Source: Actinomycetospora soli (lineage in GTDB: Bacteria > Actinomycetota > Actinomycetes > Mycobacteriales > Pseudonocardiaceae). From it: a stretch of DNA of 64,000 nucleotides. Within the stretch, counting starts at the first letter, position 1; each line of letters opens with the position of its first letter. Location of the stretch: contig NZ_JAJNDA010000003.1 in assembly GCF_021026295.1 (NCBI RefSeq), positions 248,001 through 312,000 of the forward strand, in the 5' to 3' direction. A model generated the notes under the pieces. It did no database searches. It was not told the origin of the DNA and saw nothing but the letters and a program-made list of their open reading frames with translations. Positions 1 through 64,000 of this stretch are shown here, one piece after another. Made by a program: the position numbers and the translations under genes.

Positions 1-1
1 C

Positions 2-304
2 GCCCGGGCGCTCGCCCTCTCCCCCGACCTCGTGGTGTGCGACGAGCCCGTGTCGGCGCTCGACGTCTCGGTGCAGGCCCAGGTGCTGGAGCTGCTGCAC
101 GAGCTGCAGGAGCGCGACGGGCTCTCGTACCTGTTCATCTCGCACGACCTCGCGGTGGTCCGCCGGGTCGCCCACCGGGTCGGGGTGATGCAGGGCGGGC
201 GGCTCCTGGAGCTCCGGCCCACCGGCGAGCTGTTCGACGACCCGCACCACGAGTACACCCGGACCCTGCTGGGCGCGATCGCCGGTCAGCAGGCGCGGGT
301 GTAG
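2..304 (+). CDS. ABC transporter ATP-binding protein, C-terminal part (peptide/nickel type)
   Basis: This is the 3' end of an ATPase gene that begins before the window. The frame opens at base 2 with [16 protein letters not shown], which contains the Walker B segment (LVVCDEP), followed by the D-loop SALDVS and the H-loop histidine in [10 protein letters not shown]. The C-terminal part ([19 protein letters not shown]) is the extension typical of the DppD/DppF oligopeptide-type ATPases rather than of the sulfonate or polar amino acid types found later in the window. The transporter partners lie outside. The substrate cannot be judged. The stop at 302-304 lies 9 nt before a palindromic repeat that may act as a terminator. 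Confidence 0.9.
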
Positions 305-313
305 GCACCTGGA

Positions 314-403
314 CCGGACCATGATCACGTCGAGGGGACGGCCATGGCCGTTCCGGAGATCGACATCAGCTACCGACGTCCCCTCGACGTGATCATGGTC
401 CGG
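314..403. repeat. Palindromic repeat family A, copy 1
   Basis: Bases 314-340 and 377-403 form a perfect 27-bp inverted repeat around a 36-nt centre that contains the palindrome GGCCATGGCC. Copies lie at 7233-7310 (20-bp perfect arms) and 51310-51387 (degenerate). The centre can be read as a peptide beginning MAVPEIDIS. It sits just after the stop of the ABC ATPase and could form a strong hairpin in the transcript. Confidence 0.85.
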
Positions 404-419
404 CGCCCAGGGTTCATGG

Positions 420-776
420 ATGGACGACGAGCTGCGCGCGGTGATCGACCTCGAGCTCCGGCTGCTCGACCTCGAGGTCCGGCGGTCCCGGGAGCTGGCG
501 GGCCCGCTGATCGACCCGGAGTTCCGCGAGTTCGGCGCGTCGGGCCGGGAGTGGGACCGCGAGTCCGTCCTGGCGGTCGTGTTCGCCGCCGACCACGAGC
601 CGCTGGTCGTCTCCGACGAGGCGGCGGTCCGGCTCGCGGAGGACGTCGTGCTCGTGACCTACCGGACCCGTCGTCGGGAACGGACCACGCTGCGCAGCTC
701 GATCTGGCGGCGGGAGCCCGGCGGGCCGTGGCGGGTGCTCTTCCACCAGGGCACGCCGGTCCCGACACAGATGTAG
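420..776 (+). CDS. NTF2/SnoaL-like (DUF4440-type) small protein
   Basis: The 118-residue product has the pattern of a single cone-shaped NTF2-like domain: an N-terminal helix pair (LRAVIDLELRLLDLEV), the segment LIDPEFREFGASGREWDRES, then strands ending in WRVLFHQGTPV. DUF4440 family members of this size share the 'F.EFG.SG..W.R' motif and the C-terminal 'W.v.FHQGT' motif. No catalytic residues can be assigned, and the function is unknown. The ATG at 420 is the only reasonable start. The TAG stop (774-776) is inside palindromic repeat B copy 1. There is no obvious operon partner. Confidence 0.8.
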   Translation: MDDELRAVIDLELRLLDLEVRRSRELAGPLIDPEFREFGASGREWDRESVLAVVFAADHEPLVVSDEAAVRLAEDVVLVTYRTRRRERTTLRSSIWRREPGGPWRVLFHQGTPVPTQM

Positions 777-809
777 CGGATCCGGACGCCCAGGCCTCGG
801 ATCCGCTAC
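773..809. repeat. Palindromic repeat family B, copy 1
   Basis: GTAGCGGATCC and its complement flank a GGCGTCC/GGCCTGG-type centre. Two more copies lie at 15526-15570 and 23615-23659, the latter diverged. The left arm contains the TAG stop of the preceding gene, so the element sits exactly at a gene end and may serve as a transcription terminator. Confidence 0.8.
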
Positions 810-894
810 TTCTCCTGGGCACCGTCCTACTCGAGTCCTGCCGGCGCACCGCGATCGACCCCGAGGGAGGGGACCGAGGCGCGGTGGGTCGCGG

Positions 895-2142
895 TCAGCT
901 GTACCAGGTCGGCTGGGGCAACTCGCCGGTCAGCACGAAGCGCCCGACCTCACGGCGCTTGTAGGCGACCGGGTCGTGCAGCGAGTGCGTGCGGACGTTG
1001 CGCCAGAACCGGTCGAAGCCCAGGGACGCCCGGGTCGCGCGGGCACCGGTGAGCTCGAAGATCGCGTTGGAGGCGGCCAGCGCGACGTCGGTGGCGACCG
1101 CCTTCACGGCCGCCACCCGGACCTCGTGCTCGCCGCGCGCCTGCTCGGTCAGGGCGTCGGGGTCGCGGTGGATCTCCTGCTGCTCGTCCGCGACGGCGTC
1201 GGCGAGGGCCTCGGCCGCCCAGAGCTTCGCCGTCAGGTCGCCGTAGCCGTCGACGATGTAGGGCTCGTCGGTGGCGCGCTCCTGCCCGCCGTGCAGCCAC
1301 GGGCGTGTGGTGGTGCGGGTGTACTCCGCAGCCGTGTCGAGGGCGCCGCGCGCGATCCCCAGGTAGAAGTTGACGAACACCAGCTGGATCACCGGGACGT
1401 TCAGGGTGTTGTAGACGCGCGGCTGATAGACCTTGTCGCGGAACCCCGCCGCTGCGGCCCACGGCACCCGCACGCCGTCGATGGTGACCCCGCCGGACTC
1501 GGTCAGTCGCTGGCCGACGTTGTCCCAGTCGTCGTGGTAGACGATGCCGTCCTGCTTCGAGGGCACGATCGCGAAGACGTGGGTCTCGGTGCCGGAGATG
1601 ACGCCCTCGAGGACGGTCACGTCGGAGACGTTGCTGCCGGTCGAGAACGACTTCTTGCCGTGGTAGACGAGCTCGTCGCCCTCGTCGTGGATGACGACGT
1701 CGTCGTCGCGCGGGTTCACGGCGCCGCCGAAGAACCACTGCTCGGCCGTCGCCTGCGTCTCGACGGCCTCGATCTGCTCGGGTGTGCCGACCAGCCGCGC
1801 CGCCCAGAACCACAGGTAGTGGTAGCCGAGCAGCTGGCCGATCGAGCCGTCGCCCGCGGCGACCTCCCGGGTCACCCGATAGGCCAGCGGCCACTCCTGG
1901 CCGCCCCCGCCCTGCGCCACGGGGCCGAGCAACGTGACCAGGCCGGACCGCTTGAGCACGGCCACCTCGTCGTACGGCGTCGCGCCGGCGGCGTCGCGCT
2001 CCGCGGCGTCGACCTCCAGGATGCGGCGGACCAGGCGGGCCCGCTCCAGCCACTCGGCGGTCGTGGTCGGGGTGGGCAGGGCCGCGAAGTCGGCGCCGCC
2101 GTCGCGGGCGGCGGTCACGAAGGGCTCGAGTACCTCGGTCAT
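895..2142 (-). CDS. Acyl-CoA dehydrogenase-fold flavin monooxygenase, SfnB/DszC-like
   Basis: The 415-residue protein has the acyl-CoA dehydrogenase fold and is closest by motif to the flavin-dependent sulfur monooxygenases DszC and SfnB. It has the LLGYHYLWFWAARLVGTPEQ segment, a KKSFSTGS motif near the flavin site, and a C-terminal HSLHDPVAYKRREVGRFVLTGELP block that matches the end of DszC. Its length also equals DszC (about 417 residues). Such enzymes use reduced FMN from a separate reductase to oxygenate organosulfur substrates during sulfur starvation. No reductase is adjacent. It is the only gene behind leader peptide 1. The exact substrate is unknown: a sulfide, sulfoxide or sulfone is likely, and desulfurization of dibenzothiophene itself is not implied. 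Confidence 0.82.
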   Translation of the reverse strand: MTEVLEPFVTAARDGGADFAALPTPTTTAEWLERARLVRRILEVDAAERDAAGATPYDEVAVLKRSGLVTLLGPVAQGGGGQEWPLAYRVTREVAAGDGSIGQLLGYHYLWFWAARLVGTPEQIEAVETQATAEQWFFGGAVNPRDDDVVIHDEGDELVYHGKKSFSTGSNVSDVTVLEGVISGTETHVFAIVPSKQDGIVYHDDWDNVGQRLTESGGVTIDGVRVPWAAAAGFRDKVYQPRVYNTLNVPVIQLVFVNFYLGIARGALDTAAEYTRTTTRPWLHGGQERATDEPYIVDGYGDLTAKLWAAEALADAVADEQQEIHRDPDALTEQARGEHEVRVAAVKAVATDVALAASNAIFELTGARATRASLGFDRFWRNVRTHSLHDPVAYKRREVGRFVLTGELPQPTWYS

Positions 2143-2198
2143 GGGGGTCCTTCCAGCGGGATGTGCACGCGACGTCGGCGTGCGCGGGAACGGGCCGC

Positions 2199-2209
2199 GG
2201 GGGGGGGGG
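2199..2209. other. Run of eleven G between leader 1 and the DszC-like gene
   Basis: A homopolymer of eleven G (C on the transcribed minus-strand message) lies in the 171-nt gap between leader peptide 1 and the flavin monooxygenase gene. It is the longest homopolymer I noticed in the window. It could be a slippage site or a sequencing-sensitive spot. Confidence 0.7.
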
Positions 2210-2313
2210 AGAAGGCACCCCGGGCCGGGGACGGCGTGCGAGGACGCCGGGAGGGATCGCGCGGAGGACGCGCGAACAGCGGCGCGCTCAGCGGGCGCCG
2301 GGGACCGTCGAGG

Positions 2314-2409
2314 TCAGTGGCGACAGGCGCTGGAGGAGACCAGCAGCAGGTCGACGTGCAGACGCGACGTCAGCAGTGCCGGGATCAGCACCTCGGTCGG
2401 TCGGCTCAC
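2314..2409 (-). CDS. Leader peptide 1 (HVDL...C type)
   Basis: This short reading frame encodes about 31 residues ending TSRLHVDLLLVSSSACRH and stops 171 nt before the DszC-like gene. It belongs to the twelve-member family in this window: one or two basic residues, HVDL, six to nine residues, then Cys near the end. Small Cys-ending leader peptides next to sulfur genes have been noted in other actinobacteria. A role in attenuating downstream expression is inferred. The start is uncertain: GTG at 2407-2409 or GTG at 2389-2391. Confidence 0.75.
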   Translation of the reverse strand: MSRPTEVLIPALLTSRLHVDLLLVSSSACRH

Positions 2410-2560
2410 GGGCCTCACCGAACCGGCACACCGACGGCGTGTCAACGGATCTCCTGCCGGAGAGAGGTCGCGGTCACATCCGCTTTCCTTCGGCTTGCTC
2501 CGACGTCGGCCGGATGACGACGATGGCGGCCCGCCGACCCGCCCCGACGAGGTGAGACAC
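2410..2560. promoter_or_regulatory. Divergent leader region
   Basis: Leader 1 (minus) and leader 2 (plus) begin on either side of these 151 bases, so the region must contain two divergent promoters. I see no clear -10/-35 pair or shared operator. The segment GAGGTGAG (2549-2556) is the probable ribosome binding site of leader 2. Confidence 0.45.
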
Positions 2561-2635
2561 GTGCCCGGACGCCTGGTGCGCCGCCTGCACGTCGACCTCC
2601 GGCGGCGCTCGAGCGCGGCCTGTCCGCGCCGCTGA
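2561..2635 (+). CDS. Leader peptide 2 (HVDL...C type)
   Basis: The 24-residue product contains RRLHVDLRRRSSAACPRR. GTG at 2561 follows GAGGTGAG by 4 nt. It ends 95 nt before the dodecin gene and is therefore the first translated frame of the dodecin transcript. Confidence 0.78.
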   Translation: MPGRLVRRLHVDLRRRSSAACPRR

Positions 2636-2730
2636 CCGTCCCGCGACCGGCCCCGGTGGGCCCTCGTCCGCGGCGCGCCGTCGCCCGCCCGGGCGTCGGT
2701 TCCCGACCCCTCGACCCCCAGGAGCTCGCC

Positions 2731-2946
2731 ATGGCGGACACCACGTACAGCAAGACCGAGATCGTCGGCACCTCCGAGAAGGGGGTCGACGACGCGATCC
2801 GCGGCGCCATCTCCCGCGCCTCGAAGACCCTGCAGGACATCGACTGGTTCGAGGTGACCGAGATCCGCGGCCACGTCGAGAACGGCGAGGTCGGCCACGT
2901 GCAGGTCACCCTCAAGGTCGGCTTCGCGCTCACCGACACGAAGTGA
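2731..2946 (+). CDS. Dodecin flavoprotein
   Basis: The 71-residue protein has the length and motifs of dodecins: KTEIVGTSEKGVDDAIRGAI, then LQDIDWFEVTEIRG with the flavin-stacking tryptophan, then GHVQVTLKVGFAL. Dodecins form hollow dodecamers that bind and buffer free flavins. AGGAG sits 6 nt before the ATG. Its position is notable because a leader of the sulfur family precedes it and a second leader plus an FMN-dependent monooxygenase gene follow. It may therefore hold FMN for the many FMN-dependent sulfur monooxygenases encoded nearby. That link is inferred; the family assignment is strong. Confidence 0.93.
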   Translation: MADTTYSKTEIVGTSEKGVDDAIRGAISRASKTLQDIDWFEVTEIRGHVENGEVGHVQVTLKVGFALTDTK

Positions 2947-3003
2947 GCACCTCCTCCGCGGGCGGCGTTGACCTGCCGCCGCCCGCGGAGGACGGTGGAG
3001 GGC

Positions 3004-3063
3004 GTGCCGCTCCTGACGCGCCGGCGTCACATCGACCTCGAGCGGGTCTGCTCCGCGACCTGA
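3004..3063 (+). CDS. Leader peptide 3 (HIDL...C type)
   Basis: The 19-residue peptide carries TRRRHIDLERVCSAT. The usual HVDL is HIDL here, and the Cys is four residues from the end. GGAGG lies 3 nt before the GTG. It stops 49 nt before the SsuD-like monooxygenase gene, so that gene has its own leader in addition to any readthrough from dodecin. Confidence 0.75.
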   Translation: MPLLTRRRHIDLERVCSAT

Positions 3064-3112
3064 GATGGGCCGCCGTGGCCACCCGTCGTCGAGAACCCCC
3101 TGGAGTAGAGCT

Positions 3113-4243
3113 GTGCCCGTCGAGTTCCTCGGTATCGCCGCCACCCACGACGGGTCGGAGACGGGGGCCCGCAGCGGCCCCGCCTTCGACCCCGAGTACA
3201 CGTTGCGCCTCGCGCGCGCCCACCGCGACCACGGCTGGGACCGCGTGCTCACCGCCTACGGGTCGGGCAGCCCCGACCCGGCGCAGGCCGCCACCTACAT
3301 CCTCGACCACGTCGAGGACCTGCAGCTGCTGGTCGCGCACCGACCCAACCTGTCGATCCCCACGTTCGCGGCGAAGACCTTCGCGACGATGGATGCGATC
3401 AGCGGGGGCCGCGTCACCGTCCACGTCATCACGGGCGGCAGCGACCACGAGCAGGCCCGCGAGGGCGACCGGCTGTCCAAGGACGAGCGGTACGGCCGCA
3501 CCCGCGAGTACATGCAGATCCTGAAGCAGGCGTGGACCCGCAGCGAGCCCTGGGACTACGCGGGCGAGCACTACGCCTTCGAGGACTTCGTCGCCGACGT
3601 CCGCCCGCTGCAGTCACCCCGGCCGAACCTGAGCTTCGGCGGCTCGTCGGCCGCGGCCTACGCCGTGGGCGGCGCCGAGGCCGACATCTACGCCCTGTGG
3701 GGCGAGCCGCTGGCGGACACCGCCGAGCAGATCCGCACCGTGCACGCGGCCGCCCGGGCCGCCGGCCGCACGACGATGCCGCGCATCCAGGTGGCGTTCC
3801 GCCCGATCCTCGGCGTCACCGAGGAGGCGGCGTGGGAGAAGGCGTACGCCACCGTGGCGCGGATCGAGGAGCGGACGCAGGGCGGGGCGGTGCCCCTGAC
3901 CAACCGGCACCGGCTGCAGAACCCGGAGAACGCCGGCTCCCAGCGCCTGCTCGCCGTCGCGACCCGGGGTGAGCGGTTCGACCGCGCGCTGTGGACCGTG
4001 ACGGCGAAGGCCACCGGGGGCGGCGGGAACTCGACCGCACTCGTCGGGACGCCCGAGACCGTCGCCGCCGCGCTCGTGGACTACTGGGACCTCGGCGTCG
4101 ACGTCCTCTCGGCGCGCGGATACGACCTGCTCGCCGACGCCGAGGAGTTCGGCCGTGAGGTCATCCCGCTGGTCCGCGCCGAGGTCGCCCGCCGGGAGGC
4201 CGAGGGGCGGCCGCGCGGTGTGGACACGCTGACCGCGGCCTGA
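3113..4243 (+). CDS. FMNH2-dependent monooxygenase, SsuD-like (LLM class)
   Basis: The 376-residue protein is a bacterial luciferase-like (LLM) flavin monooxygenase. It starts VEFLGIAATHDGSE and includes AISGGRVTVHVITGGSDHEQAREGD, the block that shapes the FMN and sulfonate pocket in SsuD-type enzymes, and SFGGSSAAAY. It lacks the TPTGS.CEDAW segment with the cysteine of true SsuD (compare 22523-23593), so its substrate probably differs from simple alkanesulfonates. I chose GTG 3113 because GGAG lies 7 nt upstream and the protein then begins like its homologues. The upstream frame from 3065 overlaps the leader region. It converges with the next gene, with a 3-nt gap. Confidence 0.87.
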   Translation: MPVEFLGIAATHDGSETGARSGPAFDPEYTLRLARAHRDHGWDRVLTAYGSGSPDPAQAATYILDHVEDLQLLVAHRPNLSIPTFAAKTFATMDAISGGRVTVHVITGGSDHEQAREGDRLSKDERYGRTREYMQILKQAWTRSEPWDYAGEHYAFEDFVADVRPLQSPRPNLSFGGSSAAAYAVGGAEADIYALWGEPLADTAEQIRTVHAAARAAGRTTMPRIQVAFRPILGVTEEAAWEKAYATVARIEERTQGGAVPLTNRHRLQNPENAGSQRLLAVATRGERFDRALWTVTAKATGGGGNSTALVGTPETVAAALVDYWDLGVDVLSARGYDLLADAEEFGREVIPLVRAEVARREAEGRPRGVDTLTAA

Positions 4244-4246
4244 CGC

Positions 4247-5341
4247 TCAGGCGCGGAGACCGGCGGCGCGCCCGGCGTCGTCGGGACCCCACAGCGTCGT
4301 CGACACCTCGCGGCGCACCAGCGGGATCACCTCCTCGGCGAAGCGCGCGAGGACCTCCTGCTGCTCGCCGTGGGGCAGCACGGGGTTGATCGACACCGAC
4401 TGCAGGTCGTGGCGGTACGCCTTGTGGTAGTCGAGGATCTTCTCGGCCACGCGCTCCGACGTCCCGACGAGCGCCGGCCCGTGCGCGACGGCCTCCTCGA
4501 TCGTCGTGAACGACATCGTCTTGCCCGTGCGCGGGTCGCCGGCGTGGGCGGCGGCGAGCTTCGCGGCCATGGCCTCGTAGATCGGCCGGTACTGCCGGAC
4601 CGCCTGCTCGTCGGTCGCCGCGAGGTACAGCCCGCCCGAGCCCGACCCGACGTAGCCGACGGCCGGGTCGTGGCCGTGCTCGGCGAGCTTCTCCCGGTAG
4701 CGATCGATGAGCACGAGGTAGGCCTCGCGCGGCTGCAGGGCGTTCGCCGTCATGAGCGGGTCGCCCCAGCGGGCGGCGAGGTCGACGGCGTCGGTGGAGG
4801 TCGCCGACCCGTGCCAGATCCGGAACGGGCCGTCGAACGGGCGCGGATGGGTCGTGACGTCGTGCAGGTCGGCGTGGTGCGTGCCCACCCAGTCCACGTG
4901 CTCGGAGCGCAGGAGGCGCCGGAGGAGTTCGTAGTTCTCCCGGAGGTACTCGTACTGCTTGCCGATCTCGAGGCCGAACATGCCGAAGTGGCGGTCCTCG
5001 TTCCCCTTGCCGACGACGATCTCCAGGCGACCGCCGGAGAGCTGGTCGATCGTCGCGTAGTCCTCCGCGACGCGGACCGGGTCGAGCAGGGAGAGCACCG
5101 TCACCCCGGTCGAGAGCAGGATCCGCTCGGTGGCCTGGGCGAGGGCGCCGAGCAGCACGGTCGGCGACGAGGACAGGAAGTCGCCTGCGTGCCGCTCCCC
5201 CACGGCGTAGGAGTCGAAGCCGAGCGCCTCGGCGTGCACGGCGGTCCGCACCACCCGGTTCAGGCGCTCGTGCGCCGAGAGGATCTCCCCCGTGACCGGG
5301 TGCGGGAGGTGGGGGACGATGTCGAGGACCTGGAACCGCAT
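4247..5341 (-). CDS. LLM class flavin-dependent monooxygenase
   Basis: The 364-residue protein belongs to the luciferase-like family. It begins MRFQVLDIVPHLPHP, has YAVGERHAGDFLSSSP and then SGGRLEIVVGKGNEDRHF at the flavin site, and ends with a long helix region. The subgroup with 'GERH' and 'vGkGne' is commonly annotated as putative FMN-dependent luciferase-like monooxygenase, and no substrate is assigned. Its inclusion in the sulfur set rests on leader 4, which ends 42 nt upstream. AGGAAGG precedes the ATG. It needs reduced FMN from an unlinked reductase. Confidence 0.82.
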   Translation of the reverse strand: MRFQVLDIVPHLPHPVTGEILSAHERLNRVVRTAVHAEALGFDSYAVGERHAGDFLSSSPTVLLGALAQATERILLSTGVTVLSLLDPVRVAEDYATIDQLSGGRLEIVVGKGNEDRHFGMFGLEIGKQYEYLRENYELLRRLLRSEHVDWVGTHHADLHDVTTHPRPFDGPFRIWHGSATSTDAVDLAARWGDPLMTANALQPREAYLVLIDRYREKLAEHGHDPAVGYVGSGSGGLYLAATDEQAVRQYRPIYEAMAAKLAAAHAGDPRTGKTMSFTTIEEAVAHGPALVGTSERVAEKILDYHKAYRHDLQSVSINPVLPHGEQQEVLARFAEEVIPLVRREVSTTLWGPDDAGRAAGLRA

Positions 5342-5383
5342 GGACGTGCCTTCCTGACGACGGCTGTGACTGGGTTCGGGACC

Positions 5384-5455
5384 TCAGCGACAGCCCTGCG
5401 CCGTCACGCGGAGCAGGTCCACGTGACGGCGGCGCGTCAGCACGGGGCGGGGCAC
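5384..5455 (-). CDS. Leader peptide 4 (HVDL...C type)
   Basis: The 23-residue peptide ends LTRRRHVDLLRVTAQGCR. GTG at 5453-5455 is the first start in frame. The stop is 42 nt before the LLM monooxygenase gene. Confidence 0.78.
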   Translation of the reverse strand: MPRPVLTRRRHVDLLRVTAQGCR

Positions 5456-5495
5456 GGTTCGAGCGTCAAGCGTCACCCGGTCGGGTGTCAAGCGC

Positions 5496-5613
5496 TCAGG
5501 TCCACCGCCGGAGCAGCCGGGTCTCCACCAGGCCCAGCGCACCGTCGGTCAGCAGGGCCAGCAGGGCGAGCAGCACGAGCGCGAGGCACGGTGCGACCCC
5601 GACACAGCGGTCG
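5496..5613 (-). pseudogene. Remnant of an ABC transporter permease C-terminus
   Basis: On the minus strand this stretch encodes LALVLLALLALLTDGALGLVET followed by RLLRRWT and a stop. It resembles the end of SsuC/TauC-type permeases; compare LLGLGTDALVRRVEKRALRWRG at the end of the intact permease at 19988-20809. No upstream part of such a permease remains, because the frame runs directly into the hairpin at 5627-5646 and the next gene. I read it as a leftover of a deleted sulfonate transporter. Confidence 0.5.
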
Positions 5614-5626
5614 ACCTCGTTCGCGG

Positions 5627-5646
5627 ACCACCGTCCGGACGGTGGT
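5627..5646 (-). terminator. Perfect 20-bp palindrome after the SufS-like gene
   Basis: ACCACCGTCCGGACGGTGGT is a perfect palindrome 8 nt after the stop of the SufS-like gene (5655). It can form a 8-9 bp GC-rich hairpin with a tight loop and lacks a U-tract. A terminator is most likely, and a protein-binding site is possible. Confidence 0.5.
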
Positions 5647-5654
5647 CGCGCTCG

Positions 5655-6986
5655 TCACCGGTCGCAGCCGGGCAGTCCTTCCCTGGTCCCGACAGCGAGC
5701 GGATCCAGGTCCCGCGGGTCCGGCGTCGGCACCCACCGACCGTCGCGCTGCGCGTAGGTCCAGCCCGGTCCGCGCGCGACCAGCTGCGCCACGGCCACGA
5801 CGAGCCGGTCGACGTCGTCGGCGGTGCCCGCCAGGCCCAGGCTCGCGCGCACGGCGTCGCGGCCGCCGGTGAGGCGGTCGAGCAGCGGGTGGGCGCAGAA
5901 GCGGCCGTCGCGCACGCCGATGCCGTGCTCGGCGGACAGGGCCGCGGCGACGAGCCCGGCCGGCAGGGTCTCGACCTCGAACGCCACCACCGCCACCTGG
6001 TCCGGCGCGTCGTCGAAGCACTCGAGCAGCCGCACCCCCGGCACGTCGACGAGACCGGCGCGCAGACGGGCGGCGAGCTCGCGCTCGTGCGCCGGGACCG
6101 CGCTGTCGATGACGGGCTCGAGCGCCCGGCACGCGGCGGCCAGCGCCACGGCGCCGAGCAGGTTCGGTGTACCGCCCTCGTGGCGCTGCGGGGCGGGCAG
6201 CCAGGCGGTGTCGGTCTCCCCGTCGGTCACCGCGACCGACCGGACCGCTCCCCCACCCGCCAGGTGCGCGGGCGCAGCGTCGAGCCAGTCCCGCCGTCCG
6301 ACGAGGACCCCGGCGCCGTACGGCGCGTACAGCTTGTGGCCGGACAGGGCGAGGTAGTCGGCGCCCAGGGCGGCGAGGTCGACCCGGCGGTGCGGGGCGA
6401 GCTGCGCGGCGTCGACGGCGACCCGGGCCCCGGCGGCGTGGGCGATCTCGACGATCGTGGTCAGCGGCAGCGTCTCGCCGGTGACGTTGGAGGCCCCGGT
6501 GACGGCGAGGAGGGCCGGCCGGTGGGTCCGGAGGCCGTCGCGCAGGGCGTCGAGCGTGCCGCGCACGGTGTCGCCGGCGGCCACGACGTGGTGCGGGGTG
6601 TGCCGCCAGGCGAGCAGCGTCGCGTGGTGCTCGAGGTCGAGGGTGAGCACCGGGCCCGGCACGGCGCGGGCGAGCAGGGCGACCGCGTCGGTGGTGTTGC
6701 GGGTGAAGACGACGACGTCGTCGGTCCGGGCACCCACGAACCGCCCGACCGTCGCGCGGGCCGACTCGAGCAGCGATGTGCACACCCGGGACGTGTAGCC
6801 CGCGCCGCGGTGGACGCTCGCGTAGTAGGGCAGCACCTCCGCGACGTGGTCGGCGACGGCCTGCAGCGGCGGCGCGCTGGCGGCGGCGTCGAGGTCGGCG
6901 TACCGGACGCGGCGCCCGTCGACGAGCGGGACCTCGAGGTCCGCACCGACGGTGAGGGGCAGGGCAGGGCTCAGGACGGCAGTCAT
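5655..6986 (-). CDS. SufS/CsdA-like class V PLP enzyme, copy 1
   Basis: The 443-residue protein is a class V aminotransferase-fold PLP enzyme related to cysteine desulfurases. The PLP lysine is K218 in LSGHKLYAPYG, the cofactor aspartate is D192 in VDAAQLAPHR, and a cysteine (C364 in VRDGRFCAHP) occupies the place of the SufS active-site cysteine. ATG 6986 is chosen because GGAG lies 6 nt upstream. The product is close in design to the second copy at 53987-55345 (ASN.TG, DAAQLAPHR, HK.YAP.G.GVL). It may release sulfur from cysteine or a related thiol. It is not in a suf/isc operon, so a catabolic or sulfur-scavenging role is more likely than Fe-S assembly. No HVDL leader precedes it. Confidence 0.78.
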   Translation of the reverse strand: MTAVLSPALPLTVGADLEVPLVDGRRVRYADLDAAASAPPLQAVADHVAEVLPYYASVHRGAGYTSRVCTSLLESARATVGRFVGARTDDVVVFTRNTTDAVALLARAVPGPVLTLDLEHHATLLAWRHTPHHVVAAGDTVRGTLDALRDGLRTHRPALLAVTGASNVTGETLPLTTIVEIAHAAGARVAVDAAQLAPHRRVDLAALGADYLALSGHKLYAPYGAGVLVGRRDWLDAAPAHLAGGGAVRSVAVTDGETDTAWLPAPQRHEGGTPNLLGAVALAAACRALEPVIDSAVPAHERELAARLRAGLVDVPGVRLLECFDDAPDQVAVVAFEVETLPAGLVAAALSAEHGIGVRDGRFCAHPLLDRLTGGRDAVRASLGLAGTADDVDRLVVAVAQLVARGPGWTYAQRDGRWVPTPDPRDLDPLAVGTREGLPGCDR

Positions 6987-7232
6987 GACGGTTCTCCGTG
7001 ACCGTCGGGGACCCGACGGTTCGGGTCCGCGCTTGCCGGGTCGCGGGTGTCGCGCCGGCCTGGTCATCACCCGGAGCACCCCGCCGCGGAGGAGGGTTGC
7101 CGACCAGCGAGCCGGGGCTTGACGCTGGTACTCGTGACCTGGTCGAGGACGCTAACACGGTCGACGACCGCCGCCGACCCCCGTGATCCGCTTCACCGCC
7201 GACGGGACCGCCGGCAGCTGGACGTCGCGGAC

Positions 7233-7310
7233 CATGATCACGTCGAGGGGACCGCCATGGCTGTTCCGGAGATCGACATCAGCTCTGAGCGTCCCCTCGA
7301 CGTGATCATG
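7233..7310. repeat. Palindromic repeat family A, copy 2
   Basis: Bases 7233-7252 and 7291-7310 are perfect 20-bp inverted arms around a centre nearly identical to copy 1. The right arm contains the stop codon (7306-7308) of the broken APC permease on the minus strand. The element lies between the permease and the divergently placed upstream region of the SufS-like gene. Confidence 0.85.
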
Positions 7311-8880
7311 CTCGGACGGGGATGGCGTCGGACGGTTCCCGCACCCCGGCACGCACGGCCACCGGGAACACCAGCGCCGCCCACACCGCCACGACCACGC
7401 TGTCCCACGGCGTCGGGAGCACCCCGAGACCGTCGAACGAGCCGAGACCCGACAGCAGCGTCAGCACCACCAGGTGCAACACGAGCCACGCGCCGCGGCG
7501 GAGTTCCTCGAGCAGCGACCCTGTCCGGTCCCGCCGCCACAGCACCACGAACAGCGGCACGCCGATCAACGTCAGCGGCAGTGCCAGGCGCAGGTCGGTG
7601 AAGCCCGACCAGTAGACGAACAGCGTCGCGAGCACGAACGACACCGGCGTGATGACCCGCAGCCCCGGGACCCACCCCGAGAGCCGTTCCGGTTCCCGCC
7701 GTCGGAACACCTCGGCGGCCACGGCCGCGGCGAGGTAGAGCAGCAGGTACAGCGTGCCCATCACCGAGACGATCGACTGCCATCCGGAGAAGGGCAGCAG
7801 GTAGACCACGATGACGGCGAGGTTGAGCAGCAGCGCCCGGCGCGGGACGCCCGACGAGGGGTGCACGGCCATCAGGGCGCGCGGCAGCAGCCGGTTCTTC
7901 GCGAGCGCGTAGGTGTGCCGCGCGTCGACGGCGACCCCGACGAACGCCGACCCGCCCGGCGAGACGACCGCGTCGCCGTAGAGCACCGCGGCCAGGAACC
8001 CGAGGTTCAGGGCCACCGCGAGCTGCCCGAACGGGGACTCGAAGTTGACCCCCTGCCAGCCGGCGCCGAGGGCGTCGTCGGGAACGGCCCCGAGGAACGC
8101 GAGCTGCAGCCCGAGGTAGAGCAGCAGCGCGAGCCCGATGGACCCGAGCACCGCGAGCGGCACCGTGCGCTGCGGGTTGCGGGCCTCGCCGGAGAAGTCG
8201 GCCGGCGCCTGGAACCCGTTGAGCGAGTACACGATCCCGCCGCCCGCCAGCGCAGAGAGCACGGCACCCCAGCCGTAGGGCGCGAAGCCGCCGTGGTCGG
8301 TGAGGCGGGCGGAGTCGAAGCCGGAGGCGAGCAGGAGCACGACGGTCAGCAGCGGGACGGCCACCTTGACCACGGTCACCGCCGTGTTGACCCGTCCGAA
8401 CAGCTTCACGCCGAACCAGTTCAGCGCGGTCAGCACCACCGAGAGGACCACGGCGAACAGCACGCCGGGCCCGGTCAGCGCGTCGTCGGCCTAGAGCCAC
8501 GGCAGGTAGTAGCCCGCGTACTGGACGATCGCGGTGAGCTCGGCGGAGGTCGCGCCGACCGAGAGCAGCACCGAGAACCCGATGACCGTCCCGGTCAGCC
8601 GGCCGCTCGCGTAGAGCGGCCAGCGGACGGTGCCGCCGCCCTCGGGCCGGGTCGCGCCCAGCTCCACCATCACCAGCGCGACGAGCGTGACCAGCACGCC
8701 CGCGATCAGCCACGCCACGAGGGCCGCGGGCCCCGCGATCTGCGCGGCGTAGAGCGCGGCGAACAGCCAGCCCGAGCCGACGATGTTGGAGAACCCGATG
8801 GCGGAGAGCCCGCCCACGCCGAGGTGGCGGCGCAGGCGGCCCTCCTCCGCGGCGACCTCGTCGCCGGCCGTGGTGGACAC
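7306..8880 (-). pseudogene. APC-family amino acid permease interrupted by an in-frame TAG
   Basis: The frame reads as a complete amino acid/polyamine permease of about 524 residues, with GLSAIGFSNIVGSGWLF at the first helix, TAVTVVKVAVPLLTVV, and GFQAPADFSGEARNPQRTVP. One in-frame amber codon breaks it at 8491-8493, between YYLPWL and ADDALTGPGVLF. Both sides are typical of the family and in the same frame, so a single substitution (for example from TAC) explains it. The first fragment is 129 residues. A sequencing error or readthrough cannot be excluded. It follows the YeiH-type gene by 10 nt, so it was part of the leader-5 operon. The likely substrate is an amino acid, perhaps sulfur-containing from context only. 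Confidence 0.8.
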
Positions 8881-8890
8881 GGACCGCGGG

Positions 8891-10030
8891 CTACCCGGTC
8901 GCGACGCCCTGGAAGAGCAGCGCGGCGAGTCCGAGTCCGACCGCCAGGTTGAACACGGTCGCGGCCCCGAACACGCCGACCGGACGCCAGCCCGCCTCCC
9001 GCAGCGGTCCCGGCCGGAACTCGAGGCCGATCGAGATGAAGGCCAGGGTGAGGAAGAAGTTCCGGAGGGCGTTGACGTCGCTGATCGCGGCCTTGCCGGC
9101 GGAGCCGACGAGACCGAGGTAGACGGTCGCGATCACGGAGGCGGCGACGAACCCGAGGACGAACTTCGGGAACCGGTGCCACAGGTCGGCCCAGCGCGGG
9201 CGGGCGGAGCCCGCGGTGCGCTCGACCCGGAACGCGAAGTACGCGGTCAGGGCGACCGCGACGAGCCCCATGAGCGCGTTCTGCGTGACCTTGACGATCG
9301 TCGCGATCTGCAGCGCGTCCTCGCCGGCGAGCGCGCCCGCCGCACTGACCGCGGCCGTCGTGTCGATGTTGCCGCCGATCCACGCGCCCGCGACGGCGGG
9401 CGGGAGCCCGAACAGCGTGGCCAGCCACGGCAGCAGGAAGATCGAGGGCAGGGCGAAGACGATGACGAGGCTCGCCGAGTACGCCAGCTGCTCCTTGCGC
9501 GCCTGCACCGCCCCGGCCGCCGCGATCGCCGCGCTGACCCCGCAGATGGACACGGCCGACGCGAGGAGCGCCCGCAGGCGCTGGTCGACGCCGAGCTTCC
9601 CGGCGAGCCACCACGTGAACGCGAAGACCGCGCTGACCAGCACGATCGCCTGGATGATCGCAGGCAGGGCGGCGCCGGCGATCACGCCCAGGTCGATCGA
9701 GGCGCCGAGCAGCACGAGGCCGGTCTTGATGAAGAACTCGGTGCGGAAGGCGCCGGAGAGCCGGTCGCGCTGCCCGGTCGCGGACAGCACGAGGTTGCCC
9801 AGCAGGCCCAGCGCGATGGCGTAGATCGGGTACTCGACGCCCTCGGCGATCCCGGACCAGGCGGTGCCCTCGGCGGCCTCGGGGACCGCCTCGGAGAGCC
9901 ACGTGACCAGCAGCGCGAGGGCGACGACGAGGACCACGCCGGCCACGGTCCACGGCCAGGTCGCGCGGCCGTCGGGGGTCTGCGGGAGGGGGCGGTCGGC
10001 GGCGTCCGCACTGGTGTCGGAGGTGCTCAT
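8891..10030 (-). CDS. YeiH-family membrane transporter (putative sulfate exporter family)
   Basis: The 379-residue product is a multi-spanning membrane protein of the YeiH/UPF0324 family. It has about ten hydrophobic segments, GLVLLGASIDLGVIAGAALP, the motif SICGVSAAIAAAGAVQARKEQ, and the glycine-rich GAWIGGNIDTTAAVSAAGAL that is typical of the family. Members are often called putative sulfate exporters and sit near cysteine or taurine genes. The substrate is not firmly known. ATG 10030 overlaps the stop of the upstream micro-membrane protein (TGATG), so the two are translationally coupled behind leader 5. An export or uptake role for sulfite/sulfate or a sulfonate product is plausible. Confidence 0.83.
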   Translation of the reverse strand: MSTSDTSADAADRPLPQTPDGRATWPWTVAGVVLVVALALLVTWLSEAVPEAAEGTAWSGIAEGVEYPIYAIALGLLGNLVLSATGQRDRLSGAFRTEFFIKTGLVLLGASIDLGVIAGAALPAIIQAIVLVSAVFAFTWWLAGKLGVDQRLRALLASAVSICGVSAAIAAAGAVQARKEQLAYSASLVIVFALPSIFLLPWLATLFGLPPAVAGAWIGGNIDTTAAVSAAGALAGEDALQIATIVKVTQNALMGLVAVALTAYFAFRVERTAGSARPRWADLWHRFPKFVLGFVAASVIATVYLGLVGSAGKAAISDVNALRNFFLTLAFISIGLEFRPGPLREAGWRPVGVFGAATVFNLAVGLGLAALLFQGVATG

Positions 10031-10176
10031 CAGGGCACCAGCCAGCCGGGGAAGGCGCCGGCGAGGACCAGGACGATCAGCAGCAGACCCACGACGGTCG
10101 CTGCCCAGTCCTCGGAGAGGGCGATGGATCGGACTCGGTCGACGCGCGCGTCGGCGGCGTCGTCGTTCTCGGGCAC
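10030..10176 (-). CDS. 48-residue single-pass membrane protein coupled to YeiH-type gene
   Basis: GTG at 10174-10176 opens a 48-residue frame: an acidic N-terminus (PENDDAADARVDRV), a short amphipathic stretch (RSIALSEDWAA), then one transmembrane helix (TVVGLLLIVLVLAGAFPGWL). Its stop overlaps the YeiH-type start (TGATG), and leader 5 ends 42 nt upstream. I do not recognise a family. The size, topology and coupling suggest an accessory subunit or stabilising small protein of the transporter. It is shorter than most annotation cut-offs and is easily missed. Confidence 0.65.
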   Translation of the reverse strand: MPENDDAADARVDRVRSIALSEDWAATVVGLLLIVLVLAGAFPGWLVP

Positions 10177-10218
10177 GACGGAACTCCTGACGGGAGTGCG
10201 GAAGAGGTGGCGGGGGCG

Positions 10219-10287
10219 TCAGGAGCGACAGAGCGCCGCGGCCGTGCGGCAGAGATCCACGTGACGACGCCACACGGCCACGAGCAC
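10219..10287 (-). CDS. Leader peptide 5 (HVDL...C type)
   Basis: The 22-residue peptide ends WRRHVDLCRTAAALCRS and has two cysteines, one directly after HVDL. It stops 42 nt before the 48-residue membrane protein that begins the YeiH operon. GTG at 10285-10287 is the most upstream compact start. No strong ribosome binding site is visible. Confidence 0.75.
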   Translation of the reverse strand: MLVAVWRRHVDLCRTAAALCRS

Positions 10288-10390
10288 GTGCGGCGAGGCG
10301 GACACAGGTGCACTGAAGTGCACGAGCCGGACGGATGTCAACGACGGGTGATCGACCGGGCACCCCGCGCGTGTGATTCCCTGCTCCCCC

Positions 10391-10807
10391 ATGAGGTGGA
10401 CCTGGCCCCGGCTCGCGGCGCTCGCCGCGGGGCTGTTCCTGACGGCGGGTGCGGTCACCGTCGCGGTGCTCCCCACGACGCCGGGTCCGTCGCCCGCCGC
10501 CCCCGTCCTCCCCGCGGCGGGGGCGCCGATCGTGCCGGCGGGCGTCGCCCCGCCGTCCGCCGCGGCCCCGGCCCCGGTCGCCGTCGACGCTCCCGACCCG
10601 ACCACCACCCGGTCGCAGGCCGCCGCCGCGCCGGACGCCGGACCGCGCGAGGCGTCCCGACCCGACGTCGGGAAGGACCGGCCCGCCGCGGACGACGAGG
10701 GGCCCGGGAAGGGCCGTGGGGACGAGAAGGGCAAGGACAAGGGCGGGGACCGGGGCAAGGGGCCGAAGGACGACGGCCGTGGGAAGGGCCACGGGAAGGA
10801 CCGCTGA
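10391..10807 (+). CDS. Hypothetical exported or membrane-anchored protein with charged tail
   Basis: The 138-residue frame starts MRWTWPRLAALAAGLFLTAGA, a positively charged N-terminus followed by one hydrophobic segment (signal peptide or anchor). A Pro/Ala-rich spacer follows, then a lysine/glycine/aspartate-rich tail from about residue 90 (GKGRGDEKGKDKGGDRGKG) that should be disordered. No domain is recognisable. An in-frame GTG at 10373 is an alternative start; neither has a clear ribosome binding site. It reads away from leader 5 and is not obviously in an operon. Coding is supported mainly by the signal-like N-terminus and strong third-position GC. Confidence 0.55.
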   Translation: MRWTWPRLAALAAGLFLTAGAVTVAVLPTTPGPSPAAPVLPAAGAPIVPAGVAPPSAAAPAPVAVDAPDPTTTRSQAAAAPDAGPREASRPDVGKDRPAADDEGPGKGRGDEKGKDKGGDRGKGPKDDGRGKGHGKDR

Positions 10808-10875
10808 GTATTCCCGCAGGCGGGGCGGATGTTGCTCACCTGCACGAACCGCGCCGTCGTGGTTACGGTGGCCGG

Positions 10876-10935
10876 GTGATCGTGCTCGTCTCGCGCCGGT
10901 GGCTCGACGGCGTCGGGTCCCCGCCCGGGCAGTAG
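10876..10935 (+). CDS. Possible degenerate leader peptide (RRWLD, no Cys)
   Basis: GTG at 10876 opens a 19-residue frame, MIVLVSRRWLDGVGSPPGQ, that stops 42 nt before the acetyltransferase operon. It keeps the V-S-R-R-x-x-D spacing of the leader family (compare VSRRHVDLLR in leader 11) but lacks His-Val and the terminal Cys. It may be a relic or a leader of different specificity. Confidence 0.35.
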   Translation: MIVLVSRRWLDGVGSPPGQ

Positions 10936-10977
10936 GACGTCTCCCCGTCGCATCCGCACCGACAGGGAGGACACCCG

Positions 10978-11673
10978 GTGGACGCCCCCACCACGACCGC
11001 GCTCGACGACCCGCTGCGCGCCGCGCTCGACGGCCCGCAGGCCCACCTGGCCGTGCGCCACGGCGACGCCGTGCGCTACCACCCGGACGTCGCCCCGTTC
11101 CTCGCGCCGCCGCGCTCGCCGCAGGAGTGGCGCGACGCGGCCGCGCTCGGGGACGTGATGGTGATCCGCACGGCCGGCCCGCTCGACGTCCCCGACGGGT
11201 GGACCCTGGAGCGGGACATCCCCGGGGTGCAGATGGTGCTCGACGACGCCGTCCCGACCCCCACCGCGGCCGACCCGCAGCTCGCGCTGCTCGGCGAGGC
11301 GGACGTCGACGCGATGCTCGCCCTCGTCGGGCGCACCCGGCCCGGTCCCTTCGCCCGGCGCACGCGTGAACTGGGCGTCTACCTGGGCATCCGGGACGAC
11401 ATGTTGGGACTCGTCGCCATGGCCGGCGAGCGCATGCACGTCCCGGGCGCCTGTGAGATCAGCGCCGTGTGCACCGACCCCGCCGTGCGGGGGCAGGGTC
11501 TGGCGACCCGGCTGGTCCTCGCCGTCGCCGCGGGCGTCCGGGCGCGGGACGAGACGCCGTACCTGCACGCCGCCGCCGAGAACACCACCGCCATCCGGCT
11601 CTACGAGCAGCTGGGGTTCCGCCTGCGCGCCCGCCCCTCGTTCGTCGCCGTCCGAGCCCCGGAGGACTCATGA
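10978..11673 (+). CDS. GNAT-family N-acetyltransferase
   Basis: The 231-residue protein ends in a GNAT domain. EISAVCTDPAVRGQGLATRLV is the acetyl-CoA binding motif A, and NTTAIRLYEQLGF is motif B. The first 90 residues (YHPDVAPFLAPPRSPQEWRDAAAL and after) match FR47-like GNATs of actinobacteria. GTG 10978 follows AGGGAGGACACCCG. The stop overlaps the next start (ATGA), so it begins a four-gene operon with two FMN monooxygenases and a cystathionine beta-synthase-like enzyme. The acyl acceptor is unknown. An amino group of a sulfur compound freed by the pathway is one possibility. Confidence 0.85.
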   Translation: MDAPTTTALDDPLRAALDGPQAHLAVRHGDAVRYHPDVAPFLAPPRSPQEWRDAAALGDVMVIRTAGPLDVPDGWTLERDIPGVQMVLDDAVPTPTAADPQLALLGEADVDAMLALVGRTRPGPFARRTRELGVYLGIRDDMLGLVAMAGERMHVPGACEISAVCTDPAVRGQGLATRLVLAVAAGVRARDETPYLHAAAENTTAIRLYEQLGFRLRARPSFVAVRAPEDS

Positions 11674-12770
11674 CGTTCCACCTCGCCGTCGCACTCCACG
11701 ACACCGGCTGGCACCCCGCCGCCCCACCGGGCGACGTGCTCGATCCGGACTTCTGGGTGTCGCAGGTCCAGGAGGCCGAGCGGGGCCTGGCCACGCTGGT
11801 CACCCTCGAGGACGGGTTCGCGCGGCGCGGGCTCGACTCGGTGCTGATCGCGCTGCGCGCCGGCCCGGCCACCTCGCACGTCGGTGTCGTGCCGACGGTG
11901 GTCGCCACGCACACCGAGCCGTTCCACGTCTCGACGCAGATCGCGACGCTGGACTGGGTCACCGCGGGACGCGCCGGCGAGCGGATCAAGGTCTCGGCGG
12001 ACCCGGCCGAGGCGGCGCTGTTCGGCCGACGCGACCCGAACTCGGAGACCCGCGAGACCCTGTTCGACGAGGCCGCCGACCACGTCGAGGTCCAGCGCCG
12101 GCTGTGGGACTCGTGGGAGGACGACGCCGAGATCCGGGACGCGGCCACCAACCGCTTCGTCGACCGGGAGAAGCTGCACTACATCGACTTCGTCGGCTCG
12201 CACTTCGCGGTGCGCGGCCCGTCGATCACGCCGCGTCCGCCGCAGGGCCAGCCGATCGTCACCGCTCTGGCGCACGTCGACACGGCGTACCGGCTCGCGG
12301 CGCGCTGCGCGGACCTCGTGTTCACCACGCCGGACGGCGTCGGCCGCGACGGGCCCACCGGTGACGCGGCCACGACGCTGCGCGGGGTGCGGTCGGCCGA
12401 GGCGGAGATCGGACGCGACCGGCCGACCCAGGTCCTCGGTGACCTGATCGTCTTCCTCGACGACGACGCCACCGCCGCCAGCACCCGCTGGACCCGCCTC
12501 GACGGCGAGCGGACGCTGCGCTCCGACGCCGACGTCTTCGCCGGCACCGTCGACCAGCTCGCGACGAAGCTCGAGGGCTGGGCCGCCGCCGGCCTCGACG
12601 GGGCGCGCCTGCGACCCGCCGTCGCCGAGCACGACCTCCCCCGCATCACCCGCGACCTCGCCCCGGAGCTGGCCCGCCGGGGCCTGACGCGCACCGCCTA
12701 CGAGGCGGACACCCTGCGCGGGCTGCTCGGCCTGGAGAAGCCCGCCGACCGCTACGCCGGAGTGCAGTGA
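11670..12770 (+). CDS. LLM class flavin-dependent oxidoreductase
   Basis: The 366-residue protein is a diverged luciferase-like flavoprotein. It starts MTFHLAVALHDTGWHP, has STQIATLDWVTAGRAGERIKVSAD at the flavin region, and ends LTRTAYEADTLRGLLGLEKPADRY, the C-terminal pattern of NtaA/SnaA-group enzymes. Central parts are shorter than in its neighbour at 12770, so it may form an unequal pair with that protein. Its start overlaps the acetyltransferase stop by 4 nt, and its stop overlaps the next ATG (TGATG), which implies co-translation. The substrate is unknown. Context says an organosulfur compound whose sulfur ends in cysteine metabolism. Confidence 0.8.
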   Translation: MTFHLAVALHDTGWHPAAPPGDVLDPDFWVSQVQEAERGLATLVTLEDGFARRGLDSVLIALRAGPATSHVGVVPTVVATHTEPFHVSTQIATLDWVTAGRAGERIKVSADPAEAALFGRRDPNSETRETLFDEAADHVEVQRRLWDSWEDDAEIRDAATNRFVDREKLHYIDFVGSHFAVRGPSITPRPPQGQPIVTALAHVDTAYRLAARCADLVFTTPDGVGRDGPTGDAATTLRGVRSAEAEIGRDRPTQVLGDLIVFLDDDATAASTRWTRLDGERTLRSDADVFAGTVDQLATKLEGWAAAGLDGARLRPAVAEHDLPRITRDLAPELARRGLTRTAYEADTLRGLLGLEKPADRYAGVQ

Positions 12771-14092
12771 TGAACCAGCCCGCGAAGAAGCAGATCCACC
12801 TCGCCGCGCACTTCCCCGGCGTCAACAACACGACGGTCTGGAGCGACCCGGCGTCGGGCAGCCACATCGAGTTCTCGTCGTTCGAGCACTTCGCCCGCTC
12901 CGCCGAGCGCGGCCTGTTCGACTTCCTCTTCCTCGCCGAGGGCCTGCGGCTGCGCGAGCAGGGCGGGAAGATCTACGACCTGGACGTCATGGGGCGCCCG
13001 GACAACGTGTCGATCCTGCAGGCGATGGCGGCGGTGACGTCGCACGTCGGGCTGGCCGGCACGGTGAACTCGACGTTCAACGAGCCGCTCGACGTGGCCC
13101 GCAAGCTCGCCTCCCTCGACTTCCTCTCGGGCGGTCGGGCCGCGTGGAACGTCGTCACCAGCTGGGACGAGTTCACCGGCGAGAACTTCCGTCGCGGCGG
13201 CTACCTCCCGAAGGAGAAGCGCTACCTGCGGGCGAAGGAGATGCTCGACGTCGCCAAGCAGCTCTGGGACACCGACGGCGGCGAGTTCGACATCCACACC
13301 GACCAGTTCGACATCACCGGCCGGTTCCCCCTCCCCCGCAGCCCCCAGGGCCACCCGGTGATCATCCAGGCCGGGGACTCCGAGGAGGGCCGCGAGTTCG
13401 CCGCGGAGTCCGCCGACGCGATCTTCACCCGGCACGCCGAGAAGCAGGCCGGCATGGAGTTCTACGCCGACGTGAAGGCCCGGCTCGCCAAATTCGGCCG
13501 CCGCGAGGAGGACCTCAAGATCCTGCCCGCGGCGACGTTCGTGCTCGGCGACACCGAGGACGAGGCCGCCGAGAACGCCCGGCAGGTCCAGTACCAGCAG
13601 GTCTCCCCCGCGACGGCGATCGCGTTCGCCGAGCAGGTGTGGAACCGCGACCTCTCCGACGTCGACCCCGACGGCCCGGTGCCGAGCTTCGACCCGGTCA
13701 CCGAGAACGACGTCGACTCGGGCCAGCACTTCTCGAAGGGGCGCGCGAGCGTGCGGCAGTACCGTGACCCGGTCGCGACCGCGCAGGAGTGGCGCGAGCT
13801 CGGCGAGGCGAAGGGCTGGTCGCTGCGCGAGGTGGTCATCGCGAAGAACGGACGGCACACCTTCGTCGGCACCCCGCAGCGCGTGGCGGACACGATCGAC
13901 GACTTCGTCCAGTCGAACGCCTCCGACGGGTTCGTCCTCGTCCCGCACATCACGCCGGGCGGGATGGACCCGTTCGTCGACCAGGTCGTGCCCCTGCTGC
14001 AGGAGAAGGGCTCGTTCCGCACCTCCTACGAGGGCACGACCCTGCGGGAGAACCTGGGGCTCGCGCCGGCGCGGGCACTGTCGCAGTCATGA
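12770..14092 (+). CDS. NtaA/DszA-family FMN-dependent monooxygenase
   Basis: The 440-residue protein is a full-length NtaA/SnaA/DszA (SoxA)-type monooxygenase. It has AAHFPGVNNTTVWSDP near the start, LDFLSGGRAAWNVVTSWDE (flavin-binding block with the NVVTS motif), RSPQGHPVIIQAGDSEEGREFAAE, and the C-terminal GSFRTSYEGTTLRENLGLA. Enzymes of this group oxygenate sulfones, EDTA/NTA or polyketides using FMNH2 from a partner reductase. ATG 12770 is used because it overlaps the preceding stop. Its own stop overlaps the next gene by 4 nt. Position between another LLM enzyme and a cystathionine beta-synthase suggests desulfurization of a compound related to cysteine or methionine. Confidence 0.87.
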   Translation: MNQPAKKQIHLAAHFPGVNNTTVWSDPASGSHIEFSSFEHFARSAERGLFDFLFLAEGLRLREQGGKIYDLDVMGRPDNVSILQAMAAVTSHVGLAGTVNSTFNEPLDVARKLASLDFLSGGRAAWNVVTSWDEFTGENFRRGGYLPKEKRYLRAKEMLDVAKQLWDTDGGEFDIHTDQFDITGRFPLPRSPQGHPVIIQAGDSEEGREFAAESADAIFTRHAEKQAGMEFYADVKARLAKFGRREEDLKILPAATFVLGDTEDEAAENARQVQYQQVSPATAIAFAEQVWNRDLSDVDPDGPVPSFDPVTENDVDSGQHFSKGRASVRQYRDPVATAQEWRELGEAKGWSLREVVIAKNGRHTFVGTPQRVADTIDDFVQSNASDGFVLVPHITPGGMDPFVDQVVPLLQEKGSFRTSYEGTTLRENLGLAPARALSQS

Positions 14093-15387
14093 ACCTGCTC
14101 GATCTCGTCGGCGGGACGCCCCTGGTGACCCTGGGGTCCGGCGTGCACGCCAAGCTCGAGTACCTCAACCCGGGCGGGTCGGTGAAGGACCGGGCCGCGC
14201 TGTCGATGGTGCTCGACGCCGAGGCGTCCGGCGCCCTGCGTCCCGGCGGCACGATCGTCGAGGGGACCTCGGGCAACACCGGGCTCGGGCTCGCCCAGGT
14301 CGCCGCCGCCCGCGGCTACCGCATGGTGTGCGTGCTGCCGGACAAGACCGCCGTCGAGAAGCTCGACGCCCTCCGCGCGTACGGCGCGGAGGTGGTGCTG
14401 ACGCCGCCGGCGCTGCCGAAGGAGCACCCGGACCACGTCGTCGCGTACGCCGCGCGGATCGCCCGCGAGACCGACGGCGGATGGTGGGCCGACCAGTACG
14501 GCAACCCGGCCAACCCGGCGGTCCACGTCCGGACGACGGGTCCGGAGATCTGGGAGGCCACCGAGGGCCGGGTCACGCACTTCGTCGCGACGATCGGTAC
14601 CGGGGGCACGATCTCCGGGACCGGACGGTTCCTCAAGGAGGCCTCGGACGGGCGCGTGCGGGTGATCGGCGCGGACCCCGTGACCTCGACCTACGGCGGC
14701 GGGGACGGCTCGCCGTTCGCGATCGAGGCGGCCGGGCACTACCTGCACCCGCAGACCGTGGACGACCCGTGGCCCGACTCCTACCACCGGGACGTGGTGG
14801 ACGAGGTCGTGTCGGTGCCGGACCGGGCGTCGATCCACGCCTGCCGGACGCTGGCCCGGACGGAGGGGCTGCTGGTCGGCGGCTCGTCGGGGACGGCCTA
14901 CGCGGTGGCGTCCTCGGTGACGGGCGACTGCGTCGTCGTCCTGCTGCCGGACTCCGGCCGCGCCTACCTCTCGAAGTACCACTCCGACACGTGGTGCCGA
15001 CGGCAGGGCTTCCTCGACGGCGAACTGTCGGCGTACGTGTCTCCCGTCGTGTCGGTGCCGGTGGGGACGCCGGCGGCGGAGGCCCGCCGGGTCCTGGAGT
15101 CGTCGGGCCAGCCCGCGCTGCCGGTGGTGCTGGCGGGGCGGCCCGACCGGTTCCCGCCGGCCGCCGGTGAGGTGCTGGCGCTGGCCACCGCTGCGGACCT
15201 GTCGGGTTCCGGGACGGTGGGGCCCGCAGCGTCTCCGCCGGTGGGGCTCGGCGTGGGCGAGTCGGTGGCCGACGCCCTGGAGCGCTTTCCCGACGGCGGA
15301 TGTGCGCACCTCGTGCGGGACGGTCGCCTGGCAGGGCTGGTGACGCGAGGTGCGCTCCGCGCAGGTGAGCAGAAAGTGGGGTCATGA
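14089..15387 (+). CDS. Cystathionine beta-synthase-like PLP enzyme with CBS domains
   Basis: The 432-residue protein has a CysK-fold PLP domain (about residues 1-305): the cofactor lysine K33 in PGGSVKDRAALSM, the substrate loop EGTSGNTG (58-65) and the phosphate loop TIGTGGTISG. A C-terminal pair of CBS repeats follows (about 315-425, from YVSPVVSVP to HLVRDGRLAGLVTRG). The organisation equals bacterial cystathionine beta-synthase or cysteine synthase-like enzymes that join a sulfur nucleophile to serine or acetylserine. In this operon it probably fixes the sulfur liberated by the two monooxygenases. The CBS repeats suggest nucleotide or SAM control. The last residues (EQKVGS) and the stop come from palindromic repeat C copy 1. 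Confidence 0.87.
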   Translation: MNLLDLVGGTPLVTLGSGVHAKLEYLNPGGSVKDRAALSMVLDAEASGALRPGGTIVEGTSGNTGLGLAQVAAARGYRMVCVLPDKTAVEKLDALRAYGAEVVLTPPALPKEHPDHVVAYAARIARETDGGWWADQYGNPANPAVHVRTTGPEIWEATEGRVTHFVATIGTGGTISGTGRFLKEASDGRVRVIGADPVTSTYGGGDGSPFAIEAAGHYLHPQTVDDPWPDSYHRDVVDEVVSVPDRASIHACRTLARTEGLLVGGSSGTAYAVASSVTGDCVVVLLPDSGRAYLSKYHSDTWCRRQGFLDGELSAYVSPVVSVPVGTPAAEARRVLESSGQPALPVVLAGRPDRFPPAAGEVLALATAADLSGSGTVGPAASPPVGLGVGESVADALERFPDGGCAHLVRDGRLAGLVTRGALRAGEQKVGS

Positions 15388-15404
15388 CCCCACCTTCTGC
15401 TCAC
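15365..15404. repeat. Palindromic repeat family C, copy 1 (40 bp)
   Basis: The element begins GTGAGCA and ends TGCTCAC, with 19 of 20 arm positions complementary. It supplies the last codons and the TGA stop (15385-15387) of the cystathionine beta-synthase-like gene. Copies of exactly the same length are at 22465-22504 and 63644-63683. The flanking GCGCTCCGCGCAG (15352-15364) is also shared, in inverted orientation, with copy 2. Confidence 0.88.
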
Positions 15405-15424
15405 CTGGCGAAGCCGTACCAAAC

Positions 15425-15495
15425 GCTAGGTCGACGAGTGCCGTGTGTGGTGCACATGGTCCCTGTGCACCACACACGCCGGTTCCCGACCTAGC
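15425..15495. repeat. Long palindrome with 14-bp perfect arms
   Basis: GTGTGTGGTGCACA (15443-15456) and TGTGCACCACACAC (15464-15477) are perfect inverted arms around 7 nt. GCTAGGTCG and CGACCTAGC form a second outer pair. It stands between repeats C and B in the space before the PLP lyase gene. It could be another member of the palindromic repeat set or an operator for that gene. Confidence 0.7.
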
Positions 15496-15525
15496 CTCCC
15501 CGACGCGACTGCACCGCCGTTCCGC

Positions 15526-15570
15526 AGAGGTAGCGGATCCAAGGCCTGGGCGTCCGGATCCGCTACCTCT
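15526..15570. repeat. Palindromic repeat family B, copy 2
   Basis: AGAGGTAGCGGATCC (15526-15540) and GGATCCGCTACCTCT (15556-15570) are perfect 15-bp inverted arms. The centre AAGGCCTGGGCGTCC matches copies 1 (inverted) and 3. It ends 14 bases before the predicted -10 box of the PLP lyase gene. Confidence 0.85.
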
Positions 15571-15583
15571 CCGGGCGGGGCCG

Positions 15584-15589
15584 TACCTT
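15584..15589 (+). promoter_or_regulatory. Predicted -10 box (TACCTT) of a leaderless transcript
   Basis: TACCTT ends 7 nt before GTG 15597, and no ribosome binding site intervenes. This is the arrangement of a leaderless actinobacterial mRNA. The -35 region would fall inside repeat B copy 2 (around CCGGATC), with no clear TTGAC match. Confidence 0.5.
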
Positions 15590-15596
15590 GCCTGCC

Positions 15597-16790
15597 GTGA
15601 CCGAGCGACCCGACAAGCACGACCCGTCGTCGTGCCGCCTCGAGACGCAGGCGGTGCACGGTGGCAACGCCGTCGACCCCAGGACCCGGGCGATCCGCAC
15701 CCCACTGGTCATGGCGAACTCGTACGCGCTCCCGGAGGACCCGTCGTCGCTGTCGTGGTCCGGCTTCGACACGCCGCTGTACACGCGCAACTCCGGGGTC
15801 AACCAGATCGCGCTGCAGCACAAGCTCGCGGCGCTGGAGCGGGCCGAGGACGCGGTCGTGCTCGCGTCGGGGGTCGCGGCGCTGCACGCCGTGTTCTTCA
15901 GCCTGCTGCGCACCGGCGACCACGCGGTGATCTCCGACGTGACCTACGAGGCGACGTTCCGGCTGTTCCGCGACATCCTGCCCGCGCGCTACGGCGTGGC
16001 GGCGACGTTCGTCGACACGTCCGACCCCGAGGCCGTCCGCGCCGCGATCCGGCCGGAGACGAGGCTCGTGCACACCGAGGTCGTCGCGAACCCGACCACA
16101 CGCGTGTGCGACGTCCCGGCCGTCGCGGCGATCGCGCACGAGGCCGGCGCGCTGCTCTCGGTGGACTCCACCTTCACGCCGCCCCCGCTGTACCGGCCGC
16201 TCGAGCACGGCGCGGACCTCGTCGTGCACTCCCTGACGAAGTTCGTCAACGGGCACGGCGACGCGATGGGCGGCGCCGTCCTCGGCGCGACGGACCTGCT
16301 CGACCCGATCCGGGCCGACGTCATGATCGACGTCGGCGGCGTCATCTCGCCGTTCAACGCCTGGCTGATCGCCCGCGGGGCGATCACCCTGCCGCTGCGG
16401 CTGCGGCAGCACCTGGCGTCGGCGCAGCGGGTGGCGGAGTTCCTGACGTCGAGGCCCGAGGTCGCCTACGTCGCGTACCCCGGCCTGCCGTCGCACCCGC
16501 AGCACGAGCTGGCCCGACGGATGTTCGACGGCGAGCCGCCCGGCGCGGTCATGGCGTTCGCCCTGGACGGCGACGCCGACACCCAGAACCGGTTCGTCGC
16601 CGACCTGCGGGTGATCACCTCGGCGGTGTCGGTGGGACACGACGAGTCGCTGATCGTGCACGTCGGGCCGGACGGTCCCCGGGCGGCGCACTGGCCCGAA
16701 CAGTTCCGCCGGTACGGCCACCTGCGGCTGTCGGTCGGCCTGGAGGACCCGGACGACCTGATAGCCGACCTGGCCGCCGCGCTGGGCTAA
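15597..16790 (+). CDS. Cys/Met metabolism PLP-dependent enzyme (cystathionine gamma-lyase/methionine gamma-lyase family)
   Basis: The 397-residue protein is a trans-sulfuration type PLP enzyme. It has ETQAVHGGNAVDPRTRAI at the N-terminus, SGVAALHAVFFSLLRTGDH (phosphate-binding helix), VDSTFTPPPLYRPLEHGADLVVHS with the cofactor aspartate, and the Schiff-base lysine K215 in SLTKFVNGHGD. It ends LSVGLEDPDDLIADL. Family members cleave or make C-S bonds in cystathionine, homocysteine or methionine. Methionine gamma-lyase would release methanethiol, which the oxidase-like protein at 59154-61013 could use. That is only an inference. The gene appears leaderless, and no HVDL leader is present. It converges with the amidohydrolase, overlapping by 4 nt. 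Confidence 0.86.
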   Translation: MTERPDKHDPSSCRLETQAVHGGNAVDPRTRAIRTPLVMANSYALPEDPSSLSWSGFDTPLYTRNSGVNQIALQHKLAALERAEDAVVLASGVAALHAVFFSLLRTGDHAVISDVTYEATFRLFRDILPARYGVAATFVDTSDPEAVRAAIRPETRLVHTEVVANPTTRVCDVPAVAAIAHEAGALLSVDSTFTPPPLYRPLEHGADLVVHSLTKFVNGHGDAMGGAVLGATDLLDPIRADVMIDVGGVISPFNAWLIARGAITLPLRLRQHLASAQRVAEFLTSRPEVAYVAYPGLPSHPQHELARRMFDGEPPGAVMAFALDGDADTQNRFVADLRVITSAVSVGHDESLIVHVGPDGPRAAHWPEQFRRYGHLRLSVGLEDPDDLIADLAAALG

Positions 16791-17788
16791 CGGGCGGGGC
16801 GCAGCCGCTCCCAGTTGCCGGAGCCGACGGCGTCCTTCTCGGCGTCGGTCAGGTCGGTCTCCTCGAGGAAGCGGCGCGCGGCTCCGCCGGAGTTGTCGAC
16901 GTACGGGTGGTCGACCGCCGTCATGACGCGCTCCACCCCGACCAGCTCGATCGTCCACCGCAGCATCCGCGGAACCGTCAGGCCGCTGCCGGTGTAGGAG
17001 ACGTTCTCGCGGAAGTAGTCGGCGACCGGGCGGCGCAGGTCGGTGCCGAACCGGCCGGACACCGCGGCAATGCGGTCGAGGTAGAAGAGCACGACCTCGC
17101 CCCAGTGCCCGATCACCAGCTGCAGATCGGGGTGCCGGTCGAACGTGCCGGCGAGGATCAGGCGCAGGACCTGCATGCCGGTCTCGTAGTGCCAGCCGAT
17201 CGCGGGCCCGGCGAGGGCGCCGTCGGTGGCCGGGTCGAAGCCCGAGTAGTAGACGTCGCGGATCTCGTCGACGGGCTGGTGGGGGTGCACGTAGATCGGC
17301 GCGCCGAGCTCCGCGGCCGCCGCCCAGATCGGCTCGTTGCGGGGGTCGTCCAGGCGGACCGGCCCGGTCCGGCCGTGGATCATCGCGCCGGCGAGCCCCA
17401 GCTCGGTCACCGCGCGGCGCAGCTCGGTCGCCGAGGCCTCCGGGTCGGGGGTCGGCAGCGTCGCGAACCCGTCGAAGCGGTCGGGGTGCGCGGCGACGGC
17501 GGCGGCGATGGCGTCGTTCGCCCCGCGCGCCAGCGGGACGGCCCGCCCGGCCTCCAGGTTCTGCACGCCCGGAGCGGTGAGCGACAGGACCTGGACGTCG
17601 ATCCCCTGGTCGTCCATGGCCGCGATGCGCCCCTCGCCGACGTCGAGCAACGCCTCGCCCGCCGTCGCCATCATCGACGCCACGTCCTCCCGGTCCCGGT
17701 CCGTGCCGGGGGCGGTCCGCCACGCCTCGGCGACCTCCGGCGTGGCCAGGTGCTCCTCGAGAGCAATGAGCTTGCGCATGCTCACCAT
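16787..17788 (-). CDS. Amidohydrolase-2 family metal-dependent hydrolase/decarboxylase
   Basis: The 333-residue protein begins MRKLIALEEHLATPEV (the E.H metal motif at the first strand). It continues with IYVHPHQP, FDRHPDLQLVIGHWGEVVLFYLDR (histidine ligands) and VMTAVDHPYVDN (the aspartate ligand). This is the amidohydrolase-2 fold of gamma-resorcylate decarboxylase and ACMSD-like enzymes. ATG 17788 has GGGAG 4 nt upstream; ATG 17779 would remove MVS only. A long upstream in-frame extension is a shadow of the DUF6777-like gene and is ignored. The substrate is likely an aromatic or cyclic carboxylate. No sulfur link is visible. Confidence 0.82.
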   Translation of the reverse strand: MVSMRKLIALEEHLATPEVAEAWRTAPGTDRDREDVASMMATAGEALLDVGEGRIAAMDDQGIDVQVLSLTAPGVQNLEAGRAVPLARGANDAIAAAVAAHPDRFDGFATLPTPDPEASATELRRAVTELGLAGAMIHGRTGPVRLDDPRNEPIWAAAAELGAPIYVHPHQPVDEIRDVYYSGFDPATDGALAGPAIGWHYETGMQVLRLILAGTFDRHPDLQLVIGHWGEVVLFYLDRIAAVSGRFGTDLRRPVADYFRENVSYTGSGLTVPRMLRWTIELVGVERVMTAVDHPYVDNSGGAARRFLEETDLTDAEKDAVGSGNWERLRPAR

Positions 17789-17965
17789 CGTGCTCCCGGC
17801 GGTGTGCGGTCGCTGCGTGGGTAGGGCCGGCCCCCCTCGGTCCCGGGGGTCCTCCCCGCCGGGTCGGGGGGTCCGCACGATCGTTGCGCCGCCCGGATCG
17901 CGACAGGCTTCTCCCATCACCGAGACGGGGTCACCGAGGCCCCGGGACACACCAGGAGCCCCGCG

Positions 17966-19687
17966 ATGACGAGCTACGTCGACCCCCGCACCGTCCACCA
18001 CCACGCCCACCAGCCGCAGTTCCGGGGTCCGCAGCAGGTCGGCCCGCAGGACTTCCCCGGCCGGCCGTTCCCGGGCCCGGTCCCGCCGCCCGCCGCGCCG
18101 CTGCCGCCGAAGCGGCCGATCGCGGGCAGGATCGTCGCCGGGCTCGTCGCGGCCGGCCTGGTCGTCGGCGGTGCCGGCACCTGGTTCGCCCTCTCCGGTG
18201 CCTCCTCCCCCGCCGTCCAGGCCACGAGCTTCGCCGGCGCGAACCCGACCACCGACCCCTTCGGCACCGACCACGCCGAGGTCGCCACCGTCGCCGCGTC
18301 CGGCGAGCAGAGCGGTGACACCGCCGGCCTCTACGCCGCCACCACCCCGCCCGCCTGCGACAACGCCGCCTTCCTGGCGCAGCTGCAGGCCGACCCCGCG
18401 AAGCTCGCCGCCTGGGGCGGCGTGTTCGGCCTCCAGGCCGCCGACGTCCCCGCCTTCGTCGACTCGCTCTCGCCGGTCGTGCTGCGCGCCGCCACCAGCG
18501 TCACCGACCACCCGTTCCGCGAGGGCGCCTTCGTCGAGGAGCCGGTCGTCCTGGCCGCCGGCACCGCGGTGCTGGTCAACTCGTACGGCGAGCCCACCGT
18601 GAAGTGCTTCAACGGCAACCCGCTCACCCCGGGGGCCGCCACCTCCGGCGCGATCACCGTCGCCCCGACGCAGCAGGTCATCACGCAGTACCGCTTCACC
18701 AGCATCGACAACCGCCGCGTCGTCGTCATCGCCGGCAAGCCGGACCCGAAGCCGCACCCCGGGCCGAACCCCGGCGGCGGCACCACGACCACGCCCGCCG
18801 AGCCCGACCCGGTGCTCGTCGCCAAGGCCGAGGAGGCGAAGAAGCTCGCCGAGCAGGCCCGCAAGGACGCCACCGACTCCCGGGCGAAGGCCGACGACCT
18901 GGCGATCAACGCGAAGGTGTTCCGCTCGGAGGCCGACCGGCTCGCCGGCGTGCGCACCGCGGCCGAGCAGCGGGCCACCGCCGCGAACACCGCAGCCGTG
19001 GCCGCGCAGAACGAGCTCGCCGCCGCCCTGCGCGCCTTCCCGCCGAACCCGGCCCGGGTCGCCCAGGCCCACGCCCGCCTCGCTGCGGCCAAGTCGGAGC
19101 AGATCGGCGCGGCCACGGCACTGATCAAGGCCGGCAACGACGCCACCAAGGCCGACCAGGAGGCCGACACCGCCGAGAGCCAGCTCAAGAACGCCGAGTC
19201 CAAGGCCCGCAACGACGAGAACGTCGCGAAGGCCGCCGAGGAGGCCGCGAAGAAGGCCCAGGAGGAGGCCGCCGCCTCGGCGACCGAGCCGGCGACGAAG
19301 CCCGGCGACGAGCCGAAGGACCCGAAGGCCCTCGAGGCCGCGACGGCTCCCGAGGCCGCGACGGCTCCCGACGCACCCGGCGCCGACGAGACGGCTCCGG
19401 CCGTGGCCGGCACCGGTGCCGCCACGGGCACCGCGACCTGCCCGGTCGGCACCTCCGCCACCGTCTCGCCGGTGACCGACCCCGCCGCGCAGTGCGCCGC
19501 GAAGTCGGCGACGTCGGAGCCCGCCACCACCTCCTCGACCGGCTCGACCGGCTCGACCGGCAGCTCGGAGACCTCCGGGAGCACCGGGAGCACCGGGAGC
19601 ACCGGGAGCACCGAGGCCGGCTCCTCGGGGTCGAGCTCGACGGAGAGCGCCTCCGAGACCTCGTCGCAGGAGAGCACCGACAACTGA
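17966..19687 (+). CDS. DUF6777-like membrane protein with long coiled coil and Ser/Thr tail
   Basis: The 573-residue protein has a proline-rich cytoplasmic N-terminus (1-50), one transmembrane helix (GRIVAGLVAAGLVVGGAGTW, about 54-73) and an extracellular domain (about 100-260). That domain contains ATTPPACDNAAFLAQLQADP, VVLRAATSVTDHPF and AGTAVLVNSYGEPTVKCFNGNP, which matches DUF6777. A proline spacer follows, then an alanine/lysine/glutamate coiled coil (about 290-440), and a low-complexity tail of GST and SSET repeats encoded by nine-base tandem units (19524-19617). AGGAG precedes the ATG. It is probably surface-exposed. The function of DUF6777 is unknown. The gene ends at a strong hairpin and is not linked to the sulfur genes by spacing. 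Confidence 0.8.
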   Translation: MTSYVDPRTVHHHAHQPQFRGPQQVGPQDFPGRPFPGPVPPPAAPLPPKRPIAGRIVAGLVAAGLVVGGAGTWFALSGASSPAVQATSFAGANPTTDPFGTDHAEVATVAASGEQSGDTAGLYAATTPPACDNAAFLAQLQADPAKLAAWGGVFGLQAADVPAFVDSLSPVVLRAATSVTDHPFREGAFVEEPVVLAAGTAVLVNSYGEPTVKCFNGNPLTPGAATSGAITVAPTQQVITQYRFTSIDNRRVVVIAGKPDPKPHPGPNPGGGTTTTPAEPDPVLVAKAEEAKKLAEQARKDATDSRAKADDLAINAKVFRSEADRLAGVRTAAEQRATAANTAAVAAQNELAAALRAFPPNPARVAQAHARLAAAKSEQIGAATALIKAGNDATKADQEADTAESQLKNAESKARNDENVAKAAEEAAKKAQEEAAASATEPATKPGDEPKDPKALEAATAPEAATAPDAPGADETAPAVAGTGAATGTATCPVGTSATVSPVTDPAAQCAAKSATSEPATTSSTGSTGSTGSSETSGSTGSTGSTGSTEAGSSGSSSTESASETSSQESTDN

Positions 19688-19701
19688 TCCCCGCGACACC
19701 G

Positions 19702-19734
19702 GAGCCCGGCCCCACCCCAGGTGGAGCCGGGCTC
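19702..19734 (+). terminator. GC-rich hairpin terminator after the DUF6777-like gene
   Basis: GAGCCCGGCCCCACC pairs with GGTGGAGCCGGGCTC with one mismatch and a very short loop, 15 nt after the stop codon. There is no T-run, as is usual in high-GC actinobacteria. Confidence 0.7.
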
Positions 19735-19741
19735 TCGTCAT

Positions 19742-19802
19742 GATCAGCGAGCACCCTCGGTGGCCCCGGGCCCGGCCCGACCACCGAGGGTGCTCGCTGG
19801 TC
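19742..19802. repeat. Long hairpin with 22-bp arms
   Basis: GATCAGCGAGCACCCTCGGTGG (19742-19763) is complementary at 21 of 22 positions to 19781-19802, around a 17-nt GC-only loop. It follows directly after the terminator hairpin. It may be a single-copy member of the palindromic repeat population. Confidence 0.75.
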
Positions 19803-19875
19803 TTCCCGGCCGGAGGCAGGCGGACGGCGCACCTCCCGGGTTGCAGGACCCCGTCCGGTTCCGCACGATCGGGGG

Positions 19876-19950
19876 ATGCTCCGGGGCTGGCTCCTGACGT
19901 GGCGACGCCACGTGGACCTCATGCGCCTCGACGCGACGACCTGTCGGTAG
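19876..19950 (+). CDS. Leader peptide 6 (HVDL...C type)
   Basis: The 24-residue peptide has LTWRRHVDLMRLDATTCR at its C-terminus. It starts with ATG after GGGGG and stops 37 nt before the ssuC-like gene, so it opens the sulfonate transporter operon. Confidence 0.8.
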   Translation: MLRGWLLTWRRHVDLMRLDATTCR

Positions 19951-19987
19951 GACACGCCGACCGTCGCCGCCCACCCCAGGAGCCCGT

Positions 19988-20809
19988 GTGTCCACCACCC
20001 TCCCGGGCGCGCCCGCGCGCGCCTCCACACCCGCCGTCGGGAAGCCGCCCGTGGCCCGACGTCGAGAATCCGACGCCTGGAAGCGCTGGATCTCGCCGAT
20101 CGCGATCCTCGTGATCTGGCAGCTCGCGTCGACGACCGGCCTGCTCGCCGAGGACGAACTCGCCTCCCCGCTGCGCGTGGTGCAGGCGGCGTGGGACGTC
20201 ACGGTGTCCGGCGAGCTGCCCGAGGGCCTGCTGGTCTCCCTGGTGCGGGTGATCGTCGGGTTCGTCCTCGGCGCGGTCCTCGGCGTGGCCCTCGGCATCT
20301 GGTCCGGGCTCTCCCGCTGGGGCGGCCTGCTGATCGACCCGCCTGTGCAGATGCTGCGGACGCTGCCGCACCTGGCGCTGGTCCCGCTGTTCATCCTGTG
20401 GTTCGGGGTGCAGGAGACACCGAAGATCCTGCTCGTCGCGCTCGGCGTGCTGTTCCCGATCTACCTGAACGTGCACGCCGGCGTGCGGGGTGTGGACCCG
20501 AAGCTGCTCGAGATGGCGCAGGTCTCCGGGTTCGACCGCCGCGAGGTGCTGCGCCACGTCGTCATCCCGGGCGCCCTGCCCTCCGCGCTGACCGGCCTGC
20601 GTCTCTCGCTCGGCATCGCATGGCTGTCGCTGGTCGTCGCCGAGACGGTCTCGGCCGACTCCGGGCTCGGCTACCTGATCATGGACGCCCGCGAGTTCCT
20701 GCGGACCGACGTGATCGTGGTCGGGCTCGTCGTCTACGCGCTGCTCGGGCTCGGCACGGACGCCCTGGTGCGCCGCGTCGAGAAGCGCGCGCTGCGGTGG
20801 CGCGGATGA
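19988..20809 (+). CDS. ssuC: Sulfonate-type ABC transporter permease
   Basis: The 273-residue protein is an SsuC/TauC-type inner membrane permease. It has about six transmembrane segments, the conserved MLRTLPHLALVPLFILWFG block, the EAA-type cytoplasmic loop EMAQVSGFDRREVLRHVVIPGALP, and GIAWLSLVVAETVSADSGLGYLI. It moves sulfonates inward together with the ATPase and binding protein encoded next. GTG 19988 follows AGGAG. The next gene starts inside its stop (ATGA). Leader 6 precedes it. Gene order (permease, ATPase, binding lipoprotein, monooxygenase) forms a complete sulfonate uptake and desulfonation unit. Confidence 0.9.
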   Translation: MSTTLPGAPARASTPAVGKPPVARRRESDAWKRWISPIAILVIWQLASTTGLLAEDELASPLRVVQAAWDVTVSGELPEGLLVSLVRVIVGFVLGAVLGVALGIWSGLSRWGGLLIDPPVQMLRTLPHLALVPLFILWFGVQETPKILLVALGVLFPIYLNVHAGVRGVDPKLLEMAQVSGFDRREVLRHVVIPGALPSALTGLRLSLGIAWLSLVVAETVSADSGLGYLIMDAREFLRTDVIVVGLVVYALLGLGTDALVRRVEKRALRWRG

Positions 20810-21483
20810 GCGCCGCGGAGGTCACGGGGCTGGTCCGGGAGTTCGCCGGACGGCGGGTGCTCGACGGTCTCGACGTCACCGTCGGCGCCGGGGAGTTCGT
20901 CGCGCTGCTCGGGCGCAGCGGGTCGGGCAAGTCGACGCTGCTGCGGGTGCTCGCGGGCCTCGACGTTCCCGACGTCGGGTCGGTGGCGGTCCCGGGGTCG
21001 GTGGCGGTTGCGTTCCAGGAACCGCGCCTGCTGCCGTGGCGCAGCGTGCGGGAGAACGTCGCACTGGGGCTGCCCACCGGGGCCGACGTGGACCGCACGC
21101 TCGCCGAGGTCGGGCTGGCCGAGCGCGCCGAGGCGTGGCCGCTCACGCTGTCGGGCGGCGAGGCGCAGCGCGCGTCGCTGGCACGGGCCCTGGTCCGGGA
21201 ACCGGAGCTGCTGCTGCTCGACGAGCCGTTCGGCGCCCTGGACGCCCTGACCCGGATCGCGATGCACGACCTGGTGCTCGACCTGTGGGGGCGCCACCAG
21301 CCCGGGATCCTCCTCGTCACCCACGACGTCGACGAGGCGATCGCCCTCGCCGACCGCGTGCTCGTCCTCGACGGGGGCCGGATCGTCGCCGACCACGCGC
21401 CGGGACCGCGGCCGCGTCGGGACACCGGCGCGTTGCGGTCGACGGTGCTGGCCGAGCTCGGGGTGGTCGACGATGCGGCGTAG
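20806..21483 (+). CDS. ssuB: Sulfonate-type ABC transporter ATPase
   Basis: The 225-residue ATPase is of the SsuB/TauB type. It has Walker A GRSGSGKST, the Q-loop FQEPRLLPWRSVRENV (the 'E.RLLPW' signature of SsuB), the ABC signature LSGGEAQR, Walker B LLLLDEPFGALDAL and the H-loop VTHDVDEA. It powers the permease at 19988. Its ATG overlaps the permease stop by 4 nt, and its own 3' end overlaps the binding-protein start by 11 nt, so the three proteins are co-translated. Confidence 0.92.
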   Translation: MSAAEVTGLVREFAGRRVLDGLDVTVGAGEFVALLGRSGSGKSTLLRVLAGLDVPDVGSVAVPGSVAVAFQEPRLLPWRSVRENVALGLPTGADVDRTLAEVGLAERAEAWPLTLSGGEAQRASLARALVREPELLLLDEPFGALDALTRIAMHDLVLDLWGRHQPGILLVTHDVDEAIALADRVLVLDGGRIVADHAPGPRPRRDTGALRSTVLAELGVVDDAA

Positions 21484-22468
21484 GGCGTTCCTGCTCGGCG
21501 TCGGCTCGGCGGTCGCCCTCGCCGGGTGCTCGTCGGTGCCGATCTCGCGCCCGCCGGTGCAGCCGCCGGCCGACCCGACGGGCGTCGTGCTGCGGGTCGG
21601 CGACCAGAAGGGCGGCATCCAGTCCCAGCTCGAGGCGGCGAACGCGCTCGCGGGCCTGCCGTACCGCATCGAGTGGACCACCTTCAGCGCCGGGCCGCCC
21701 CTCATCGAGGCAGCCCGGGCCGGGGCGATCGACGTGGGCTACGTCGGGAACACCCCGGTGATCTTCGCGGCGGCCGCGAAGGCCCGCGTCCAGCTCGTGG
21801 CCGCAGCCCAGGGCAACGTCGTCAGCGACGCGATCCTCGCACCGCGCGACTCGCCGCTGCGGCGGGTCGAGGACCTGCGTGACAAGCGCATCGCCGTCGG
21901 GAAGGGCACCTCCGCGCACGGCCAGCTGCTGCTGTCGCTACGCGCGGCGGGGATGACGATCGACGACGTCGACACCACGTTCCTGCAGCCCGCCGACGCC
22001 TACGGTGCCTTCAAGCAGGGGCAGATCGACGCCTGGGCGGTGTGGGACCCGTACACCGCGCAGGCCCAGCTCGAGACCGGCGCGCGCGTGCTCGTCGACG
22101 GGACCGGCACCGCCAACGGGTACTCGTTCCAGGTGGCGGGCAACCAGACGCTGGCCGACCCGCGCACCCAGGCCGCCCTCGGCGACTACCTCCGCCGGGT
22201 CGACGCCGCCATGCGCTTCTGCGACGCGAACCGACCGGAGCGGGCGCAGTCGTGGAGTGCGGAGACGAAGCTGCCGCTCGCCGTGACGACGACGGCCACG
22301 GACCGCGGTCCCGACCTGCCCGTGCCGATGGACGAGAAGCTCGTCGCTTCCCAGCAGGACCTGGCGGACGCGTTCTCCGACGCCGGGGTGATCCCCGGCC
22401 GGGTCCGCTTCGCCGACGTGATCGACCGCCGATACGAGTCCGAGAGGGGGTGGGCTACGCCCACGTGA
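21473..22468 (+). CDS. ssuA: Sulfonate-type substrate-binding lipoprotein
   Basis: The 331-residue protein begins MRRRAFLLGVGSAVALAGCSS, a lipoprotein signal with LAGC lipobox (Cys 19). It continues with a type II periplasmic binding fold: RVGDQKGGIQSQLEAANALAG, EWTTFSAGPPLIEAARAGAIDVGYVGNTPVIFAAAA and AWAVWDPYTAQAQ. These are hallmarks of SsuA/TauA-like aliphatic sulfonate binders. It overlaps the ATPase gene. The last residues and the TGA stop (22466-22468) fall at the left end of palindromic repeat C copy 2. Confidence 0.9.
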   Translation: MRRRAFLLGVGSAVALAGCSSVPISRPPVQPPADPTGVVLRVGDQKGGIQSQLEAANALAGLPYRIEWTTFSAGPPLIEAARAGAIDVGYVGNTPVIFAAAAKARVQLVAAAQGNVVSDAILAPRDSPLRRVEDLRDKRIAVGKGTSAHGQLLLSLRAAGMTIDDVDTTFLQPADAYGAFKQGQIDAWAVWDPYTAQAQLETGARVLVDGTGTANGYSFQVAGNQTLADPRTQAALGDYLRRVDAAMRFCDANRPERAQSWSAETKLPLAVTTTATDRGPDLPVPMDEKLVASQQDLADAFSDAGVIPGRVRFADVIDRRYESERGWATPT

Positions 22469-22504
22469 GCACTTTCGGTCGTTATAGCGACCTTTTCTGC
22501 TCAC
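22465..22504. repeat. Palindromic repeat family C, copy 2 (40 bp)
   Basis: The ends GTGAGCA and TGCTCAC and the inner GGTCG...CGACC arms pair, while the TTTC/TTTT positions between them do not. The left end contains the stop of the ssuA-like gene. The right side continues as CTGCGCGCAGCGCA, the inverted flank of copy 1. The ssuD gene begins 18 nt later, so the hairpin sits within the operon and may lower rather than end transcription. Confidence 0.87.
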
Positions 22505-22522
22505 CTGCGCGCAGCGCACACC

Positions 22523-23593
22523 ATGATCGTTCCCCACTGGTTCCTGCCGACCTCCGGTGACGCGCGCGGCATCGTCGCGCGCCGCCACGCCGACCGCGGC
22601 GACATCGGCGACGCCTCGCGCGGCGCCGACATCGACTACCTCGCGCAGGTCGCGCGGGCCGCCGAGCACCTCGGCTACGTCGGGGTGCTCACGCCCACGG
22701 GGTCGTTCTGCGAGGACGCCTGGATCACGACGGCGGCCCTGCTCCGCGAGACCCGCCGACTGCGCTACCTCGTCGCCTTCCGGCCCGGCGTCATCTCGCC
22801 CACCCTCGCCGCGCAGCAGGCCTCGACCTACCAGCGCATCTCCGACGGCCGACTGATGCTCAACATCGTCACCGGCGGCGACGCGGTCGAGCAGCAGCGC
22901 TTCGGCGACTGGGCCGACCACGACGCCCGCTACGCCCGGACCGACGAGTTCCTGACGGTGCTGCGGGGAGCGTGGGGCGCGGAACCCTTCGACTTCTCCG
23001 GGGGGCAGTACCGCGTCGTCGGTGCGTCGACCTACGCCCCGCCGGACCCGACGCCGCCGATCTACTTCGGCGGGTCCTCCGACGCCGCGCTGCCCGTCGC
23101 GGCCCGGCACGCGGACGTCTACCTGACCTGGGGCGAACCCCCGGCCGGCGTCGCCGAGAAGATCGGTCGCGTCCGCAAGCTCGCCGACGAGCTCGAGCGC
23201 CAGATCCGGTTCGGCATCCGCCTGCACGTGATCAGCCGCGACACCGCCGAGGAGGCGTGGGCGCAGGCGCAACGCCTGCTGGACGCCCTCGACCCGGCGG
23301 CGATCGAACGCGCGCAGGCCACGCTGCGGACCAGCCAGTCGGTCGGCCAGCAGCGGATGCTCGCCCTGCACGGCGGGTCCACCGACTCGCTGGAGATCAG
23401 CCCCAACCTGTGGGCCGGGATCGGGCTGGTCCGCGGCGGCGCGGGCACGGCCCTCGTCGGGAGCCACGAGCAGGTCGCCGAGCGGATCGCGGAGTACCAC
23501 GAGCTCGGTATCGACGAGTTCGTGATGTCGGGCTATCCGCACCTCGAGGAGGCCTACCAGTTCGGCGAGGGCGTGCTGCCGCTGCTGCGGTGA
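22523..23593 (+). CDS. ssuD: Alkanesulfonate monooxygenase, FMNH2-dependent
   Basis: The 356-residue protein matches SsuD in length and motifs. It begins VPHWFLPTSGD and has VLTPTGSFCEDAW with the active-site region cysteine (C63), YLVAFRPG, RISDGRLMLNIVTGGDAVEQQRFGDW at the flavin pocket, IYFGGSSDAAL, and LVGSHEQVAERIAEYHELGIDEFVMSGYPHLEEAYQFGEGVLP. It splits alkanesulfonates to an aldehyde and sulfite using FMNH2 and O2. No FMN reductase (ssuE) is found in the window. It follows ssuCBA in the same direction, with repeat C between, so it completes the sulfonate pathway. Confidence 0.93.
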   Translation: MIVPHWFLPTSGDARGIVARRHADRGDIGDASRGADIDYLAQVARAAEHLGYVGVLTPTGSFCEDAWITTAALLRETRRLRYLVAFRPGVISPTLAAQQASTYQRISDGRLMLNIVTGGDAVEQQRFGDWADHDARYARTDEFLTVLRGAWGAEPFDFSGGQYRVVGASTYAPPDPTPPIYFGGSSDAALPVAARHADVYLTWGEPPAGVAEKIGRVRKLADELERQIRFGIRLHVISRDTAEEAWAQAQRLLDALDPAAIERAQATLRTSQSVGQQRMLALHGGSTDSLEISPNLWAGIGLVRGGAGTALVGSHEQVAERIAEYHELGIDEFVMSGYPHLEEAYQFGEGVLPLLR

Positions 23594-23614
23594 CCTCCTG
23601 GCCGGGCCCTGCAC

Positions 23615-23659
23615 GGAGGTCGCGGATCCGGGGCCTGGGCGTCCGAATCCGCTCCTTCC
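23615..23659. repeat. Palindromic repeat family B, copy 3 (diverged)
   Basis: The sequence shares the GCGGATCC and GGCCTGGGCGTCC core with copies 1 and 2, but its arms carry several mismatches. It lies 21 nt after the ssuD stop. Confidence 0.75.
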
Positions 23660-23731
23660 GGTGCGGAGGCGGCGTCCAGCGCTGTGACGGACCCGCGTCG
23701 GTCTCGACATCGGTTGTGCACACCGGGTTGA

Positions 23732-23827
23732 ATGGGCCCCGTGGCCCAGGATCTCGTGCGCCGTCTGCACGTCGACCTGTGTCGCGTCCCGGCGATGGGC
23801 TGTCGCCCCGCCGCCGCGCTCGTCTGA
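23732..23827 (+). CDS. Leader peptide 7 (HVDL...C type)
   Basis: The 31-residue peptide contains VRRLHVDLCRVPAMGCR, followed by an extra PAAALV tail. It ends 129 nt before the OsmC-family gene. ATG at 23732 is preceded by GGG only. With repeat B copy 3 it accounts for most of the 363-base space between ssuD and the OsmC gene. Confidence 0.75.
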   Translation: MGPVAQDLVRRLHVDLCRVPAMGCRPAAALV

Positions 23828-23956
23828 GCGCGTCACACCCCGGCGGTCGAACCCGCCGTCCCCCGCGCGCGTACGTCCCGGAGTCGGCGCGCGCCTCCAG
23901 CACCCGGTCCGCGTCCGGGCCGGGACTCGTCCGAACCCTCCAGGAGAGACATCAGC

Positions 23957-24439
23957 ATGGCCATCAAGCCCAAGGAGACCGTCGTCCCGTTCGCCGTCCA
24001 CGGCGAGGGCACCGGCGTCTACCAGACCCTCACCGCCGGCGGCGAGGGCGGCCACGTCTTCCACACCGACGCCTACCCCGCCTTCGGCGGCCAGGACTCG
24101 GCCCCGAGCCCGCTGTTCTACGCGCTCGGCGCCCTCACCTCGTGCAACCAGGTCACCGGCAGCCTCGTCGCGAAGGACCTGGGGATCACGGTGACGAGCT
24201 GGAACTTCGACATCGTCGGTGACCTCGACACCGCCGTCCTCGTGGGCGGCGCCGAGGGCAACGCCAACTTCGACCGGGTCGAGGTGCGCGCGACGATCGA
24301 GACCGACGCGACGGAGGAGCAGTTCGCCCGGCTGGTCTCCGAGACCGAGCGCCGCTGCCCGGTGACGCAGCTGTTCAAGCGCAGCGGCCTGGAGTTCGAG
24401 AACAACTGGACCCGCGTCGAGGCGACCGCGACGGTCTGA
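23957..24439 (+). CDS. OsmC-family peroxide/thiol protein
   Basis: The 160-residue protein has the OsmC fold with the two redox cysteines: C63 in ALTSCNQVTG and C134 in ERRCPVTQLF. It has FDRVEVRATIETDA between them. OsmC/Ohr proteins reduce organic hydroperoxides with dithiols. Other members of the superfamily sit in sulfur-trafficking operons. The gene stands alone after leader 7, which puts it in the predicted sulfur-responsive set. A role in protecting cells from hydroperoxides formed when flavin monooxygenases uncouple, or in low-molecular-weight thiol handling, is inferred. A terminator hairpin follows 8 nt after the stop. Confidence 0.87.
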   Translation: MAIKPKETVVPFAVHGEGTGVYQTLTAGGEGGHVFHTDAYPAFGGQDSAPSPLFYALGALTSCNQVTGSLVAKDLGITVTSWNFDIVGDLDTAVLVGGAEGNANFDRVEVRATIETDATEEQFARLVSETERRCPVTQLFKRSGLEFENNWTRVEATATV

Positions 24440-24447
24440 TCCGTACG

Positions 24448-24493
24448 CGAACGGGCCGTCCGACACGATCGACCGTGACGGGCGGCCCGTTCG
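24448..24493 (+). terminator. Hairpin terminator after the OsmC gene
   Basis: CGAACGGGCC (24448-24457) pairs perfectly with GGCCCGTTCG (24484-24493), and further partial pairing is possible inside the loop. It begins 8 nt after the stop. Confidence 0.7.
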
Positions 24494-24582
24494 TCGTCCC
24501 GGCGACGCGCCGAGGCCGCCCGTGTGAACCTCAGGCCCCGCGCCACGGCCCGCACGCACCTCGCTGGGCCCCCACTCATCGA

Positions 24583-24649
24583 CAAGATCCTGTCCGGCGG
24601 AGCGATGTGATCGCTGTGCGATCACTTCGCCCCGCACGTCCGGATCTTG
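24583..24649. repeat. Imperfect 31-bp hairpin
   Basis: Two 31-nt arms (24583-24613 and 24619-24649) pair at 23 positions around the loop CTGTG. The strongest parts are CAAGATCC/GGATCTTG at the base and TGATCG/CGATCA at the tip. It lies between the convergent OsmC and SRPBCC genes and may terminate both transcripts. Confidence 0.65.
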
Positions 24650-24680
24650 CCCGGGGCGGGCGCCCGCTCCTGGGGAGCGC

Positions 24681-25118
24681 TCAGGTGAGCTTCTCGCGCA
24701 GCTCCCGGATGCCGGTGGCGAACACGCCCTCGGCGAAGGTCCGGTTCAGCTCCTCCTCCTGGGCGGCGTCGGCGTCGTACTCGGCGAACCACTCCACGAA
24801 GGTCTCGCCGGTGTCGGTGACCGGGCAGACCCGCACCGTCGACAGGTAGCGACGCACCCCGAACGGGTTCGCCCCGGCGAACGTGTAGGTGAGGCTGCGG
24901 ATCGTGTCGTCGAGCGTGATCAGCCGCTCGTCGAAGGGGTCCCCGCCGGCGGCCATGGTCAGTCGCCGCACCGCTCCGACCTGGCCGTCGACGCCCTCGA
25001 CGAGCTCGCTGTGGCTCAGGGCCGGGTGCCACGAGGGCAGGTCGTTGAACGCGCGCAGCTGGGCCCAGACCTTCTCGACCGGGGCGGCGACGACTCCACT
25101 GGCGTACGGACGCGGCAC
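24681..25118 (-). CDS. SRPBCC (START/Bet v1-like) family protein
   Basis: The 145-residue protein begins PRPYASGVVAAPVEKVWAQLRAFNDLPSWHPALSHSELVEG, the usual N-terminal pattern of SRPBCC ligand-binding proteins. It continues with LITLDDTIRSLTYTFAGANPFGVRRYLSTVRV and a last helix. GTG 25118 has the strong ribosome binding site GGAGG 6 nt upstream. The longer frame upstream is a shadow of the sulfotransferase gene. The function is unknown; such proteins bind hydrophobic ligands. It is the last gene in its orientation before the hairpin at 24583. Confidence 0.78.
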   Translation of the reverse strand: MPRPYASGVVAAPVEKVWAQLRAFNDLPSWHPALSHSELVEGVDGQVGAVRRLTMAAGGDPFDERLITLDDTIRSLTYTFAGANPFGVRRYLSTVRVCPVTDTGETFVEWFAEYDADAAQEEELNRTFAEGVFATGIRELREKLT

Positions 25119-25189
25119 GGTGGTTCCTCCTGCGGGTGAGTGGATCACCACGCTATAGCGGCCGCGGCCCGGTCCACCAGGACCCGTCG

Positions 25190-25387
25190 TCAGGACCGGA
25201 AGGAGGCGAGGGCGGCGACCAGGCCCGCGAGGGCGCAGAGCACCCCGGGGACGACGACGAGCAGGGTCGGCACCTGCGGCGGGACCAGGACCGCGAGCGC
25301 GATCGCGGTGAGCGAGAACCCGAGCGAGAACCGCATCCGCGACAGCCTCGTGCGCTCCCGGGCGAGCAACCACCGGACGTCGCCCAC
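25190..25387 (-). CDS. Small two-helix membrane protein coupled to sulfotransferase gene
   Basis: The 65-residue frame starts with GTG at 25385-25387, overlapping the sulfotransferase stop by one base (TAGTG). It has a charged N-terminus (DVRWLLARERTRLSRMR) and two hydrophobic segments (FSLGFSLTAIALAVLV and TLLVVVPGVLCALAGLVAALAS). I recognise no family. Translational coupling suggests a membrane partner for the sulfotransferase pathway, or a product simply carried in the operon. Confidence 0.6.
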   Translation of the reverse strand: MGDVRWLLARERTRLSRMRFSLGFSLTAIALAVLVPPQVPTLLVVVPGVLCALAGLVAALASFRS

Positions 25388-26172
25388 TAGCGCCGCCAGT
25401 CGTCGAGGTCCCAGCCGGTGATCTCCTCCAGCCGCGCGACGTCGTCGGCGAACCACGGCAGGGCCGCCGCGCGCTCCTCCGGGTCGAGGCCCGACGAGCG
25501 GCCGTGGACGTCGGGGCGCACGTGATGGCGCGGCACCCCGCGCACCACGCCGGTCTCCACGCCGAGGAACGCGCACACGCGGTCGGCCGTGCAGGTCGGC
25601 GAGTCCCGCAGCGCGCGGTAGCGCAGGAGCAGGACCTGCTCCGGCGGGAACAGCCCCAGCAGGTGCTCCACCTGTTCCCCGTACCGGCCCTGCGCGACGT
25701 AGTGCCAGAAGTGCGCCCAGCCCCCGGCGCGGCGCTCCTCCTCGAGGCGGCACGCCGTGAGGAAGTCGGCCTCCGGTTCGAGGCCCGCCTCGCGCAGGTG
25801 CGACCAGTTCGAGTGCGCCCGCTCCACGGGGTCGCGCAGCACCGCGACGAGCTTCGCCCGCGGGACCAGGTCGTGGATGCGCCGCTGGGCCTCGGTGTCG
25901 TAGAGGTAGAACACGGTGCCCTCGCCGGTGAGCGACCCGGGCGGGGCGGGGGCGAAGAGTGCCTCGTAGTCCGCCCGCCGCCACACGTGCTCACCCCACG
26001 TGGGCACGTCGCCCGGGCCTCCCCCGCCGGTCGGCGGTGGGCCGTCGGTGAGGAAGAACTTCGGTTCCTTCACCTCGGGCAGGAACAGCTGCGGATGCCC
26101 CTGCAGCGCCTTGTGCAGCGCGGACGTGCCGCACTTCGGGGCGCCCACGAGCAGGAAGTCCGGGAGGGCCAC
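25387..26172 (-). CDS. PAPS-dependent sulfotransferase
   Basis: The 261-residue protein has the sulfotransferase fold: the 5'-phosphosulfate-binding loop LVGAPKCGTSALHKAL at the N-terminus, the 3'-phosphate motif LVAVLRDPVERAHSNWSHL, and a C-terminal region with LLLRYRALRDSP. It transfers sulfate from PAPS to a hydroxyl or amino group of an unknown acceptor. GTG at 26170-26172 overlaps the stop of the upstream gene (TAGTG). The same operon encodes CysC, which makes PAPS from APS, so donor synthesis and transfer are linked. The length is typical of bacterial NodH/heparan-like or Stf-type enzymes. Confidence 0.87.
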   Translation of the reverse strand: MALPDFLLVGAPKCGTSALHKALQGHPQLFLPEVKEPKFFLTDGPPPTGGGGPGDVPTWGEHVWRRADYEALFAPAPPGSLTGEGTVFYLYDTEAQRRIHDLVPRAKLVAVLRDPVERAHSNWSHLREAGLEPEADFLTACRLEEERRAGGWAHFWHYVAQGRYGEQVEHLLGLFPPEQVLLLRYRALRDSPTCTADRVCAFLGVETGVVRGVPRHHVRPDVHGRSSGLDPEERAAALPWFADDVARLEEITGWDLDDWRR

Positions 26173-27104
26173 TAGGTGGCTCCCACCAGGGCGGGGACCG
26201 TCTCGGTCCGCAGCTCGTGCGCGCCGTCGGGCCGGGTGACCTCGTAGTAGAGGCGGTACTCCCCACCGGGCAGGGGCAGCGCGTGCACGTAGCGCAGGCC
26301 CTTCCCGACGACGGGTGACTCCGCCGCGGGACCGGAACCCTCGGCGCGGAAGCGCCCGAACCCGCCGTCGGGAAGGGCCGTGGCGACCCCCGTCCGCTCC
26401 TCCCAGTTCTCCCCGGCGGTCGCGCGGCCGTCGTAGAGGGCGACGAGGTGATCCCCGAGGTCGACGACGGTGCTGATGCGGACCCCGCGCGCGTCCCACT
26501 CCCCCGGCCGCGGCGCGAGCGCGGTGCCCTGCCAGGTCCAGGCGACGCCGTCCGGGCTGGTGGCGTACTCGGTGGTCATGCGGTCGGTGGCGTCGGGATC
26601 GTCGAGCGGGTGGACCGACGCCCACAGGTGCCACTGCCCGCCGTGCGACTGCACCACCGGGTCCTTCACGGCGAGCTCGGCGGACCCGGGCAGCACCGTC
26701 ACCGACGGCGCGCCCGCGAGACCCTCGGGTGTGTCGGCCTCGAGCAGCTCCACCCACCAGTGCTTGGTGCCGGGGGTCGCGCAGCTGATGTACAGCCGCC
26801 AACGGCCGGCCGGCGTGACGACGAGCGCCGGGCGCTCCAGTGACTCGGCGTCGAAGCGCTCCTTCTCGATGATCGCGAGCACCTCGAAGTCGACCCCGTC
26901 GGTCGAGCGGGCCACGACGTTCGCGTACCCGCGGCCCTCCCCCTCCGGGCGGCGCAGCCGGTAGGCGAGGTACACCGCGCCGTCGTGGCGCAGGGCGCTC
27001 GGGGCGCCCGCCCACGTGCCGGGACGCCCGTCGGGCGGGGGGACGACGACGGCGGCCGCGGTGCCGTCGGGCAGCGGGGCGCCGGTCGGGTCGAGGTGGC
27101 TCAC
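26172..27104 (-). CDS. Beta-propeller (glycosidase-like) protein in sulfation operon
   Basis: The 310-residue protein has repeated strands typical of five-bladed propeller glycosidases of the GH43/GH32/GH130 type: HDGAVYLAYRLRRPEGEGRG, RSTDGVDFEVL, RPALVVTPAGRWRLYISCATPG, KDPVVQSHGGQWHLWASVHPL, YATSPDGVAWTWQGTAL and LVALYDGRAT. There is no signal peptide. The catalytic acids of a known family cannot be assigned by eye. GTG 27104 overlaps the cysC stop (GTGA), and its own stop overlaps the sulfotransferase start. It could act on, or recognise, the carbohydrate acceptor or product of sulfation. Confidence 0.6.
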   Translation of the reverse strand: MSHLDPTGAPLPDGTAAAVVVPPPDGRPGTWAGAPSALRHDGAVYLAYRLRRPEGEGRGYANVVARSTDGVDFEVLAIIEKERFDAESLERPALVVTPAGRWRLYISCATPGTKHWWVELLEADTPEGLAGAPSVTVLPGSAELAVKDPVVQSHGGQWHLWASVHPLDDPDATDRMTTEYATSPDGVAWTWQGTALAPRPGEWDARGVRISTVVDLGDHLVALYDGRATAGENWEERTGVATALPDGGFGRFRAEGSGPAAESPVVGKGLRYVHALPLPGGEYRLYYEVTRPDGAHELRTETVPALVGAT

Positions 27105-27712
27105 GCGGACTCCTTCGTCAGGCGGTCGGGTTCGCGCGCCAGGATCCCGCGGCGGACGAGGTGCTCGAGCAGGGCGGTGACCGACTCGTCGACCGTCTGC
27201 TCGTGCGTGGGGAGGACGACGTCGGGGCGCTCGGGGACCTCGTAGACGTCGTCGACGCCGGTCAGCCCCGTGATCTCGCCGGCGCGGTGCCGGGCGTAGA
27301 GCCCCTTCACGTCCCGCTCCGAGGTCACCTCCACCGGCGTCGAGAGGTGCACCTCGACGTAGGGCACGCCGAGCGCCTCGTGGTCGCCGCGGACCTGCGC
27401 GCGGACGTCGGCGTGGGGCGCGATCGACGCCACCAGGACGATGACGCCGTTGCGCGCCAGCAGGCCCGAGACGAACCCGATGCGCCGGATGTTGACGGCC
27501 CGGTCCTCGCGGCTGTAGCCGAGCCCCTTGGAGAGGTTCGTGCGGATGACGTCGCCGTCGAGCACCTCGACGCCGCACCGCCCGGTGCGCAGCCGGTCGG
27601 CGAGGCCGGCGGCGACGGTCGACTTGCCGGCGCTGGGCAGGCCGGTCAACCAGACGGTGGCGCCCCCGGCGCAGGGGACGGAGGACGGGTGGACGGCAGG
27701 ACCGGACGACAT
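27101..27712 (-). CDS. cysC: Adenylylsulfate kinase
   Basis: The 203-residue protein is APS kinase. It has the P-loop VWLTGLPSAGKSTVA, LDGDVIRTNLSKGLGYSREDRAVNIRRIGFVSGLLARNGVIVLVA, and the substrate lid with VHLSTPVEV..RDVKGLYARHRAGEI, then a TGVDDVYEVPERPD finish. It phosphorylates adenylylsulfate to PAPS. ATG 27712 is chosen for AGGAG 6 nt upstream; a GTG at 27739 would add nine residues. Leader 8 ends 37 nt before it. No cysD/cysN or sat is in the window, so APS must be made elsewhere. The neighbours indicate PAPS for sulfation rather than only for assimilation. Confidence 0.93.
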   Translation of the reverse strand: MSSGPAVHPSSVPCAGGATVWLTGLPSAGKSTVAAGLADRLRTGRCGVEVLDGDVIRTNLSKGLGYSREDRAVNIRRIGFVSGLLARNGVIVLVASIAPHADVRAQVRGDHEALGVPYVEVHLSTPVEVTSERDVKGLYARHRAGEITGLTGVDDVYEVPERPDVVLPTHEQTVDESVTALLEHLVRRGILAREPDRLTKESA

Positions 27713-27749
27713 GGCGGCTCCTGGTTCGCGGACGGACACACGGGTGCCG

Positions 27750-27812
27750 TCAGCGACAGAGCGCGCTGTCCACCCGCCCGTGGTCCACGTGCCGCCGCCG
27801 GGTCAGACCCAC
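27750..27812 (-). CDS. Leader peptide 8 (HVDH...C variant), internal to an operon
   Basis: The 20-residue peptide MGLTRRRHVDHGRVDSALCR has His in place of the Leu of HVDL. GTG at 27810-27812 lies 3 nt after the stop of the upstream permease gene, and the leader ends 37 nt before cysC. The position between two operon halves would let cysC and the sulfotransferase be tuned separately from the transporter. Confidence 0.75.
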   Translation of the reverse strand: MGLTRRRHVDHGRVDSALCR

Positions 27813-27815
27813 GTC

Positions 27816-28721
27816 TCAGGGTCCCGTCGCGAGGCCGCGGGCCCGCAGGACCCGGAGCTCGGCCGGCCGGAAGAACAGCAGCTCGACCCCGATCCCCACG
27901 ATGAGGATCAGCAGGATCGCCGCCATCACCGAGGGCATGTCGGAGAGCGACTGCCCCTCGTTGAGGTAGGCGCCCAGACCGAACCCGAGGCTCGGCGACG
28001 TCGCGATGATCTCCGCGGCCATGAGCGAGCGCCACGAGAACGCCCAGCCCTGCTTGAGGCCGCCGAGGAACCCGGGCAGGGCCGCGGGCAGCATGATCAG
28101 CCGGGCGGACTGCGAGCGGGAGGCGCCCATGGCGAACCCGACCCGCGGCAGCAGCGGCGGCACCTGGTCGATGCCCGACACCAGGCCGTTCGCGATCGAG
28201 GGCACCGCGCCCATGAGCACGACGAAGTAGATCGTCGCGTCGGTCAGCCCGAACCACAGGACGGCCGCGGGCACCCAGGCGACCGACGGCAGGCTCTGCA
28301 ACCCGGTGAGGATCGGGCCGATCGCGGAGCGGACCAGCGGCACGGTGGCCACCAGCAGCCCGAGCGGGGTCGCGACGACGACGGCCAGCAGGAAGCCGAG
28401 CACGGCGCGGCTGATCGACGTCCAGATGATGTCGAACGCCCGGCCCTCGGCGAAGTCCTGGCCGATCGTGCCGAACACGGCCTCGGGCGAGGGCAGCTTG
28501 AACTCGGGCCAGATCGCCGACGCCCACAGGATCTGCCAGACGACGACGAACAGGACCACCGCGACGATCGGCGGGACGACCCCCGTCAGGAAGCGCTTCC
28601 ACAGCGGGGTCCGCTGCTCGGTCGGGGTGTCGAGGGCGTCGAGACCCCGTCCGACGTCGATCGCGTCGTCGGTCGGTCCCGGGCGCTCCTCGTCGGTGGC
28701 CGTCGTGCTCTCAGCGGCCAT
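27816..28721 (-). CDS. Sulfonate/nitrate-type ABC transporter permease
   Basis: The 301-residue permease has a cytoplasmic N-terminus of about 45 residues, six transmembrane segments, GLQSLPSVAWVPAAVLWFGLTDATIYFVVL (the TauC/SsuC conserved block) and the EAA-like loop GASRSQSARLIMLPAALPGFLGGLKQG. ATG 28721 overlaps the ATPase 3' end by 11 nt. With the ATPase and lipoprotein upstream it forms a second sulfonate/sulfate-ester type importer. In this operon, behind leader 9 and ahead of cysC, aryl sulfate, sulfonate or sulfate are the best substrate guesses. Confidence 0.87.
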   Translation of the reverse strand: MAAESTTATDEERPGPTDDAIDVGRGLDALDTPTEQRTPLWKRFLTGVVPPIVAVVLFVVVWQILWASAIWPEFKLPSPEAVFGTIGQDFAEGRAFDIIWTSISRAVLGFLLAVVVATPLGLLVATVPLVRSAIGPILTGLQSLPSVAWVPAAVLWFGLTDATIYFVVLMGAVPSIANGLVSGIDQVPPLLPRVGFAMGASRSQSARLIMLPAALPGFLGGLKQGWAFSWRSLMAAEIIATSPSLGFGLGAYLNEGQSLSDMPSVMAAILLILIVGIGVELLFFRPAELRVLRARGLATGP

Positions 28722-29514
28722 GCGCGGAGATCACCTCGCGCAGCTCACCGGTGATGTCGCCGTGCAGTTCCTCGGCGTCGGTGTCGGTCGACGTGGCCCA
28801 CTCCCGGACCACCCGACCGGGCCGCGAGGACAGCAGCACGACGCGCTCCGCGAGGCGGACGGACTCCCGCACGTCGTGGGTCACGAACAGCACCGTGGTG
28901 CCGGTCGCCTCCCAGACGCGCAGCAGCTCGGCCTGCAGCACGTCGCGGGTGATCGCGTCGAGCGCCCCGAACGGCTCGTCCATGAGCAGGACGCCCGCCT
29001 CCTCACGGCTCTTCCCCTCCCCGCCCAGGCCGGTTGCCGCGGCGAGGGCCCGGGCCAGGGCGACGCGCTGCCGCATGCCGCCGGAGAGCTCGTGCGGGCG
29101 CTTGTCCGCCTGGCCCTCCAGACGCACGAGCGCGAGCAGCTCCTGCGCGCGCTCCCGCCGCTGCGCCCGGCCGATCCCGGCGAGGCGCAGCGGCAGCTCG
29201 ACGTTGCGGCCCGCGTCCAACCACGGCAGCAGGGCCGCCTCCTGGAACATCACCGCGGGCCGCGCCGACGTCGTCTCGACCGTGCCGCTGGTGGGCCGGT
29301 CGAGGCCCGCGACGAGGTTGAGCAGCGTCGACTTGCCACAGCCCGAGGCGCCGAGGAGGCAGACGAACTCCCCCGGCGCGACCGACAGGTCGACCCCGTC
29401 GAGGGCGACGACGGCGTCCTGTCCCGTCCCGAAGACCTTGGAGACGCCGCGGACGTCCAGGGCGGGCGGCCCGGTGCGCGGTTCCGGGGCGTGGCGCTCG
29501 AGCGTGGCGGTCAT
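28711..29514 (-). CDS. Sulfonate/nitrate-type ABC transporter ATPase
   Basis: The 267-residue ATPase has Walker A GASGCGKST, the Q-loop MFQEAALLPWLDAGRNVELPL, the signature LSGGMRQRVALARAL, Walker B VLLMDEPFGALDAIT and the H-loop VTHDVRES. An insert after the signature (AAATGLGGEGKSREEAG) is longer than in most SsuB/TauB proteins. It energises the permease at 27816. The 3' end overlaps the permease start, and the lipoprotein gene ends 19 nt upstream of this gene's start. Confidence 0.9.
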   Translation of the reverse strand: MTATLERHAPEPRTGPPALDVRGVSKVFGTGQDAVVALDGVDLSVAPGEFVCLLGASGCGKSTLLNLVAGLDRPTSGTVETTSARPAVMFQEAALLPWLDAGRNVELPLRLAGIGRAQRRERAQELLALVRLEGQADKRPHELSGGMRQRVALARALAAATGLGGEGKSREEAGVLLMDEPFGALDAITRDVLQAELLRVWEATGTTVLFVTHDVRESVRLAERVVLLSSRPGRVVREWATSTDTDAEELHGDITGELREVISAHGR

Positions 29515-29533
29515 GGTGGGAGTCCCTCCGGAC

Positions 29534-30613
29534 TTACTTGGTGTCGAGCCCGGCCGGGTCGACGGTCGGTCGGCCGGCGGCCTGGAGTGCCTCGTTGAGC
29601 GGGCCGAGGGCGAAGAGGCCCTTGACGTCGGTGGCGGACTGCGCGGTCCCGGCGGTGACGGCGTTCTGCGCGAGCACCGGGAACGTCGACGCGAGCGGGT
29701 CGGGGTTCAGCGACACGTCGCTCCACGCGCGGTCGAGCACGTTCTGCGCGAGCGGCTTGCTGCCCGCCGCCCCGAGCCCGGCGTTCGCGGCGGCCTTCGC
29801 GGCGTTCGGGTCGGTCCGCGCGAGGTCCTCCGCGACGACGAGGCCCTTGAGGAACGCGGCGACCGTGCTCGGGTGCTGCTGCACGTAGTCGGTGCGGGCG
29901 ATGACGACCGTCGTCGGGAACTGCCCGTTCGGCCACAGCGTCTTCTCGTCGAGCAGCGGCGTGGCGCCGCCCTCGAGCACGAAACGCGAGGCGAACGGTT
30001 CGGGCAGCCACCCGCCGTCGAGCTGACCCGTGCGGTAGGCGTCGAGCGCGCGGGCGTTGTCGATGTTGACGACCTCGACGGCGCCGGGGCCCGTGCCGGT
30101 CGGCAGGTTGTTGTCCTTCAGCCACTTCTTGAGCGCGATGTCCTGCGTGTTCGCGAGCTGCGGGGTGGCGATCTTCCGGCCGAGCAGCTGCTGCGGGCTG
30201 GTGATGCCCGGCCGGACGACGAGCTGGGCGCCGCCGGAGGTCGCCCCGGCGATGATGCGGACGCCCTCGGGGTTCTGCTTGTAGGCGTTGATCGCCGGGC
30301 CCGACCCGATGAACCCGATGTCGATCGAGTTGCCGAAGAGCGCGCTCGTCTCCTCCGGCCCGGCGTTGAAGGTCTGCGTCGAGAGCTTCGTCTGCCCCAG
30401 CTGCTGGGCGAACAGACCGTTCTGCACCCCGATCAGCGCGCCGGCGTGGGTGATGTTCGGGAAGTACCCGAGGCGCAGCTCGGGCGCGGGCCCGGCGTCC
30501 GCGGCGGGGGTGCTCGTGGACTCCTCGGCGCGGGAGCAGCCGGCGAGGGCGAGCGCACCGACGACGAGGGCGATGACGACGGCGGGCAGGGTGCGCCGGC
30601 GATGACGGGTCAC
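29534..30613 (-). CDS. Sulfonate/sulfate-ester type substrate-binding lipoprotein
   Basis: The 359-residue protein starts VTRHRRRTLPAVVIALVVGA and has the lipobox LAGC at Cys 27. The mature part has LRLGYFPNITHAGALIGVQNGLF, QTFNAGPEETSALFGNSIDIGFIGSGPAINAY and LDGGWLPEPFASRFVLEGGA, typical of SsuA/TauA/NrtA-like binding proteins. GTG 30613 follows AGGAG by 9 nt; an upstream in-frame start at 30706 lacks support. Leader 9 ends 121 nt before it. It delivers the ligand to the permease at 27816. Confidence 0.87.
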   Translation of the reverse strand: MTRHRRRTLPAVVIALVVGALALAGCSRAEESTSTPAADAGPAPELRLGYFPNITHAGALIGVQNGLFAQQLGQTKLSTQTFNAGPEETSALFGNSIDIGFIGSGPAINAYKQNPEGVRIIAGATSGGAQLVVRPGITSPQQLLGRKIATPQLANTQDIALKKWLKDNNLPTGTGPGAVEVVNIDNARALDAYRTGQLDGGWLPEPFASRFVLEGGATPLLDEKTLWPNGQFPTTVVIARTDYVQQHPSTVAAFLKGLVVAEDLARTDPNAAKAAANAGLGAAGSKPLAQNVLDRAWSDVSLNPDPLASTFPVLAQNAVTAGTAQSATDVKGLFALGPLNEALQAAGRPTVDPAGLDTK

Positions 30614-30734
30614 GGGGTGTGGTTCTCCTGAGGGGGCCCCGCGCGGTGTGCGGGGTCGGGCGGGCGGATGTCCGGCGCGCAGCACCCGCGTCCGACCCGC
30701 CGTCATCGGGGTGACGGCGGGTGACGCAGGTGGA

Positions 30735-30821
30735 TCAGGAGGACAGACAGGCGCAGCTGTAGACGCGGCCGTAGTCCACGTGGCGGCGGGCCACGAGACG
30801 CACGTCGGCTGCTGCGGTCAC
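30735..30821 (-). CDS. Leader peptide 9 (HVDY...C variant)
   Basis: The 28-residue peptide has VARRHVDYGRVYSCACLSS at its end, with two cysteines two residues apart and Tyr in place of Leu in HVDL. GTG at 30819-30821 is the most likely start. It heads the transporter-cysC-sulfotransferase operon, which therefore has two leaders (this one and leader 8). Confidence 0.76.
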   Translation of the reverse strand: MTAAADVRLVARRHVDYGRVYSCACLSS

Positions 30822-30913
30822 GGGAGGAAAGCCTGCCATGACCGATCCGTGGAGGCCACCGACGTGATGCGGGTGACCCCCACGGACCTGTTCCACCGGA
30901 CAGGTCACCGGAC

Positions 30914-31114
30914 TCAGTCGGCGAACGCGGTGCGGTGGCGCTGCAGCTCGGTGCGCAGCAGCGCGAGCGAGCCCGCCACCTCGGCGGCGATCCGCTCGGC
31001 CTCGATCTCCCAGCGTCCGGCGCCGGCGTCGACCGCCGAGACCTCGCGCTGGACGACCGCGTCGAGATGGGTGAGGAACGTGGCGACCGCGGCGCCACGG
31101 GGGGTGAACGGCAC
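30914..31114 (-). CDS. Small hypothetical protein in the cystine-like transporter operon
   Basis: The 66-residue product (PFTPRGAAVATFLTHLDAVVQ...) is predicted to be soluble and largely alpha-helical, with a C-terminal helix rich in Arg and Leu (SLALLRTELQRHRTAFAD). GTG at 31112-31114 has AGGAG 7 nt upstream and is 35 nt after the binding-protein stop. No family is recognised. Its place behind the leader-10 binding protein puts it in the predicted sulfur-responsive set. The following 92 bases up to leader 9 hold nothing recognisable. Confidence 0.6.
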   Translation of the reverse strand: MPFTPRGAAVATFLTHLDAVVQREVSAVDAGAGRWEIEAERIAAEVAGSLALLRTELQRHRTAFAD

Positions 31115-31149
31115 AGGTGTCTCCTGGTGCTCGGACGTGGGAGGAGGGG

Positions 31150-32052
31150 TCAGGCCGGTTCGGGCGGGTCGACCAGGGAGGTGCGCAGCGCGGACGGCGA
31201 GGTGCCCCACTTGGCGAGGATCCGGGCGTAGGTGCCGTCGGCCATGAGGCGCGTGACGGCGGCCTGCACGGCCGGGATCAGCGGGGAGTCCTTCGCCAGG
31301 GCGAACCCGACGTCGAGCCGGCGGAACTCGTTGACGAACCGCAGCCGGGGCTGCTGGTCGACGAGGTAGCGCAGGCCGTTGATCGTGCTCATCGTGACGT
31401 CGGCGCGCCGCTGGGCGAGTGCGAGACCCGTCGTCGCGCCGTCGGGGTAGCTGCGGACCTCGATGGCCGGTCGACCCGCCTGGCGACATCGCGGCTGGGC
31501 CTTCCCGAGGGTGGACTCGAAGGTGGAGCCGGTGAGCACCGAGACCGTGCGCCCGCACAGCTGGACGAGATCGGTGATCGGCGGCTGCGGGTCGTCGGCG
31601 CGGACGGCGAAGCCCTGGCCGTCGTTGATGTAGGTCACGAAGCTGACCTGCTTCTTGCGCGCCTCGGTCACCGCGAAGTTGCCGGTGCCGACGTCGAACT
31701 TCCCGCTGGTCAGGCCGGGGACGATGCCGTCGAAGGTCGACTCGGTGCGCTGCACGCGCAGGCCGAGGGTCCGGGCGACCGCCTCGGTCATGTCGATGTC
31801 CTGACCCGTCGTCGTCACACCGTCGGCGAGGTGGAAGGCGGACGGCGGCGCCGACACGCTCGCCCCGACCGAGAGCACGCCGTCCTGCGCGACCGCGGCG
31901 GGCAGCAGCTGCCGGGCCGCCGGGTCGACGGTGATCGACGAGGTGAGGTCCTCGCGCGGGACGCCGGCGTCGGCGTCGTCGAGCGGGGACGCGCAGCCGG
32001 CGAGCAGCACGCCGACGAGGGCGAGCACGGCCGCGAGCACGGCACGGGGCAT
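31150..32052 (-). CDS. Polar amino acid-type substrate-binding lipoprotein (cystine-like)
   Basis: The 300-residue protein begins MPRAVLAAVLALVGVLLAGC, a lipoprotein signal with lipobox LAGC (Cys 20). It continues as a family 3 solute-binding protein (GASVSAPPSAFHLADGVTTTGQDIDMTEAVARTLGL, STFDGIVPGLTSGKFDVGTGNFAVTEARKKQVSFVTY, SVLTGSTFESTLGKAQPRC). This is the glutamate/cystine-binding type. It is divergent from the permease and ATPase genes at 32375-34011, which match it in class. Leader 10, 92 nt upstream, with three cysteines, favours cystine or another sulfur amino acid as ligand over glutamate. Confidence 0.85.
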   Translation of the reverse strand: MPRAVLAAVLALVGVLLAGCASPLDDADAGVPREDLTSSITVDPAARQLLPAAVAQDGVLSVGASVSAPPSAFHLADGVTTTGQDIDMTEAVARTLGLRVQRTESTFDGIVPGLTSGKFDVGTGNFAVTEARKKQVSFVTYINDGQGFAVRADDPQPPITDLVQLCGRTVSVLTGSTFESTLGKAQPRCRQAGRPAIEVRSYPDGATTGLALAQRRADVTMSTINGLRYLVDQQPRLRFVNEFRRLDVGFALAKDSPLIPAVQAAVTRLMADGTYARILAKWGTSPSALRTSLVDPPEPA

Positions 32053-32144
32053 GGGGGTGGTCCTGTCGGGAGTGCCGCAGGGGGACCCGACGCAGCGCAC
32101 TGCGACGAGGGGTGGGTCCGCTGCGACGGCGGCCGGGCGGCGGC

Positions 32145-32219
32145 TCAGCGACAGGCGGCGGACCAGCAGCGGCACAGGTCGACGTGCTCACGCGAGACGA
32201 GCGTGACGCCGGGTGCCAT
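32145..32219 (-). CDS. Leader peptide 10 (HVDL...C type, three Cys)
   Basis: The 24-residue peptide ends VSREHVDLCRCWSAACR, the most cysteine-rich leader in the window. ATG at 32217-32219 is the start. Together with the 155 bases up to the permease start it fills the divergent intergenic region, in which I see no clear operator. Confidence 0.8.
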   Translation of the reverse strand: MAPGVTLVSREHVDLCRCWSAACR

Positions 32220-32374
32220 GGAAGCGACAGAACCACCCGGACCCGACGTGGTCAAGCTCGGTGTGACGGCGCGCGCCCGACTCGACGCGGTCCGTGTCGC
32301 CGACGTACCGTCGCGACGTCTGCGTTGAGGGACGCCGGCACCTCCCATGATCCTCTCGTGTCCGGAGTGACCCG

Positions 32375-33276
32375 ATGACGTCCCTCATCGCCCCCGAAGC
32401 ACCGTCGCCGTCCCCACCGCGCACCGTCGGCTCCCGCCACGTCGGCCGCTGGGTGTGGGCCGTCGTCGTGCTCGTGCTCGTCGTGTGGGCGCTGCGCTCG
32501 GTCGCGCTGAACCCGGCCTTCGGCTGGGGCACCGTCGCGCAGTACGTCCTCACGCCCTCGGTGCTGCGCGGGTTGGCGACGACGCTGCTGCTCACGCTCG
32601 CGACCACCGTCGTCGGCTTCCTGCTGGGGATCGGGCTCGCGGCGATGCGCCTGTCGGGCAACCCGGTGCTCTCGTCGGTGAGCTGGGCCTACGTGTGGTT
32701 GTTCCGGTCGACGCCGCTGCTCGTGCAGCTGCTGTTCTGGTACAACGTCGGCGCCCTGTACCCGCAGCTCTCGCTGGGGATCCCGTTCGGTCCGACGTTC
32801 TTCTCGGTCGAGTCGGTGAACCTCGTCAGCGTGCTCGTCGCGGCCCTGCTCGGGCTGATCCTGCACGAGGCCGCCTACGCCGCGGAGATCGTGCGCGGCG
32901 GCATCCTGTCGGTCGACGCCGGGCAGTCCGAGGCGGCCGTCTCGCTCGGCATGACCCGCGCCCGCGTGCTGCGCCGGATCGTGCTGCCGCAGGCGATGCG
33001 CTCGATCATCCCGGCCACCGGCAACATGGTGATCGGCACGCTGAAGGGCACGTCGATCGTCTCCGTGATCGCGGTGACCGACCTGCTGTACTCGGTGCAG
33101 ACGATCTACAACCGCACCTACGAGATCATCCCGCTGCTGCTGGTGGCGACGGTCTGGTACGTGATCCTGACGTCGATCCTGTCCGTCGGGCAGTACTACG
33201 TGGAGCGGTACTACGCGCGCGGCGCGGAGCGGACGCTGCCGCCCACGCCCCTGCAGCGACTGCGGAGGTGGTTCTC

Positions 33277-33280
<4 letters not shown>
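32375..33280 (+). CDS. Polar amino acid-type ABC transporter permease
   Basis: The 301-residue permease is of the HisM/GlnP/TcyL class. It has five or so transmembrane helices, AYVWLFRSTPLLVQLLFWYNVG, and the EAA motif HEAAYAAEIVRGGILSVDAGQSEAAVSLGM with RIVLPQAMRSIIPATGN. GGAGTGACCCG precedes the ATG. The ATPase start overlaps its stop (GTGA). The cognate binding protein is encoded divergently. No HVDL leader lies on this strand, so only the binding protein side appears to be leader-controlled. Confidence 0.9.
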
Positions 33281-34011
<731 letters not shown>

Positions 34012-34042
34012 CCCGGCGCCGGCCGGTGCGCCGTCGGCCTGC

Positions 34043-34142
34043 CGCGCCCTGTCGCGGGCTTCTGCCGACACCCGCCGACCTTGTCGCGCTTAATTCCCAC
34101 GACACCATGCGCCGCCGACCGCGAGAGCCCGCGACAAGGTGC
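34043..34142. repeat. Spaced inverted repeat (19-bp arms)
   Basis: 34043-34061 (CGCGCCCTGTCGCGGGCTT) and 34124-34142 are complementary at 16 of 19 positions. A third partial copy of CCTTGTCGCG is at 34079. It lies between the convergent transporter ATPase and a winged-helix gene. The whole 237-base space holds no other feature that I can see. Confidence 0.55.
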
Positions 34143-34248
34143 GACGGTGGTCGCCCACCTGATCCGACCGCCACCCTCGGGTGCCGCTCGGCCTCTGCGC
34201 CGGACCCACCCGTCGCGAGTCGTGCGCGCCCGCAACCGCCGCCCGACG

Positions 34249-34548
34249 TCAGGTCGCCGTGGCCAGCTCCAGCGCCGAGCCGTACGCCTGCACCGCCGCG
34301 ACCCGGGCGTGCAGCACCCGCAGCCCGGTGTCGGTGAGGCGGAACCGGCGGCGGTCGCCGACGACGCGCCGCAGCAGACGGTTGCGTTCGAGCCGGTGCA
34401 GCGAGGTCCACAGCTGGCGCACCGACGGTCGGGGCGTCCGGCGGGCCGTGCGTGCGAGGTGATCGAGGATCTCCTCGCCGGTCCGCGGCGACGCCTCGAG
34501 GGCGGCCATGACGAGCGTGTCGCAGCGTTCACGGTCGATCCTGCTCAT
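34249..34548 (-). CDS. PadR-like winged-helix transcriptional regulator (small)
   Basis: The 99-residue protein is a compact winged-helix domain: DTLVMAALEASPRTGEEILDHLA, then PSVRQLWTSLHRLERNRLLRRVVGDRRRFRLTDTGLRVL, which gives the recognition helix and wing. A C-terminal helix follows. The order of helices and the 'L.TDTG' wing resemble PadR and related MarR-like families. ATG 34548 has no clear ribosome binding site and may be leaderless. It is divergent from the small membrane protein gene 70 nt away, which is a possible target. Confidence 0.62.
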   Translation of the reverse strand: MSRIDRERCDTLVMAALEASPRTGEEILDHLARTARRTPRPSVRQLWTSLHRLERNRLLRRVVGDRRRFRLTDTGLRVLHARVAAVQAYGSALELATAT

Positions 34549-34618
34549 AGCTCGCAGGGCTGCCCGATCGCGGGCGACGACACGCGTGCGCACCCCGTTC
34601 CACCGGCAATCCCCGCCG

Positions 34619-34897
34619 ATGGCACGACAGCAACGCACGCGTGCGGACTACGAACGCGGCCTTCCGGACCACCACGATCCCCTCGGGGGCTTCGGCGGCG
34701 CCGCCCCGGCCTACTCGGCCCTCACCCTGCGGGCCGTCCTCGCCGCCTTCGGCGTGCTCTCCTGCGTGGCGGGCGTCGTCGTGATGGCGTGGCTGGGCCT
34801 GACGTGGGCAGTCGTCGCCTTCGTCGTCATCGGGGTGATCTGCCTGGTCGACCTGGGGTGGGTGATCCACCGCAAGCGCCGCGGCGAACCGGGATGA
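34619..34897 (+). CDS. Small two-helix membrane protein
   Basis: The 92-residue protein has a polar N-terminus (TRADYERGLPDHHDPLGGFGG) and two hydrophobic segments (LRAVLAAFGVLSCVAGVVVMA and WAVVAFVVIGVICLVDLGWVI), then a basic end RKRRGEPG. It resembles uncharacterised actinobacterial membrane proteins such as the DUF6343 group, with low certainty. The F420-type gene follows 7 nt after its stop, so the two are probably co-transcribed. Confidence 0.65.
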   Translation: MARQQRTRADYERGLPDHHDPLGGFGGAAPAYSALTLRAVLAAFGVLSCVAGVVVMAWLGLTWAVVAFVVIGVICLVDLGWVIHRKRRGEPG

Positions 34898-34904
34898 TCG
34901 GGGC

Positions 34905-35330
34905 ATGGCCGACCAGCGCGCCCACCGTGCCCTTCTCGCCGCCGCCCGCCTCGGGGTGCTCGCCACGCTGAAGCGCGACGGGCTCCCCCAGCTCTCCCCC
35001 GTCCAGCCGTTCTACGACCCCGACGCCGGCACGCTCCAGGTCTCGATGACCGAGGGCCGCGCGAAGACGGCCAACCTGCGCCGTGACCCGCGCGCGGCGG
35101 TGGAGGTGACCGCGCCCGACGGTCGCTCGTGGGCCACCGCGGAGGGCCCGGTCACGCTCGTCGGGCCGGGCACCGACCCGCGCGGCCCGGAGGTCGAGGC
35201 ACTCGTCGCCTACTACCGCGCCGCCGCCGGCGAGCACCCGGACTGGGACGAGTACCGCGCCACCATGGTCGCGGACCGCCGGGTGCTCATGACGATGACC
35301 GTCGAGAAGGTCTACGGCGACAGCATCTGA
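34905..35330 (+). CDS. PPOX-class (FMN/F420-binding split barrel) oxidoreductase
   Basis: The 141-residue protein has the split-barrel fold of pyridoxamine-phosphate-oxidase-like F420/FMN enzymes: AAARLGVLATLKRDGLPQLSPVQPFYD, LQVSMTEGRAKTANLRRDPRAAVEV, GPVTLVGPG, and VLMTMTVEKVYGDSI at the end. These enzymes reduce or bind small aromatic or heme-like molecules, and many in actinobacteria use F420. The substrate is unknown. It starts 7 nt after the small membrane protein gene. No sulfur leader is nearby. Confidence 0.85.
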   Translation: MADQRAHRALLAAARLGVLATLKRDGLPQLSPVQPFYDPDAGTLQVSMTEGRAKTANLRRDPRAAVEVTAPDGRSWATAEGPVTLVGPGTDPRGPEVEALVAYYRAAAGEHPDWDEYRATMVADRRVLMTMTVEKVYGDSI

Positions 35331-35369
35331 CCGTGCACGCTCCTCACGGGGGCTTCACCCTGATCCTTC

Positions 35370-36698
35370 GTGAGCATCAGCACCGACCCGGCCACACCGG
35401 CCGTCGGGAAGCCGTCCCGGCGGGCCGTGCTGGCGAGCAGCATCGGGAACTACGTCGAGCAGTACGACTTCGGCGTCTACGGCTACCTCGCGCCGATCCT
35501 CGCCCCGTTGTTCTTCCCCGACGAGAACCCCGTGGCCGGGCTCCTCGCGACGTACGGCATCTACGCGATCTCGTTCATCATGCGGCCGCTCGGCGGGGCG
35601 CTGTTCGGCGTCGTCGGCGACCGCCTCGGGCGGCGGGCGATGCTCTCGCTCACGGTGCTGCTGATCGGCGTGTTCACCGGCCTGATCGGGGCCCTCCCGA
35701 CGTACGCGAGCGCCGGCATCGCCGCACCGGTGCTGCTGCTCGTGCTGCGGATGCTGCAGGGACTGGCCGCGGGTGGCGAGTACTCCGGCGCCGTCGGGTT
35801 CATGGTCGAGCACGCCCCGGCCCACCGGCGGGGGTTCTTCGCGAGCTTCGCGTCGCTCGGGGTCTACCTCGGGCTGATGTCGGGCGCGGCGATGGCGACG
35901 CTGCTGACGGCGACGCTGTCCGCGGAGCAGCTCGCCACGTGGGGCTGGCGCATCCCGTTCCTCGTCGCGATCCCGCTCTGCGCGCTCGGTCTGGTGCTCC
36001 GGCTCGCCGTCGAGGAGAGCCCGGAGTTCGAGCGGTTCCGGCGCGAGCAGGGCGCGGTCGAGGCCACGCCGTTCCGGACGACGCTGCGGACCCAGTGGCG
36101 GGCGATCCTGCTCTACGTCGGGATGACGGTCGGCGGATCGGTGTCCTCCTACAGCGTCATCACCTACCTGCCGCAGCACCTCATCAACGACGTCGGGCTC
36201 GACTCCGACGCCGCCTTCGCCACCAGCCTGATCGCGACCGGCGCGCTGCTGGTGACGTTGCCTCTCACCGGCCTGCTCGTCGACGTGGTCGGCCGGAAGC
36301 CGGTGCACCTGACGGCGGCGGTGATCTACGTGGTGCTCCCGGCGATCGCCTACACGATCGCCGACGACGGGACCTTCGGCGGCGCCCTGACCGCGCAGCT
36401 GCTGTTCATGATCCCGGTGTCGCTGAACTCGGCGGTGGTCACGGTGCTGATCCCGGAGCTCTTCCCGACGAGGGTCCGCGCGACCGCGAGCGGCATCGGC
36501 TTCAACGTCTCGTACGGGCTGTTCGGCGGGACCGCTCCCCTGGTCGGCACCGCGCTCGTCGCGGCGACGGGCACGGTCCTGTCGGTCGCCGCCTACGCGA
36601 GCGTCGCGGCGCTGGTCAGCCTGCTGGTCTGCGTGTTCTGCTTCCGCGAGACCCGCGACGTCGACCTGCGGACCGCGGCGCCCCGCGCCCGGGGGTGA
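35370..36698 (+). CDS. MHS-family MFS transporter (metabolite:H+ symporter)
   Basis: The 442-residue protein has twelve predicted helices. The N-terminal motif SSIGNYVEQYDFGVYGYLAPIL is the hallmark of the MHS (ProP/ShiA-like) group, followed by RPLGGALFGVVGDRLGRRAML, the MFS loop 2-3 motif. Such carriers import organic acids, betaines or aromatic acids with protons. It converges with the TetR gene, with a 4-nt gap. GTG 35370 has no visible ribosome binding site and may be leaderless. Confidence 0.87.
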   Translation: MSISTDPATPAVGKPSRRAVLASSIGNYVEQYDFGVYGYLAPILAPLFFPDENPVAGLLATYGIYAISFIMRPLGGALFGVVGDRLGRRAMLSLTVLLIGVFTGLIGALPTYASAGIAAPVLLLVLRMLQGLAAGGEYSGAVGFMVEHAPAHRRGFFASFASLGVYLGLMSGAAMATLLTATLSAEQLATWGWRIPFLVAIPLCALGLVLRLAVEESPEFERFRREQGAVEATPFRTTLRTQWRAILLYVGMTVGGSVSSYSVITYLPQHLINDVGLDSDAAFATSLIATGALLVTLPLTGLLVDVVGRKPVHLTAAVIYVVLPAIAYTIADDGTFGGALTAQLLFMIPVSLNSAVVTVLIPELFPTRVRATASGIGFNVSYGLFGGTAPLVGTALVAATGTVLSVAAYASVAALVSLLVCVFCFRETRDVDLRTAAPRARG

Positions 36699-36702
36699 GG
36701 GG

Positions 36703-37365
36703 TCAGGACCGCGTGTGCAGCAGTCCGCCCAGCACGGTGTGCGCGTAGGCGGCGCCGATCTCGGCGGCCGGGACGGTCGAGGTCTCCGGGTTGAACCACC
36801 GGTTCGACCACGCCACCATCCCGAGGATCCCGTAGGCGACCACCCACGGCTGCGTGCTCGCGTGGAAGCTGCCGTCGGCCAGGCCGTCCTCGACGATCGC
36901 GACGAGCACGTTCTCGTACCGCTTGTTGTAGCGGGCCATCGTGCGGCCCCACTGCGACCGCGGCGCCAGGGCGCCGAGGTCCTCCTGGATGTAGAGGTAC
37001 AGGTAGGGGTAGTTGTCGGCGTAGGACACCATCAGCTCGGTGATCAGCGTCCGCAGCTTCTCGGGCGGTGAGCCGCCGGCGGCGAGGATCTCCTCGGCGC
37101 GCAGGCAGTTGCGCTCCACCGCGTCGCCGACGGCGGTGTGGAAGAGCTCCTCCTTGCCGCCGACGTAGTAGTAGATCGTCGCCCGGTCCATGCCCACGGC
37201 CTCGGCGATGTCGCCGATCTTGGTGCCGCGGAACCCGTGCCGCTTGAACACGTCCCCGGCCGCGCGGACGATCGCGGCCCGCCGCTGCTGGTAGGCCGCG
37301 CCGCCCTCGTCGAGCGCCGCGGCCCGTCGTCGGGATATGGCACTCGGCTCGTCCCGTGCCGCCAT
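36703..37365 (-). CDS. TetR-family transcriptional regulator
   Basis: The 220-residue protein has an N-terminal TetR HTH (about residues 28-75: RRAAIVRAAGDVFKRHGFRGTKIGDIAEAVGMDRATIYYYVGGKEELF). The ligand domain resembles KstR2/FadR-like regulators of acyl-CoA degradation genes (YADNYPYLYLYIQEDLGALAP). It is the last gene of the acyl-CoA dehydrogenase - synthetase - regulator operon. It is the natural candidate to bind the three GTCAAC-N6-GTTGAC sites at 40086, 42733 and 43564, one of which sits on its own operon promoter. An acyl-CoA inducer is likely. Confidence 0.88.
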   Translation of the reverse strand: MAARDEPSAISRRRAAALDEGGAAYQQRRAAIVRAAGDVFKRHGFRGTKIGDIAEAVGMDRATIYYYVGGKEELFHTAVGDAVERNCLRAEEILAAGGSPPEKLRTLITELMVSYADNYPYLYLYIQEDLGALAPRSQWGRTMARYNKRYENVLVAIVEDGLADGSFHASTQPWVVAYGILGMVAWSNRWFNPETSTVPAAEIGAAYAHTVLGGLLHTRS

Positions 37366-37389
37366 CCGACCTCCCGCCGTCCCGTCCGC

Positions 37390-38883
37390 TCAGCGCCAGT
37401 AGGGCGCGCGGAGCTCGCGCTTGAGTACCTTGCCAGCCGCGTTGCGCGGCAGGGCCGCCACCACGTCGATCGACGTCGGGCACTTGTAGCGGGCGAGGCG
37501 CGTGCGGACGTCGGCGAGCACCTCGTCGACGTCCAGCGTGGTGCCGTAGGCCGGCACGACGACCGCCTTCACCGTCTCGCCCCACCGCTGCGACGGGACG
37601 CCGATCACCGCGACGTCCCCGACCGCCGGGTTCGCGGCCAGCGCGTTCTCCACCTCGGCCGGGTAGACGTTCTCGCCGCCGGAGATGATCAGGTCCTTGA
37701 TGCGGTCGTGCAGGTACAGGTAGCCCTCGGCGTCGCGGTAGGCGGCGTCGCCGGTGCGCAGCCAGCCGTCGGCGTCCGTCGTGGGGTCGTCGCGGTGCCA
37801 GTAGCCCGGCGTGTTCTGCCCGGACCGCACGAGGATCTCCCCCACCCCGCCGACCCCGACGTCGTCGCCGCTGACCGGGTCGACCAACCGGATCTCCAGC
37901 CACGGCAGCGGGCGGCCGACGGACCGGAGCCGGTGCGTCTCGTGCTCCTCGGGAGCCATGCTCACGACGGTGCCCGCGGTCTCGGTCATGCCGTAGACCG
38001 CCATGAACCCGCAGCCCAGCACGGCGATCGCGCGGCGCAGGAGCGCCTCGGTCATCGGGGCCCCGCCGTAGGCGATCCGCTGCAGCGCCGACAGGTCCGC
38101 GTTCCCGACGGCGGGTGCGGCCAGGACGGCGGCCACGATCGCCGGCACGGCGAAGGCGTGCGTGACCCGGTGCCGCTCCATCACGGCGACGAGGTGGTCG
38201 GGCGTGAGGTCGGAGAGCAGGATCGTGTGCCCGCCCTGGCCGAGCGCGGTCAGCCCGTAGCCGATGCCGCCGATGTGGAACAGCGGGGAGGGCACGAGGT
38301 TCACCGTGTCCGGTCCCATGCCGTAGAACTCGCGGCCCATGCGCGGGGTGAACGCGAGGTTGGCGTGCGTTAGCCGGGCACCCTTGGGCAGGCCGGTGGT
38401 GCCCGAGCTGTACAGCTGCAGGACGACGTCGTCGGGGGCCGCGTCGTGGCCGACCGGCTCGTCGGCGCCCTCCTCCAGCCAGCTCTCGTAGCGGTCCTCG
38501 AGGACCAGCGGACGCCGGTCGTCGGGGACGAGTCCGAGCTGGTCGCGGCCGCAGACCAGCAGCGCCGGCTCGGCGTCGTCGAGGATCGCGCGGACCTCCG
38601 GAGCCGCCAGCCGCCAGTTGAGGGCGACCAGCACGACCCCCGCCCGGGCCGCCCCGAACAGCAGCTCGACGTACTCCGGACCGTTGCGGAGCAGCACCGC
38701 CATCCGGTTGCCGGGACGCAGGCCCTCGCGGACGAGCGCCTGCGCGACGCGGTGGGCGCGGCGGTCGAGCTCGCCGAAGGTGAGGGTGCGGTCGTCGAGG
38801 GTGATCGCCGGCCGGTCGACGCCCAGGGCGGTGACCCGGCTGAGCGTGTCGCCGAGGGTGGCGTCCATCAGCGCGGTCGTCAT
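37390..38883 (-). CDS. AMP-dependent acyl-CoA synthetase/ligase
   Basis: The 497-residue protein is an ANL-superfamily ligase. It has the P-loop LQLYSSGTTGLPKGARLTH, YGMTETAGTVVSM (A5 motif), GWLRTGDAAYRDAEGYLYLHDRIKDLIISGGENVYPAEVE (A7-A8 and hinge) and the catalytic lysine in PRNAAGKVLKRELR. It activates a carboxylic acid as acyl-AMP and then acyl-CoA. Its ATG overlaps the stop of the acyl-CoA dehydrogenase (TGATG). The regulator starts 24 nt after its stop. It probably activates the acid freed by the esterase or dehydrogenase steps of this module. Confidence 0.9.
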   Translation of the reverse strand: MTTALMDATLGDTLSRVTALGVDRPAITLDDRTLTFGELDRRAHRVAQALVREGLRPGNRMAVLLRNGPEYVELLFGAARAGVVLVALNWRLAAPEVRAILDDAEPALLVCGRDQLGLVPDDRRPLVLEDRYESWLEEGADEPVGHDAAPDDVVLQLYSSGTTGLPKGARLTHANLAFTPRMGREFYGMGPDTVNLVPSPLFHIGGIGYGLTALGQGGHTILLSDLTPDHLVAVMERHRVTHAFAVPAIVAAVLAAPAVGNADLSALQRIAYGGAPMTEALLRRAIAVLGCGFMAVYGMTETAGTVVSMAPEEHETHRLRSVGRPLPWLEIRLVDPVSGDDVGVGGVGEILVRSGQNTPGYWHRDDPTTDADGWLRTGDAAYRDAEGYLYLHDRIKDLIISGGENVYPAEVENALAANPAVGDVAVIGVPSQRWGETVKAVVVPAYGTTLDVDEVLADVRTRLARYKCPTSIDVVAALPRNAAGKVLKRELRAPYWR

Positions 38884-40073
38884 CAGTAGCTCTTGGGCAG
38901 GCCGAGGTTGTGCTGGGCGACGTGGTTGAGCACCATCTCGCGGCTCACGGGCGCCGTGCGGAACATGCGCGCGGCGAACCACAGGTCGGACAGGCCGTAC
39001 TCGTTGGACAGCCCGTTCCCGCCGTGGGTCTGGATCGCCTGGTCGACCGCCGCGGCCGCGGCCTCGCCTGCGGCGTACTTCGCGACGGTGGACGCGCTGC
39101 CGGTCGCCGCCGGGTCCGCGCCCTCGTCGGTCAGCGTCGCCGCGTGCATCGTCATCAGCCGGGCGAGCTGGACCTCGACGAAGCACTTCGCGAGCGGGTG
39201 CGAGACGCCCTGGTGGGCGCCGATCGGGGTCGACCAGACGGTGCGGTCGGTGGCGTAGCGGGCCGCCCTCGCGAGCGCGAAGCGCGCGATGCCGTTGGCC
39301 TGCGCGGCGGCCGTGACGCGCTCGGGGTTGAGGCCCGCGAACACCTGGCGCAGGCCCGCACCCTCCTCGCCGATCAGGTCGTCGCGGGTGACCCGGACGT
39401 CGTCGAAGAAGGTCGTGAACTGGTTCTCCGGGATCTGCAACGCGGAGTCGATGGGCTGGAAGCTCAGGCCCTCGGCGTCGGTGGGGACCAGGAACATCGA
39501 GATCGGGTGACGACCCCGCGCGTCGGGCTCCGCACCGCGGGCCACGACGATGACGGCGTCGGCGTCGTCGATGCCCGAGGTCCAGTACTTCTGCCCGCGG
39601 ATGCGCCACGCGTCGGGGCCGTCGGCGTGCGCGGTCGTCGTGATGTTGTGGGTGTTCGTCCCGGCGTCGGGCTCGGTGATCGCGAAGGCGATGCGCTTCG
39701 TGCCGTCGGCGACGCCCGGGAGCCACTGCTCCTTCTGGACCGGCGAGGCGTGTGCGGTGAGCAGCGAGCCCGCGATCGCCGGCGAGATGACCAGCATGAA
39801 CAGCGGGCACCCCGCCGCCGAGGTCTCCTCGATGACGATCGCCAGGTCGGTCAGGCCCCCGCCCCCGCCGCCGTACTCCTCGGGCAGGTGGACCCCGAGA
39901 TAACCCGCCTCGCCGAGGTCGCGCCACAGGTCGTCCGGACGGGCGCCCCGCTTCGTCACGTCCTGGAAGTAGCTCCGGCCGTAGCTGCCGACGAGCTTCG
40001 CCACGCTCTCGCGCAGCGCCCGGCGCTCGTCGGTGTCGAGGAGCAGGTCGTCCTTCACGATGCCGTCGGCCAT
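38883..40073 (-). CDS. Acyl-CoA dehydrogenase
   Basis: The 396-residue protein has all three acyl-CoA dehydrogenase domains. The N-terminal helical domain includes LGEAGYLGVHLPEEYGGGGGGLTD. The middle strand domain has IAFAITEPDAGTNTHNITTTA and YWTSGIDDADAVIVVA. The C-terminal domain has QTHGGNGLSNEYGLSDLWFAARMFRTAPVSREMVLNHVA. It oxidises an acyl-CoA with FAD. AGGAGG precedes ATG 40073, and an operator/promoter lies directly upstream. It starts the three-gene operon with the ligase and TetR genes. Confidence 0.9.
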   Translation of the reverse strand: MADGIVKDDLLLDTDERRALRESVAKLVGSYGRSYFQDVTKRGARPDDLWRDLGEAGYLGVHLPEEYGGGGGGLTDLAIVIEETSAAGCPLFMLVISPAIAGSLLTAHASPVQKEQWLPGVADGTKRIAFAITEPDAGTNTHNITTTAHADGPDAWRIRGQKYWTSGIDDADAVIVVARGAEPDARGRHPISMFLVPTDAEGLSFQPIDSALQIPENQFTTFFDDVRVTRDDLIGEEGAGLRQVFAGLNPERVTAAAQANGIARFALARAARYATDRTVWSTPIGAHQGVSHPLAKCFVEVQLARLMTMHAATLTDEGADPAATGSASTVAKYAAGEAAAAAVDQAIQTHGGNGLSNEYGLSDLWFAARMFRTAPVSREMVLNHVAQHNLGLPKSY

Positions 40074-40085
40074 GTCGCCTCCTGT

Positions 40086-40103
40086 TTCAACAGCACTGTT
40101 GAC
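40086..40103. promoter_or_regulatory. Predicted TetR operator 1 (TTCAAC-N6-GTTGAC)
   Basis: TTCAACAGCACTGTTGAC contains the 16-bp perfect palindrome TCAACAGCACTGTTGA (40087-40102). It overlaps the first base of the -10 box of the minus-strand promoter and the start region, 13 nt before the acyl-CoA dehydrogenase ATG. The same half-sites recur at 42733 and 43564. Confidence 0.75.
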
Positions 40104-40130
40104 GGTAGACGCGGGTTCCGGACCGGTCAA
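40102..40130 (-). promoter_or_regulatory. Predicted promoter of the acyl-CoA dehydrogenase operon
   Basis: On the minus strand TTGACC (40130-40125) and TACCGT (40107-40102) are separated by 17 nt. The -35 box overlaps the stop codon of the 3-hydroxyacyl-CoA dehydrogenase gene upstream. Binding of a repressor to operator 1 would cover the -10 box. Confidence 0.65.
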
Positions 40131-40966
40131 TCGGCCCAGCGGTAGAAGCCCTGTCCCGACTTCCGTCCGAGATGCCCCTGCGCGACGAGCCGTTCGAGGA
40201 TCGCCGGTGCCGCGTAGCGCTCGCCGTAGACGCCGGACAGGTGCCGCGCGATGTCGAGCCGGACGTCCAGGCCCACGACGTCGGAGAGGCGCAGCGGGCC
40301 GATCGGATGGCCGTACGCGAGCACGGCCGCCTTGTCGATGTCCTCCGCCGTCGCGACCTCCTCCTCGACCATGCGCATCGCCTCGAACGCGGCGATGTTG
40401 TCGAGGCGGCTCGTGGCGAAGCCCGGGACGTCCCGGACGACGATGGACTCCTTGCCGATGGTCGTCGCGTGGTCCTGGGCGGCGATGATCGCCCGTTCGT
40501 CGCTGGCGCGGCCACGGACGACCTCGACCAGCGGGAGCGACCACACCGGGTTGAAGAAGTGCATGCCGAGGAAGGCGTGCGGGCGGGCGAGGTGCGTGGC
40601 GAGGGAGTCGATCGAGATCGAGCTGGTGTTGGAGGCGAGCAGACGCGGCCCGCGGGCCTCCGCCGCCGTCAGGACCTCGGCCTTGAGCTCCGGCAGCTCG
40701 GGGACGGACTCGACGACGAGGTCGAGGCCGGTGGAGAGGTCGCCCACGTCCGGCACCACGTCGAGGAGATCGGGCAGGCGGGCGGCGACGGCCGCGTCGA
40801 GCTTGCCGCGCTCGGCACCGGTCCGCGCCCGCGCTGCGAGCTCGCCGATCAACGCGCTCCCGCGACCCTCGTCCGGCTCGACGACCGTGGTGGGCAGACC
40901 GGCCGCGGCGAACACGTAGGCGATGCCGCGGCCCATCGTCCCGCCTCCGATGACGGCCACGCTCAT
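40127..40966 (-). CDS. 3-hydroxyacyl-CoA dehydrogenase
   Basis: The 279-residue protein has the Rossmann start SVAVIGGGTMGRGIAYVFAAAG, the adenine-side acid in VVEPDEG, the catalytic region LLASNTSSISIDSLATHLARPHAFLGMHFFNPVWSLPLVEVV (Ser/His/Asn), and the C-terminal helical domain ending GRKSGQGFYRWAD. It oxidises a 3-hydroxyacyl-CoA with NAD. ATG 40966 overlaps the stop of the esterase gene (ATGA). It ends the operon that starts at 42716. Confidence 0.9.
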   Translation of the reverse strand: MSVAVIGGGTMGRGIAYVFAAAGLPTTVVEPDEGRGSALIGELAARARTGAERGKLDAAVAARLPDLLDVVPDVGDLSTGLDLVVESVPELPELKAEVLTAAEARGPRLLASNTSSISIDSLATHLARPHAFLGMHFFNPVWSLPLVEVVRGRASDERAIIAAQDHATTIGKESIVVRDVPGFATSRLDNIAAFEAMRMVEEEVATAEDIDKAAVLAYGHPIGPLRLSDVVGLDVRLDIARHLSGVYGERYAAPAILERLVAQGHLGRKSGQGFYRWAD

Positions 40967-41949
40967 GTCGTGCTCCTCCCGATCGCTGCGGCGACCCACG
41001 TGATCAGGCCGGCCGTCTGCGGCAGCTCGCCGGCCATGCCGAGGAAGCCGTGGATCATGTCCGGCCAGTCGCGCAGGTCGACGTCGACGCCGGCCTCGCG
41101 GAGCCGCGCGGCGTAGGCGAGGCCCTCGTCGTGCAGGGGGTCGAAGCCGGCGACGGCGATGCTCACGGGCGGGAGGCCCTCGACGTCCCGGCCCAGCAGG
41201 GGCGCGGCGTCGGGGGTGGGCGCCTGCCCGGCGAGGTAGTGGTCCCAGAACCAGACCATGTCGGCATGGGTGAGCAGGTGACCCTCGTTGTGCGCGGGGT
41301 AGCCGGCCGGTCCGGGCGGAGCGAGGGGCGGGTAGACGAGGACCTGCCGGGCGATGGCCGAGCGCAGCCGGCGACCGACCGCGGCGGCGAGGGTGCCGCC
41401 CGCGCTGTCGCCCGCGACGACGACGTGGAGCGGGTCCGCCCCGAGCTCGGCCGCATGGCCGATCACCCAGCTCGTGGCGGCCTCGGCGTCGTCGACCGGC
41501 CCGGGGAACGGCGTCTCGGGGGCGCGGCGGTACTCGACCGAGACGACGATGGACCGCGCCTGCCGCGCGATCGCCCGGCACGGCCGGTCGGCGTTCGCGA
41601 CGCTGCCCGTGACCCAGCCGCCGCCGTGGAACCAGACCGTCACGGGCAACGTCGTGCCGGGGTCGGGGTGGTACACGCGGGCGGGGAGCCGGCCGGCGGC
41701 ACCGTCGACGAGGAGGTCGGTGGTGGCGACGGCGACCTTCTCCCCCTGCATCCAGCGCGACGCCTCGACCGCGTGCCGGGCGGCGAGCACCCCGACCTCG
41801 GCGTAGGGCCGCAGGCCGAGCTCGGCGAGCCGGCGGAGCAGGTCGGCGGCCTCGGGGGCGAGCTCGGCGGTCAGCGGTGGCCCACCGCTGACGTCGGACG
41901 TGCGCGGTGGGCCACCGCTGACATCGCCGCTGACATCGGGCGCCGTCAT
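40963..41949 (-). CDS. HSL-type alpha/beta hydrolase (esterase)
   Basis: The 328-residue protein is a hormone-sensitive-lipase-type esterase. It has the oxyanion motif TVWFHGGGWVTGS, the nucleophile elbow VVAGDSAGGTLA, the acid in FDPLHDEG, and the catalytic histidine in DMIHGFLG. Next to a Baeyer-Villiger monooxygenase it probably hydrolyses the ester formed from a ketone. The first 26 residues carry a repeated DVSGGPP unit encoded by a palindromic repeat (family E), which is absent from ordinary homologues. The start ATG 41949 overlaps the upstream stop by 4 nt; an internal start would remove the repeat. Confidence 0.88.
   Translation of the reverse strand: MTAPDVSGDVSGGPPRTSDVSGGPPLTAELAPEAADLLRRLAELGLRPYAEVGVLAARHAVEASRWMQGEKVAVATTDLLVDGAAGRLPARVYHPDPGTTLPVTVWFHGGGWVTGSVANADRPCRAIARQARSIVVSVEYRRAPETPFPGPVDDAEAATSWVIGHAAELGADPLHVVVAGDSAGGTLAAAVGRRLRSAIARQVLVYPPLAPPGPAGYPAHNEGHLLTHADMVWFWDHYLAGQAPTPDAAPLLGRDVEGLPPVSIAVAGFDPLHDEGLAYAARLREAGVDVDLRDWPDMIHGFLGMAGELPQTAGLITWVAAAIGRSTT
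41870..41926. repeat. Palindromic repeat family E, inside the esterase N-terminus
   Basis: GTCAGCGGTGG-C-CCACCGCTGAC (41870-41892) is a perfect palindrome. A second unit, GCGGTGGGCCACCGCTGACATC, follows at 41903, with a third CGCTGACATC at 41928. They keep the reading frame and add the DVSGGPP units. A further copy is at 51269-51291. Confidence 0.75.
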
Positions 41950-42716
41950 CGGGTGAGCGCCCGGTGCACGCCGAGCCGGTCGCGGACGACGTGGCCGGTG
42001 AGCGTCCCGTCGGCGGCGACGTCGAGGAGGGCGGCGACGCCGAGCGTCACCTCCCGGGCGCTCGACCCGACGTCGGGAAGGCCTCCCGCATAGATTCCGC
42101 GGGCGACGCCGTGGACCGCGACCCGTCGTCCGGCGACGATCAGCGCGTCGACCTCGACGGACGGGTGATCGAGCAGGTCGGCGTGCGTGCGCCCGTCGTC
42201 GTACGTGATCCCCGGTCGGGTGGGCGCGCCGGCGTCGAGCCACGCGCGGACGGCCTTCCCGGCGTCGTCGTCGGGGTCGGCCGGCGGCTCGGTCCAGGGC
42301 GCGACCATGGGCGGGTCGACCGGGTCGGGGGTGCCGCCGAGCAGCTGGCGGCGCCGGCCGAGGTAGTCCTCCTCGGTGGCGTTGTGCACGAGGACGCCGT
42401 GCTCGGCGCGGAAGATCCCGATGCCGCGCCAGGCCGCGGCGCCGCCGCGCGCGGAGGCACCGTGCTCGGTGAAGCGCAGCGCGGCGCGGCCGTCGGTCGT
42501 GTAGAGCGCGTCGTGGACGGTGACGGTGAGACCGGGGAAGCGGGCGAGCTGCCCGGTGGTCGCCTCGAGATAGGCGTCGCGACCCGGCATCTGCACCCCG
42601 GCGATGTCGATGGCGTACTCCGGCGCCATGATCTGCGGGGGGACGGTCGGGTCCGCACGGTCGAGCCAGTCCACGACGAAGCTCCGCATCAGCGCGCCCA
42701 TCGGGTGGATGTCCAC
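41946..42716 (-). CDS. Double NTF2/SnoaL-like protein
   Basis: The 256-residue protein seems to contain two NTF2-like domains. The first (about 1-130) has FVVDWLDRADPTVPPQIMAPEYAIDIAGVQMPGRDAYLEAT and GRAALRFTEHGAS. The second begins with an Asp-rich link (DPDDDAGKAVRAWLDAGAP) and has VDALIVAGRRVAVHGVARGIYAGG. Such folds include isomerases, hydratases and cyclases. GTG 42716 has GGGAGG upstream. It starts the operon with the esterase and dehydrogenase, and operator 2 lies 16 nt upstream. The reaction is unknown. Confidence 0.7.
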   Translation of the reverse strand: MDIHPMGALMRSFVVDWLDRADPTVPPQIMAPEYAIDIAGVQMPGRDAYLEATTGQLARFPGLTVTVHDALYTTDGRAALRFTEHGASARGGAAAWRGIGIFRAEHGVLVHNATEEDYLGRRRQLLGGTPDPVDPPMVAPWTEPPADPDDDAGKAVRAWLDAGAPTRPGITYDDGRTHADLLDHPSVEVDALIVAGRRVAVHGVARGIYAGGLPDVGSSAREVTLGVAALLDVAADGTLTGHVVRDRLGVHRALTR

Positions 42717-42732
42717 GGATGACCTCCCTGTC

Positions 42733-42750
42733 GTCAACCGCAGTGTTGAC
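42733..42750. promoter_or_regulatory. Predicted TetR operator 2 (GTCAAC-N6-GTTGAC)
   Basis: GTCAACCGCAGTGTTGAC lies between two divergent genes, the NTF2-like protein (minus) and the enoyl-CoA hydratase (plus). It overlaps the -35 box of the plus-strand promoter, so one site could control both directions. Confidence 0.75.
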
Positions 42751-42774
42751 GAGTGGTCGGGCGATGTCCAGGCT
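42746..42774 (+). promoter_or_regulatory. Predicted promoter of the enoyl-CoA hydratase gene (leaderless)
   Basis: TTGACG (42746-42751) and CAGGCT (42769-42774) have a 17-nt spacer. The GTG start lies 6 nt after the -10 box, so the transcript would be leaderless. Confidence 0.6.
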
Positions 42775-42780
42775 GGCGCG

Positions 42781-43548
42781 GTGGAGAGCACCGGGGTGCG
42801 CACGGAGCGGCCGTCCGACGGGGTCCTGCTGATCACCCTCGACCGACCGGAGCGGCGCAACGCCCTCGACGGGGCGACGAGCCGGTCGATCGCCGCGGCG
42901 CTGGACGCGCTCGACGCCGATCCGTCGCTGGCCGTCGGCGTGCTCACCGGGGCCGGCGGGACGTTCTGCAGCGGGATGGACCTGCGCGCCTTCCTCGACG
43001 GTGACGCCCCCGAGGTCCCCGGCCGTGGGTTCGGTGGACTCACCCAGGCGCCGCCCGCGAAACCGCTGATCGCCGCGGTCGAGGGGTTCGCCCTGGCCGG
43101 CGGGTGCGAGCTGGTGCTGGCGTGCGACCTCGTGGTGGCGGCCTCCGACGCCGTGTTCGGGTTGCCGGAGGTGGGCCTCGGCCTGATCGCCGGGTCCGGC
43201 GGGCTGCTGCGGCTCCCACACCGGGTCCCGCGCTCGGTCGCGACGGAGCTGACACTCACCGGGGACCGGTTCGGCGCCGCCGACGCCCACCGCTGGGGAC
43301 TGGTGAACCGGCTCGTCGACCCCGGGACGGCCGCGGCGGCCGCCGTGGATCTCGCCACGCGGATCGCCCGGAACGCGCCGCTCGCCCTGGCCGCGACGAA
43401 GCGGGTGCTCGCAGCCGCCGATCTGCCCGTCGCCGAGGCGTGGGACCGCCAGGAATCGGAACTGGCCGCGATCAAGGCCACGGAGGACGCCCGGGAGGGG
43501 GCGCGGGCGTTCGCCGAGAAGCGCACGCCGCGGTGGTCCGGTCGTTGA
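42781..43548 (+). CDS. Enoyl-CoA hydratase/isomerase family protein
   Basis: The 255-residue crotonase-fold protein has LLITLDRPERRNALDGATS, the oxyanion-hole segments FCSGMDLRAFLDG and EGFALAGGCELVLACDLVVAA, and the catalytic-region FGLPEVGLGLIAGSGGLLRLP (one glutamate retained). It hydrates or isomerises an enoyl-CoA. GTG 42781 is chosen because it lies 6 nt after a -10 box and begins VESTGVRTERPSDG; no ribosome binding site is present. A longer upstream frame would cross the operator and is rejected. Confidence 0.87.
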   Translation: MESTGVRTERPSDGVLLITLDRPERRNALDGATSRSIAAALDALDADPSLAVGVLTGAGGTFCSGMDLRAFLDGDAPEVPGRGFGGLTQAPPAKPLIAAVEGFALAGGCELVLACDLVVAASDAVFGLPEVGLGLIAGSGGLLRLPHRVPRSVATELTLTGDRFGAADAHRWGLVNRLVDPGTAAAAAVDLATRIARNAPLALAATKRVLAAADLPVAEAWDRQESELAAIKATEDAREGARAFAEKRTPRWSGR

Positions 43549-43563
43549 GGTCCCGTGCGCGTC

Positions 43564-43581
43564 GTCAACACTTTCGTTGAC
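43564..43581. promoter_or_regulatory. Predicted TetR operator 3 (GTCAAC-N6-GTTGAC)
   Basis: GTCAACACTTTCGTTGAC is flanked by C and G as in operator 2 (cGTCAAC...GTTGACg). It overlaps the -35 box of the monooxygenase promoter and lies 15 nt after the enoyl-CoA hydratase stop. Confidence 0.75.
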
Positions 43582-43605
43582 GACGTCCGGGCACCGACCT
43601 AACCT
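43577..43605 (+). promoter_or_regulatory. Predicted promoter of the Baeyer-Villiger monooxygenase gene (leaderless)
   Basis: TTGACG (43577-43582) and TAACCT (43600-43605) are separated by exactly 17 nt. ATG 43612 follows 6 nt after the -10 box without a ribosome binding site. Confidence 0.68.
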
Positions 43606-43611
43606 CGGCCC

Positions 43612-45225
43612 ATGCGCCAGGTCGACATGCTCGTGGTGGGCGCCGGCTTCGCCGGGCTCCGCACCCTGCACACCTTCCGGGAGCGCGGGCTCGACGTCGC
43701 GGTCGTGGAGGCCAACGACGGCCTGGGCGGCGTCTGGTACGTCAACCGCTATCCCGGAGCGCGCTGCGACGTCGAGAGCTACGACTACTCGCTGTCCTTC
43801 TCCCCGGACCTCGAGCAGGAGTGGCGCTGGAGCGAGCGCTACGCCACGCAGCCCGAGATCCTCCGCTACGTCGACCACGTGGCCGAGCGGTTCGACCTCC
43901 GCCGCGACGTCCACCTCTCCACCCGGATGACGCGGGCGACCTACGACGAGGACGCCCACCGCTGGCACGTGGAGACCGACCGGGGCGACTGGTCCGCCCG
44001 GTACCTCGTCATGGCCACGGGCCAGCTGTCGGTGACCAAGCAGCCCGAGCTCGAGGGCCAGGCGGACTTCCGCGGCCGCATCCTGCACACCGGGGCCTGG
44101 CCGCACGACGACGTCGACCTCTCGGGGCAGCGGGTCGGGGTCATCGGCACCGGGTCGTCGGGCACGCAGCTCATCCCCGTCCTCGCCCGCCAGGTCGACC
44201 ACCTGACGGTCTTCCAGCGCACCCCGAACTTCTCCGTCCCCGCGAACAACGCGCCGATCTCCGACGAGCACGACGCCGAGGTGAAGGCCGGGTACCGCGA
44301 CCGCCGTGAGCGGGCCCGCCGGTCGCCGTCGGGCCTGGGTTTCCGGCCCAACAAGCAGTCCGCGACCGAGGTCTCCGACCACGAGCGCCGCGCGTTCTAC
44401 GAGGAGCAGTGGACGACGGCGGGCTTCGGGTTCCTGCTCGCCTACTACGACCTCATGCTCGACGAGGCCGCGAACGACACCGCCGCCGACTTCATCCGCG
44501 CGAAGATCGCCGAGAAGGTCGACGACCCGGCGACGGCGGAGCGCCTGATGCCGCGCGGCTACCCGTTCGGCGCGAAGCGCCCCCCGGTCGACTCGGGCTA
44601 CTTCGAGACCTTCAACCGCGAGGACGTCGACCTGGTCGACCTGCGCGAGACCCCGCTGGACCGGATCACCGAGCGGGGCATCCGGACGACGGCGGGCGAG
44701 ATCGAGCTGGACACCATCGTCTTCGCCACGGGGTTCGACGCCATGACCGGAGCGCTGCTCCGGCCCGAGATCGTGGGGCGCGGCGGTCGGACGCTGCGGG
44801 AGCACTGGAACGCGGGGCCGCGCACCTACCTGGGCGTCGGCGTCGACGGGTTCCCCAACCTGTTCGTCATCGCCGGCCCGGGCAGCCCGTCGCTGCTGTC
44901 GAACGTCCTGCTCTCCATCGAGGCGCACGTCGACTGGATCGCGGGGCTCGTCGACCGCGCGGCCGAGCGCGGCGCGGAGGAGGTCGAGGTGTCGGCGCGG
45001 GCGGAGGCCGACTGGGTCGACCACGTCAACGAGCGGGCGGCCGCGACCCTCTACCCGCGGGCCGCGTCGTACTACATGGGCGCCGAGGTCCCCGGGAAGC
45101 CGCGCGTGTTCATGCCCTACGTGGGCGGGGTGCGGGGCTACCGGCGCATCCTCGAGCAGGTCGCGGCGGACGACTACGAGGGCTTCGTGTTCTCCGGGAC
45201 CCGGGAGGCCGTCCCCGCGGGCTGA
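43612..45225 (+). CDS. Baeyer-Villiger-type FAD monooxygenase
   Basis: The 537-residue protein has two Rossmann motifs, LVVGAGFAGLRTLHTF for FAD and VGVIGTGSSGTQLIP for NADPH. Between them is the Baeyer-Villiger fingerprint FRGRILHTGAWP (FxGxxxHTxxWP). It also has GLGGVWYVNRYPGARCDVESYDYS, typical of cyclohexanone and steroid monooxygenases, and ATGFDAMTGAL near the end. It inserts oxygen next to a ketone to form an ester or lactone. The esterase and CoA enzymes encoded in the divergent operon could complete the pathway. Its 3' end overlaps the convergent MFS gene by 52 nt. Confidence 0.9.
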   Translation: MRQVDMLVVGAGFAGLRTLHTFRERGLDVAVVEANDGLGGVWYVNRYPGARCDVESYDYSLSFSPDLEQEWRWSERYATQPEILRYVDHVAERFDLRRDVHLSTRMTRATYDEDAHRWHVETDRGDWSARYLVMATGQLSVTKQPELEGQADFRGRILHTGAWPHDDVDLSGQRVGVIGTGSSGTQLIPVLARQVDHLTVFQRTPNFSVPANNAPISDEHDAEVKAGYRDRRERARRSPSGLGFRPNKQSATEVSDHERRAFYEEQWTTAGFGFLLAYYDLMLDEAANDTAADFIRAKIAEKVDDPATAERLMPRGYPFGAKRPPVDSGYFETFNREDVDLVDLRETPLDRITERGIRTTAGEIELDTIVFATGFDAMTGALLRPEIVGRGGRTLREHWNAGPRTYLGVGVDGFPNLFVIAGPGSPSLLSNVLLSIEAHVDWIAGLVDRAAERGAEEVEVSARAEADWVDHVNERAAATLYPRAASYYMGAEVPGKPRVFMPYVGGVRGYRRILEQVAADDYEGFVFSGTREAVPAG

Positions 45226-46364
45226 CCGACCCGGGCGACGACCGCCACCAGCAGACAGATCCCGACGGCGGCCAGCAGGGCCGCGGTCGGGGACACGCGG
45301 TCGATCAGCACGCCCGTCAGCGGTTGGGCGAGCGCGGCGCCGAGCATGATCGCCGAGCCGTGCAGGCCGGTCGCGACCCCGCGGGCGGCGTCCGGGGCGA
45401 GCCGCCCCACCGCCTCCGCGGAGGACGACAGGGCCGGCGCGCAGAACGCGCCCGCCGGGATCACGAGGAGCGTCACCAGCCACCACGGCCCGCCGAACGC
45501 GACCGGGACCGTCCCGACGGCGAGGGCGGCGAGCAACGTCGAGAGCGCCGGTGGGCGCGCGGCGACGCCGTAGACGAAGCCCCCGACCAGCGAGGCGAGG
45601 CACCACACGGTGTTGGCCAGGGCGAACCAGCCGGTCTCCCCGCGGGCCGTGAGCGCGGCGACGACGGCCAGCTCGGTGGCCGTCAGCAGCAGGACCGCGG
45701 CGACCGCGCCGGCCAGGGCGGTGACCATCGGTCCGCCGAGCCAGTGCCGCATCGACGGCGGGTCGGTGCGCTCCTCCTCGGCGCGGGTCGGCGGGTCGAG
45801 CCACCACAGCGCGGCCGTGGCCAGCACGAAGCCCGCCCCGACCGACCACAGGGCCGCGGTCGACGACAGCGCGAGCACGGCCCCGGTACCGAGCGCCGGG
45901 CCCACGATGAACGACACCTCCGCCGACATCGCGTCCAGCGCGAACGCCGGTCGGCGCCGGTCCTCGGGCACCACCGCGCCCAGCGACTGCCGGACGACGG
46001 GGAACGCGGGCAGGGCGAGGACGCCCGCGACGAAGGCCGTGGCCGCGAGGAGCCCGACGTCGAGCGCGGGCGCGACACCCCAGAAGACGGCCTCGGACAC
46101 CCCGCACAGCAGCAGCACCGGGCGCAGGCCGACCCGGTCGATGAGCCGGCCGAGCAGCGGCGCTCCCAGCACCGTCCCGAACGTGACCGCGCCGCCGACC
46201 AGGCCCGCCGCGGCGAACCCGCGGTCGAGCCCGACGGCCACGTGGAGCGTGAGCACCACGCCGGTGGCGGTCAGGGGCAGCCGCGCGCCGAACCCCACCG
46301 CGTAGAGCGCACGCAGACCCGGCCGGGCGAGCACGTCGCGGTACGCGGTCGTCACGGTCTCCAT
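45174..46364 (-). CDS. MFS transporter (drug/metabolite efflux type)
   Basis: The 396-residue protein has about twelve hydrophobic helices, with GTVLGAPLLGRLIDRVGLRPVLLL (MFS motif A) after helix 2 and a matching loop in the second half (VSPTAALLAAVG). The substrate is unknown. ATG 46364 is the first start in a good context, although the ribosome binding site is weak. The C-terminus runs 52 nt into the monooxygenase gene on the other strand, so either both are real and overlap or the transporter stop is later than ancestral. The homologous part clearly ends near LLVAVVARVGQP. Confidence 0.8.
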   Translation of the reverse strand: METVTTAYRDVLARPGLRALYAVGFGARLPLTATGVVLTLHVAVGLDRGFAAAGLVGGAVTFGTVLGAPLLGRLIDRVGLRPVLLLCGVSEAVFWGVAPALDVGLLAATAFVAGVLALPAFPVVRQSLGAVVPEDRRRPAFALDAMSAEVSFIVGPALGTGAVLALSSTAALWSVGAGFVLATAALWWLDPPTRAEEERTDPPSMRHWLGGPMVTALAGAVAAVLLLTATELAVVAALTARGETGWFALANTVWCLASLVGGFVYGVAARPPALSTLLAALAVGTVPVAFGGPWWLVTLLVIPAGAFCAPALSSSAEAVGRLAPDAARGVATGLHGSAIMLGAALAQPLTGVLIDRVSPTAALLAAVGICLLVAVVARVGQPAGTASRVPENTKPS

Positions 46365-46453
46365 GGTGGACCCGTTCCGGGAGCCCGCCGTCGTCGCGAA
46401 GGGCACACCCGGCCTCCCGGCGGCCCTGCCTCGTGTCCCCCTCGCGGTCGACG

Positions 46454-46918
46454 TCAGGCCGGCTGTTGCTCCACCGCCGCGGCGACCCGGTCCAGCGTCG
46501 CCGCCAGCCCGTCCGCATCGACCACGGGCAGGTAGGGCAGCAGCCGCTCCAGGGTCACGCCCGACCAGTCGTAGGTGTGCGTGACCCGCGTGCTCCCACC
46601 GCCGTTGCACGCCTCCAGCCGGTAGCCCCACACCTGCCCGCCGCGGTCGCCGCCGTGGGTCGCGGGCGCCCAGGCGATCTCGGCGTCGGGCTCGAAGGTC
46701 ACGACGTGGTTGTCGACCACGTAGTCGCCCATGTCGCGGCCGTGCATGTCCATCTCGAAGACGTCGCCGACGCCCGTGACCGGACGGTGGGTCCGCGACC
46801 CGCGCACGGTGCCGGAGGCGTCGAGCTCGGAGTGCCGGTCGGGCGTCGTCAGGAGCGCGAAGACCTGGTCGGGACGGGCGTCGACGACGCGGGACGCTTC
46901 GAGGCGTGTGTCGGTCAC
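46454..46918 (-). CDS. SRPBCC (polyketide cyclase-like) family protein
   Basis: The 154-residue protein begins VTDTRLEASRVVDARPDQVFALLTTPDRHSELDASG, the standard start of SRPBCC ligand-binding proteins. It continues with VGDVFEMDMHGRDMGDYVVDNHVVTFEPDAEIAWAP and TRVTHTYDWSGVTLERLLPYLPVV. GTG 46918 matches homologous starts; the upstream extension is a shadow. The ligand is unknown. It lies between the MFS and SDR genes in the same direction and could belong with the ketone pathway. Confidence 0.78.
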   Translation of the reverse strand: MTDTRLEASRVVDARPDQVFALLTTPDRHSELDASGTVRGSRTHRPVTGVGDVFEMDMHGRDMGDYVVDNHVVTFEPDAEIAWAPATHGGDRGGQVWGYRLEACNGGGSTRVTHTYDWSGVTLERLLPYLPVVDADGLAATLDRVAAAVEQQPA

Positions 46919-46997
46919 GGCGCGGGGGTGCCTCCGGCCCGTCGGTACGAATCCGCGCGCGGGCACGGAAGTACCCACGGGAGCGGAGCCCACCTCC

Positions 46998-47765
46998 TCA
47001 GTGCGCCGCCCAGATGCCCCCGTCGACGGCGAGCACCGTCCCGGTGACGTACGCCGAGGCGCGCGAGGCGAGGAACACCGCCGCGCCCGCCATGTCGTCG
47101 GGCTGCCCGATCCGGCCGAGCACCGAGCGTGCCGCGATCTCGTCGCCGCGCTCCGCGAGCGTCTGGGCCATCATCTTCGACTCGAACGGTCCCGGGGCGA
47201 TCGCGTTGACGCGGATGTTCCGCGCCCCGAGCTCGGCGGCGAGGACCCGGGTCAGCTGGTGGACGCCGGCCTTGGAGGCCGAGTACGGGTACGTCGGGAG
47301 GTCGGTGACCCGCAGGCCGTCGATGCTGCCGACGTTGATCACCGAGGCGGTCCACTCCGCGGAGCCGGAGGCCTCGAGGAGCGGGAGGAAGGCCCTCGTC
47401 AGGAAGAACGGAGCCTTGAGGTTGAGGTCGAGGACCTTGTCCCACGCCTCGGCCGGGAACTCCTCGAGCGGCGCGCCCCAGGTGGCGCCGGCGTTGTTGA
47501 CCAGCACGTGCACGGCGGACTCCCGCTCCCCCACGAGCGCCGCGAGGTGCTTGCACTGCCCCTCGGTCGAGACGTCGGCGGGGATCGACACGACCTCGCC
47601 GTGCGGGGAGAGCTCGCGCACCGCGTCGTCGCCGGCGGCGGCCTTGCGCGAGCTGATGTACACGCGGGCCCCGGCGTCGAGCAGGCCGCGGGCGATCATC
47701 AGTCCGATGCCGCGGGTCCCGCCGGTCACCACGGCGACCTTGCCGGTCAGGTCGAACAGCTGCAC
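46998..47765 (-). CDS. Short-chain dehydrogenase/reductase
   Basis: The 255-residue classical SDR has the nucleotide motif VVTGGTRGIGLMIARG, NNAGA, the catalytic INVGSIDG...YPYSASKAGVHQL (Ser, Tyr, Lys), and the C-terminal GTVLAVDGGIWAAH. It interconverts an alcohol and a ketone with NAD(P). GTG 47765 has GGAGGAG 5 nt upstream. Near a Baeyer-Villiger monooxygenase it may make the ketone substrate from the alcohol. The amidohydrolase gene ends 38 nt upstream in the same direction. Confidence 0.9.
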   Translation of the reverse strand: MQLFDLTGKVAVVTGGTRGIGLMIARGLLDAGARVYISSRKAAAGDDAVRELSPHGEVVSIPADVSTEGQCKHLAALVGERESAVHVLVNNAGATWGAPLEEFPAEAWDKVLDLNLKAPFFLTRAFLPLLEASGSAEWTASVINVGSIDGLRVTDLPTYPYSASKAGVHQLTRVLAAELGARNIRVNAIAPGPFESKMMAQTLAERGDEIAARSVLGRIGQPDDMAGAAVFLASRASAYVTGTVLAVDGGIWAAH

Positions 47766-47803
47766 TGGTTCTCCTCCGTCGGATCGACCTCGATGCGGGC
47801 GCA

Positions 47804-48958
47804 TCATCCCCGGCGATCAGCGGGATGCACGAGCCGCAGGGACCGGAGCGCGGAGATGTCCGCCAGCGGGTCCCCGTCCACGACGATCACGTCCGCCGCG
47901 AGCCCCGGGACGAGACGTCCCGTGACGTCCCCGAGCCCGAGGCGGTCGGCCGAGCGGCACGTCGCGGCCGCGAGCACCTGCGCGGGCGTCCACCCGACCT
48001 CGACGTACCAGGTCATGGCCTCGTGGAGGTCGTCGAAGCGGCCCTGTCCCGCGCCGGCGTCGTTCCCGACCAGCACCGGGATGCCGTGCGCGTCGGCCCA
48101 CCGCTGCCGCTCGCGCGCCTCCGCGCGGTCGGGCCACTCCGGCCAGCCGCGGAACTTCGTCGGGACCGTGACCGCGCCGCTCGCCGCGACCAGCTCCGCC
48201 ACCGCGTCGTCGGGGTCGCGTCCCCCGCCGGGGGCGTACCAGCCGGCGTGCTCGATGGTGTCCGCGCCGGCGCGCGCGGCCATCGCGATCGACGCCGTGC
48301 CGTGCGCGTGCACCGCCACCGGCAGCCCGACCTCCCGGGCGGCCTCGACCACGCGCTGCAGAGTGGGCAGGTCGAACTGCGTGTCGGCGATGCCGGGGCC
48401 CGCGGGCGTCATCATCCCGCCGCTCGCCATCACCTTCACGACGTCGAGCCCTGCCGCGGCCCGGGCCGCGACGGCGGCGCGCACATCCTCGGGCTCGACC
48501 ACGCCGTCCAGGAACCAGCAGTGCCCGCCCGGCGGGGTGAGCGGCGCACCCGCCGTCAGGACGCGCGGACCCGGCACCGCGCCCGTGGCGACGTCGTCGC
48601 GGAGCGCGGCGACGAGGCCGTCCCGGTCGCCGAGGTCGCGGACCGTGGTGATGCCCGCGGCGAGCACCGAGGCCGCGTTGGCCCGGATCGTCGCCCGCAG
48701 CGCGTCGTGGTCGCCGTCGCGCAGCGGCGGGACCGGGTCGCCGGTGACGTCGAAGGACAGGTGCACGTGGGCGTTGACCAGGCCCGGCAGCACCGTCGCG
48801 TCTCCGAACGCGCGGTGCCCGACGTCCGGGTGGGCGGCCACGAGCTCCGCGGTCGGGCCCACCGCGACGATCACGCCCCCGTCGACCAGGACCGCCGCGT
48901 GCTCCAGCGGTGGCCGCTCCGCGTCGACGATCACCCGGCGACCGCTGAGGAGCTCCAC
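47804..48958 (-). CDS. Metal-dependent amidohydrolase (imidazolonepropionase/prolidase-like)
   Basis: The 384-residue protein has the amidohydrolase pattern LPGLVNAHVHLSFDVTGD (HxH), KVMASGGMMTPAGPG with the bridging lysine, AVHAHGTASIAMAARAGADTIEHAGW (two histidines), LVGNDAGAGQGRF (Asp) and the composite N- and C-terminal beta domain (LADVIVVDGDPLADI). Substrates of this group include dipeptides, imidazolones and carbamates. GTG 48958 is the only suitable start. It is not obviously connected to the ketone pathway. Confidence 0.83.
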   Translation of the reverse strand: MELLSGRRVIVDAERPPLEHAAVLVDGGVIVAVGPTAELVAAHPDVGHRAFGDATVLPGLVNAHVHLSFDVTGDPVPPLRDGDHDALRATIRANAASVLAAGITTVRDLGDRDGLVAALRDDVATGAVPGPRVLTAGAPLTPPGGHCWFLDGVVEPEDVRAAVAARAAAGLDVVKVMASGGMMTPAGPGIADTQFDLPTLQRVVEAAREVGLPVAVHAHGTASIAMAARAGADTIEHAGWYAPGGGRDPDDAVAELVAASGAVTVPTKFRGWPEWPDRAEARERQRWADAHGIPVLVGNDAGAGQGRFDDLHEAMTWYVEVGWTPAQVLAAATCRSADRLGLGDVTGRLVPGLAADVIVVDGDPLADISALRSLRLVHPADRRG

Positions 48959-49090
48959 GTCGGGTCACCCTGCCGTGTCGGGTCGCGCGCATCGTCCGGG
49001 TCGGACGCAGGTCACAGATGCCGTCCCCGCTCGATAGGTGCACAATGCAACGGTTGTCGTTGCTCGCCCTAACGATCAGGGGTACGACCC

Positions 49091-51211
49091 ATGACCTCGA
49101 CCGCCCTCGAGCCGGTGCCCGCGTCCCGGGCCCATCTAGACCACCCCGGCTACAAGTGGCTCGCCCTGTCGAACACCACGCTCGGCGTGCTGATGGCGAC
49201 GATGAACTCGTCGATCGTCCTCATCTCGCTGCCCGCGATCTTCCGGGGCATCGGCATCAACCCGCTCGAGCCCGGCAACATCAGCTACCTGCTGTGGATG
49301 ATCATGGGCTACATGCTGGTCACCGCGGTGCTGGTGGTCACGCTGGGCCGGTTCGGCGACATGTACGGGCGCGCGAAGATCTACAACGCCGGCTTCGCGG
49401 TGTTCACGGTCGCCTCGATCGCCCTCGCGCTCGACCCCTTCTCCGGGGGCGCCGGCGCGCTGTGGCTGATCCTCATCCGCGTCCTGCAGGGCGTCGGCGG
49501 TGCGATGCTCATGGCGAACTCGACGGCGATCCTCACCGACGCCTTCCCCGCCGAGCGGCGCGGCTTCGCGATCGGCACCAACTCGGTCGCCGCGATCGGC
49601 GGCTCGTTCATCGGTCTGCTGGTCGGCGGCCTGCTCTCCGAGGTCGACTGGCGCCTGGTGTTCTGGGTCAGCGTCCCGTTCGGCGTGGTCGGCACGATCT
49701 GGGCGTACAAGACGCTGCGCGACCCGGCCGGGCGTCGTGAGCACCGGATCGACTGGTGGGGCAACCTGACGTTCGGTGTCGGGCTGATCCTGTTGCTCGT
49801 CGGCGTCATCTACGCGATCCAGCCCTACGGCGGGCACGCCGAGGGGTGGACCAACCCGTTCGTCCTCGGCTGCCTCATCGGCGGCGTCGTCGTGCTGGCG
49901 ATCTTCTGCGTGGTCGAGACCAAGGTCGAGCAGCCGATGTTCCACCTGGAGCTGTTCCGGATCCGGGCGTTCACGTCGGGCCTGGTCGCGACGCTGATGA
50001 GCGCGCTCTCCCGCGGTGGCCTGCAGTTCATGCTCATCATCTGGCTGCAGGGCATCTGGCTCCCGCTGCACGGCTACGAGTACGAGCAGACCCCGCTCTG
50101 GTCGGCGATCTACATGCTCCCGCTGACGATCGGCTTCCTGATCTCCGCGCCGATCTCCGGCGTGCTCTCCGACCGGTTCGGCGCACGCCTGTTCGCCACC
50201 GGCGGCCTCGTCATCGTGGCCCTGACGTTCGTCGGCCTGCTCGTGCTGCCGACGGACTTCGACTACTGGTGGTTCGCGGTCATCCTCTTCGTCAACGGCG
50301 TCGGGTCGGGGCTGTTCATCTCCCCCAACATGACCGGGATCATGAACTCGCTGCCCGCCGACCAACGCGGTGCGGGCAGCGGCATGATGTCGACGCTGCA
50401 GAACTCCGGCATGGCGCTCTCCATCGGCATCTTCTTCTCGATGCTCATCGCCGGTCTGGCCTCGTCGATGCCCGCGGCCCTCTTCGGCGGGCTGACCGCA
50501 CAAAACGTGCCGCTGCCCGTCGCCCAGCAGGTCGCGGCGCTGCCGCCGGTCGGCACCCTGTTCGCCGCGTTCCTCGGCTACAACCCGATGGCCGAGATCC
50601 TCGGACCGCAGGTGCTCGGGGCGCTGCCGCCGGGCAACGCCGCGACGCTGGTCGGCAAGCAGTTCTTCCCGAACCTCGTCACCGGCGCCTTCCACGACGG
50701 CCTCGTGGTCGTCTTCGCGGTCGCGATCGCGGTCTCGCTGGTCGGCGCGATCGCCTCGCTCTTCCGCGGCGGCAAGTACGTGCACGGGCAGGACGACGTG
50801 GCCGACCGGGTCGAGCCGGCCGAGGGCGACCCGGCCGGGCCGGCCCTCCCCGCGCCGACCGTGTCGCACGCCGATGACAGGAACGCGTCGTTGCCGGCGT
50901 CCAGTGACAGCAATGCGTCACTGCTTGCACCCAGTGCCAGCAACGGCGCACCGTCAGCAGCCGTCCTGACCGGCCGCGTCACCACCGCCGACGGCCGTCC
51001 GGTCGGCGCGACCCTGACCGCCACCGACGCGAGCGGCCACCAGATCGGGCGGGCCCGCACCGACTCGGAGGGCGCGTTCACCCTGCGCGCCCGCCCGGGG
51101 ACGGCGCTGCTCATCTGCTCGGCGCCCGGCCACGCGCCGCGGGCGGAGACGCTCACGATCGGCCTGGGCGGCACGCGGCACGACGTGGTGCTCGAGGCGT
51201 CCGCCTGGTAG
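49091..51211 (+). CDS. DHA2-type MFS exporter with C-terminal carboxypeptidase-regulatory-like domain
   Basis: The 706-residue protein has fourteen predicted helices of the EmrB/QacA (DHA2) type, including [15 protein letters not shown] (motif A) and [22 protein letters not shown] (motif C). About residue 590 it enters a hydrophilic linker with [21 protein letters not shown], encoded by intragenic repeat F. A small beta domain follows ([47 protein letters not shown]), a carboxypeptidase-regulatory-like fold. Exporters with such a cytoplasmic end occur in actinobacteria. The last codons (SAW and the stop) belong to a 69-bp sequence repeated inside the monooxygenase gene at 52101, so the original C-terminus may have been changed. 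The substrate is unknown. Confidence 0.87.
50910..50942. repeat. Intragenic repeat F, copy in the DHA2 exporter
   Basis: This 33-bp sequence starting GCAATGCGTCACTGCT is identical at 31 of 33 positions to the complement of 58366-58398 inside an unrelated membrane protein gene. Both are in the frame that gives NASLLAPS. It contains nearby inverted pieces (CAGTGAC/GTCACTG). Confidence 0.85.
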
Positions 51212-51269
51212 ATCACCGGCGTGCGCTGCGGCGACGGCTCGCAGAGGTGCACCCCGTCGACGTCGAAGA
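51201..51269 (-). pseudogene. Fragment of a DszA/NtaA-type monooxygenase gene (69-bp exact repeat)
   Basis: Bases 51201-51269 are identical to 52101-52169 inside the monooxygenase gene 51415-52782. On the minus strand they encode [22 protein letters not shown]. The match includes the last codons and stop of the DHA2 exporter, and seven more identical bases lie to the left after one mismatch. No other part of a second monooxygenase remains, so this is a recombination scar or truncated duplicate. Confidence 0.85.
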
Positions 51270-51291
51270 TCAGCGGTGGGCCACGGCTGAC
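51269..51291. repeat. Palindromic repeat family E, intergenic copy
   Basis: ATCAGCGGTGGGCCACGGCTGAC matches the esterase copies at 41870-41926 with few changes. It starts exactly at the end of the 69-bp repeat. Confidence 0.65.
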
Positions 51292-51309
51292 ACCGGCGCC
51301 GCCCACGTC

Positions 51310-51387
51310 CATGATCAGATCGGCGGGGCGGCCATGGCCGATGTCGATCTCTGCGACAGCCACGGCCGTCCCACCGACGTGATCATG
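51310..51387. repeat. Palindromic repeat family A, copy 3 (degenerate)
   Basis: CATGATCA...TGATCATG ends and the GGCCATGGCC centre identify this as family A, but the arms carry several mismatches. It ends 27 nt before the stop of the monooxygenase gene on the minus strand. The 203-base intergenic space thus holds three repeat types and no gene. Confidence 0.75.
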
Positions 51388-51414
51388 ACGCGGACCCGCC
51401 GTCGGGAAGACCCC

Positions 51415-52782
51415 TCAGCGGCGCCGGTAGGACGCGCCCCGGTGCTCGTCGGGCAGCCGGTCGCCGCGGCCGAGGAGCTTGTGGCGCAGGGTCCCCGGCT
51501 CGTACGACGTCGGGTACACCCCGCGGCGCTGCAGCTCCGGCACCAGGTGGTCCACGACGTCGGAGAACGAGCCCGGCGTGATTGCGTAGGGCAGGTTGAA
51601 CCCGTCGACGTCGGTCTCCTCGACCCAGCTCTGGAGCTCGTCGGCGACCTCGGCGGGCGACCCGACGACGCGCGGGCCCATGCCGCCGATGCCGCCCCAG
51701 CGGGCGATGTCGCGGACCGTCCACTCCTTGCCCGAGGGGTCGGCCTGCTGGAACGAGGCGACGGCGGACTGGATCGCGTTGGACTCGACGTCGCCGATGG
51801 GGTCGTCGAGGTCGTAGCGGGAGAGGTCCACGCCCATCCAGCCGGACATGAACACCAGGGCGCCCTCGTCGCTGGAGTACGCGGCGAGTTCGTCGTGCTT
51901 GGCGTGGGCCGCCTCCGAGGTCTCGTCGGTGACGACGGTGAGCATCGTGTAGATGCGCGCGCTGTACGGGTCGCGTCCCGCCTCGGCGAGCTGCTTGCGG
52001 ATGTCGGAGACGGTGCGGGCGAGCACCTCCTTGGTGGGCGCCCCGGTGAAGATCGCCTCGGCGTTCTCCGCGGCGAAGCGCTGCCCGCGCGGCGAGGCGC
52101 CCGCCTGGTAGATCACCGGCGTGCGCTGCGGCGACGGCTCGCAGAGGTGCACCCCGTCGACGTCGAAGAACCGCCCGTGGTGGTGGACGTGGTGGATCTT
52201 GTCGGGGTCGGTGAACACCCCGCGCTCCGGGTCACGGACGACGGCGTCGTCCTCCCAGGAGCCCTCCCAGAGCTGGTAGAGGACCTCGAGGTACTCGTCC
52301 GCGTGGTCGTAGCGCTGGTCGTGGGGCAGCTGGTCGGCCTCCCCCATCGCGCGGGCGGCCGCCGGCAGGTAGCCGGTGACGACGTTCCAGCCGAACCGGC
52401 CGTCGGTGAGGTGGTCCAGCGTGGAGGCGCGCCGCGCGAAGGGGTACGGGTGCTCGAACCCGGTCGCGGCGGTGACGCCGAAGCCGAGGTGCTCGGTCAC
52501 CGCGGCCATGGCCGAGACCAGCATCATCGGGTCGTTGACCGGGATCTGGGCGGCCTGCCGGACCGCGGCCGTGTCGGTGCCGCCGTAGACGTCGTAGGTG
52601 CCCAGGACGTCGGCGATGAAGATGCCGTCGAACACGCCACGCTCGAGCAGCTGCGCGAGGCCGGTCCAGTAGCGGATGTCCTTGTAGTCGGCCGACCGGT
52701 CGGCCGGGTGCCGCCACAGGCCGGGCGACTGGTGGGCGACACAATTCATGTCGAAGGCGTTGAAGCGGATTCTGCGGGGCAC
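51415..52782 (-). CDS. NtaA/SnaA/DszA-family FMN-dependent monooxygenase
   Basis: The 455-residue protein is a full-length member of the NtaA/DszA group. It has RIRFNAFDMNCVAHQSPGLWRHP, FDGIFIADVLGTYDVYGG, LDHLTDGRFGWNVVTGYLPAAARAMGE (flavin block), [31 protein letters not shown], and a GVYPTSYEPGTLRHKLLGRGDRLP end. These enzymes oxygenate sulfones or aminopolycarboxylates with FMNH2. GTG 52782 is used; a TTG at 52818 would add twelve residues. It is divergent from leader 11 and TauD. Together with the TauD-SufS region it suggests breakdown of a second organosulfur substrate. No leader peptide precedes it on the minus strand. Confidence 0.88.
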   Translation of the reverse strand: MPRRIRFNAFDMNCVAHQSPGLWRHPADRSADYKDIRYWTGLAQLLERGVFDGIFIADVLGTYDVYGGTDTAAVRQAAQIPVNDPMMLVSAMAAVTEHLGFGVTAATGFEHPYPFARRASTLDHLTDGRFGWNVVTGYLPAAARAMGEADQLPHDQRYDHADEYLEVLYQLWEGSWEDDAVVRDPERGVFTDPDKIHHVHHHGRFFDVDGVHLCEPSPQRTPVIYQAGASPRGQRFAAENAEAIFTGAPTKEVLARTVSDIRKQLAEAGRDPYSARIYTMLTVVTDETSEAAHAKHDELAAYSSDEGALVFMSGWMGVDLSRYDLDDPIGDVESNAIQSAVASFQQADPSGKEWTVRDIARWGGIGGMGPRVVGSPAEVADELQSWVEETDVDGFNLPYAITPGSFSDVVDHLVPELQRRGVYPTSYEPGTLRHKLLGRGDRLPDEHRGASYRRR

Positions 52783-52908
52783 GTCGACGACCCCAGCAGC
52801 GGGTCGCGGAATGTGCAATCGCGGGTGGCGAGGGCCACCACTTGTCCGATGCCCGACGCTGTGCGAGATTCAGGGGGCCGAGCCGGCACCCACGGGAGGA
52901 GCAGCGTC

Positions 52909-53007
52909 GTGACCAGCCCCTCCGCCCGTCGTCACCTGCAGCCCGGCCTGGTCTCCCGCCGGCACGTGGACCTGCTGCGCCACGCGTCCGCACTCTGTCG
53001 TCGCTGA
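52909..53007 (+). CDS. Leader peptide 11 (HVDL...C type)
   Basis: The 32-residue peptide ends VSRRHVDLLRHASALCRR. GGGAGGAG lies 6 nt before GTG 52909, the best ribosome binding site among the leaders. It stops 77 nt before the TauD gene. With the bases 52783-52908, where divergent promoters must lie but none is clear, it accounts for the space between the two genes. Confidence 0.82.
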   Translation: MTSPSARRHLQPGLVSRRHVDLLRHASALCRR

Positions 53008-53084
53008 ATTCGTACACGAATTCCCACGAGCGCCCTGCCGAATGGCACGAGCGTCGACGGCGGCTGCCCAGGAAACGGAACGAC

Positions 53085-54011
53085 ATGCACATCCGGCGAA
53101 TCAACGGTGCGATCGGCGCGGAGATCACGGGCCTGCGCCTGCACCCCGATCTCGACGACGCCGACGTCGCGGCCCTGCGCGCCGCGCTGCTCGAGCACAA
53201 GGTCGTCTTCCTGCCCGACCAGGGTCATCTCGACGACGCCGCCCACGCGGGCACCGTGCGCCGGCTCGGTCCGCTGACCGGCGCCCACCCGACCATCACC
53301 GGGGGTCTGGACGAGGCCGCCGTGCTCCCGGTCGACTCCGGGCGCGGCACGAAGTCCAACGCGTGGCACACCGACGTGACCTTCGTCGACCGGCCGCCGG
53401 CCTTCACCACGCTCCGCGCGGTCACCCTGCCCCCGCACGGCGGCGACACCGTCTTCGCCAACACCGCCACCGCCTACGCCCGGCTCCCCGAGCCGCTGCG
53501 CGCCCTCGCCGACGACCTGTGGGCCGAGCACACCAACGACTACGACTACGCCACCGCGCACGCCGAGGTCGAGGTCGCCGACGCGTCGGCCGCCTACCAC
53601 CAGGAGTTCCGGGCCACCGTGTACCGGACCCACCACCCCGTCGTCCGGGTGCACCCCGAGACGCACGAGCGCGTGTTCGTCCTCGGCCAGTTCGCCCAGA
53701 AGGTCCTCGGGTGCAACCCCACCGACGGCCGCGCCCTGATCGACCTCTTCCAGCGCCACATCACCCGGCTCGAGAACACCGTGCGCTGGCACTGGTCGCC
53801 CGGGGACGTGGCGCTGTGGGACAACCGGTCGACGCAGCACTACGCGGTCGACGACTACGACGACCGGCCGCGGCGCCTGCACCGCATCACGGTCGCCGGG
53901 GACGTGCCGGTGAGCGTCCACGGCCAGCCGAGCGTCGCGGTGGCCGGGGACGCCTGGCTCGCGCCCCGGGAGCAGCCGGTGGGCGGTCAGGCCCTGGCGT
54001 CCGGCACGTAG
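53085..54011 (+). CDS. TauD/TfdA-family Fe(II)/2-oxoglutarate dioxygenase
   Basis: The 308-residue protein has the TauD motifs: GAEITGLRLHPDLDDADVAALRAALLEHKVVFLPDQ, the metal ligands H and D in KSNAWHTDVTFVDRPPAFTTLRA, GDTVFANTATAYARLP, the distal His in DNRSTQHYAVDDYDDRPRRLHRITVAGDVP, and the 2-oxoglutarate-binding Arg in RRLHR. It hydroxylates taurine or an alkyl sulfate/sulfonate, releasing sulfite or sulfate. ATG 53085 follows AGGAAACGGA. Leader 11 ends 77 nt upstream. Its 3' end overlaps the convergent SufS-like gene by 25 nt. Confidence 0.88.
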   Translation: MHIRRINGAIGAEITGLRLHPDLDDADVAALRAALLEHKVVFLPDQGHLDDAAHAGTVRRLGPLTGAHPTITGGLDEAAVLPVDSGRGTKSNAWHTDVTFVDRPPAFTTLRAVTLPPHGGDTVFANTATAYARLPEPLRALADDLWAEHTNDYDYATAHAEVEVADASAAYHQEFRATVYRTHHPVVRVHPETHERVFVLGQFAQKVLGCNPTDGRALIDLFQRHITRLENTVRWHWSPGDVALWDNRSTQHYAVDDYDDRPRRLHRITVAGDVPVSVHGQPSVAVAGDAWLAPREQPVGGQALASGT

Positions 54012-55345
54012 CACTCCTGCGCCGGCAGCGGCCGGTAGGACAGCCGCGGCCCGTCGACCGCGATCGCCGTCAGTCCGGCGACCAGGCGGTCGACGTCCGC
54101 GCGGGTGTTCTGCAGACCGAGGCTCGCGCGGACGACGCCGTAGCTCGCGAGCCGGTCCCCCGCCGCGATCGCCGCGACGACCCGGGCCTGCTCGGCGTCC
54201 TCCGCCCCCACCCACCGACGGACCAGCCGGTGGTTGCAGATCGTCCCGGCGCGCACCTCGACCCCGTGCTCGGCCTCGAGCACCGAGGCGACCAGCGCGT
54301 GGTGGCGGCCCTCGACGTGGAAGGGCACGGCCCCGATCCGGTCCTCGGTGCGGTACGACTCCTCCTCGACCGCGAGCCGCACCCCGGGCGTCCCCGCCAG
54401 CTGGTGCACCAGGTAGGCGGTGAGTGCGCGCTCGTGCGCCTCCACGGCCGGCCACCCGGTGTCGAGCAGGGCCGTCGCCGCCGCCCCGAGCGCGACGATC
54501 CCGGTCGCGTTCCAGGTCCCGGTCTGGTGCCGCTCCCCCGGCGGGGCCCACAGCACCGCGTCGTCGTCGAGCATGTCGATCGAGCCACCGCCCGGGTCGA
54601 CCGGGGCGCGGTCGAGCAGGGTGCGCGGCAGCGCGAGCACGCCGAGCCCGAACGGCGCGTAGACCTTGTGCGCGGAGAACGCCAGCGCGTCCACGCCCGC
54701 GGCCGCCATGTCGATCGCGCGGTGCGGGGCGAGCTGCGCGGCGTCGACGAACAGCAGCGCCCCGGCGTCGTGCGCGAGGCTCGCGAGCGTGACGAGGTCG
54801 GGCCGGTGCCCGGTCAGGTTCGACGCCCCCGTCACCGCGACCAGCCGCACCCGCCCCCGCAGCCCGTGCAGGGTCTCGGCGAGGTGCCCCAGGTCGAGCG
54901 CCCCGGTGTCGTCGGCCCGCACCTCGACGACCCGCGCCGCGCTCTGCAGCCGCCACGGCAGGTTGTTCGAGGTGTGCTCGATCTCCGAGGTCACGACGAC
55001 GTCGTCCGGCCCGAGCTCGAGCAGCCGCGCGAGCTGGTTGATCGCCGCGCTGGTGTTGGTGGTGAACAGCAGGTCGTGGTCGGCGGGGGCGCCGAGGAAC
55101 CGGCGGATCGCCGCGGTCGCCTCCTCGACGAGCTCGACGGTCACCCGCGCCCGCGGTCCGGCCCCCCGGTGCAGCGCGCCGTAGGAGCCGAGCATCGCGG
55201 TGACGGCGTCGAGGACCGCCTGCAGCGGCGGGGTCGTCGCGGCGTTGTTGAGCTGCGCGACCGGCACCGACCGGCCGTCGGGAAGGCTTGCGGGACGCCC
55301 GGCGTCGTGGACGCGGGGCAGGACGGGGCGGGTCAGCACGGTCAC
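53987..55345 (-). CDS. SufS/CsdA-like class V PLP enzyme, copy 2
   Basis: The 452-residue protein has the PLP lysine K227 in FSAHKVYAPFGLGVL, the cofactor Asp D201 in VDAAQLAPHR, the ASNLTG substrate motif, and a cysteine (C370 in RAGTICNHRLV) at the SufS nucleophile position. It resembles the copy at 5655-6986 more than house-keeping SufS proteins in its shared AVTGASN and LAPHR blocks. GTG 55345 gives a homologous start, with GAGG 9 nt upstream. It is the last gene of the operon with the thiosulfate-type transporter and methanethiol-oxidase-like protein, 135 nt after the small secreted protein gene. It may take persulfide sulfur from that system. Confidence 0.78.
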   Translation of the reverse strand: MTVLTRPVLPRVHDAGRPASLPDGRSVPVAQLNNAATTPPLQAVLDAVTAMLGSYGALHRGAGPRARVTVELVEEATAAIRRFLGAPADHDLLFTTNTSAAINQLARLLELGPDDVVVTSEIEHTSNNLPWRLQSAARVVEVRADDTGALDLGHLAETLHGLRGRVRLVAVTGASNLTGHRPDLVTLASLAHDAGALLFVDAAQLAPHRAIDMAAAGVDALAFSAHKVYAPFGLGVLALPRTLLDRAPVDPGGGSIDMLDDDAVLWAPPGERHQTGTWNATGIVALGAAATALLDTGWPAVEAHERALTAYLVHQLAGTPGVRLAVEEESYRTEDRIGAVPFHVEGRHHALVASVLEAEHGVEVRAGTICNHRLVRRWVGAEDAEQARVVAAIAAGDRLASYGVVRASLGLQNTRADVDRLVAGLTAIAVDGPRLSYRPLPAQECYVPDARA

Positions 55346-55480
55346 GGGTGAGTCCTCGGGGGATGGCGAGCGTGGGGAGGGTCGGAGGTTCCCGACGGCG
55401 GGCCGGGGCGGGACGAGCCCCGCCCGGGTGGCCGGCGGGGGAATCCGGGGACCCGGGCGGGGCGTCGTCACGGCTCCGGC

Positions 55481-55801
55481 TCAGCCGTCCGCAGAGCCGG
55501 GGCCGGCCTGGGCGCCGGTCGGCCCCGCCTGCGACCCGCTCTCGCCGGAGACGTCGGCGAGCAGGGCCAGCGGGGTGACGACGACGCGCAGGACGTCGGG
55601 CACGCCGAGCGTCGGGTCGGGCAGGGGGGCCGCCACGCCCGGGAGGACGTAGGTGGCGGTGCCGCCGGGCTCCGGGGACAGGTGTCCCCCGGTGCCCTGC
55701 GGGTCGGTCGGGGTCGGGGCGGCCGAGGCGAGCCCGGTGCCGCTGACGGCGAGTGCGGCGGCACCGAGGGTGCCGGCGACGAGGCGGGATGCGGTGTTCA
55801 C
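55481..55801 (-). CDS. Small secreted protein of the methanethiol-oxidase-like operon (2)
   Basis: The 106-residue product starts MNTASRLVAGTLGAAALAVSGTG with a cleavable signal (LASA before APTPTDP). The mature part is short, Pro/Gly/Ser-rich with a hydrophobic middle (TATYVLPGVAAPLPDPTLGVPDVLRVVVTPLALL), and has no cysteine. GTG 55801 has GGAAGG 8 nt upstream. It lies 26 nt after the YeeE-type gene. It resembles the protein at 61010-61387 in size, signal and composition. No family is recognised. Confidence 0.65.
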   Translation of the reverse strand: MNTASRLVAGTLGAAALAVSGTGLASAAPTPTDPQGTGGHLSPEPGGTATYVLPGVAAPLPDPTLGVPDVLRVVVTPLALLADVSGESGSQAGPTGAQAGPGSADG

Positions 55802-55827
55802 GAGAGGTCCTTCCGGGTCGGGGAGCG

Positions 55828-57096
55828 TCAGCAGCGCGAGTCGGACGGCGTGGGGTTGCCGAGCCCGAAGAGCGGGCGCAGGGCGAGGCCGGCGACGGTG
55901 CCGACGATCGCGGTGAGGCCCCAGAGCCAGCCGTGCAGGCTGAAGGAGGCGATGCCGGAGAAGTAGGCGCCGATGTTGCAGCCGCCGGCGAGGCGGGCGC
56001 CGTAGCCCATGAGGATGCCGCCGAGCAGGGCCGCGACGACCGTCCTCCACGGGATGGAGCGGTGCAGGACGAACGCGCCGCCGAGCGCGGAGGCGACGAG
56101 GGCGCCGGCCATGATGCCGACGTCGAGCACCGAGACGCGGTCGGCGAGGACCGGCCCGGCGAGCGACTTCGCGTTCGCCGGGACCTGGAAGTACGCCCAC
56201 GAGGCCGGATTCGCGCCGAAGAGCTCGGCGATCTTCGAGCCCCACAGGCCGAAGGCCGACGTCACGCCCCAGGGCGCGCCGGACACGACGAGCACGGCGG
56301 CGTTGAGCCCGCCGAGCACGAGCGCGCCGACCCACAGCGGCCAGGAGCCGCGCAGGACGCGCCGCCAGCCGTGGTCGGTGGGCGGCGAGTCGACCGGCGG
56401 CGGGTTGCGCCGCCTCGCCACGACGTACGTCAGCGCGACGATGCCGGCCATGGCCAGCAACGACAGCGCGAGCGCACCCGGGAAGCCGAACACGGCGGCG
56501 AGGTCGACCGTCGGGCCCTGGGGCACGGTCCTCGTCCAGAACGTGAACGTCGCGATCGAGAGCATCGACCCGAGGACGAAGCCCACGAGCGTGTAGACGA
56601 TCGAGGACTGGCCGGAGCCGACCGCGAACAGCGTGCCCGAGGCGCACGAGCCGCCGAGCTGCATCCCGACCCCGAACAGGAACGCGCCGACGAACAGCGG
56701 GATCCCGACGGGGTTGAGGAAGACGTTCGCCTGCCCGGTCAGGGTGAGGCCGAACGGCACGATGACCGCGAACAGCGTCGTCGCCGTGGCGAGCATGAGC
56801 ATGTGCGCCCGCAGCGCCGCGCCCTGCCCCACGCCGACCAGCTGGCGCCACGCCCCGGTGAAGCCGAAGCGCGAGTGGAACAGCGTGAAGCCGAGCGCGA
56901 GACCGAGTCCGAGGACGCCGGCCATCCGCGGCCCGGCGACGGCCCAGACGGCGACGGCGAGCGCGACCCAGACGACCAGCCCGATCGCGACGACCCGCCG
57001 GTTCGCGGGCGGCGCCTCCGGGGCCGGGGTGAACGCGGGCGCGGTCTGGAAGCGCCCGAGGAGACGCCGTGGGGGCGCCTCGCCGAGGGTGGTCAT
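55828..57096 (-). CDS. YeeE/YedE (TsuA-type) thiosulfate/sulfur-compound transporter
   Basis: The 422-residue membrane protein has about ten helices and the paired motifs of the YeeE/YedE family: FGVGMQLGGSCASGTLFAVGSGQ with C151, and MGYGARLAGGCNIGAYFSGIASFSLHGWLWG with C373. In TsuA such cysteines pass thiosulfate across the membrane. It ends with an unusual C-terminal Cys (SDSRC). ATG 57096 is 19 nt after the preceding stop. In this operon it may import the sulfur product (sulfide, thiosulfate or persulfide) made outside the membrane by the oxidase-like protein, for use by the PLP enzyme. Confidence 0.85.
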   Translation of the reverse strand: MTTLGEAPPRRLLGRFQTAPAFTPAPEAPPANRRVVAIGLVVWVALAVAVWAVAGPRMAGVLGLGLALGFTLFHSRFGFTGAWRQLVGVGQGAALRAHMLMLATATTLFAVIVPFGLTLTGQANVFLNPVGIPLFVGAFLFGVGMQLGGSCASGTLFAVGSGQSSIVYTLVGFVLGSMLSIATFTFWTRTVPQGPTVDLAAVFGFPGALALSLLAMAGIVALTYVVARRRNPPPVDSPPTDHGWRRVLRGSWPLWVGALVLGGLNAAVLVVSGAPWGVTSAFGLWGSKIAELFGANPASWAYFQVPANAKSLAGPVLADRVSVLDVGIMAGALVASALGGAFVLHRSIPWRTVVAALLGGILMGYGARLAGGCNIGAYFSGIASFSLHGWLWGLTAIVGTVAGLALRPLFGLGNPTPSDSRC

Positions 57097-57115
57097 GTCT
57101 CCTCCTGCACGGGGG

Positions 57116-59167
57116 TCACGAGAGCGGTCCGGACATCGGGACGAGCGCGCCGCCGGGCAGCCAGGCCCCGGCGCGGTCCCCGTGGTTCATCCCGGGCATG
57201 CCCGGCATGACGTCGATCGTCGCGGCCCCGAACAGGCGGACGTCGCCGTCGGGACGGCCCTGCTCCCGGGCCCACGCGAGGTAGCCCGAGGACGACGGGG
57301 CGGCGTCGTCGCTGATGGTGGTGAGCAGCGCGGCGTACCCACGCGGCTCCGCCTCCTGCGGGGTGAAGCCCAGCGGGAGCATCGTCGACGCCCCCGCGGA
57401 GAGCACCCCGGAGGTGAGCAGCCACGGCGCGAGGAACACGCCGCCGGTGAACGTCGGCGTCCGCGTCGCCTGCTCGGTGGTCCCGGTCAGCGTGCGCCGG
57501 GCCTGCGCCCAGCCGGACGTGACCAGGAGGCCGTCGTCGGGCGTCGGGGCGGCACTGACCGGCAGCCCGATCCGGGCCGCGGTGTCCCGCACGAGGGCGT
57601 CGGCGGCCCTCGACCGGGGCGAGTCATCGCCCACCAGGAACAGCGACGGCAGACCGCGACCGCGCAGGTCGGTGACGGCGAGCGTGAGGGCCCGCGCATC
57701 GGCCGGCGAGAGCGCCGTCGACGGGCAGGCGACCCCGCGGCCACCGCCGAGCAGGTCGCCGAGCAGCGCGTCCGCGCACTCCGGCCCGTCCGGCCCGGCC
57801 AGCACCGCGGGGTCGGCGGGCCCGGTCGGACCGATGACGACGGGGACGGTGGCCGTCCCGCCGGGACCGGTGAGCGTGAGCTCCCTCGTGTCGGCGGGGA
57901 CGTCGAGCAGCGCCCACCGGCCGGGCGCCCCGTCCCGTGGCGCGAACGTGGCGTCCTGCCCGCCGGCGGCGATCGACCAGCCCGCCCCGGGCATGTCGTG
58001 CCCGCCGTGCATCCCGCCCATGGCGCCCATGCTGTGCGACGGCGGGCCGTCGGAGGGAGCCGAGGACAGTCGGATCAGCGTCGGTCCACCCGCCGTCGGC
58101 GCCACGAACAGCGCCATCGACTGGCCCGCGACGGTCACCGGCCGCACCAGCAGCCGGCCGGGCTCCGGCGACTGCGGAGAGGTCGGCAGGGCGCCCAGCA
58201 CCGCGACGGCGGCGAGGCCCAGACCCAGGGCGCCCGCGGCCACGCGGACGAGTTCCCGACGACGGGTCGCGCGGCCCCGTGCCGGCAATGCGTCACTGCT
58301 GTCACCGGACGCCAGGGACACCACATCGTGGGTGGCCGGGGTCCCGCCGCCCGACGATGGGGCGCTGCTGTCACTGGGTGCCAGCAGTGACGCATTGCCG
58401 GCACCGGAGGTGTGCGCCGCCGCCAGGGACAGGGCGCCGGCCAGCAGGGGCAGCAGGAGCTGGGCCAGGACGACGGGCCCGCGGGCGGTGCCACCGAGCA
58501 GGTCGGACACCGTCCACGGCCCCTCGACGACGAGCAGCACGACCCCCAGCGCGGTCGCCGCCGCCGATGCGATCACGGCGTACCGCGAGGCCCGCACGGT
58601 GAGCCCGAGCGCGACGACCAGCACGACCGCGGCGAGCAGTTCGAGCACCATCGCCGCGCCCCAGCGCACGATCGCGATCTCGACCGCGACGGCCACCGTC
58701 AGCAGCACCGAGGCGACCCGACCCGCCGTCGGGAAGGAGCGCAGGACGAGCACCGCGCCGACGAGCGCGGCATGGGCGAGGGCGGCCCACCAGGCGGCGT
58801 CGCCGATCCCGGCGGTGACGGCGGCGGCCGTGATCGCGACGCCGGCGGCCGGCGCGACGACCCGGACGCGGGGCGCGCCCACGAGCACCGGGCCGGCCAC
58901 GAGGGCCGAGGCGACGACGAGCAGGACGCGGGCGAGGACCGGCCCGACCCCGGCGGCGGAGCCGACGAAGGAGAGGACCACCGGGCTCACGGCGGGGGTG
59001 GCGGAGGTGGCGATCAGCCCGACGAGGGCGATCACGGTCGCGAGCCCGAGCAGGCCCGCGATCAGCAGGGTCACCCGGCGTCCCGGAAGGGTGGGCGCCG
59101 GGCCCGCTCCGACCCCGTCCTGCGACGGGGTCGGAGCGGGAGCCGAGAGGGTGCTACTTGATGTCAC
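57116..59167 (-). CDS. Multi-spanning membrane protein with Met/His-rich (copper-type) extracellular domain
   Basis: The 683-residue protein has eight hydrophobic helices in the first 270 residues (resembling CopD-like membrane domains), a linker containing intragenic repeat F ([11 protein letters not shown]), and a ninth helix at about 305-325. A large extracellular region follows. It includes HSMGAMGGMHGGHDMPG (about 375-392) and, near the end, MPGMPGMNHG (about 651-660), both typical of copper-binding proteins. It also has a NAD-free alpha/beta-looking part (SLFLVGDDSPRSRAADALV). GTG 59167 overlaps the stop of the oxidase-like gene by 14 nt. Copper delivery to that protein is the best guess. 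I do not recognise a named family. Confidence 0.62.
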   Translation of the reverse strand: MTSSSTLSAPAPTPSQDGVGAGPAPTLPGRRVTLLIAGLLGLATVIALVGLIATSATPAVSPVVLSFVGSAAGVGPVLARVLLVVASALVAGPVLVGAPRVRVVAPAAGVAITAAAVTAGIGDAAWWAALAHAALVGAVLVLRSFPTAGRVASVLLTVAVAVEIAIVRWGAAMVLELLAAVVLVVALGLTVRASRYAVIASAAATALGVVLLVVEGPWTVSDLLGGTARGPVVLAQLLLPLLAGALSLAAAHTSGAGNASLLAPSDSSAPSSGGGTPATHDVVSLASGDSSDALPARGRATRRRELVRVAAGALGLGLAAVAVLGALPTSPQSPEPGRLLVRPVTVAGQSMALFVAPTAGGPTLIRLSSAPSDGPPSHSMGAMGGMHGGHDMPGAGWSIAAGGQDATFAPRDGAPGRWALLDVPADTRELTLTGPGGTATVPVVIGPTGPADPAVLAGPDGPECADALLGDLLGGGRGVACPSTALSPADARALTLAVTDLRGRGLPSLFLVGDDSPRSRAADALVRDTAARIGLPVSAAPTPDDGLLVTSGWAQARRTLTGTTEQATRTPTFTGGVFLAPWLLTSGVLSAGASTMLPLGFTPQEAEPRGYAALLTTISDDAAPSSSGYLAWAREQGRPDGDVRLFGAATIDVMPGMPGMNHGDRAGAWLPGGALVPMSGPLS
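58285..58398. repeat. Intragenic repeat F, inverted pair in the copper-motif membrane protein gene
   Basis: GCAATGCGTCACTGCT (58285-58300) and its complement in 58366-58398 form an inverted pair about 65 nt apart. They encode SSDALPARG and [11 protein letters not shown] in the linker between helices 8 and 9. The second unit is the one shared with the DHA2 exporter (50910-50942). Confidence 0.83.
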
Positions 59168-61013
59168 CGTCGGCCGTCACGAACAGCTGGGAGTGCGGCT
59201 TCGCGTTGCCGAACGGGCCGTGCGGCCAGTTCGCGCGGTTGAAGTCGACGCACGGCTCGCCCGTGACCTCGTCCTTGAAGTCCCGGTCCAGGCTCATGTC
59301 GCCGTCCTTCGCGATGTCCACCATGCAGACGCGGTGGTCGCCGTCGAGGCCGGTGCGGGCCACGAAGTAGTTCGCGGTGGACAGGCGGGTCGGGTTCTCG
59401 GTCTCACGGTAGAACCCGTCCTGGCCGAGCTCGAGGTTGTCCAGCGCGCCCCAGTGCGGGCCACCGGCGGTCTCGCCCGGGTTGATCGGCAGGGCGCTGC
59501 GCAACGTCGGGCAGCCGGGGCCCGGGTCGGTCTCCTGGGCCGTCGTCTCGATCGAGCAGGTGGCGTTCACGCCCGCGCCGACCAGCTTGGAGATGTCGAG
59601 GGCGATGACGCCGCCCGCCGTGCCCTTGTCGTCCTTGCCGAGCGAACCCGGCTGACGACCCATCACCGCGTGGTAGAGCGTCTTGTCGTCCGGGCTCGTC
59701 TGCAGCCAGCCACCGTTGAGGCCGGAACCGGTGTCCGCCTTCGGGTCGATCTGCTTGACCGCCGCGGTGAGGTCGTAGACCTCGCGCCACACCGGGTCCT
59801 TGGCCGTCATGTCGGCCGTGTAGTAGATCGCCCCGCCCTGCATGGTCATGGCGAACGCGCCCTTGTTGCCCGGCTGGTTGGTCACCGTGGTCTCCATGAC
59901 CGCACGGTTCTCGTTGTGCAGCGGGTCCTCGGCGCCCGAGCGGGGGCCGACCGGCAGGTACTTCACCGACCTGACCTCGGGGTGGTCCGGGTCGGAGATG
60001 TCCCAGGTGCGGACCGTGGTGCGCCGCAGGTTGGGCGACGGCGCCTTGACCGGGTCGAGGATGATCGTCCGCGGCTCGGCGTAGTCACTGGTCACCATGG
60101 TCCTCAGGTCCTCGCGGACCTGGATCCCGTGCGGGTTCGCGCAGGTCGGGTTGGACAGCGCCGGCAGGTTGAGGCACTGCTTCGGGTCCTCCGGCGTGGT
60201 GGTGGCCGCCGGGGCCTCGACGATCTTCTTCCCGGTCGGGTCGAAGCGGACGACCTCGCCCGGGGCGCCCGCGAAGCCGTTGCCCGAGCGGACCTCGCCG
60301 TTCGTGTAGCGGCACGGGCCGGGCGCGATCGGACCGCCCATGTAGGTGCCGTAGGCGTTGCCGTCCTTGGTCACCCAGTAGGCGTCCGGGACCGAGCCGC
60401 ACGCGGTCTGGGTGGGCAGGCTGATGCCCGACAGGCCCAGGGCCGGCAGCTTCGAGACGTCGAAGACGTAGGTCGCGGCCGTGAACAGGCCTCCCGCGAA
60501 GATCTTGTTGCCCTTGTGCCACGCGTACTGCATGTGGTGGGGCTCGTTCTCCACGAGGGGGCCGACGGTCGCGGTGTTGACGACCTTGCCGTAGGTCGGC
60601 GAGCCCTTCGTGGCGTCGATGACGGCCATGAAGTCCGGGCCCGGAGCGGCGTTGCGCACCGTGTCCAGGGGCTTGGCGAGCGAACCCGGCAGCTTCTTGA
60701 CCTGCGGGACCGCGGTGTCGGCGACGTTCTCGTCACCGGCCCACACGACGAGGTACTCGGGGCGGGTGCCGATGCCCCGCGCCGCGTCCTGGGAGGCCTT
60801 CAGCGCCGACGGGTCGACGTGGTTCTCCACCCAGTAGTCCTTGCCGTCGGACCCCTGGATCGTCTGGCGCTGCGGGACGATGTCCGCGCTCGCGGTCATG
60901 GCGGTGGGGACGACGACGGCGCCGGCGATCACGGCGAGCGCGCCGACGACGGTGGCGATCTTCGCCCGGACCGAGAGCCGGTCCAGGAGGCGACGGTGCC
61001 GGCCGCCGCTCAC
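59154..61013 (-). CDS. Secreted SBP56/methanethiol-oxidase-like protein
   Basis: The 619-residue protein starts with a Tat-like or Sec signal (GRHRRLLDRLSVRAKIATVVGALAVIAGAVVVPTAMTASA). The mature part has the marks of the selenium-binding protein 56/methanethiol oxidase propeller: PDFMAVIDATKGSPTYGKVVNTATVG, NEPHHMQYAW (metal-site histidines), TYVFDVSKLP, NPHGIQVREDLRTMVTSDYAEPRTIILDP, RTWDISDPDHPEVRSVKYLP and LYHAVMGRQPG. Methanethiol oxidases convert methanethiol to formaldehyde, hydrogen sulfide and peroxide, need copper and can be periplasmic. GTG 61013 overlaps the preceding stop (GTGA), and the copper-motif gene overlaps its end. It is longer than usual (about 470), and the substrate is inferred. 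Confidence 0.72.
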   Translation of the reverse strand: MSGGRHRRLLDRLSVRAKIATVVGALAVIAGAVVVPTAMTASADIVPQRQTIQGSDGKDYWVENHVDPSALKASQDAARGIGTRPEYLVVWAGDENVADTAVPQVKKLPGSLAKPLDTVRNAAPGPDFMAVIDATKGSPTYGKVVNTATVGPLVENEPHHMQYAWHKGNKIFAGGLFTAATYVFDVSKLPALGLSGISLPTQTACGSVPDAYWVTKDGNAYGTYMGGPIAPGPCRYTNGEVRSGNGFAGAPGEVVRFDPTGKKIVEAPAATTTPEDPKQCLNLPALSNPTCANPHGIQVREDLRTMVTSDYAEPRTIILDPVKAPSPNLRRTTVRTWDISDPDHPEVRSVKYLPVGPRSGAEDPLHNENRAVMETTVTNQPGNKGAFAMTMQGGAIYYTADMTAKDPVWREVYDLTAAVKQIDPKADTGSGLNGGWLQTSPDDKTLYHAVMGRQPGSLGKDDKGTAGGVIALDISKLVGAGVNATCSIETTAQETDPGPGCPTLRSALPINPGETAGGPHWGALDNLELGQDGFYRETENPTRLSTANYFVARTGLDGDHRVCMVDIAKDGDMSLDRDFKDEVTGEPCVDFNRANWPHGPFGNAKPHSQLFVTADGDIK

Positions 61014-61387
61014 GCGTAGTCCCCCGGTCCGGAGCCGGGGATGATCGCCGTCGAACGCTGCACCGAGTTCAGGAGGCCGTTCAGCGGGACGCCGAGCAGC
61101 ACGGTCTCCGGCTTCGCCCCGTACTGCGCGCCGACCGGCACCGGCGTCGGGTCGTCGGGGGTGGTGGCGCTGTCGGAGCCGGGGATCGAGGAGAGCCCGC
61201 CACCGACGACGGCGGTGAGCGGGTCCGGCCCGAGACCGGCGCCCTCGGTGACGCCGTCGGTGGGCAGCGTGGTGGGGAGCGTCGGGAGCTCGGCGGCGGT
61301 GGCCAGGCCCGGGGTGGCGGCGAGGGCGGCGAGCGCCGCCAGTCCGCCGAGCGCGACACGGCGCGCCGCTGGTGTCTTCGGGGACAC
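61010..61387 (-). CDS. Small secreted protein of the methanethiol-oxidase-like operon (1)
   Basis: The 125-residue product starts SPKTPAARRVALGGLAALAA with a signal peptide ending ATPGLATA before AELPTLP. The mature part is rich in Pro, Thr and Gly and has LTAVVGGGLSSIPGS and VLLGVPLNGLLNSVQ. It has no cysteine and no known domain. GTG 61387 has GAGAGG 9 nt upstream. It is translationally coupled to the oxidase-like gene (GTGA) and is the first gene after leader 12. It could be a chaperone or surface partner. The role is unknown. Confidence 0.68.
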   Translation of the reverse strand: MSPKTPAARRVALGGLAALAALAATPGLATAAELPTLPTTLPTDGVTEGAGLGPDPLTAVVGGGLSSIPGSDSATTPDDPTPVPVGAQYGAKPETVLLGVPLNGLLNSVQRSTAIIPGSGPGDYA

Positions 61388-61617
61388 TGCGAGAACCTCT
61401 CTGATCGGGGAACGGGTCGAACACGCGGTGCTCGACGCCACGCCTGCCAGGGAGGACGTCGGGCACCACGGATCCACCCCGCACGCGGCGTCCCGCGTCC
61501 GCGTCGTCACACGCGGACGCGGGGCGCCGTTCTCCTGCGGGGAGGGGTCCGGCGGCCGCCGGGACGGGCGAGAGGGCCGCCGGGTCGGGCGTCGGCCGGG
61601 AAGAGGAGTCGGGGAAC

Positions 61618-61704
61618 TCAGCCGGCCGACACGGCACACAGCGCGCTCGCCTGCAGACGCAGGTCGACGTGGCGTCGCATCGCGAATCGCCGGGCGGTGT
61701 GCAT
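61618..61704 (-). CDS. Leader peptide 12 (HVDL...C type)
   Basis: The 28-residue peptide contains FAMRRHVDLRLQASALCAVSAG, read here in part. It begins at ATG 61702-61704, and an internal ATG would give a 20-residue form starting MRRHVDL. It ends 230 nt before the first operon gene, the longest gap among the leaders. The gap 61388-61617 has GC-rich inverted pieces that could form competing hairpins, although none is clear by eye. Confidence 0.78.
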   Translation of the reverse strand: MHTARRFAMRRHVDLRLQASALCAVSAG

Positions 61705-62006
61705 GGGGAGGACTTGACCATGACCTGACGAGCAGGTCAAAACACCGTGAGCACCCGAGCAGCGATCAAACGTTGCAGCCTCAGTGATCTCGGTCACGTC
61801 GGGAACCATCGACCTGGGCTGTCCGACATTCGCCCGACCGGCGGAATGTGGCACAGCTCTCACGGCCGTATCCACTCGTTCGAGTGACGTGGACGACCGC
61901 GTACGCGCAGGTGTCCGGGCGACTGCGGACCGAGCCCACGAAGATCCGTCGACGAAACCTCGACCGGTGGGGTCAAGCCCGATCGAGGGACGACCGATGG
62001 GGTGGT
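61705..62006. promoter_or_regulatory. Divergent region between leader 12 and the LuxR-type regulator
   Basis: About 300 bases without a gene. It is less GC-rich than its surroundings and contains the inverted repeat TGACCT-N7-AGGTCA (61721-61739), set inside TTGACC...GGTCAA (61714-61740), just upstream of leader 12. This could be an operator for the methanethiol-oxidase-like operon. No tested regulator is linked, though the LuxR-type gene is divergent. Confidence 0.45.
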
Positions 62007-62762
62007 GTGTTCCCGCTCATCGACCACCAGTCCTTCGTCCGTCCGGAGGCTGCCGCTCCCTCGGGTGACACCCGACCGGCGATGATCCCGGCCGCACGCA
62101 CCCCCTCCTCGGAGCGGGCGGTGCCGGGCTCGCTCTTCGCGCCGACCCAGCAGCGCTCCCCCGAGGCGCCCGGGCTCTCCGTGCTCGTCGTCGACGGCGA
62201 CGAGCGTCGTCGCGACGCGCTCACCCGCTCCCTCGTCGAGGCCGGGGCCGGCACCGTCCTCGAGTCGTCCTCGGCCGAGGACGCCCGCCGCCGCGCCCGC
62301 TCCGGGCCGCCGTGCGAGCTCGCCGTCGTCGACCTGGGGCTCGTCGAGGGCGACGCCCTCGCCCTGATCGCCGAGCTGCGGGCCGACGGCTGGCGTGCGG
62401 TCGCGGTCGGCCCCGACGACCACACCGCCGCGCAGGCCGCGTTCGGGGTCGGGGCGCTCGCGTACCTGACGTCGGACTCCGGGGTCTGCCGCGTCGTCGA
62501 GCCCGACGCCCCGGTCCCCTCGCCGACCGGCACGGGCACCCGGATCGCGGCCGTCGACGGCGCCCCGCGCGAGCTCTCGCAGCGCGAGGTCCAGGTGCTC
62601 CAGCAGGTCGCGGACGGCCACTCCAACTCCGAGATCGGCTCGGAGCTCGGCCTCTCGGCGCTGACCGTCAAGTCCCACCTCTCGCGGATCGGGCGCAAGC
62701 TCGGCACCGGCGACCGCGCCCAGATGGTCGCGCTCGCCATGCGCGCCGGCGTGGTGCGCTGA
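62007..62762 (+). CDS. LuxR/NarL-type response regulator-like protein
   Basis: The 251-residue protein has a 45-residue N-terminal extension and a receiver-like domain (LSVLVVDGDERRRDALTRSLVEAGAG...CELAVVDLGLVEGDALALI) with the phospho-acceptor-position Asp. It ends in a LuxR HTH (RELSQREVQVLQQVADGHSNSEIGSELGLSALTVKSHLSRIGRKLGTGDRAQMVALAMRAG). The usual receiver lysine is absent (AYLTSDSG), so control may not be by classical phosphorylation. No histidine kinase is adjacent. GTG 62007 is a tentative start; ATG 62082 (MIPAARTPSSE) would remove most of the extension. Confidence 0.78.
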   Translation: MFPLIDHQSFVRPEAAAPSGDTRPAMIPAARTPSSERAVPGSLFAPTQQRSPEAPGLSVLVVDGDERRRDALTRSLVEAGAGTVLESSSAEDARRRARSGPPCELAVVDLGLVEGDALALIAELRADGWRAVAVGPDDHTAAQAAFGVGALAYLTSDSGVCRVVEPDAPVPSPTGTGTRIAAVDGAPRELSQREVQVLQQVADGHSNSEIGSELGLSALTVKSHLSRIGRKLGTGDRAQMVALAMRAGVVR

Positions 62763-62775
62763 CGTCCACCGCCCT

Positions 62776-62832
62776 CGTGGCAGGACGGCGTCGAGGTCGC
62801 CGCGCGGCAGCGACGACGCTTTCCTGCCACCG
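62776..62832 (+). terminator. Hairpin between the regulator and the enoyl-CoA hydratase genes
   Basis: GTGGCAGGA..GCGTCG (from 62776) pairs with CGACGC..TCCTGCCAC (to 62832) with two central mismatches. It begins 14 nt after the regulator stop. Confidence 0.6.
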
Positions 62833-62858
62833 GGGTGGGGCGGCTAGCGTGCCGCCCC

Positions 62859-63647
62859 GTGACCGAACTCGTGCACCTCGACGTCGCCGCCGGCCGGGCG
62901 ACGATCACGCTGGACTCGCCGACCAACCGCAACGCGCTCTCCGCCCAGCTGCGCCGCGAACTGCGTGCGCACCTGGAGACCGCGCTGGCCGACGACGCCG
63001 TCCGGGTGGTGGTGCTGACCCACACCGGCACGGTGTTCTGCTCCGGCATGGACCTGCGGGAGTCCCGGGGAGCCGGGTCCGGCGACCAGGGCGTGCAGGA
63101 GTTCCCGGCGATCCTGCACCTGCTGTGGACCTCGCCGAAGCCCGTGGTGGCGCGTCTCGCCGGACCGGCGCGCGCCGGCGGGGTCGGCCTCGTCGCAGCG
63201 TGCGACATCGCCCTCGCCGCGCGTGCGGGTGACGGGTCGAAGGGCGCGACCTTCGCCTTCAGCGAGGTGCGCATCGGCGTGGTGCCCGCCGTCATCTCGG
63301 TCCCGGTGCTGCCGCGCCTGCTCCCCCGGGCCGCGCACGAACTCATGCTCACGGGCGAGGTCTTCGACGCCGACCGGGCGGCCGCCGTCGGGCTCCTCAA
63401 CGCCGCGGTCGACGCGGACGCGCTGGACGCCGAGGTGGACCGCTACGTCGCGATGCTCGCCCTGGGCGCCCCGACGGCGCTGGCCGCGACCAAGGAGATG
63501 CTGCGCCGCACCCCGGAACAGGACATGGCCGCCGACTTCGACGCCATGCTCGCGCTCTCCGCGGAGTTCTTCGCCTCCGAGGAAGGGCAGGAGGGCATGG
63601 CGGCGTTCGCGGAGAAGCGTCCTCCCAGGTGGGCTGCGCCCTCGTGA
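62859..63647 (+). CDS. Enoyl-CoA hydratase/isomerase family protein
   Basis: The 262-residue crotonase-fold protein has ATITLDSPTNRNALSAQLRRELRAHLE, TGTVFCSGMDLRESRGAGSG, ARLAGPARAGGVGLVAACDIALAA and FAFSEVRIGVVPAVISVPVLPRL (one catalytic-position Glu). It acts on an acyl-CoA; the pathway is unknown. GTG 62859 lies 8 nt after TAGCGT, a plausible -10 box, and has no ribosome binding site, so it may be leaderless. The TGA stop (63645-63647) is part of palindromic repeat C copy 3. Confidence 0.87.
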   Translation: MTELVHLDVAAGRATITLDSPTNRNALSAQLRRELRAHLETALADDAVRVVVLTHTGTVFCSGMDLRESRGAGSGDQGVQEFPAILHLLWTSPKPVVARLAGPARAGGVGLVAACDIALAARAGDGSKGATFAFSEVRIGVVPAVISVPVLPRLLPRAAHELMLTGEVFDADRAAAVGLLNAAVDADALDAEVDRYVAMLALGAPTALAATKEMLRRTPEQDMAADFDAMLALSAEFFASEEGQEGMAAFAEKRPPRWAAPS

Positions 63648-63683
63648 GCACTAACGGTCGCTATAGCAGCCTTTAGTGCTCAC
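63644..63683. repeat. Palindromic repeat family C, copy 3 (40 bp), shared by two stop codons
   Basis: The left arm GTGAGCACTAA holds the stop of the enoyl-CoA hydratase, and the right arm (TTAGTGCTCAC) holds the stop (63680-63682) of a small gene on the minus strand. The element probably ends both convergent transcripts. Confidence 0.88.
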
Positions 63684-63769
63684 GTGCGGAGCACATGGAG
63701 GACGAGCACCAGCAGGATCAGGGCGATGAGGGTGCCCGTGACCCACAGCCGGGCGTAGCGGCGGCTCAC
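63680..63769 (-). CDS. 29-residue single-pass membrane peptide
   Basis: GTG at 63767-63769 opens a frame for MSRRYARLWVTGTLIALILL and nine more residues, a positively charged start with one transmembrane helix. It overlaps the stop of the upstream small membrane protein (GTGA), so it is likely co-translated. The stop is in palindromic repeat C copy 3. No family is recognised. Confidence 0.55.
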   Translation of the reverse strand: MSRRYARLWVTGTLIALILLVLVLHVLRT

Positions 63770-63978
63770 CGGTCGACGGGGCCGCTGCGGCGCTCGAGCG
63801 CCGCGAGGCGCCACGCCACGGTCCGCTCGACGAGGGTGTCCACCAGCGCGGCGAGCCCCCAGCACGCCGGGCCCACCACGCCGACGACGATGATCACCTG
63901 GAGCGTGAAGTCGAGCTGGGTGAGCCAGAGCTCGACCCCGTCCCACCAGGTCGCGACGGCGTGCAGCACGACGGCCAC
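63766..63978 (-). CDS. Small membrane protein near the window edge
   Basis: The 70-residue frame (GTG 63978) has a hydrophobic centre (FTLQVIIVVGVVGPACWGLAALVDTLV) and a charged end (ERTVAWRLAALERRSGPVDR). The frame stays open to the end of the window, so the true start may lie outside. The downstream 29-residue gene overlaps its stop. The pair recalls small actinobacterial membrane proteins of unknown role. Confidence 0.55.
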   Translation of the reverse strand: MAVVLHAVATWWDGVELWLTQLDFTLQVIIVVGVVGPACWGLAALVDTLVERTVAWRLAALERRSGPVDR

Positions 63979-64000
63979 GGTACCGGGGCCCCGCGATCGG

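Follow-up and report, generated by a model that had tools for sequence, protein, structure and literature searches.

Twelve short open reading frames (ORFs) in a 64-kb stretch of Actinomycetospora soli DNA (hereafter the window, meaning the whole stretch that was analyzed) encode leader peptides of a known type, and their key residues stand at a fixed distance from one cysteine codon, a feature that looks new. Such exact distances are found in ribosome-jamming peptides, and about twenty leaders of this kind lie ahead of sulfur genes in the A. soli genome. An attenuator that counts codons would, with a peptide core placed so precisely relative to one of them, become a candidate nascent-chain sensor. 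The exit tunnel would then help to sense cysteine, as it does tryptophan, in an order of bacteria where a match turned up in 184 of the 200 genomes sampled. The codon bias at the fixed position would offer a simple rule, open to testing, for the threshold that a leader sets. In open-licence papers, we did not find an explanation of the conserved N-part of cysteine leader ORFs.

Leader ORFs in the window

A six-frame scan of the window found twelve small ORFs with H[VI]D[LHY] near the ORF end, all of them where the first-pass annotation had placed them, its minus-strand coordinates being ORF ends. Markov windows of order 1 gave a mean of 0.00 such ORFs and those of order 3 a mean of 0.05 with a maximum of 1 (60 windows each). 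With the strict pattern, 11 were observed against 0.00 and 0.03, and five permuted motifs gave no match each in the window. Codons and candidate starts were read for all twelve, confirming that the motif codons differ at third positions.

LP1 (2314..2409, minus strand; ...LTSRLHVDLLLVSSSACRH) has a TGT Cys codon 11 codons past the His (+11) and an uncertain start, GTG at 2409 or 2391; an acyl-CoA-dehydrogenase-type gene (895-2142; Pfam) lies downstream. LP2 (2561..2635, plus; VPGRLVRRLHVDLRRRSSAACPRR), also with TGT at +11, precedes dodecin (2731-2946; Pfam). In LP3 (3004..3063, plus; VPLLTRRRHIDLERVCSAT), ahead of a luciferase-like monooxygenase gene (3113-4243; Pfam), the Cys is at +7 (TGC) and a TGA stop falls exactly at +11. 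Another luciferase-like monooxygenase (4247-5341) follows LP4 (5384..5455, minus; VPRPVLTRRRHVDLLRVTAQGCR; TGT), which scores 27.2 bits against NF042934. LP5 (10219..10305, minus; ...VAVWRRHVDLCRTAAALCRS; 31.7 bits, NF042934) carries TGT at +11 and a second Cys at +4 (TGC), and is followed by a 48-aa ORF (10030-10176) and then a PF03601 membrane protein (8891-10030). Genes for an ABC permease, ATPase and binding protein and a luciferase-like monooxygenase (19988-23593) follow LP6 (19876..19950, plus; MLRGWLLTWRRHVDLMRLDATTCR; TGT). LP7 (23741..23827, plus; VAQDLVRRLHVDLCRVPAMGCRPAAALV; alternative start ATG at 23732), with TGT at both +11 and +4, precedes an OsmC-like gene (23957-24439), and LP8 (27750..27812, minus; VGLTRRRHVDHGRVDSALCR; TGT) precedes APS kinase (27101-27712). 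LP9 (30735..30821, minus; VTAAADVRLVARRHVDYGRVYSCACLSS; TGT at +11, TGC at +9) stands before an NMT1-type binding protein, ABC ATPase and permease (27816-30613), LP10 (32145..32219, minus; MAPGVTLVSREHVDLCRCWSAACR; TGT at +11, TGC at +4 and +6) before an SBP_bac_3 binding protein (31150-32052), and LP11 (52909..53007, plus; ...LVSRRHVDLLRHASALCRR; TGT; 35 bits, NF042934) before a TauD-type dioxygenase (53085-54011). From LP12 (61618..61704, minus; MHTARRFAMRRHVDLRLQASALCAVSAG; TGT) it is 230 nt to a 125-aa ORF (61010-61387) without a Pfam match. Two more ORFs without Pfam matches (59154-61013 and 57116-59167) come next on the same strand, and further downstream, on that strand too, are a sulfur transporter (PF04143; 55828-57096) and then a class V aminotransferase gene (53987-55399).

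Between leader stop and gene start, 11 leaders show the 37-230 nt noted earlier, and the coordinates give 49 nt for LP3. The twelve leaders have one to three Cys each, none adjacent, and the extra Cys codons of LP5, LP7, LP9 and LP10 are off-register. By Pfam, the genes that closely follow the leaders are of cysteine or sulfur types, several of the families (luciferase-like, ABC) being sulfur-type by context rather than by name. The claim that a sulfur-type gene follows every leader goes slightly too far, the exceptions being LP2 (dodecin) and the first gene after LP12 (no Pfam match).

The reading of these ORFs as Cys leader peptides marking a sulfur regulon was right, and the kind is known. 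The NCBIfam entry NF042934, 'putative leader peptide', matched all 10 window peptides scanned (E up to 0.088), with three of the 10 passing its curated cut-off of 27 bits; LP8 and LP9, outside that scan, scored 16.4 and 16.5 bits in the NF042934 genome search, under the cut-off. Window peptides also matched NF042936 (leader_Ms4527A) and NF042933 (leader_Ms5788A).

A fixed register and selection on the peptide

The first-pass annotation had the Cys within the last nine residues. Its spacing is stricter than that: in 11 of the 12 window leaders it lies exactly 11 codons past the His, the twelfth being LP3. Across the window, H[VI]D is followed by Cys at +11 in 11 cases and at each of the 16 other spacings from +3 to +19 in 0-3, some of which are the second Cys of the same leaders. 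In 49 stretches from the genus, Cys occupies +11 in 117 of the 124 leaders with R-x-H-[VI]-D and in none of the 11 H-[VI]-D ORFs that lack the Arg. Start and His are 7 to 17 codons apart, a spread that makes it unlikely that the core serves as an initiation signal.

Removing identical 96-mers left 145 leaders, 129 from the genus and 16 distant. The Arg at -2, outside the search pattern, is invariant in all 145, and each of the four CGN codons encodes it somewhere among the 129 genus leaders. At this position pN/pS was 0.00 both within and between downstream-gene clusters (pS 0.43 and 0.66), and it was likewise low at L3 (0.24 within, 0.42 between) and R5 (0.26, 0.35). Values for the five-residue linker 6-10 (1.17, 1.30) and the N-terminal part (0.93, 1.12) were near or above 1. 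The six-position core gave 0.13 and 0.12, figures that include H0, V1 and D2, fixed wholly or partly by the search. The earlier view that selection acts on the peptide and not just the DNA is supported at the search-free positions. Together these data support a core conserved at the amino-acid level and a linker that is free to vary.

The HVD core itself, also claimed as conserved, is kept in the window but its His is not universal. It is replaced by A, F or Y in three leaders of the same genome outside the window (L005, L014 and L016), and A, Y and T also occur at that position in a wider sample (89 leaders after near-identical sequences were removed). One same-genome leader (contig 33:237752) has Ser at +11. 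In total, the A. soli genome has 21 motif matches, 17 of them within 88 kb. Of 200 genomes sampled from the order, 184 gave NF042934 matches with E up to 0.001. Genomes of the order that match NF042936 or NF042934 have in common the core RR[AH][VI]D[LF].R and, save for few exceptions, TGT at +11. A leader precedes at least 3 of the 79 named homologues of the LP4 monooxygenase (L157, L159 and L161; L229, of 80, was excluded); the automatic scan counted 2, missing L157, whose ORF runs on, and ten loci were read by eye.

For start signals, 93 leaders remained after near-identical ones were removed. Of the 89 that have an in-frame start, 67 carry a -10-like hexamer 5-9 nt ahead of such a codon; for the other two frames the counts are 8/24 and 2/12. 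Of those 67, 20 have a TTGAC-like box 28-40 nt upstream, and none has one at 48-60 nt. The leaders are probably leaderless, judging from these promoter-like boxes.

The codon at +11

The Cys codon at +11 is UGU in 120 and UGC in 25 of the 145 leaders, and outside two clusters the TGT:TGC ratio is 105:0. By comparison, UGC accounts for 78 of the 87 other Cys codons of the same peptides (TGT:TGC 9:78), and TGT:TGC is 11:87 in the window genes. A general AT bias of the leaders is rejected because Cys at +4 is TGC 31 times and TGT once in the 129-leader set. As cysteine is normally served by a single tRNA, unequal charging of isoacceptors cannot account for UGU either. Nor is UGU a universal rule, since TGC takes +11 in 27 of 86 cases in the wider sample: 16 before nitrite/sulfite-reductase genes, 10 before TauE-type genes, plus one. 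TGC dominates before nitrite/sulfite-reductase genes (18/22 and 16/24) and TauE-type exporters (10/11, wider set), and is found in 7/18 before the MFS type.

A minor class, including LP3, has a UGA stop exactly at +11, and two of its members have no Cys. It comprises six distinct genus leaders and one distant leader; three more rows with a stop at +11 but no Arg at +5 were treated as chance. Among the genus leaders, no stops fall at +5 to +10 or +12. The six leaders found before homologues, in other genera, of the UGA-class leader's gene all have TGT, and UGA-class leaders may be relics.

RNA structure and the ribosome-binding site

A search for stems 4-6 pairs long and shared by 15% or more of the leaders (61 nonredundant of 129, near-identical sequences removed) found none within the leader ORF that stands out, the largest z being 2.4, so such a stem is unsupported. 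The Shine-Dalgarno (SD) and spacer sets came to 118, 121 and 119 once near-identical sequences had been removed, along with genes that offered no usable SD or distance. The probability of a paired SD was 0.71 for 119 leader genes versus 0.67 for 150 controls (p = 0.13), a difference too small to be significant for general occlusion of the ribosome-binding site. The profile of SD pairing partners peaks at the Cys codon (0.296), but shuffled spacers peak there as well (0.220; 118 leaders), and a duplex scan of 119 leaders showed no focus on that codon, leaving SD-to-Cys-codon pairing unsupported. None of the SD-pairing, spacer-shuffle and duplex-scan tests found a shared RNA switch. By eye, LP5 and LP10 have strong single helices.

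Spacer pairing as the source of UGU is unsupported in general, with mixed details (100 TGT and 21 TGC leaders). ACAG occurs in 20 of 100 TGT-leader spacers against 16.9 when shuffled, and under an in silico U to C change the best duplex weakened in 40, strengthened in 35 and stayed equal in 25. Pointing toward pairing are ACAGG (11 vs 5.0 shuffled), GACAG (15 vs 7.7) and, in TGC-leader spacers, GCAG (15/21 vs 10.1) and GCAGG (9/21 vs 2.3), the latter spacers coming mostly from one gene family. On the same side, the best duplex spanning the third Cys base averaged 4.82 vs 4.50. As ribosome-binding sites of leader genes, CAGGAG is enriched (29/119 vs 10/157) and AGGAGG depleted (2 vs 17).

Proposed mechanism and alternatives

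The best explanation, and the one we lean toward, is a cysteine attenuator assisted by its nascent chain. The class, fixed register, peptide selection, +11 codon bias and promoter-like -10 box before an in-frame start all come from the sequences themselves. Translation of the short, probably leaderless ORF would control the sulfur gene behind it. A shortage of Cys-tRNA would make the ribosome pause while its A site holds the +11 codon, in most leaders UGU, the rarer Cys codon. The nascent chain would aid the pause through R(-2), [V/I](1), D(2), L(3) and R(5), which would sit in the upper part of the exit tunnel, 12 to 5 residues back from the P site, with residues 6-10 free to vary. The paused ribosome would allow expression of the downstream gene; with plentiful cysteine it would finish and leave, and expression would fall. 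Responsiveness to cysteine is taken here from the published mycobacterial work, and we infer the tunnel contacts, the pause and the opening of the gene by it. The nascent-peptide sensor suggested earlier is thus plausible, fitting both the fixed register and the class with UGA at +11.

Pure hungry-codon attenuation, in which the Cys codon alone is the input, as with classical amino-acid attenuators, and the conserved N-part serves, e.g., leaderless initiation or smooth elongation, is possible but on the whole unlikely. The mycobacterial leaders are published as responsive to cysteine via Cys codons, and in leu attenuation sensitivity rises with a rare synonymous control codon (PMC1183508). However, this reading predicts neither the fixed 11-codon register with its free linker nor the retention of the core in Cys-less UGA-class leaders, and the varying start-to-core distance speaks against an initiation signal. 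A free peptide acting in trans, with conservation reflecting binding to a protein or RNA, appears improbable: it would explain why core residues are kept as amino acids, and peTrpL is published as a trans-acting leader peptide, but it is hard to see what a peptide acting in trans would gain from standing exactly 11 residues from a codon with a synonymous bias, and some 20 copies with an unconstrained N-terminal part would be redundant.

Even less probable is that the conserved part is a translated RNA structure or RNA-protein site. The CAGGAG, AGGAGG and GCAG counts lean that way; set against them are the lack of a covarying stem in the ORF among those tested, the use of all four CGN codons at R(-2), and pN/pS values well under 1 for R(-2), L3 and R5. 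Short ORFs are frequent in 74% GC DNA, which might suggest chance or an annotation artefact, but with 0.05 expected per window, 12 seen, and the matches in the order noted above, the counts already refute this.

The favored reading, nascent-chain-assisted attenuation, could be extended, as a tentative and rather doubtful proposal, to one arrest-peptide scaffold sharing TnaC's tunnel frame, with contacts 12, 8 and 5 residues from the P site, and having an exchangeable A-site codon at +11, running a widespread actinobacterial cysteine regulon. UGU would then serve most genes, UGC sulfite reductase and exporter genes, and UGA would need no Cys. The codon might set input and threshold for each gene, giving a graded, gene-by-gene sulfur response.

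Comparison with known systems

Canestrari et al. (2020) reportedly described cysteine-responsive leaderless short ORFs in mycobacteria. In published work, such ORFs respond via Cys codons and lie upstream of cysteine/sulfur genes (PMC13236596, PMC9031893, PMC9094748). The window leaders share with these attenuators a short, probably leaderless ORF, Cys codons and cysteine or sulfur genes downstream and, by sequence, belong to a known class related to them; the match lines for the NF042934 cis_reg_atten entry give a name only and no mechanism. The published mycobacterial type is marked by Cys codons in runs, whereas window leaders have one to three Cys, never adjacent, and polycysteine (contiguous Cys codons) is absent from all twelve. 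What the sequences add here is a strict +11 register, a preference for UGU and a class with UGA at +11.

The leu operon attenuator uses rare CUA codons, and having a rare synonym as the control codon raises its sensitivity (PMC1183508). The leaders resemble it in favoring the rarer synonymous codon at the control position. They differ in that cysteine normally has a single tRNA, so UGU is not explicable by isoacceptor charging.

As in arrest peptides, residues that conservation suggests are critical lie at a fixed distance from the P site, across a free linker. The four critical residues of TnaC are at P-site distances of 12, 8, 5 and 0, and UGA occupies the A site (PMC8429421). The leaders resemble it in the distances 12, 8 and 5 and, in the minor class, UGA in the A site, a match noticed post hoc. 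TnaC, however, senses free tryptophan and acts through Rho, and its residues differ (Arg here for Trp and Ile); no homology is claimed.

Leader peptides of the sulfur island

The leader peptides in the window are real and of a known kind. All twelve small ORFs with an H-[VI]-D motif and a Cys proposed in the first-pass annotation (LP1 to LP12) are present, against a chance expectation of 0.05 such ORFs per window on average and 1 at most (60 order-3 Markov windows), and permuted motifs matched no ORF in the window. Across the genome (6.52 Mb, 69 contigs), a model built from 40 peptides, which the genome's own leaders match by construction as they were included, returned 21 matches at E ≤0.026. 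Seventeen of these lie on contig 33 between 221,990 and 309,689, 12 of them within the window (bases 248,001-312,000 of that contig). Among ten scanned peptides, all matched NF042934 ("putative leader peptide"), three above its cut-off, and most gave weaker matches to NF042936 and NF042933; no Pfam model matched the leaders. Matches to the family at E ≤0.001 were found in 184 of 200 genomes of the order (Mycobacteriales), 116 of 120 of the family (Pseudonocardiaceae) and 10 of 149 across the phylum, and within Actinomycetospora all 18 genomes had matches at E ≤0.1. Published accounts of Mycobacterium smegmatis describe leaderless short ORFs with Cys codons that place downstream genes under cysteine-responsive control (PMC13236596, PMC9031893, PMC9094748), and the leaders studied here almost certainly belong to this class of cysteine attenuators.

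Based on Pfam, the leaders are followed by genes for an acyl-CoA-dehydrogenase type protein, dodecin, two luciferase-like monooxygenases, a PF03601 membrane protein, an ABC transporter with a monooxygenase, OsmC, APS kinase, an NMT1-type ABC system, a type 3 binding protein and TauD. Downstream of LP12, on the same strand, are three ORFs lacking a Pfam hit, then a PF04143 sulfur transporter and a class V aminotransferase. The earlier statement that every leader precedes a sulfur-type gene thus applies to most of them but not, by Pfam, to dodecin or the first gene after LP12. A SAM-IV riboswitch (7024-7139, minus strand, 100.9 bits) directly before a class V aminotransferase gene (5658-7022) is a second layer of sulfur control within the same island.

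A fixed Cys codon and a conserved core

Counting from the His of the motif as 0, the Cys is held in a fixed register. The window has 11 cases of H[VI]D with the Cys at +11, and every other spacing from +3 to +19 is seen zero to three times. From the genus, 49 stretches were chosen for having matches (0.80 Mb in total, largely sulfur islands). With R-x-H-[VI]-D followed within 32 codons by a stop as the sole requirement, Cys is at +11 in 117 of 124 leaders there and in none of the 11 H-[VI]-D ORFs without the Arg. Cys was likewise at +11 in 86 of 89 leaders of a wider set from the family, order and phylum (R-x-x-[VIM]-D-[LFHYWM]-x-R, Cys not required); since the wider loci were fetched with NF042934, a profile that favours this spacing, cleaner evidence comes from the window and the genus. 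The core stands at a variable distance of 7 to 17 codons from the likely start, so it is codon +11, and not the start, that anchors the register. In one of the genome's 21 matches (contig 33:237752-237799, minus strand), AGT (Ser) replaces TGT at +11 with the core intact; this leader-like sequence, which runs on into a longer frame, occurs in three species (loci L008 and L029, and also L064 and L066).

Selection on the peptide was assessed in 145 leaders, 129 from the genus and 16 distant. Arg(-2) is present in all 145, Leu+3 in 126 and Arg+5 in 131, none of which the search required, and in the 129 leaders Arg(-2) is encoded by CGT (41), CGC (40), CGA (29) and CGG (19). The pN/pS ratios within and between downstream-gene clusters, respectively, were 0.00 and 0.00 for Arg(-2), 0.24 and 0.42 for Leu+3, 0.26 and 0.35 for Arg+5, 1.17 and 1.30 for residues 6-10, and 0.93 and 1.12 for residues -8 to -4. 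The ratios for the six-position core (0.13 and 0.12) are partly built in, because the regular expression fixed H0 and D2 and limited V1 to V, I or L. No prominent stems were found inside the leader ORF. At position 0 this genome also has A, F or Y, and elsewhere A, Y or T occur, which makes HVDL one variant of a broader core, R-x-x-[VI]-D-L-x-R.

The Cys codon at +11 is TGT in 120 of the 145 leaders and TGC in 25; other Cys codons of the same peptides are TGT in 9 cases and TGC in 78, and those of the window genes 11 and 87. By majority codon, TGT prevails at +11 in 29 of 30 downstream-gene clusters, and TGC elsewhere in the peptides in 17 of 19. Only two clusters have any TGC at +11, nitrite/sulfite reductase (18 of 22) and MFS transporter (7 of 18), each cluster being named from one Pfam-scanned member; all 105 remaining leaders have TGT. 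Leaders of the wider set that have TGC at +11 precede the reductase (16 of 24) or a TauE-type exporter (10 of 11), with one further case. Spacer pairing was not supported as a general explanation of TGT, although some motifs fit. Since both Cys codons are presumably read by one tRNA, slower wobble reading would have to explain the preference. In leu attenuation, sensitivity is known to increase when the control position carries a less common synonymous codon, but the theory behind this depends on isoacceptors.

Expression and turnover of the leaders

Translation of the leaders probably begins at leaderless starts. An in-frame start lies within the scanned stretch of 89 of 93 nonredundant leaders, and in 67 of the 89 a -10-like hexamer is found 5-9 nt before it (11 exact TAnnnT). 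For the other two frames, starts were found in 24 and 12 leaders, of which 8 and 2 have this hexamer. A TTGAC-like box is present 28-40 nt upstream in 20 of the 67 and at 48-60 nt in none. A common RNA switch was not found, the probability of a paired SD being 0.71 in leader genes and 0.67 in controls (p = 0.13); accordingly, the mode by which a pause would open the gene is taken from the published mycobacterial case. CAGGAG is favoured as ribosome-binding site by genes behind leaders, in the genus and at distant loci (29 of 119 versus 10 of 157 controls), and AGGAGG is depleted (2 versus 17).

Gain and loss seem to be faster for leaders than for the genes they precede. The monooxygenase gene after LP4 (leader at 5384) has a leader before at least three of its 79 named homologues (80 loci). 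One locus (L229), on a contig filed as Vibrio cholerae strain 35D with a gene that ranks among Arthrobacter matches, is probably a mislabelled or contaminated record and was excluded from the leader survey.

Leaders that stop at +11

In seven distinct leaders that carry the core and Arg+5, a TGA stop falls precisely at +11; three further cases without Arg+5 were counted as chance. The stop of the distinct R-x-H-[VI]-D leaders in the genus stretches is at +11 in 6, +12 in none, +13 in 31, +14 in 30, +15 in 31 and later in the rest, with none from +5 to +10. Six of the seven precede one monooxygenase gene, identified by eye from the DNA, in six genus genomes, LP3 (leader at 3004) being the window copy; the seventh (L106) is from a distant genome. 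Two of the six (L075, L077) are without any Cys. A probable further orthologue (L070:5443, minus strand) has lost the pattern, with a scrambled tail (HVDLEGRPRGLGTRSAA), and is perhaps a decaying leader.

At 26 other loci with homologues of the monooxygenase gene after LP3 (48-74% identity, one from the genus), six have a leader and 20 have none passing the scan. As all six leaders have TGT at +11, TGA was probably derived from TGT. Either the TGA leaders pause at termination as a class of their own, or they are relics in which the core persists.

Comparison with TnaC

The nascent-peptide sensor suggested in the first-pass annotation is a candidate mechanism that gains support from the fixed register, the pattern of selection and the class with a stop at +11; judged from sequence, we lean slightly towards a contribution of the nascent chain to leader function. 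In TnaC, the critical residues are reported to be Trp12, Asp16, Ile19 and Pro24, of which Pro24 occupies the P site while the A site holds the UGA stop codon (PMC8429421). If codon +11 of a leader occupies the A site, R(-2), D2 and R5 fall 12, 8 and 5 residues behind the residue in the P site, which are the three distances found in TnaC; the match was noticed post hoc, is between different residues, and is not a claim of homology.
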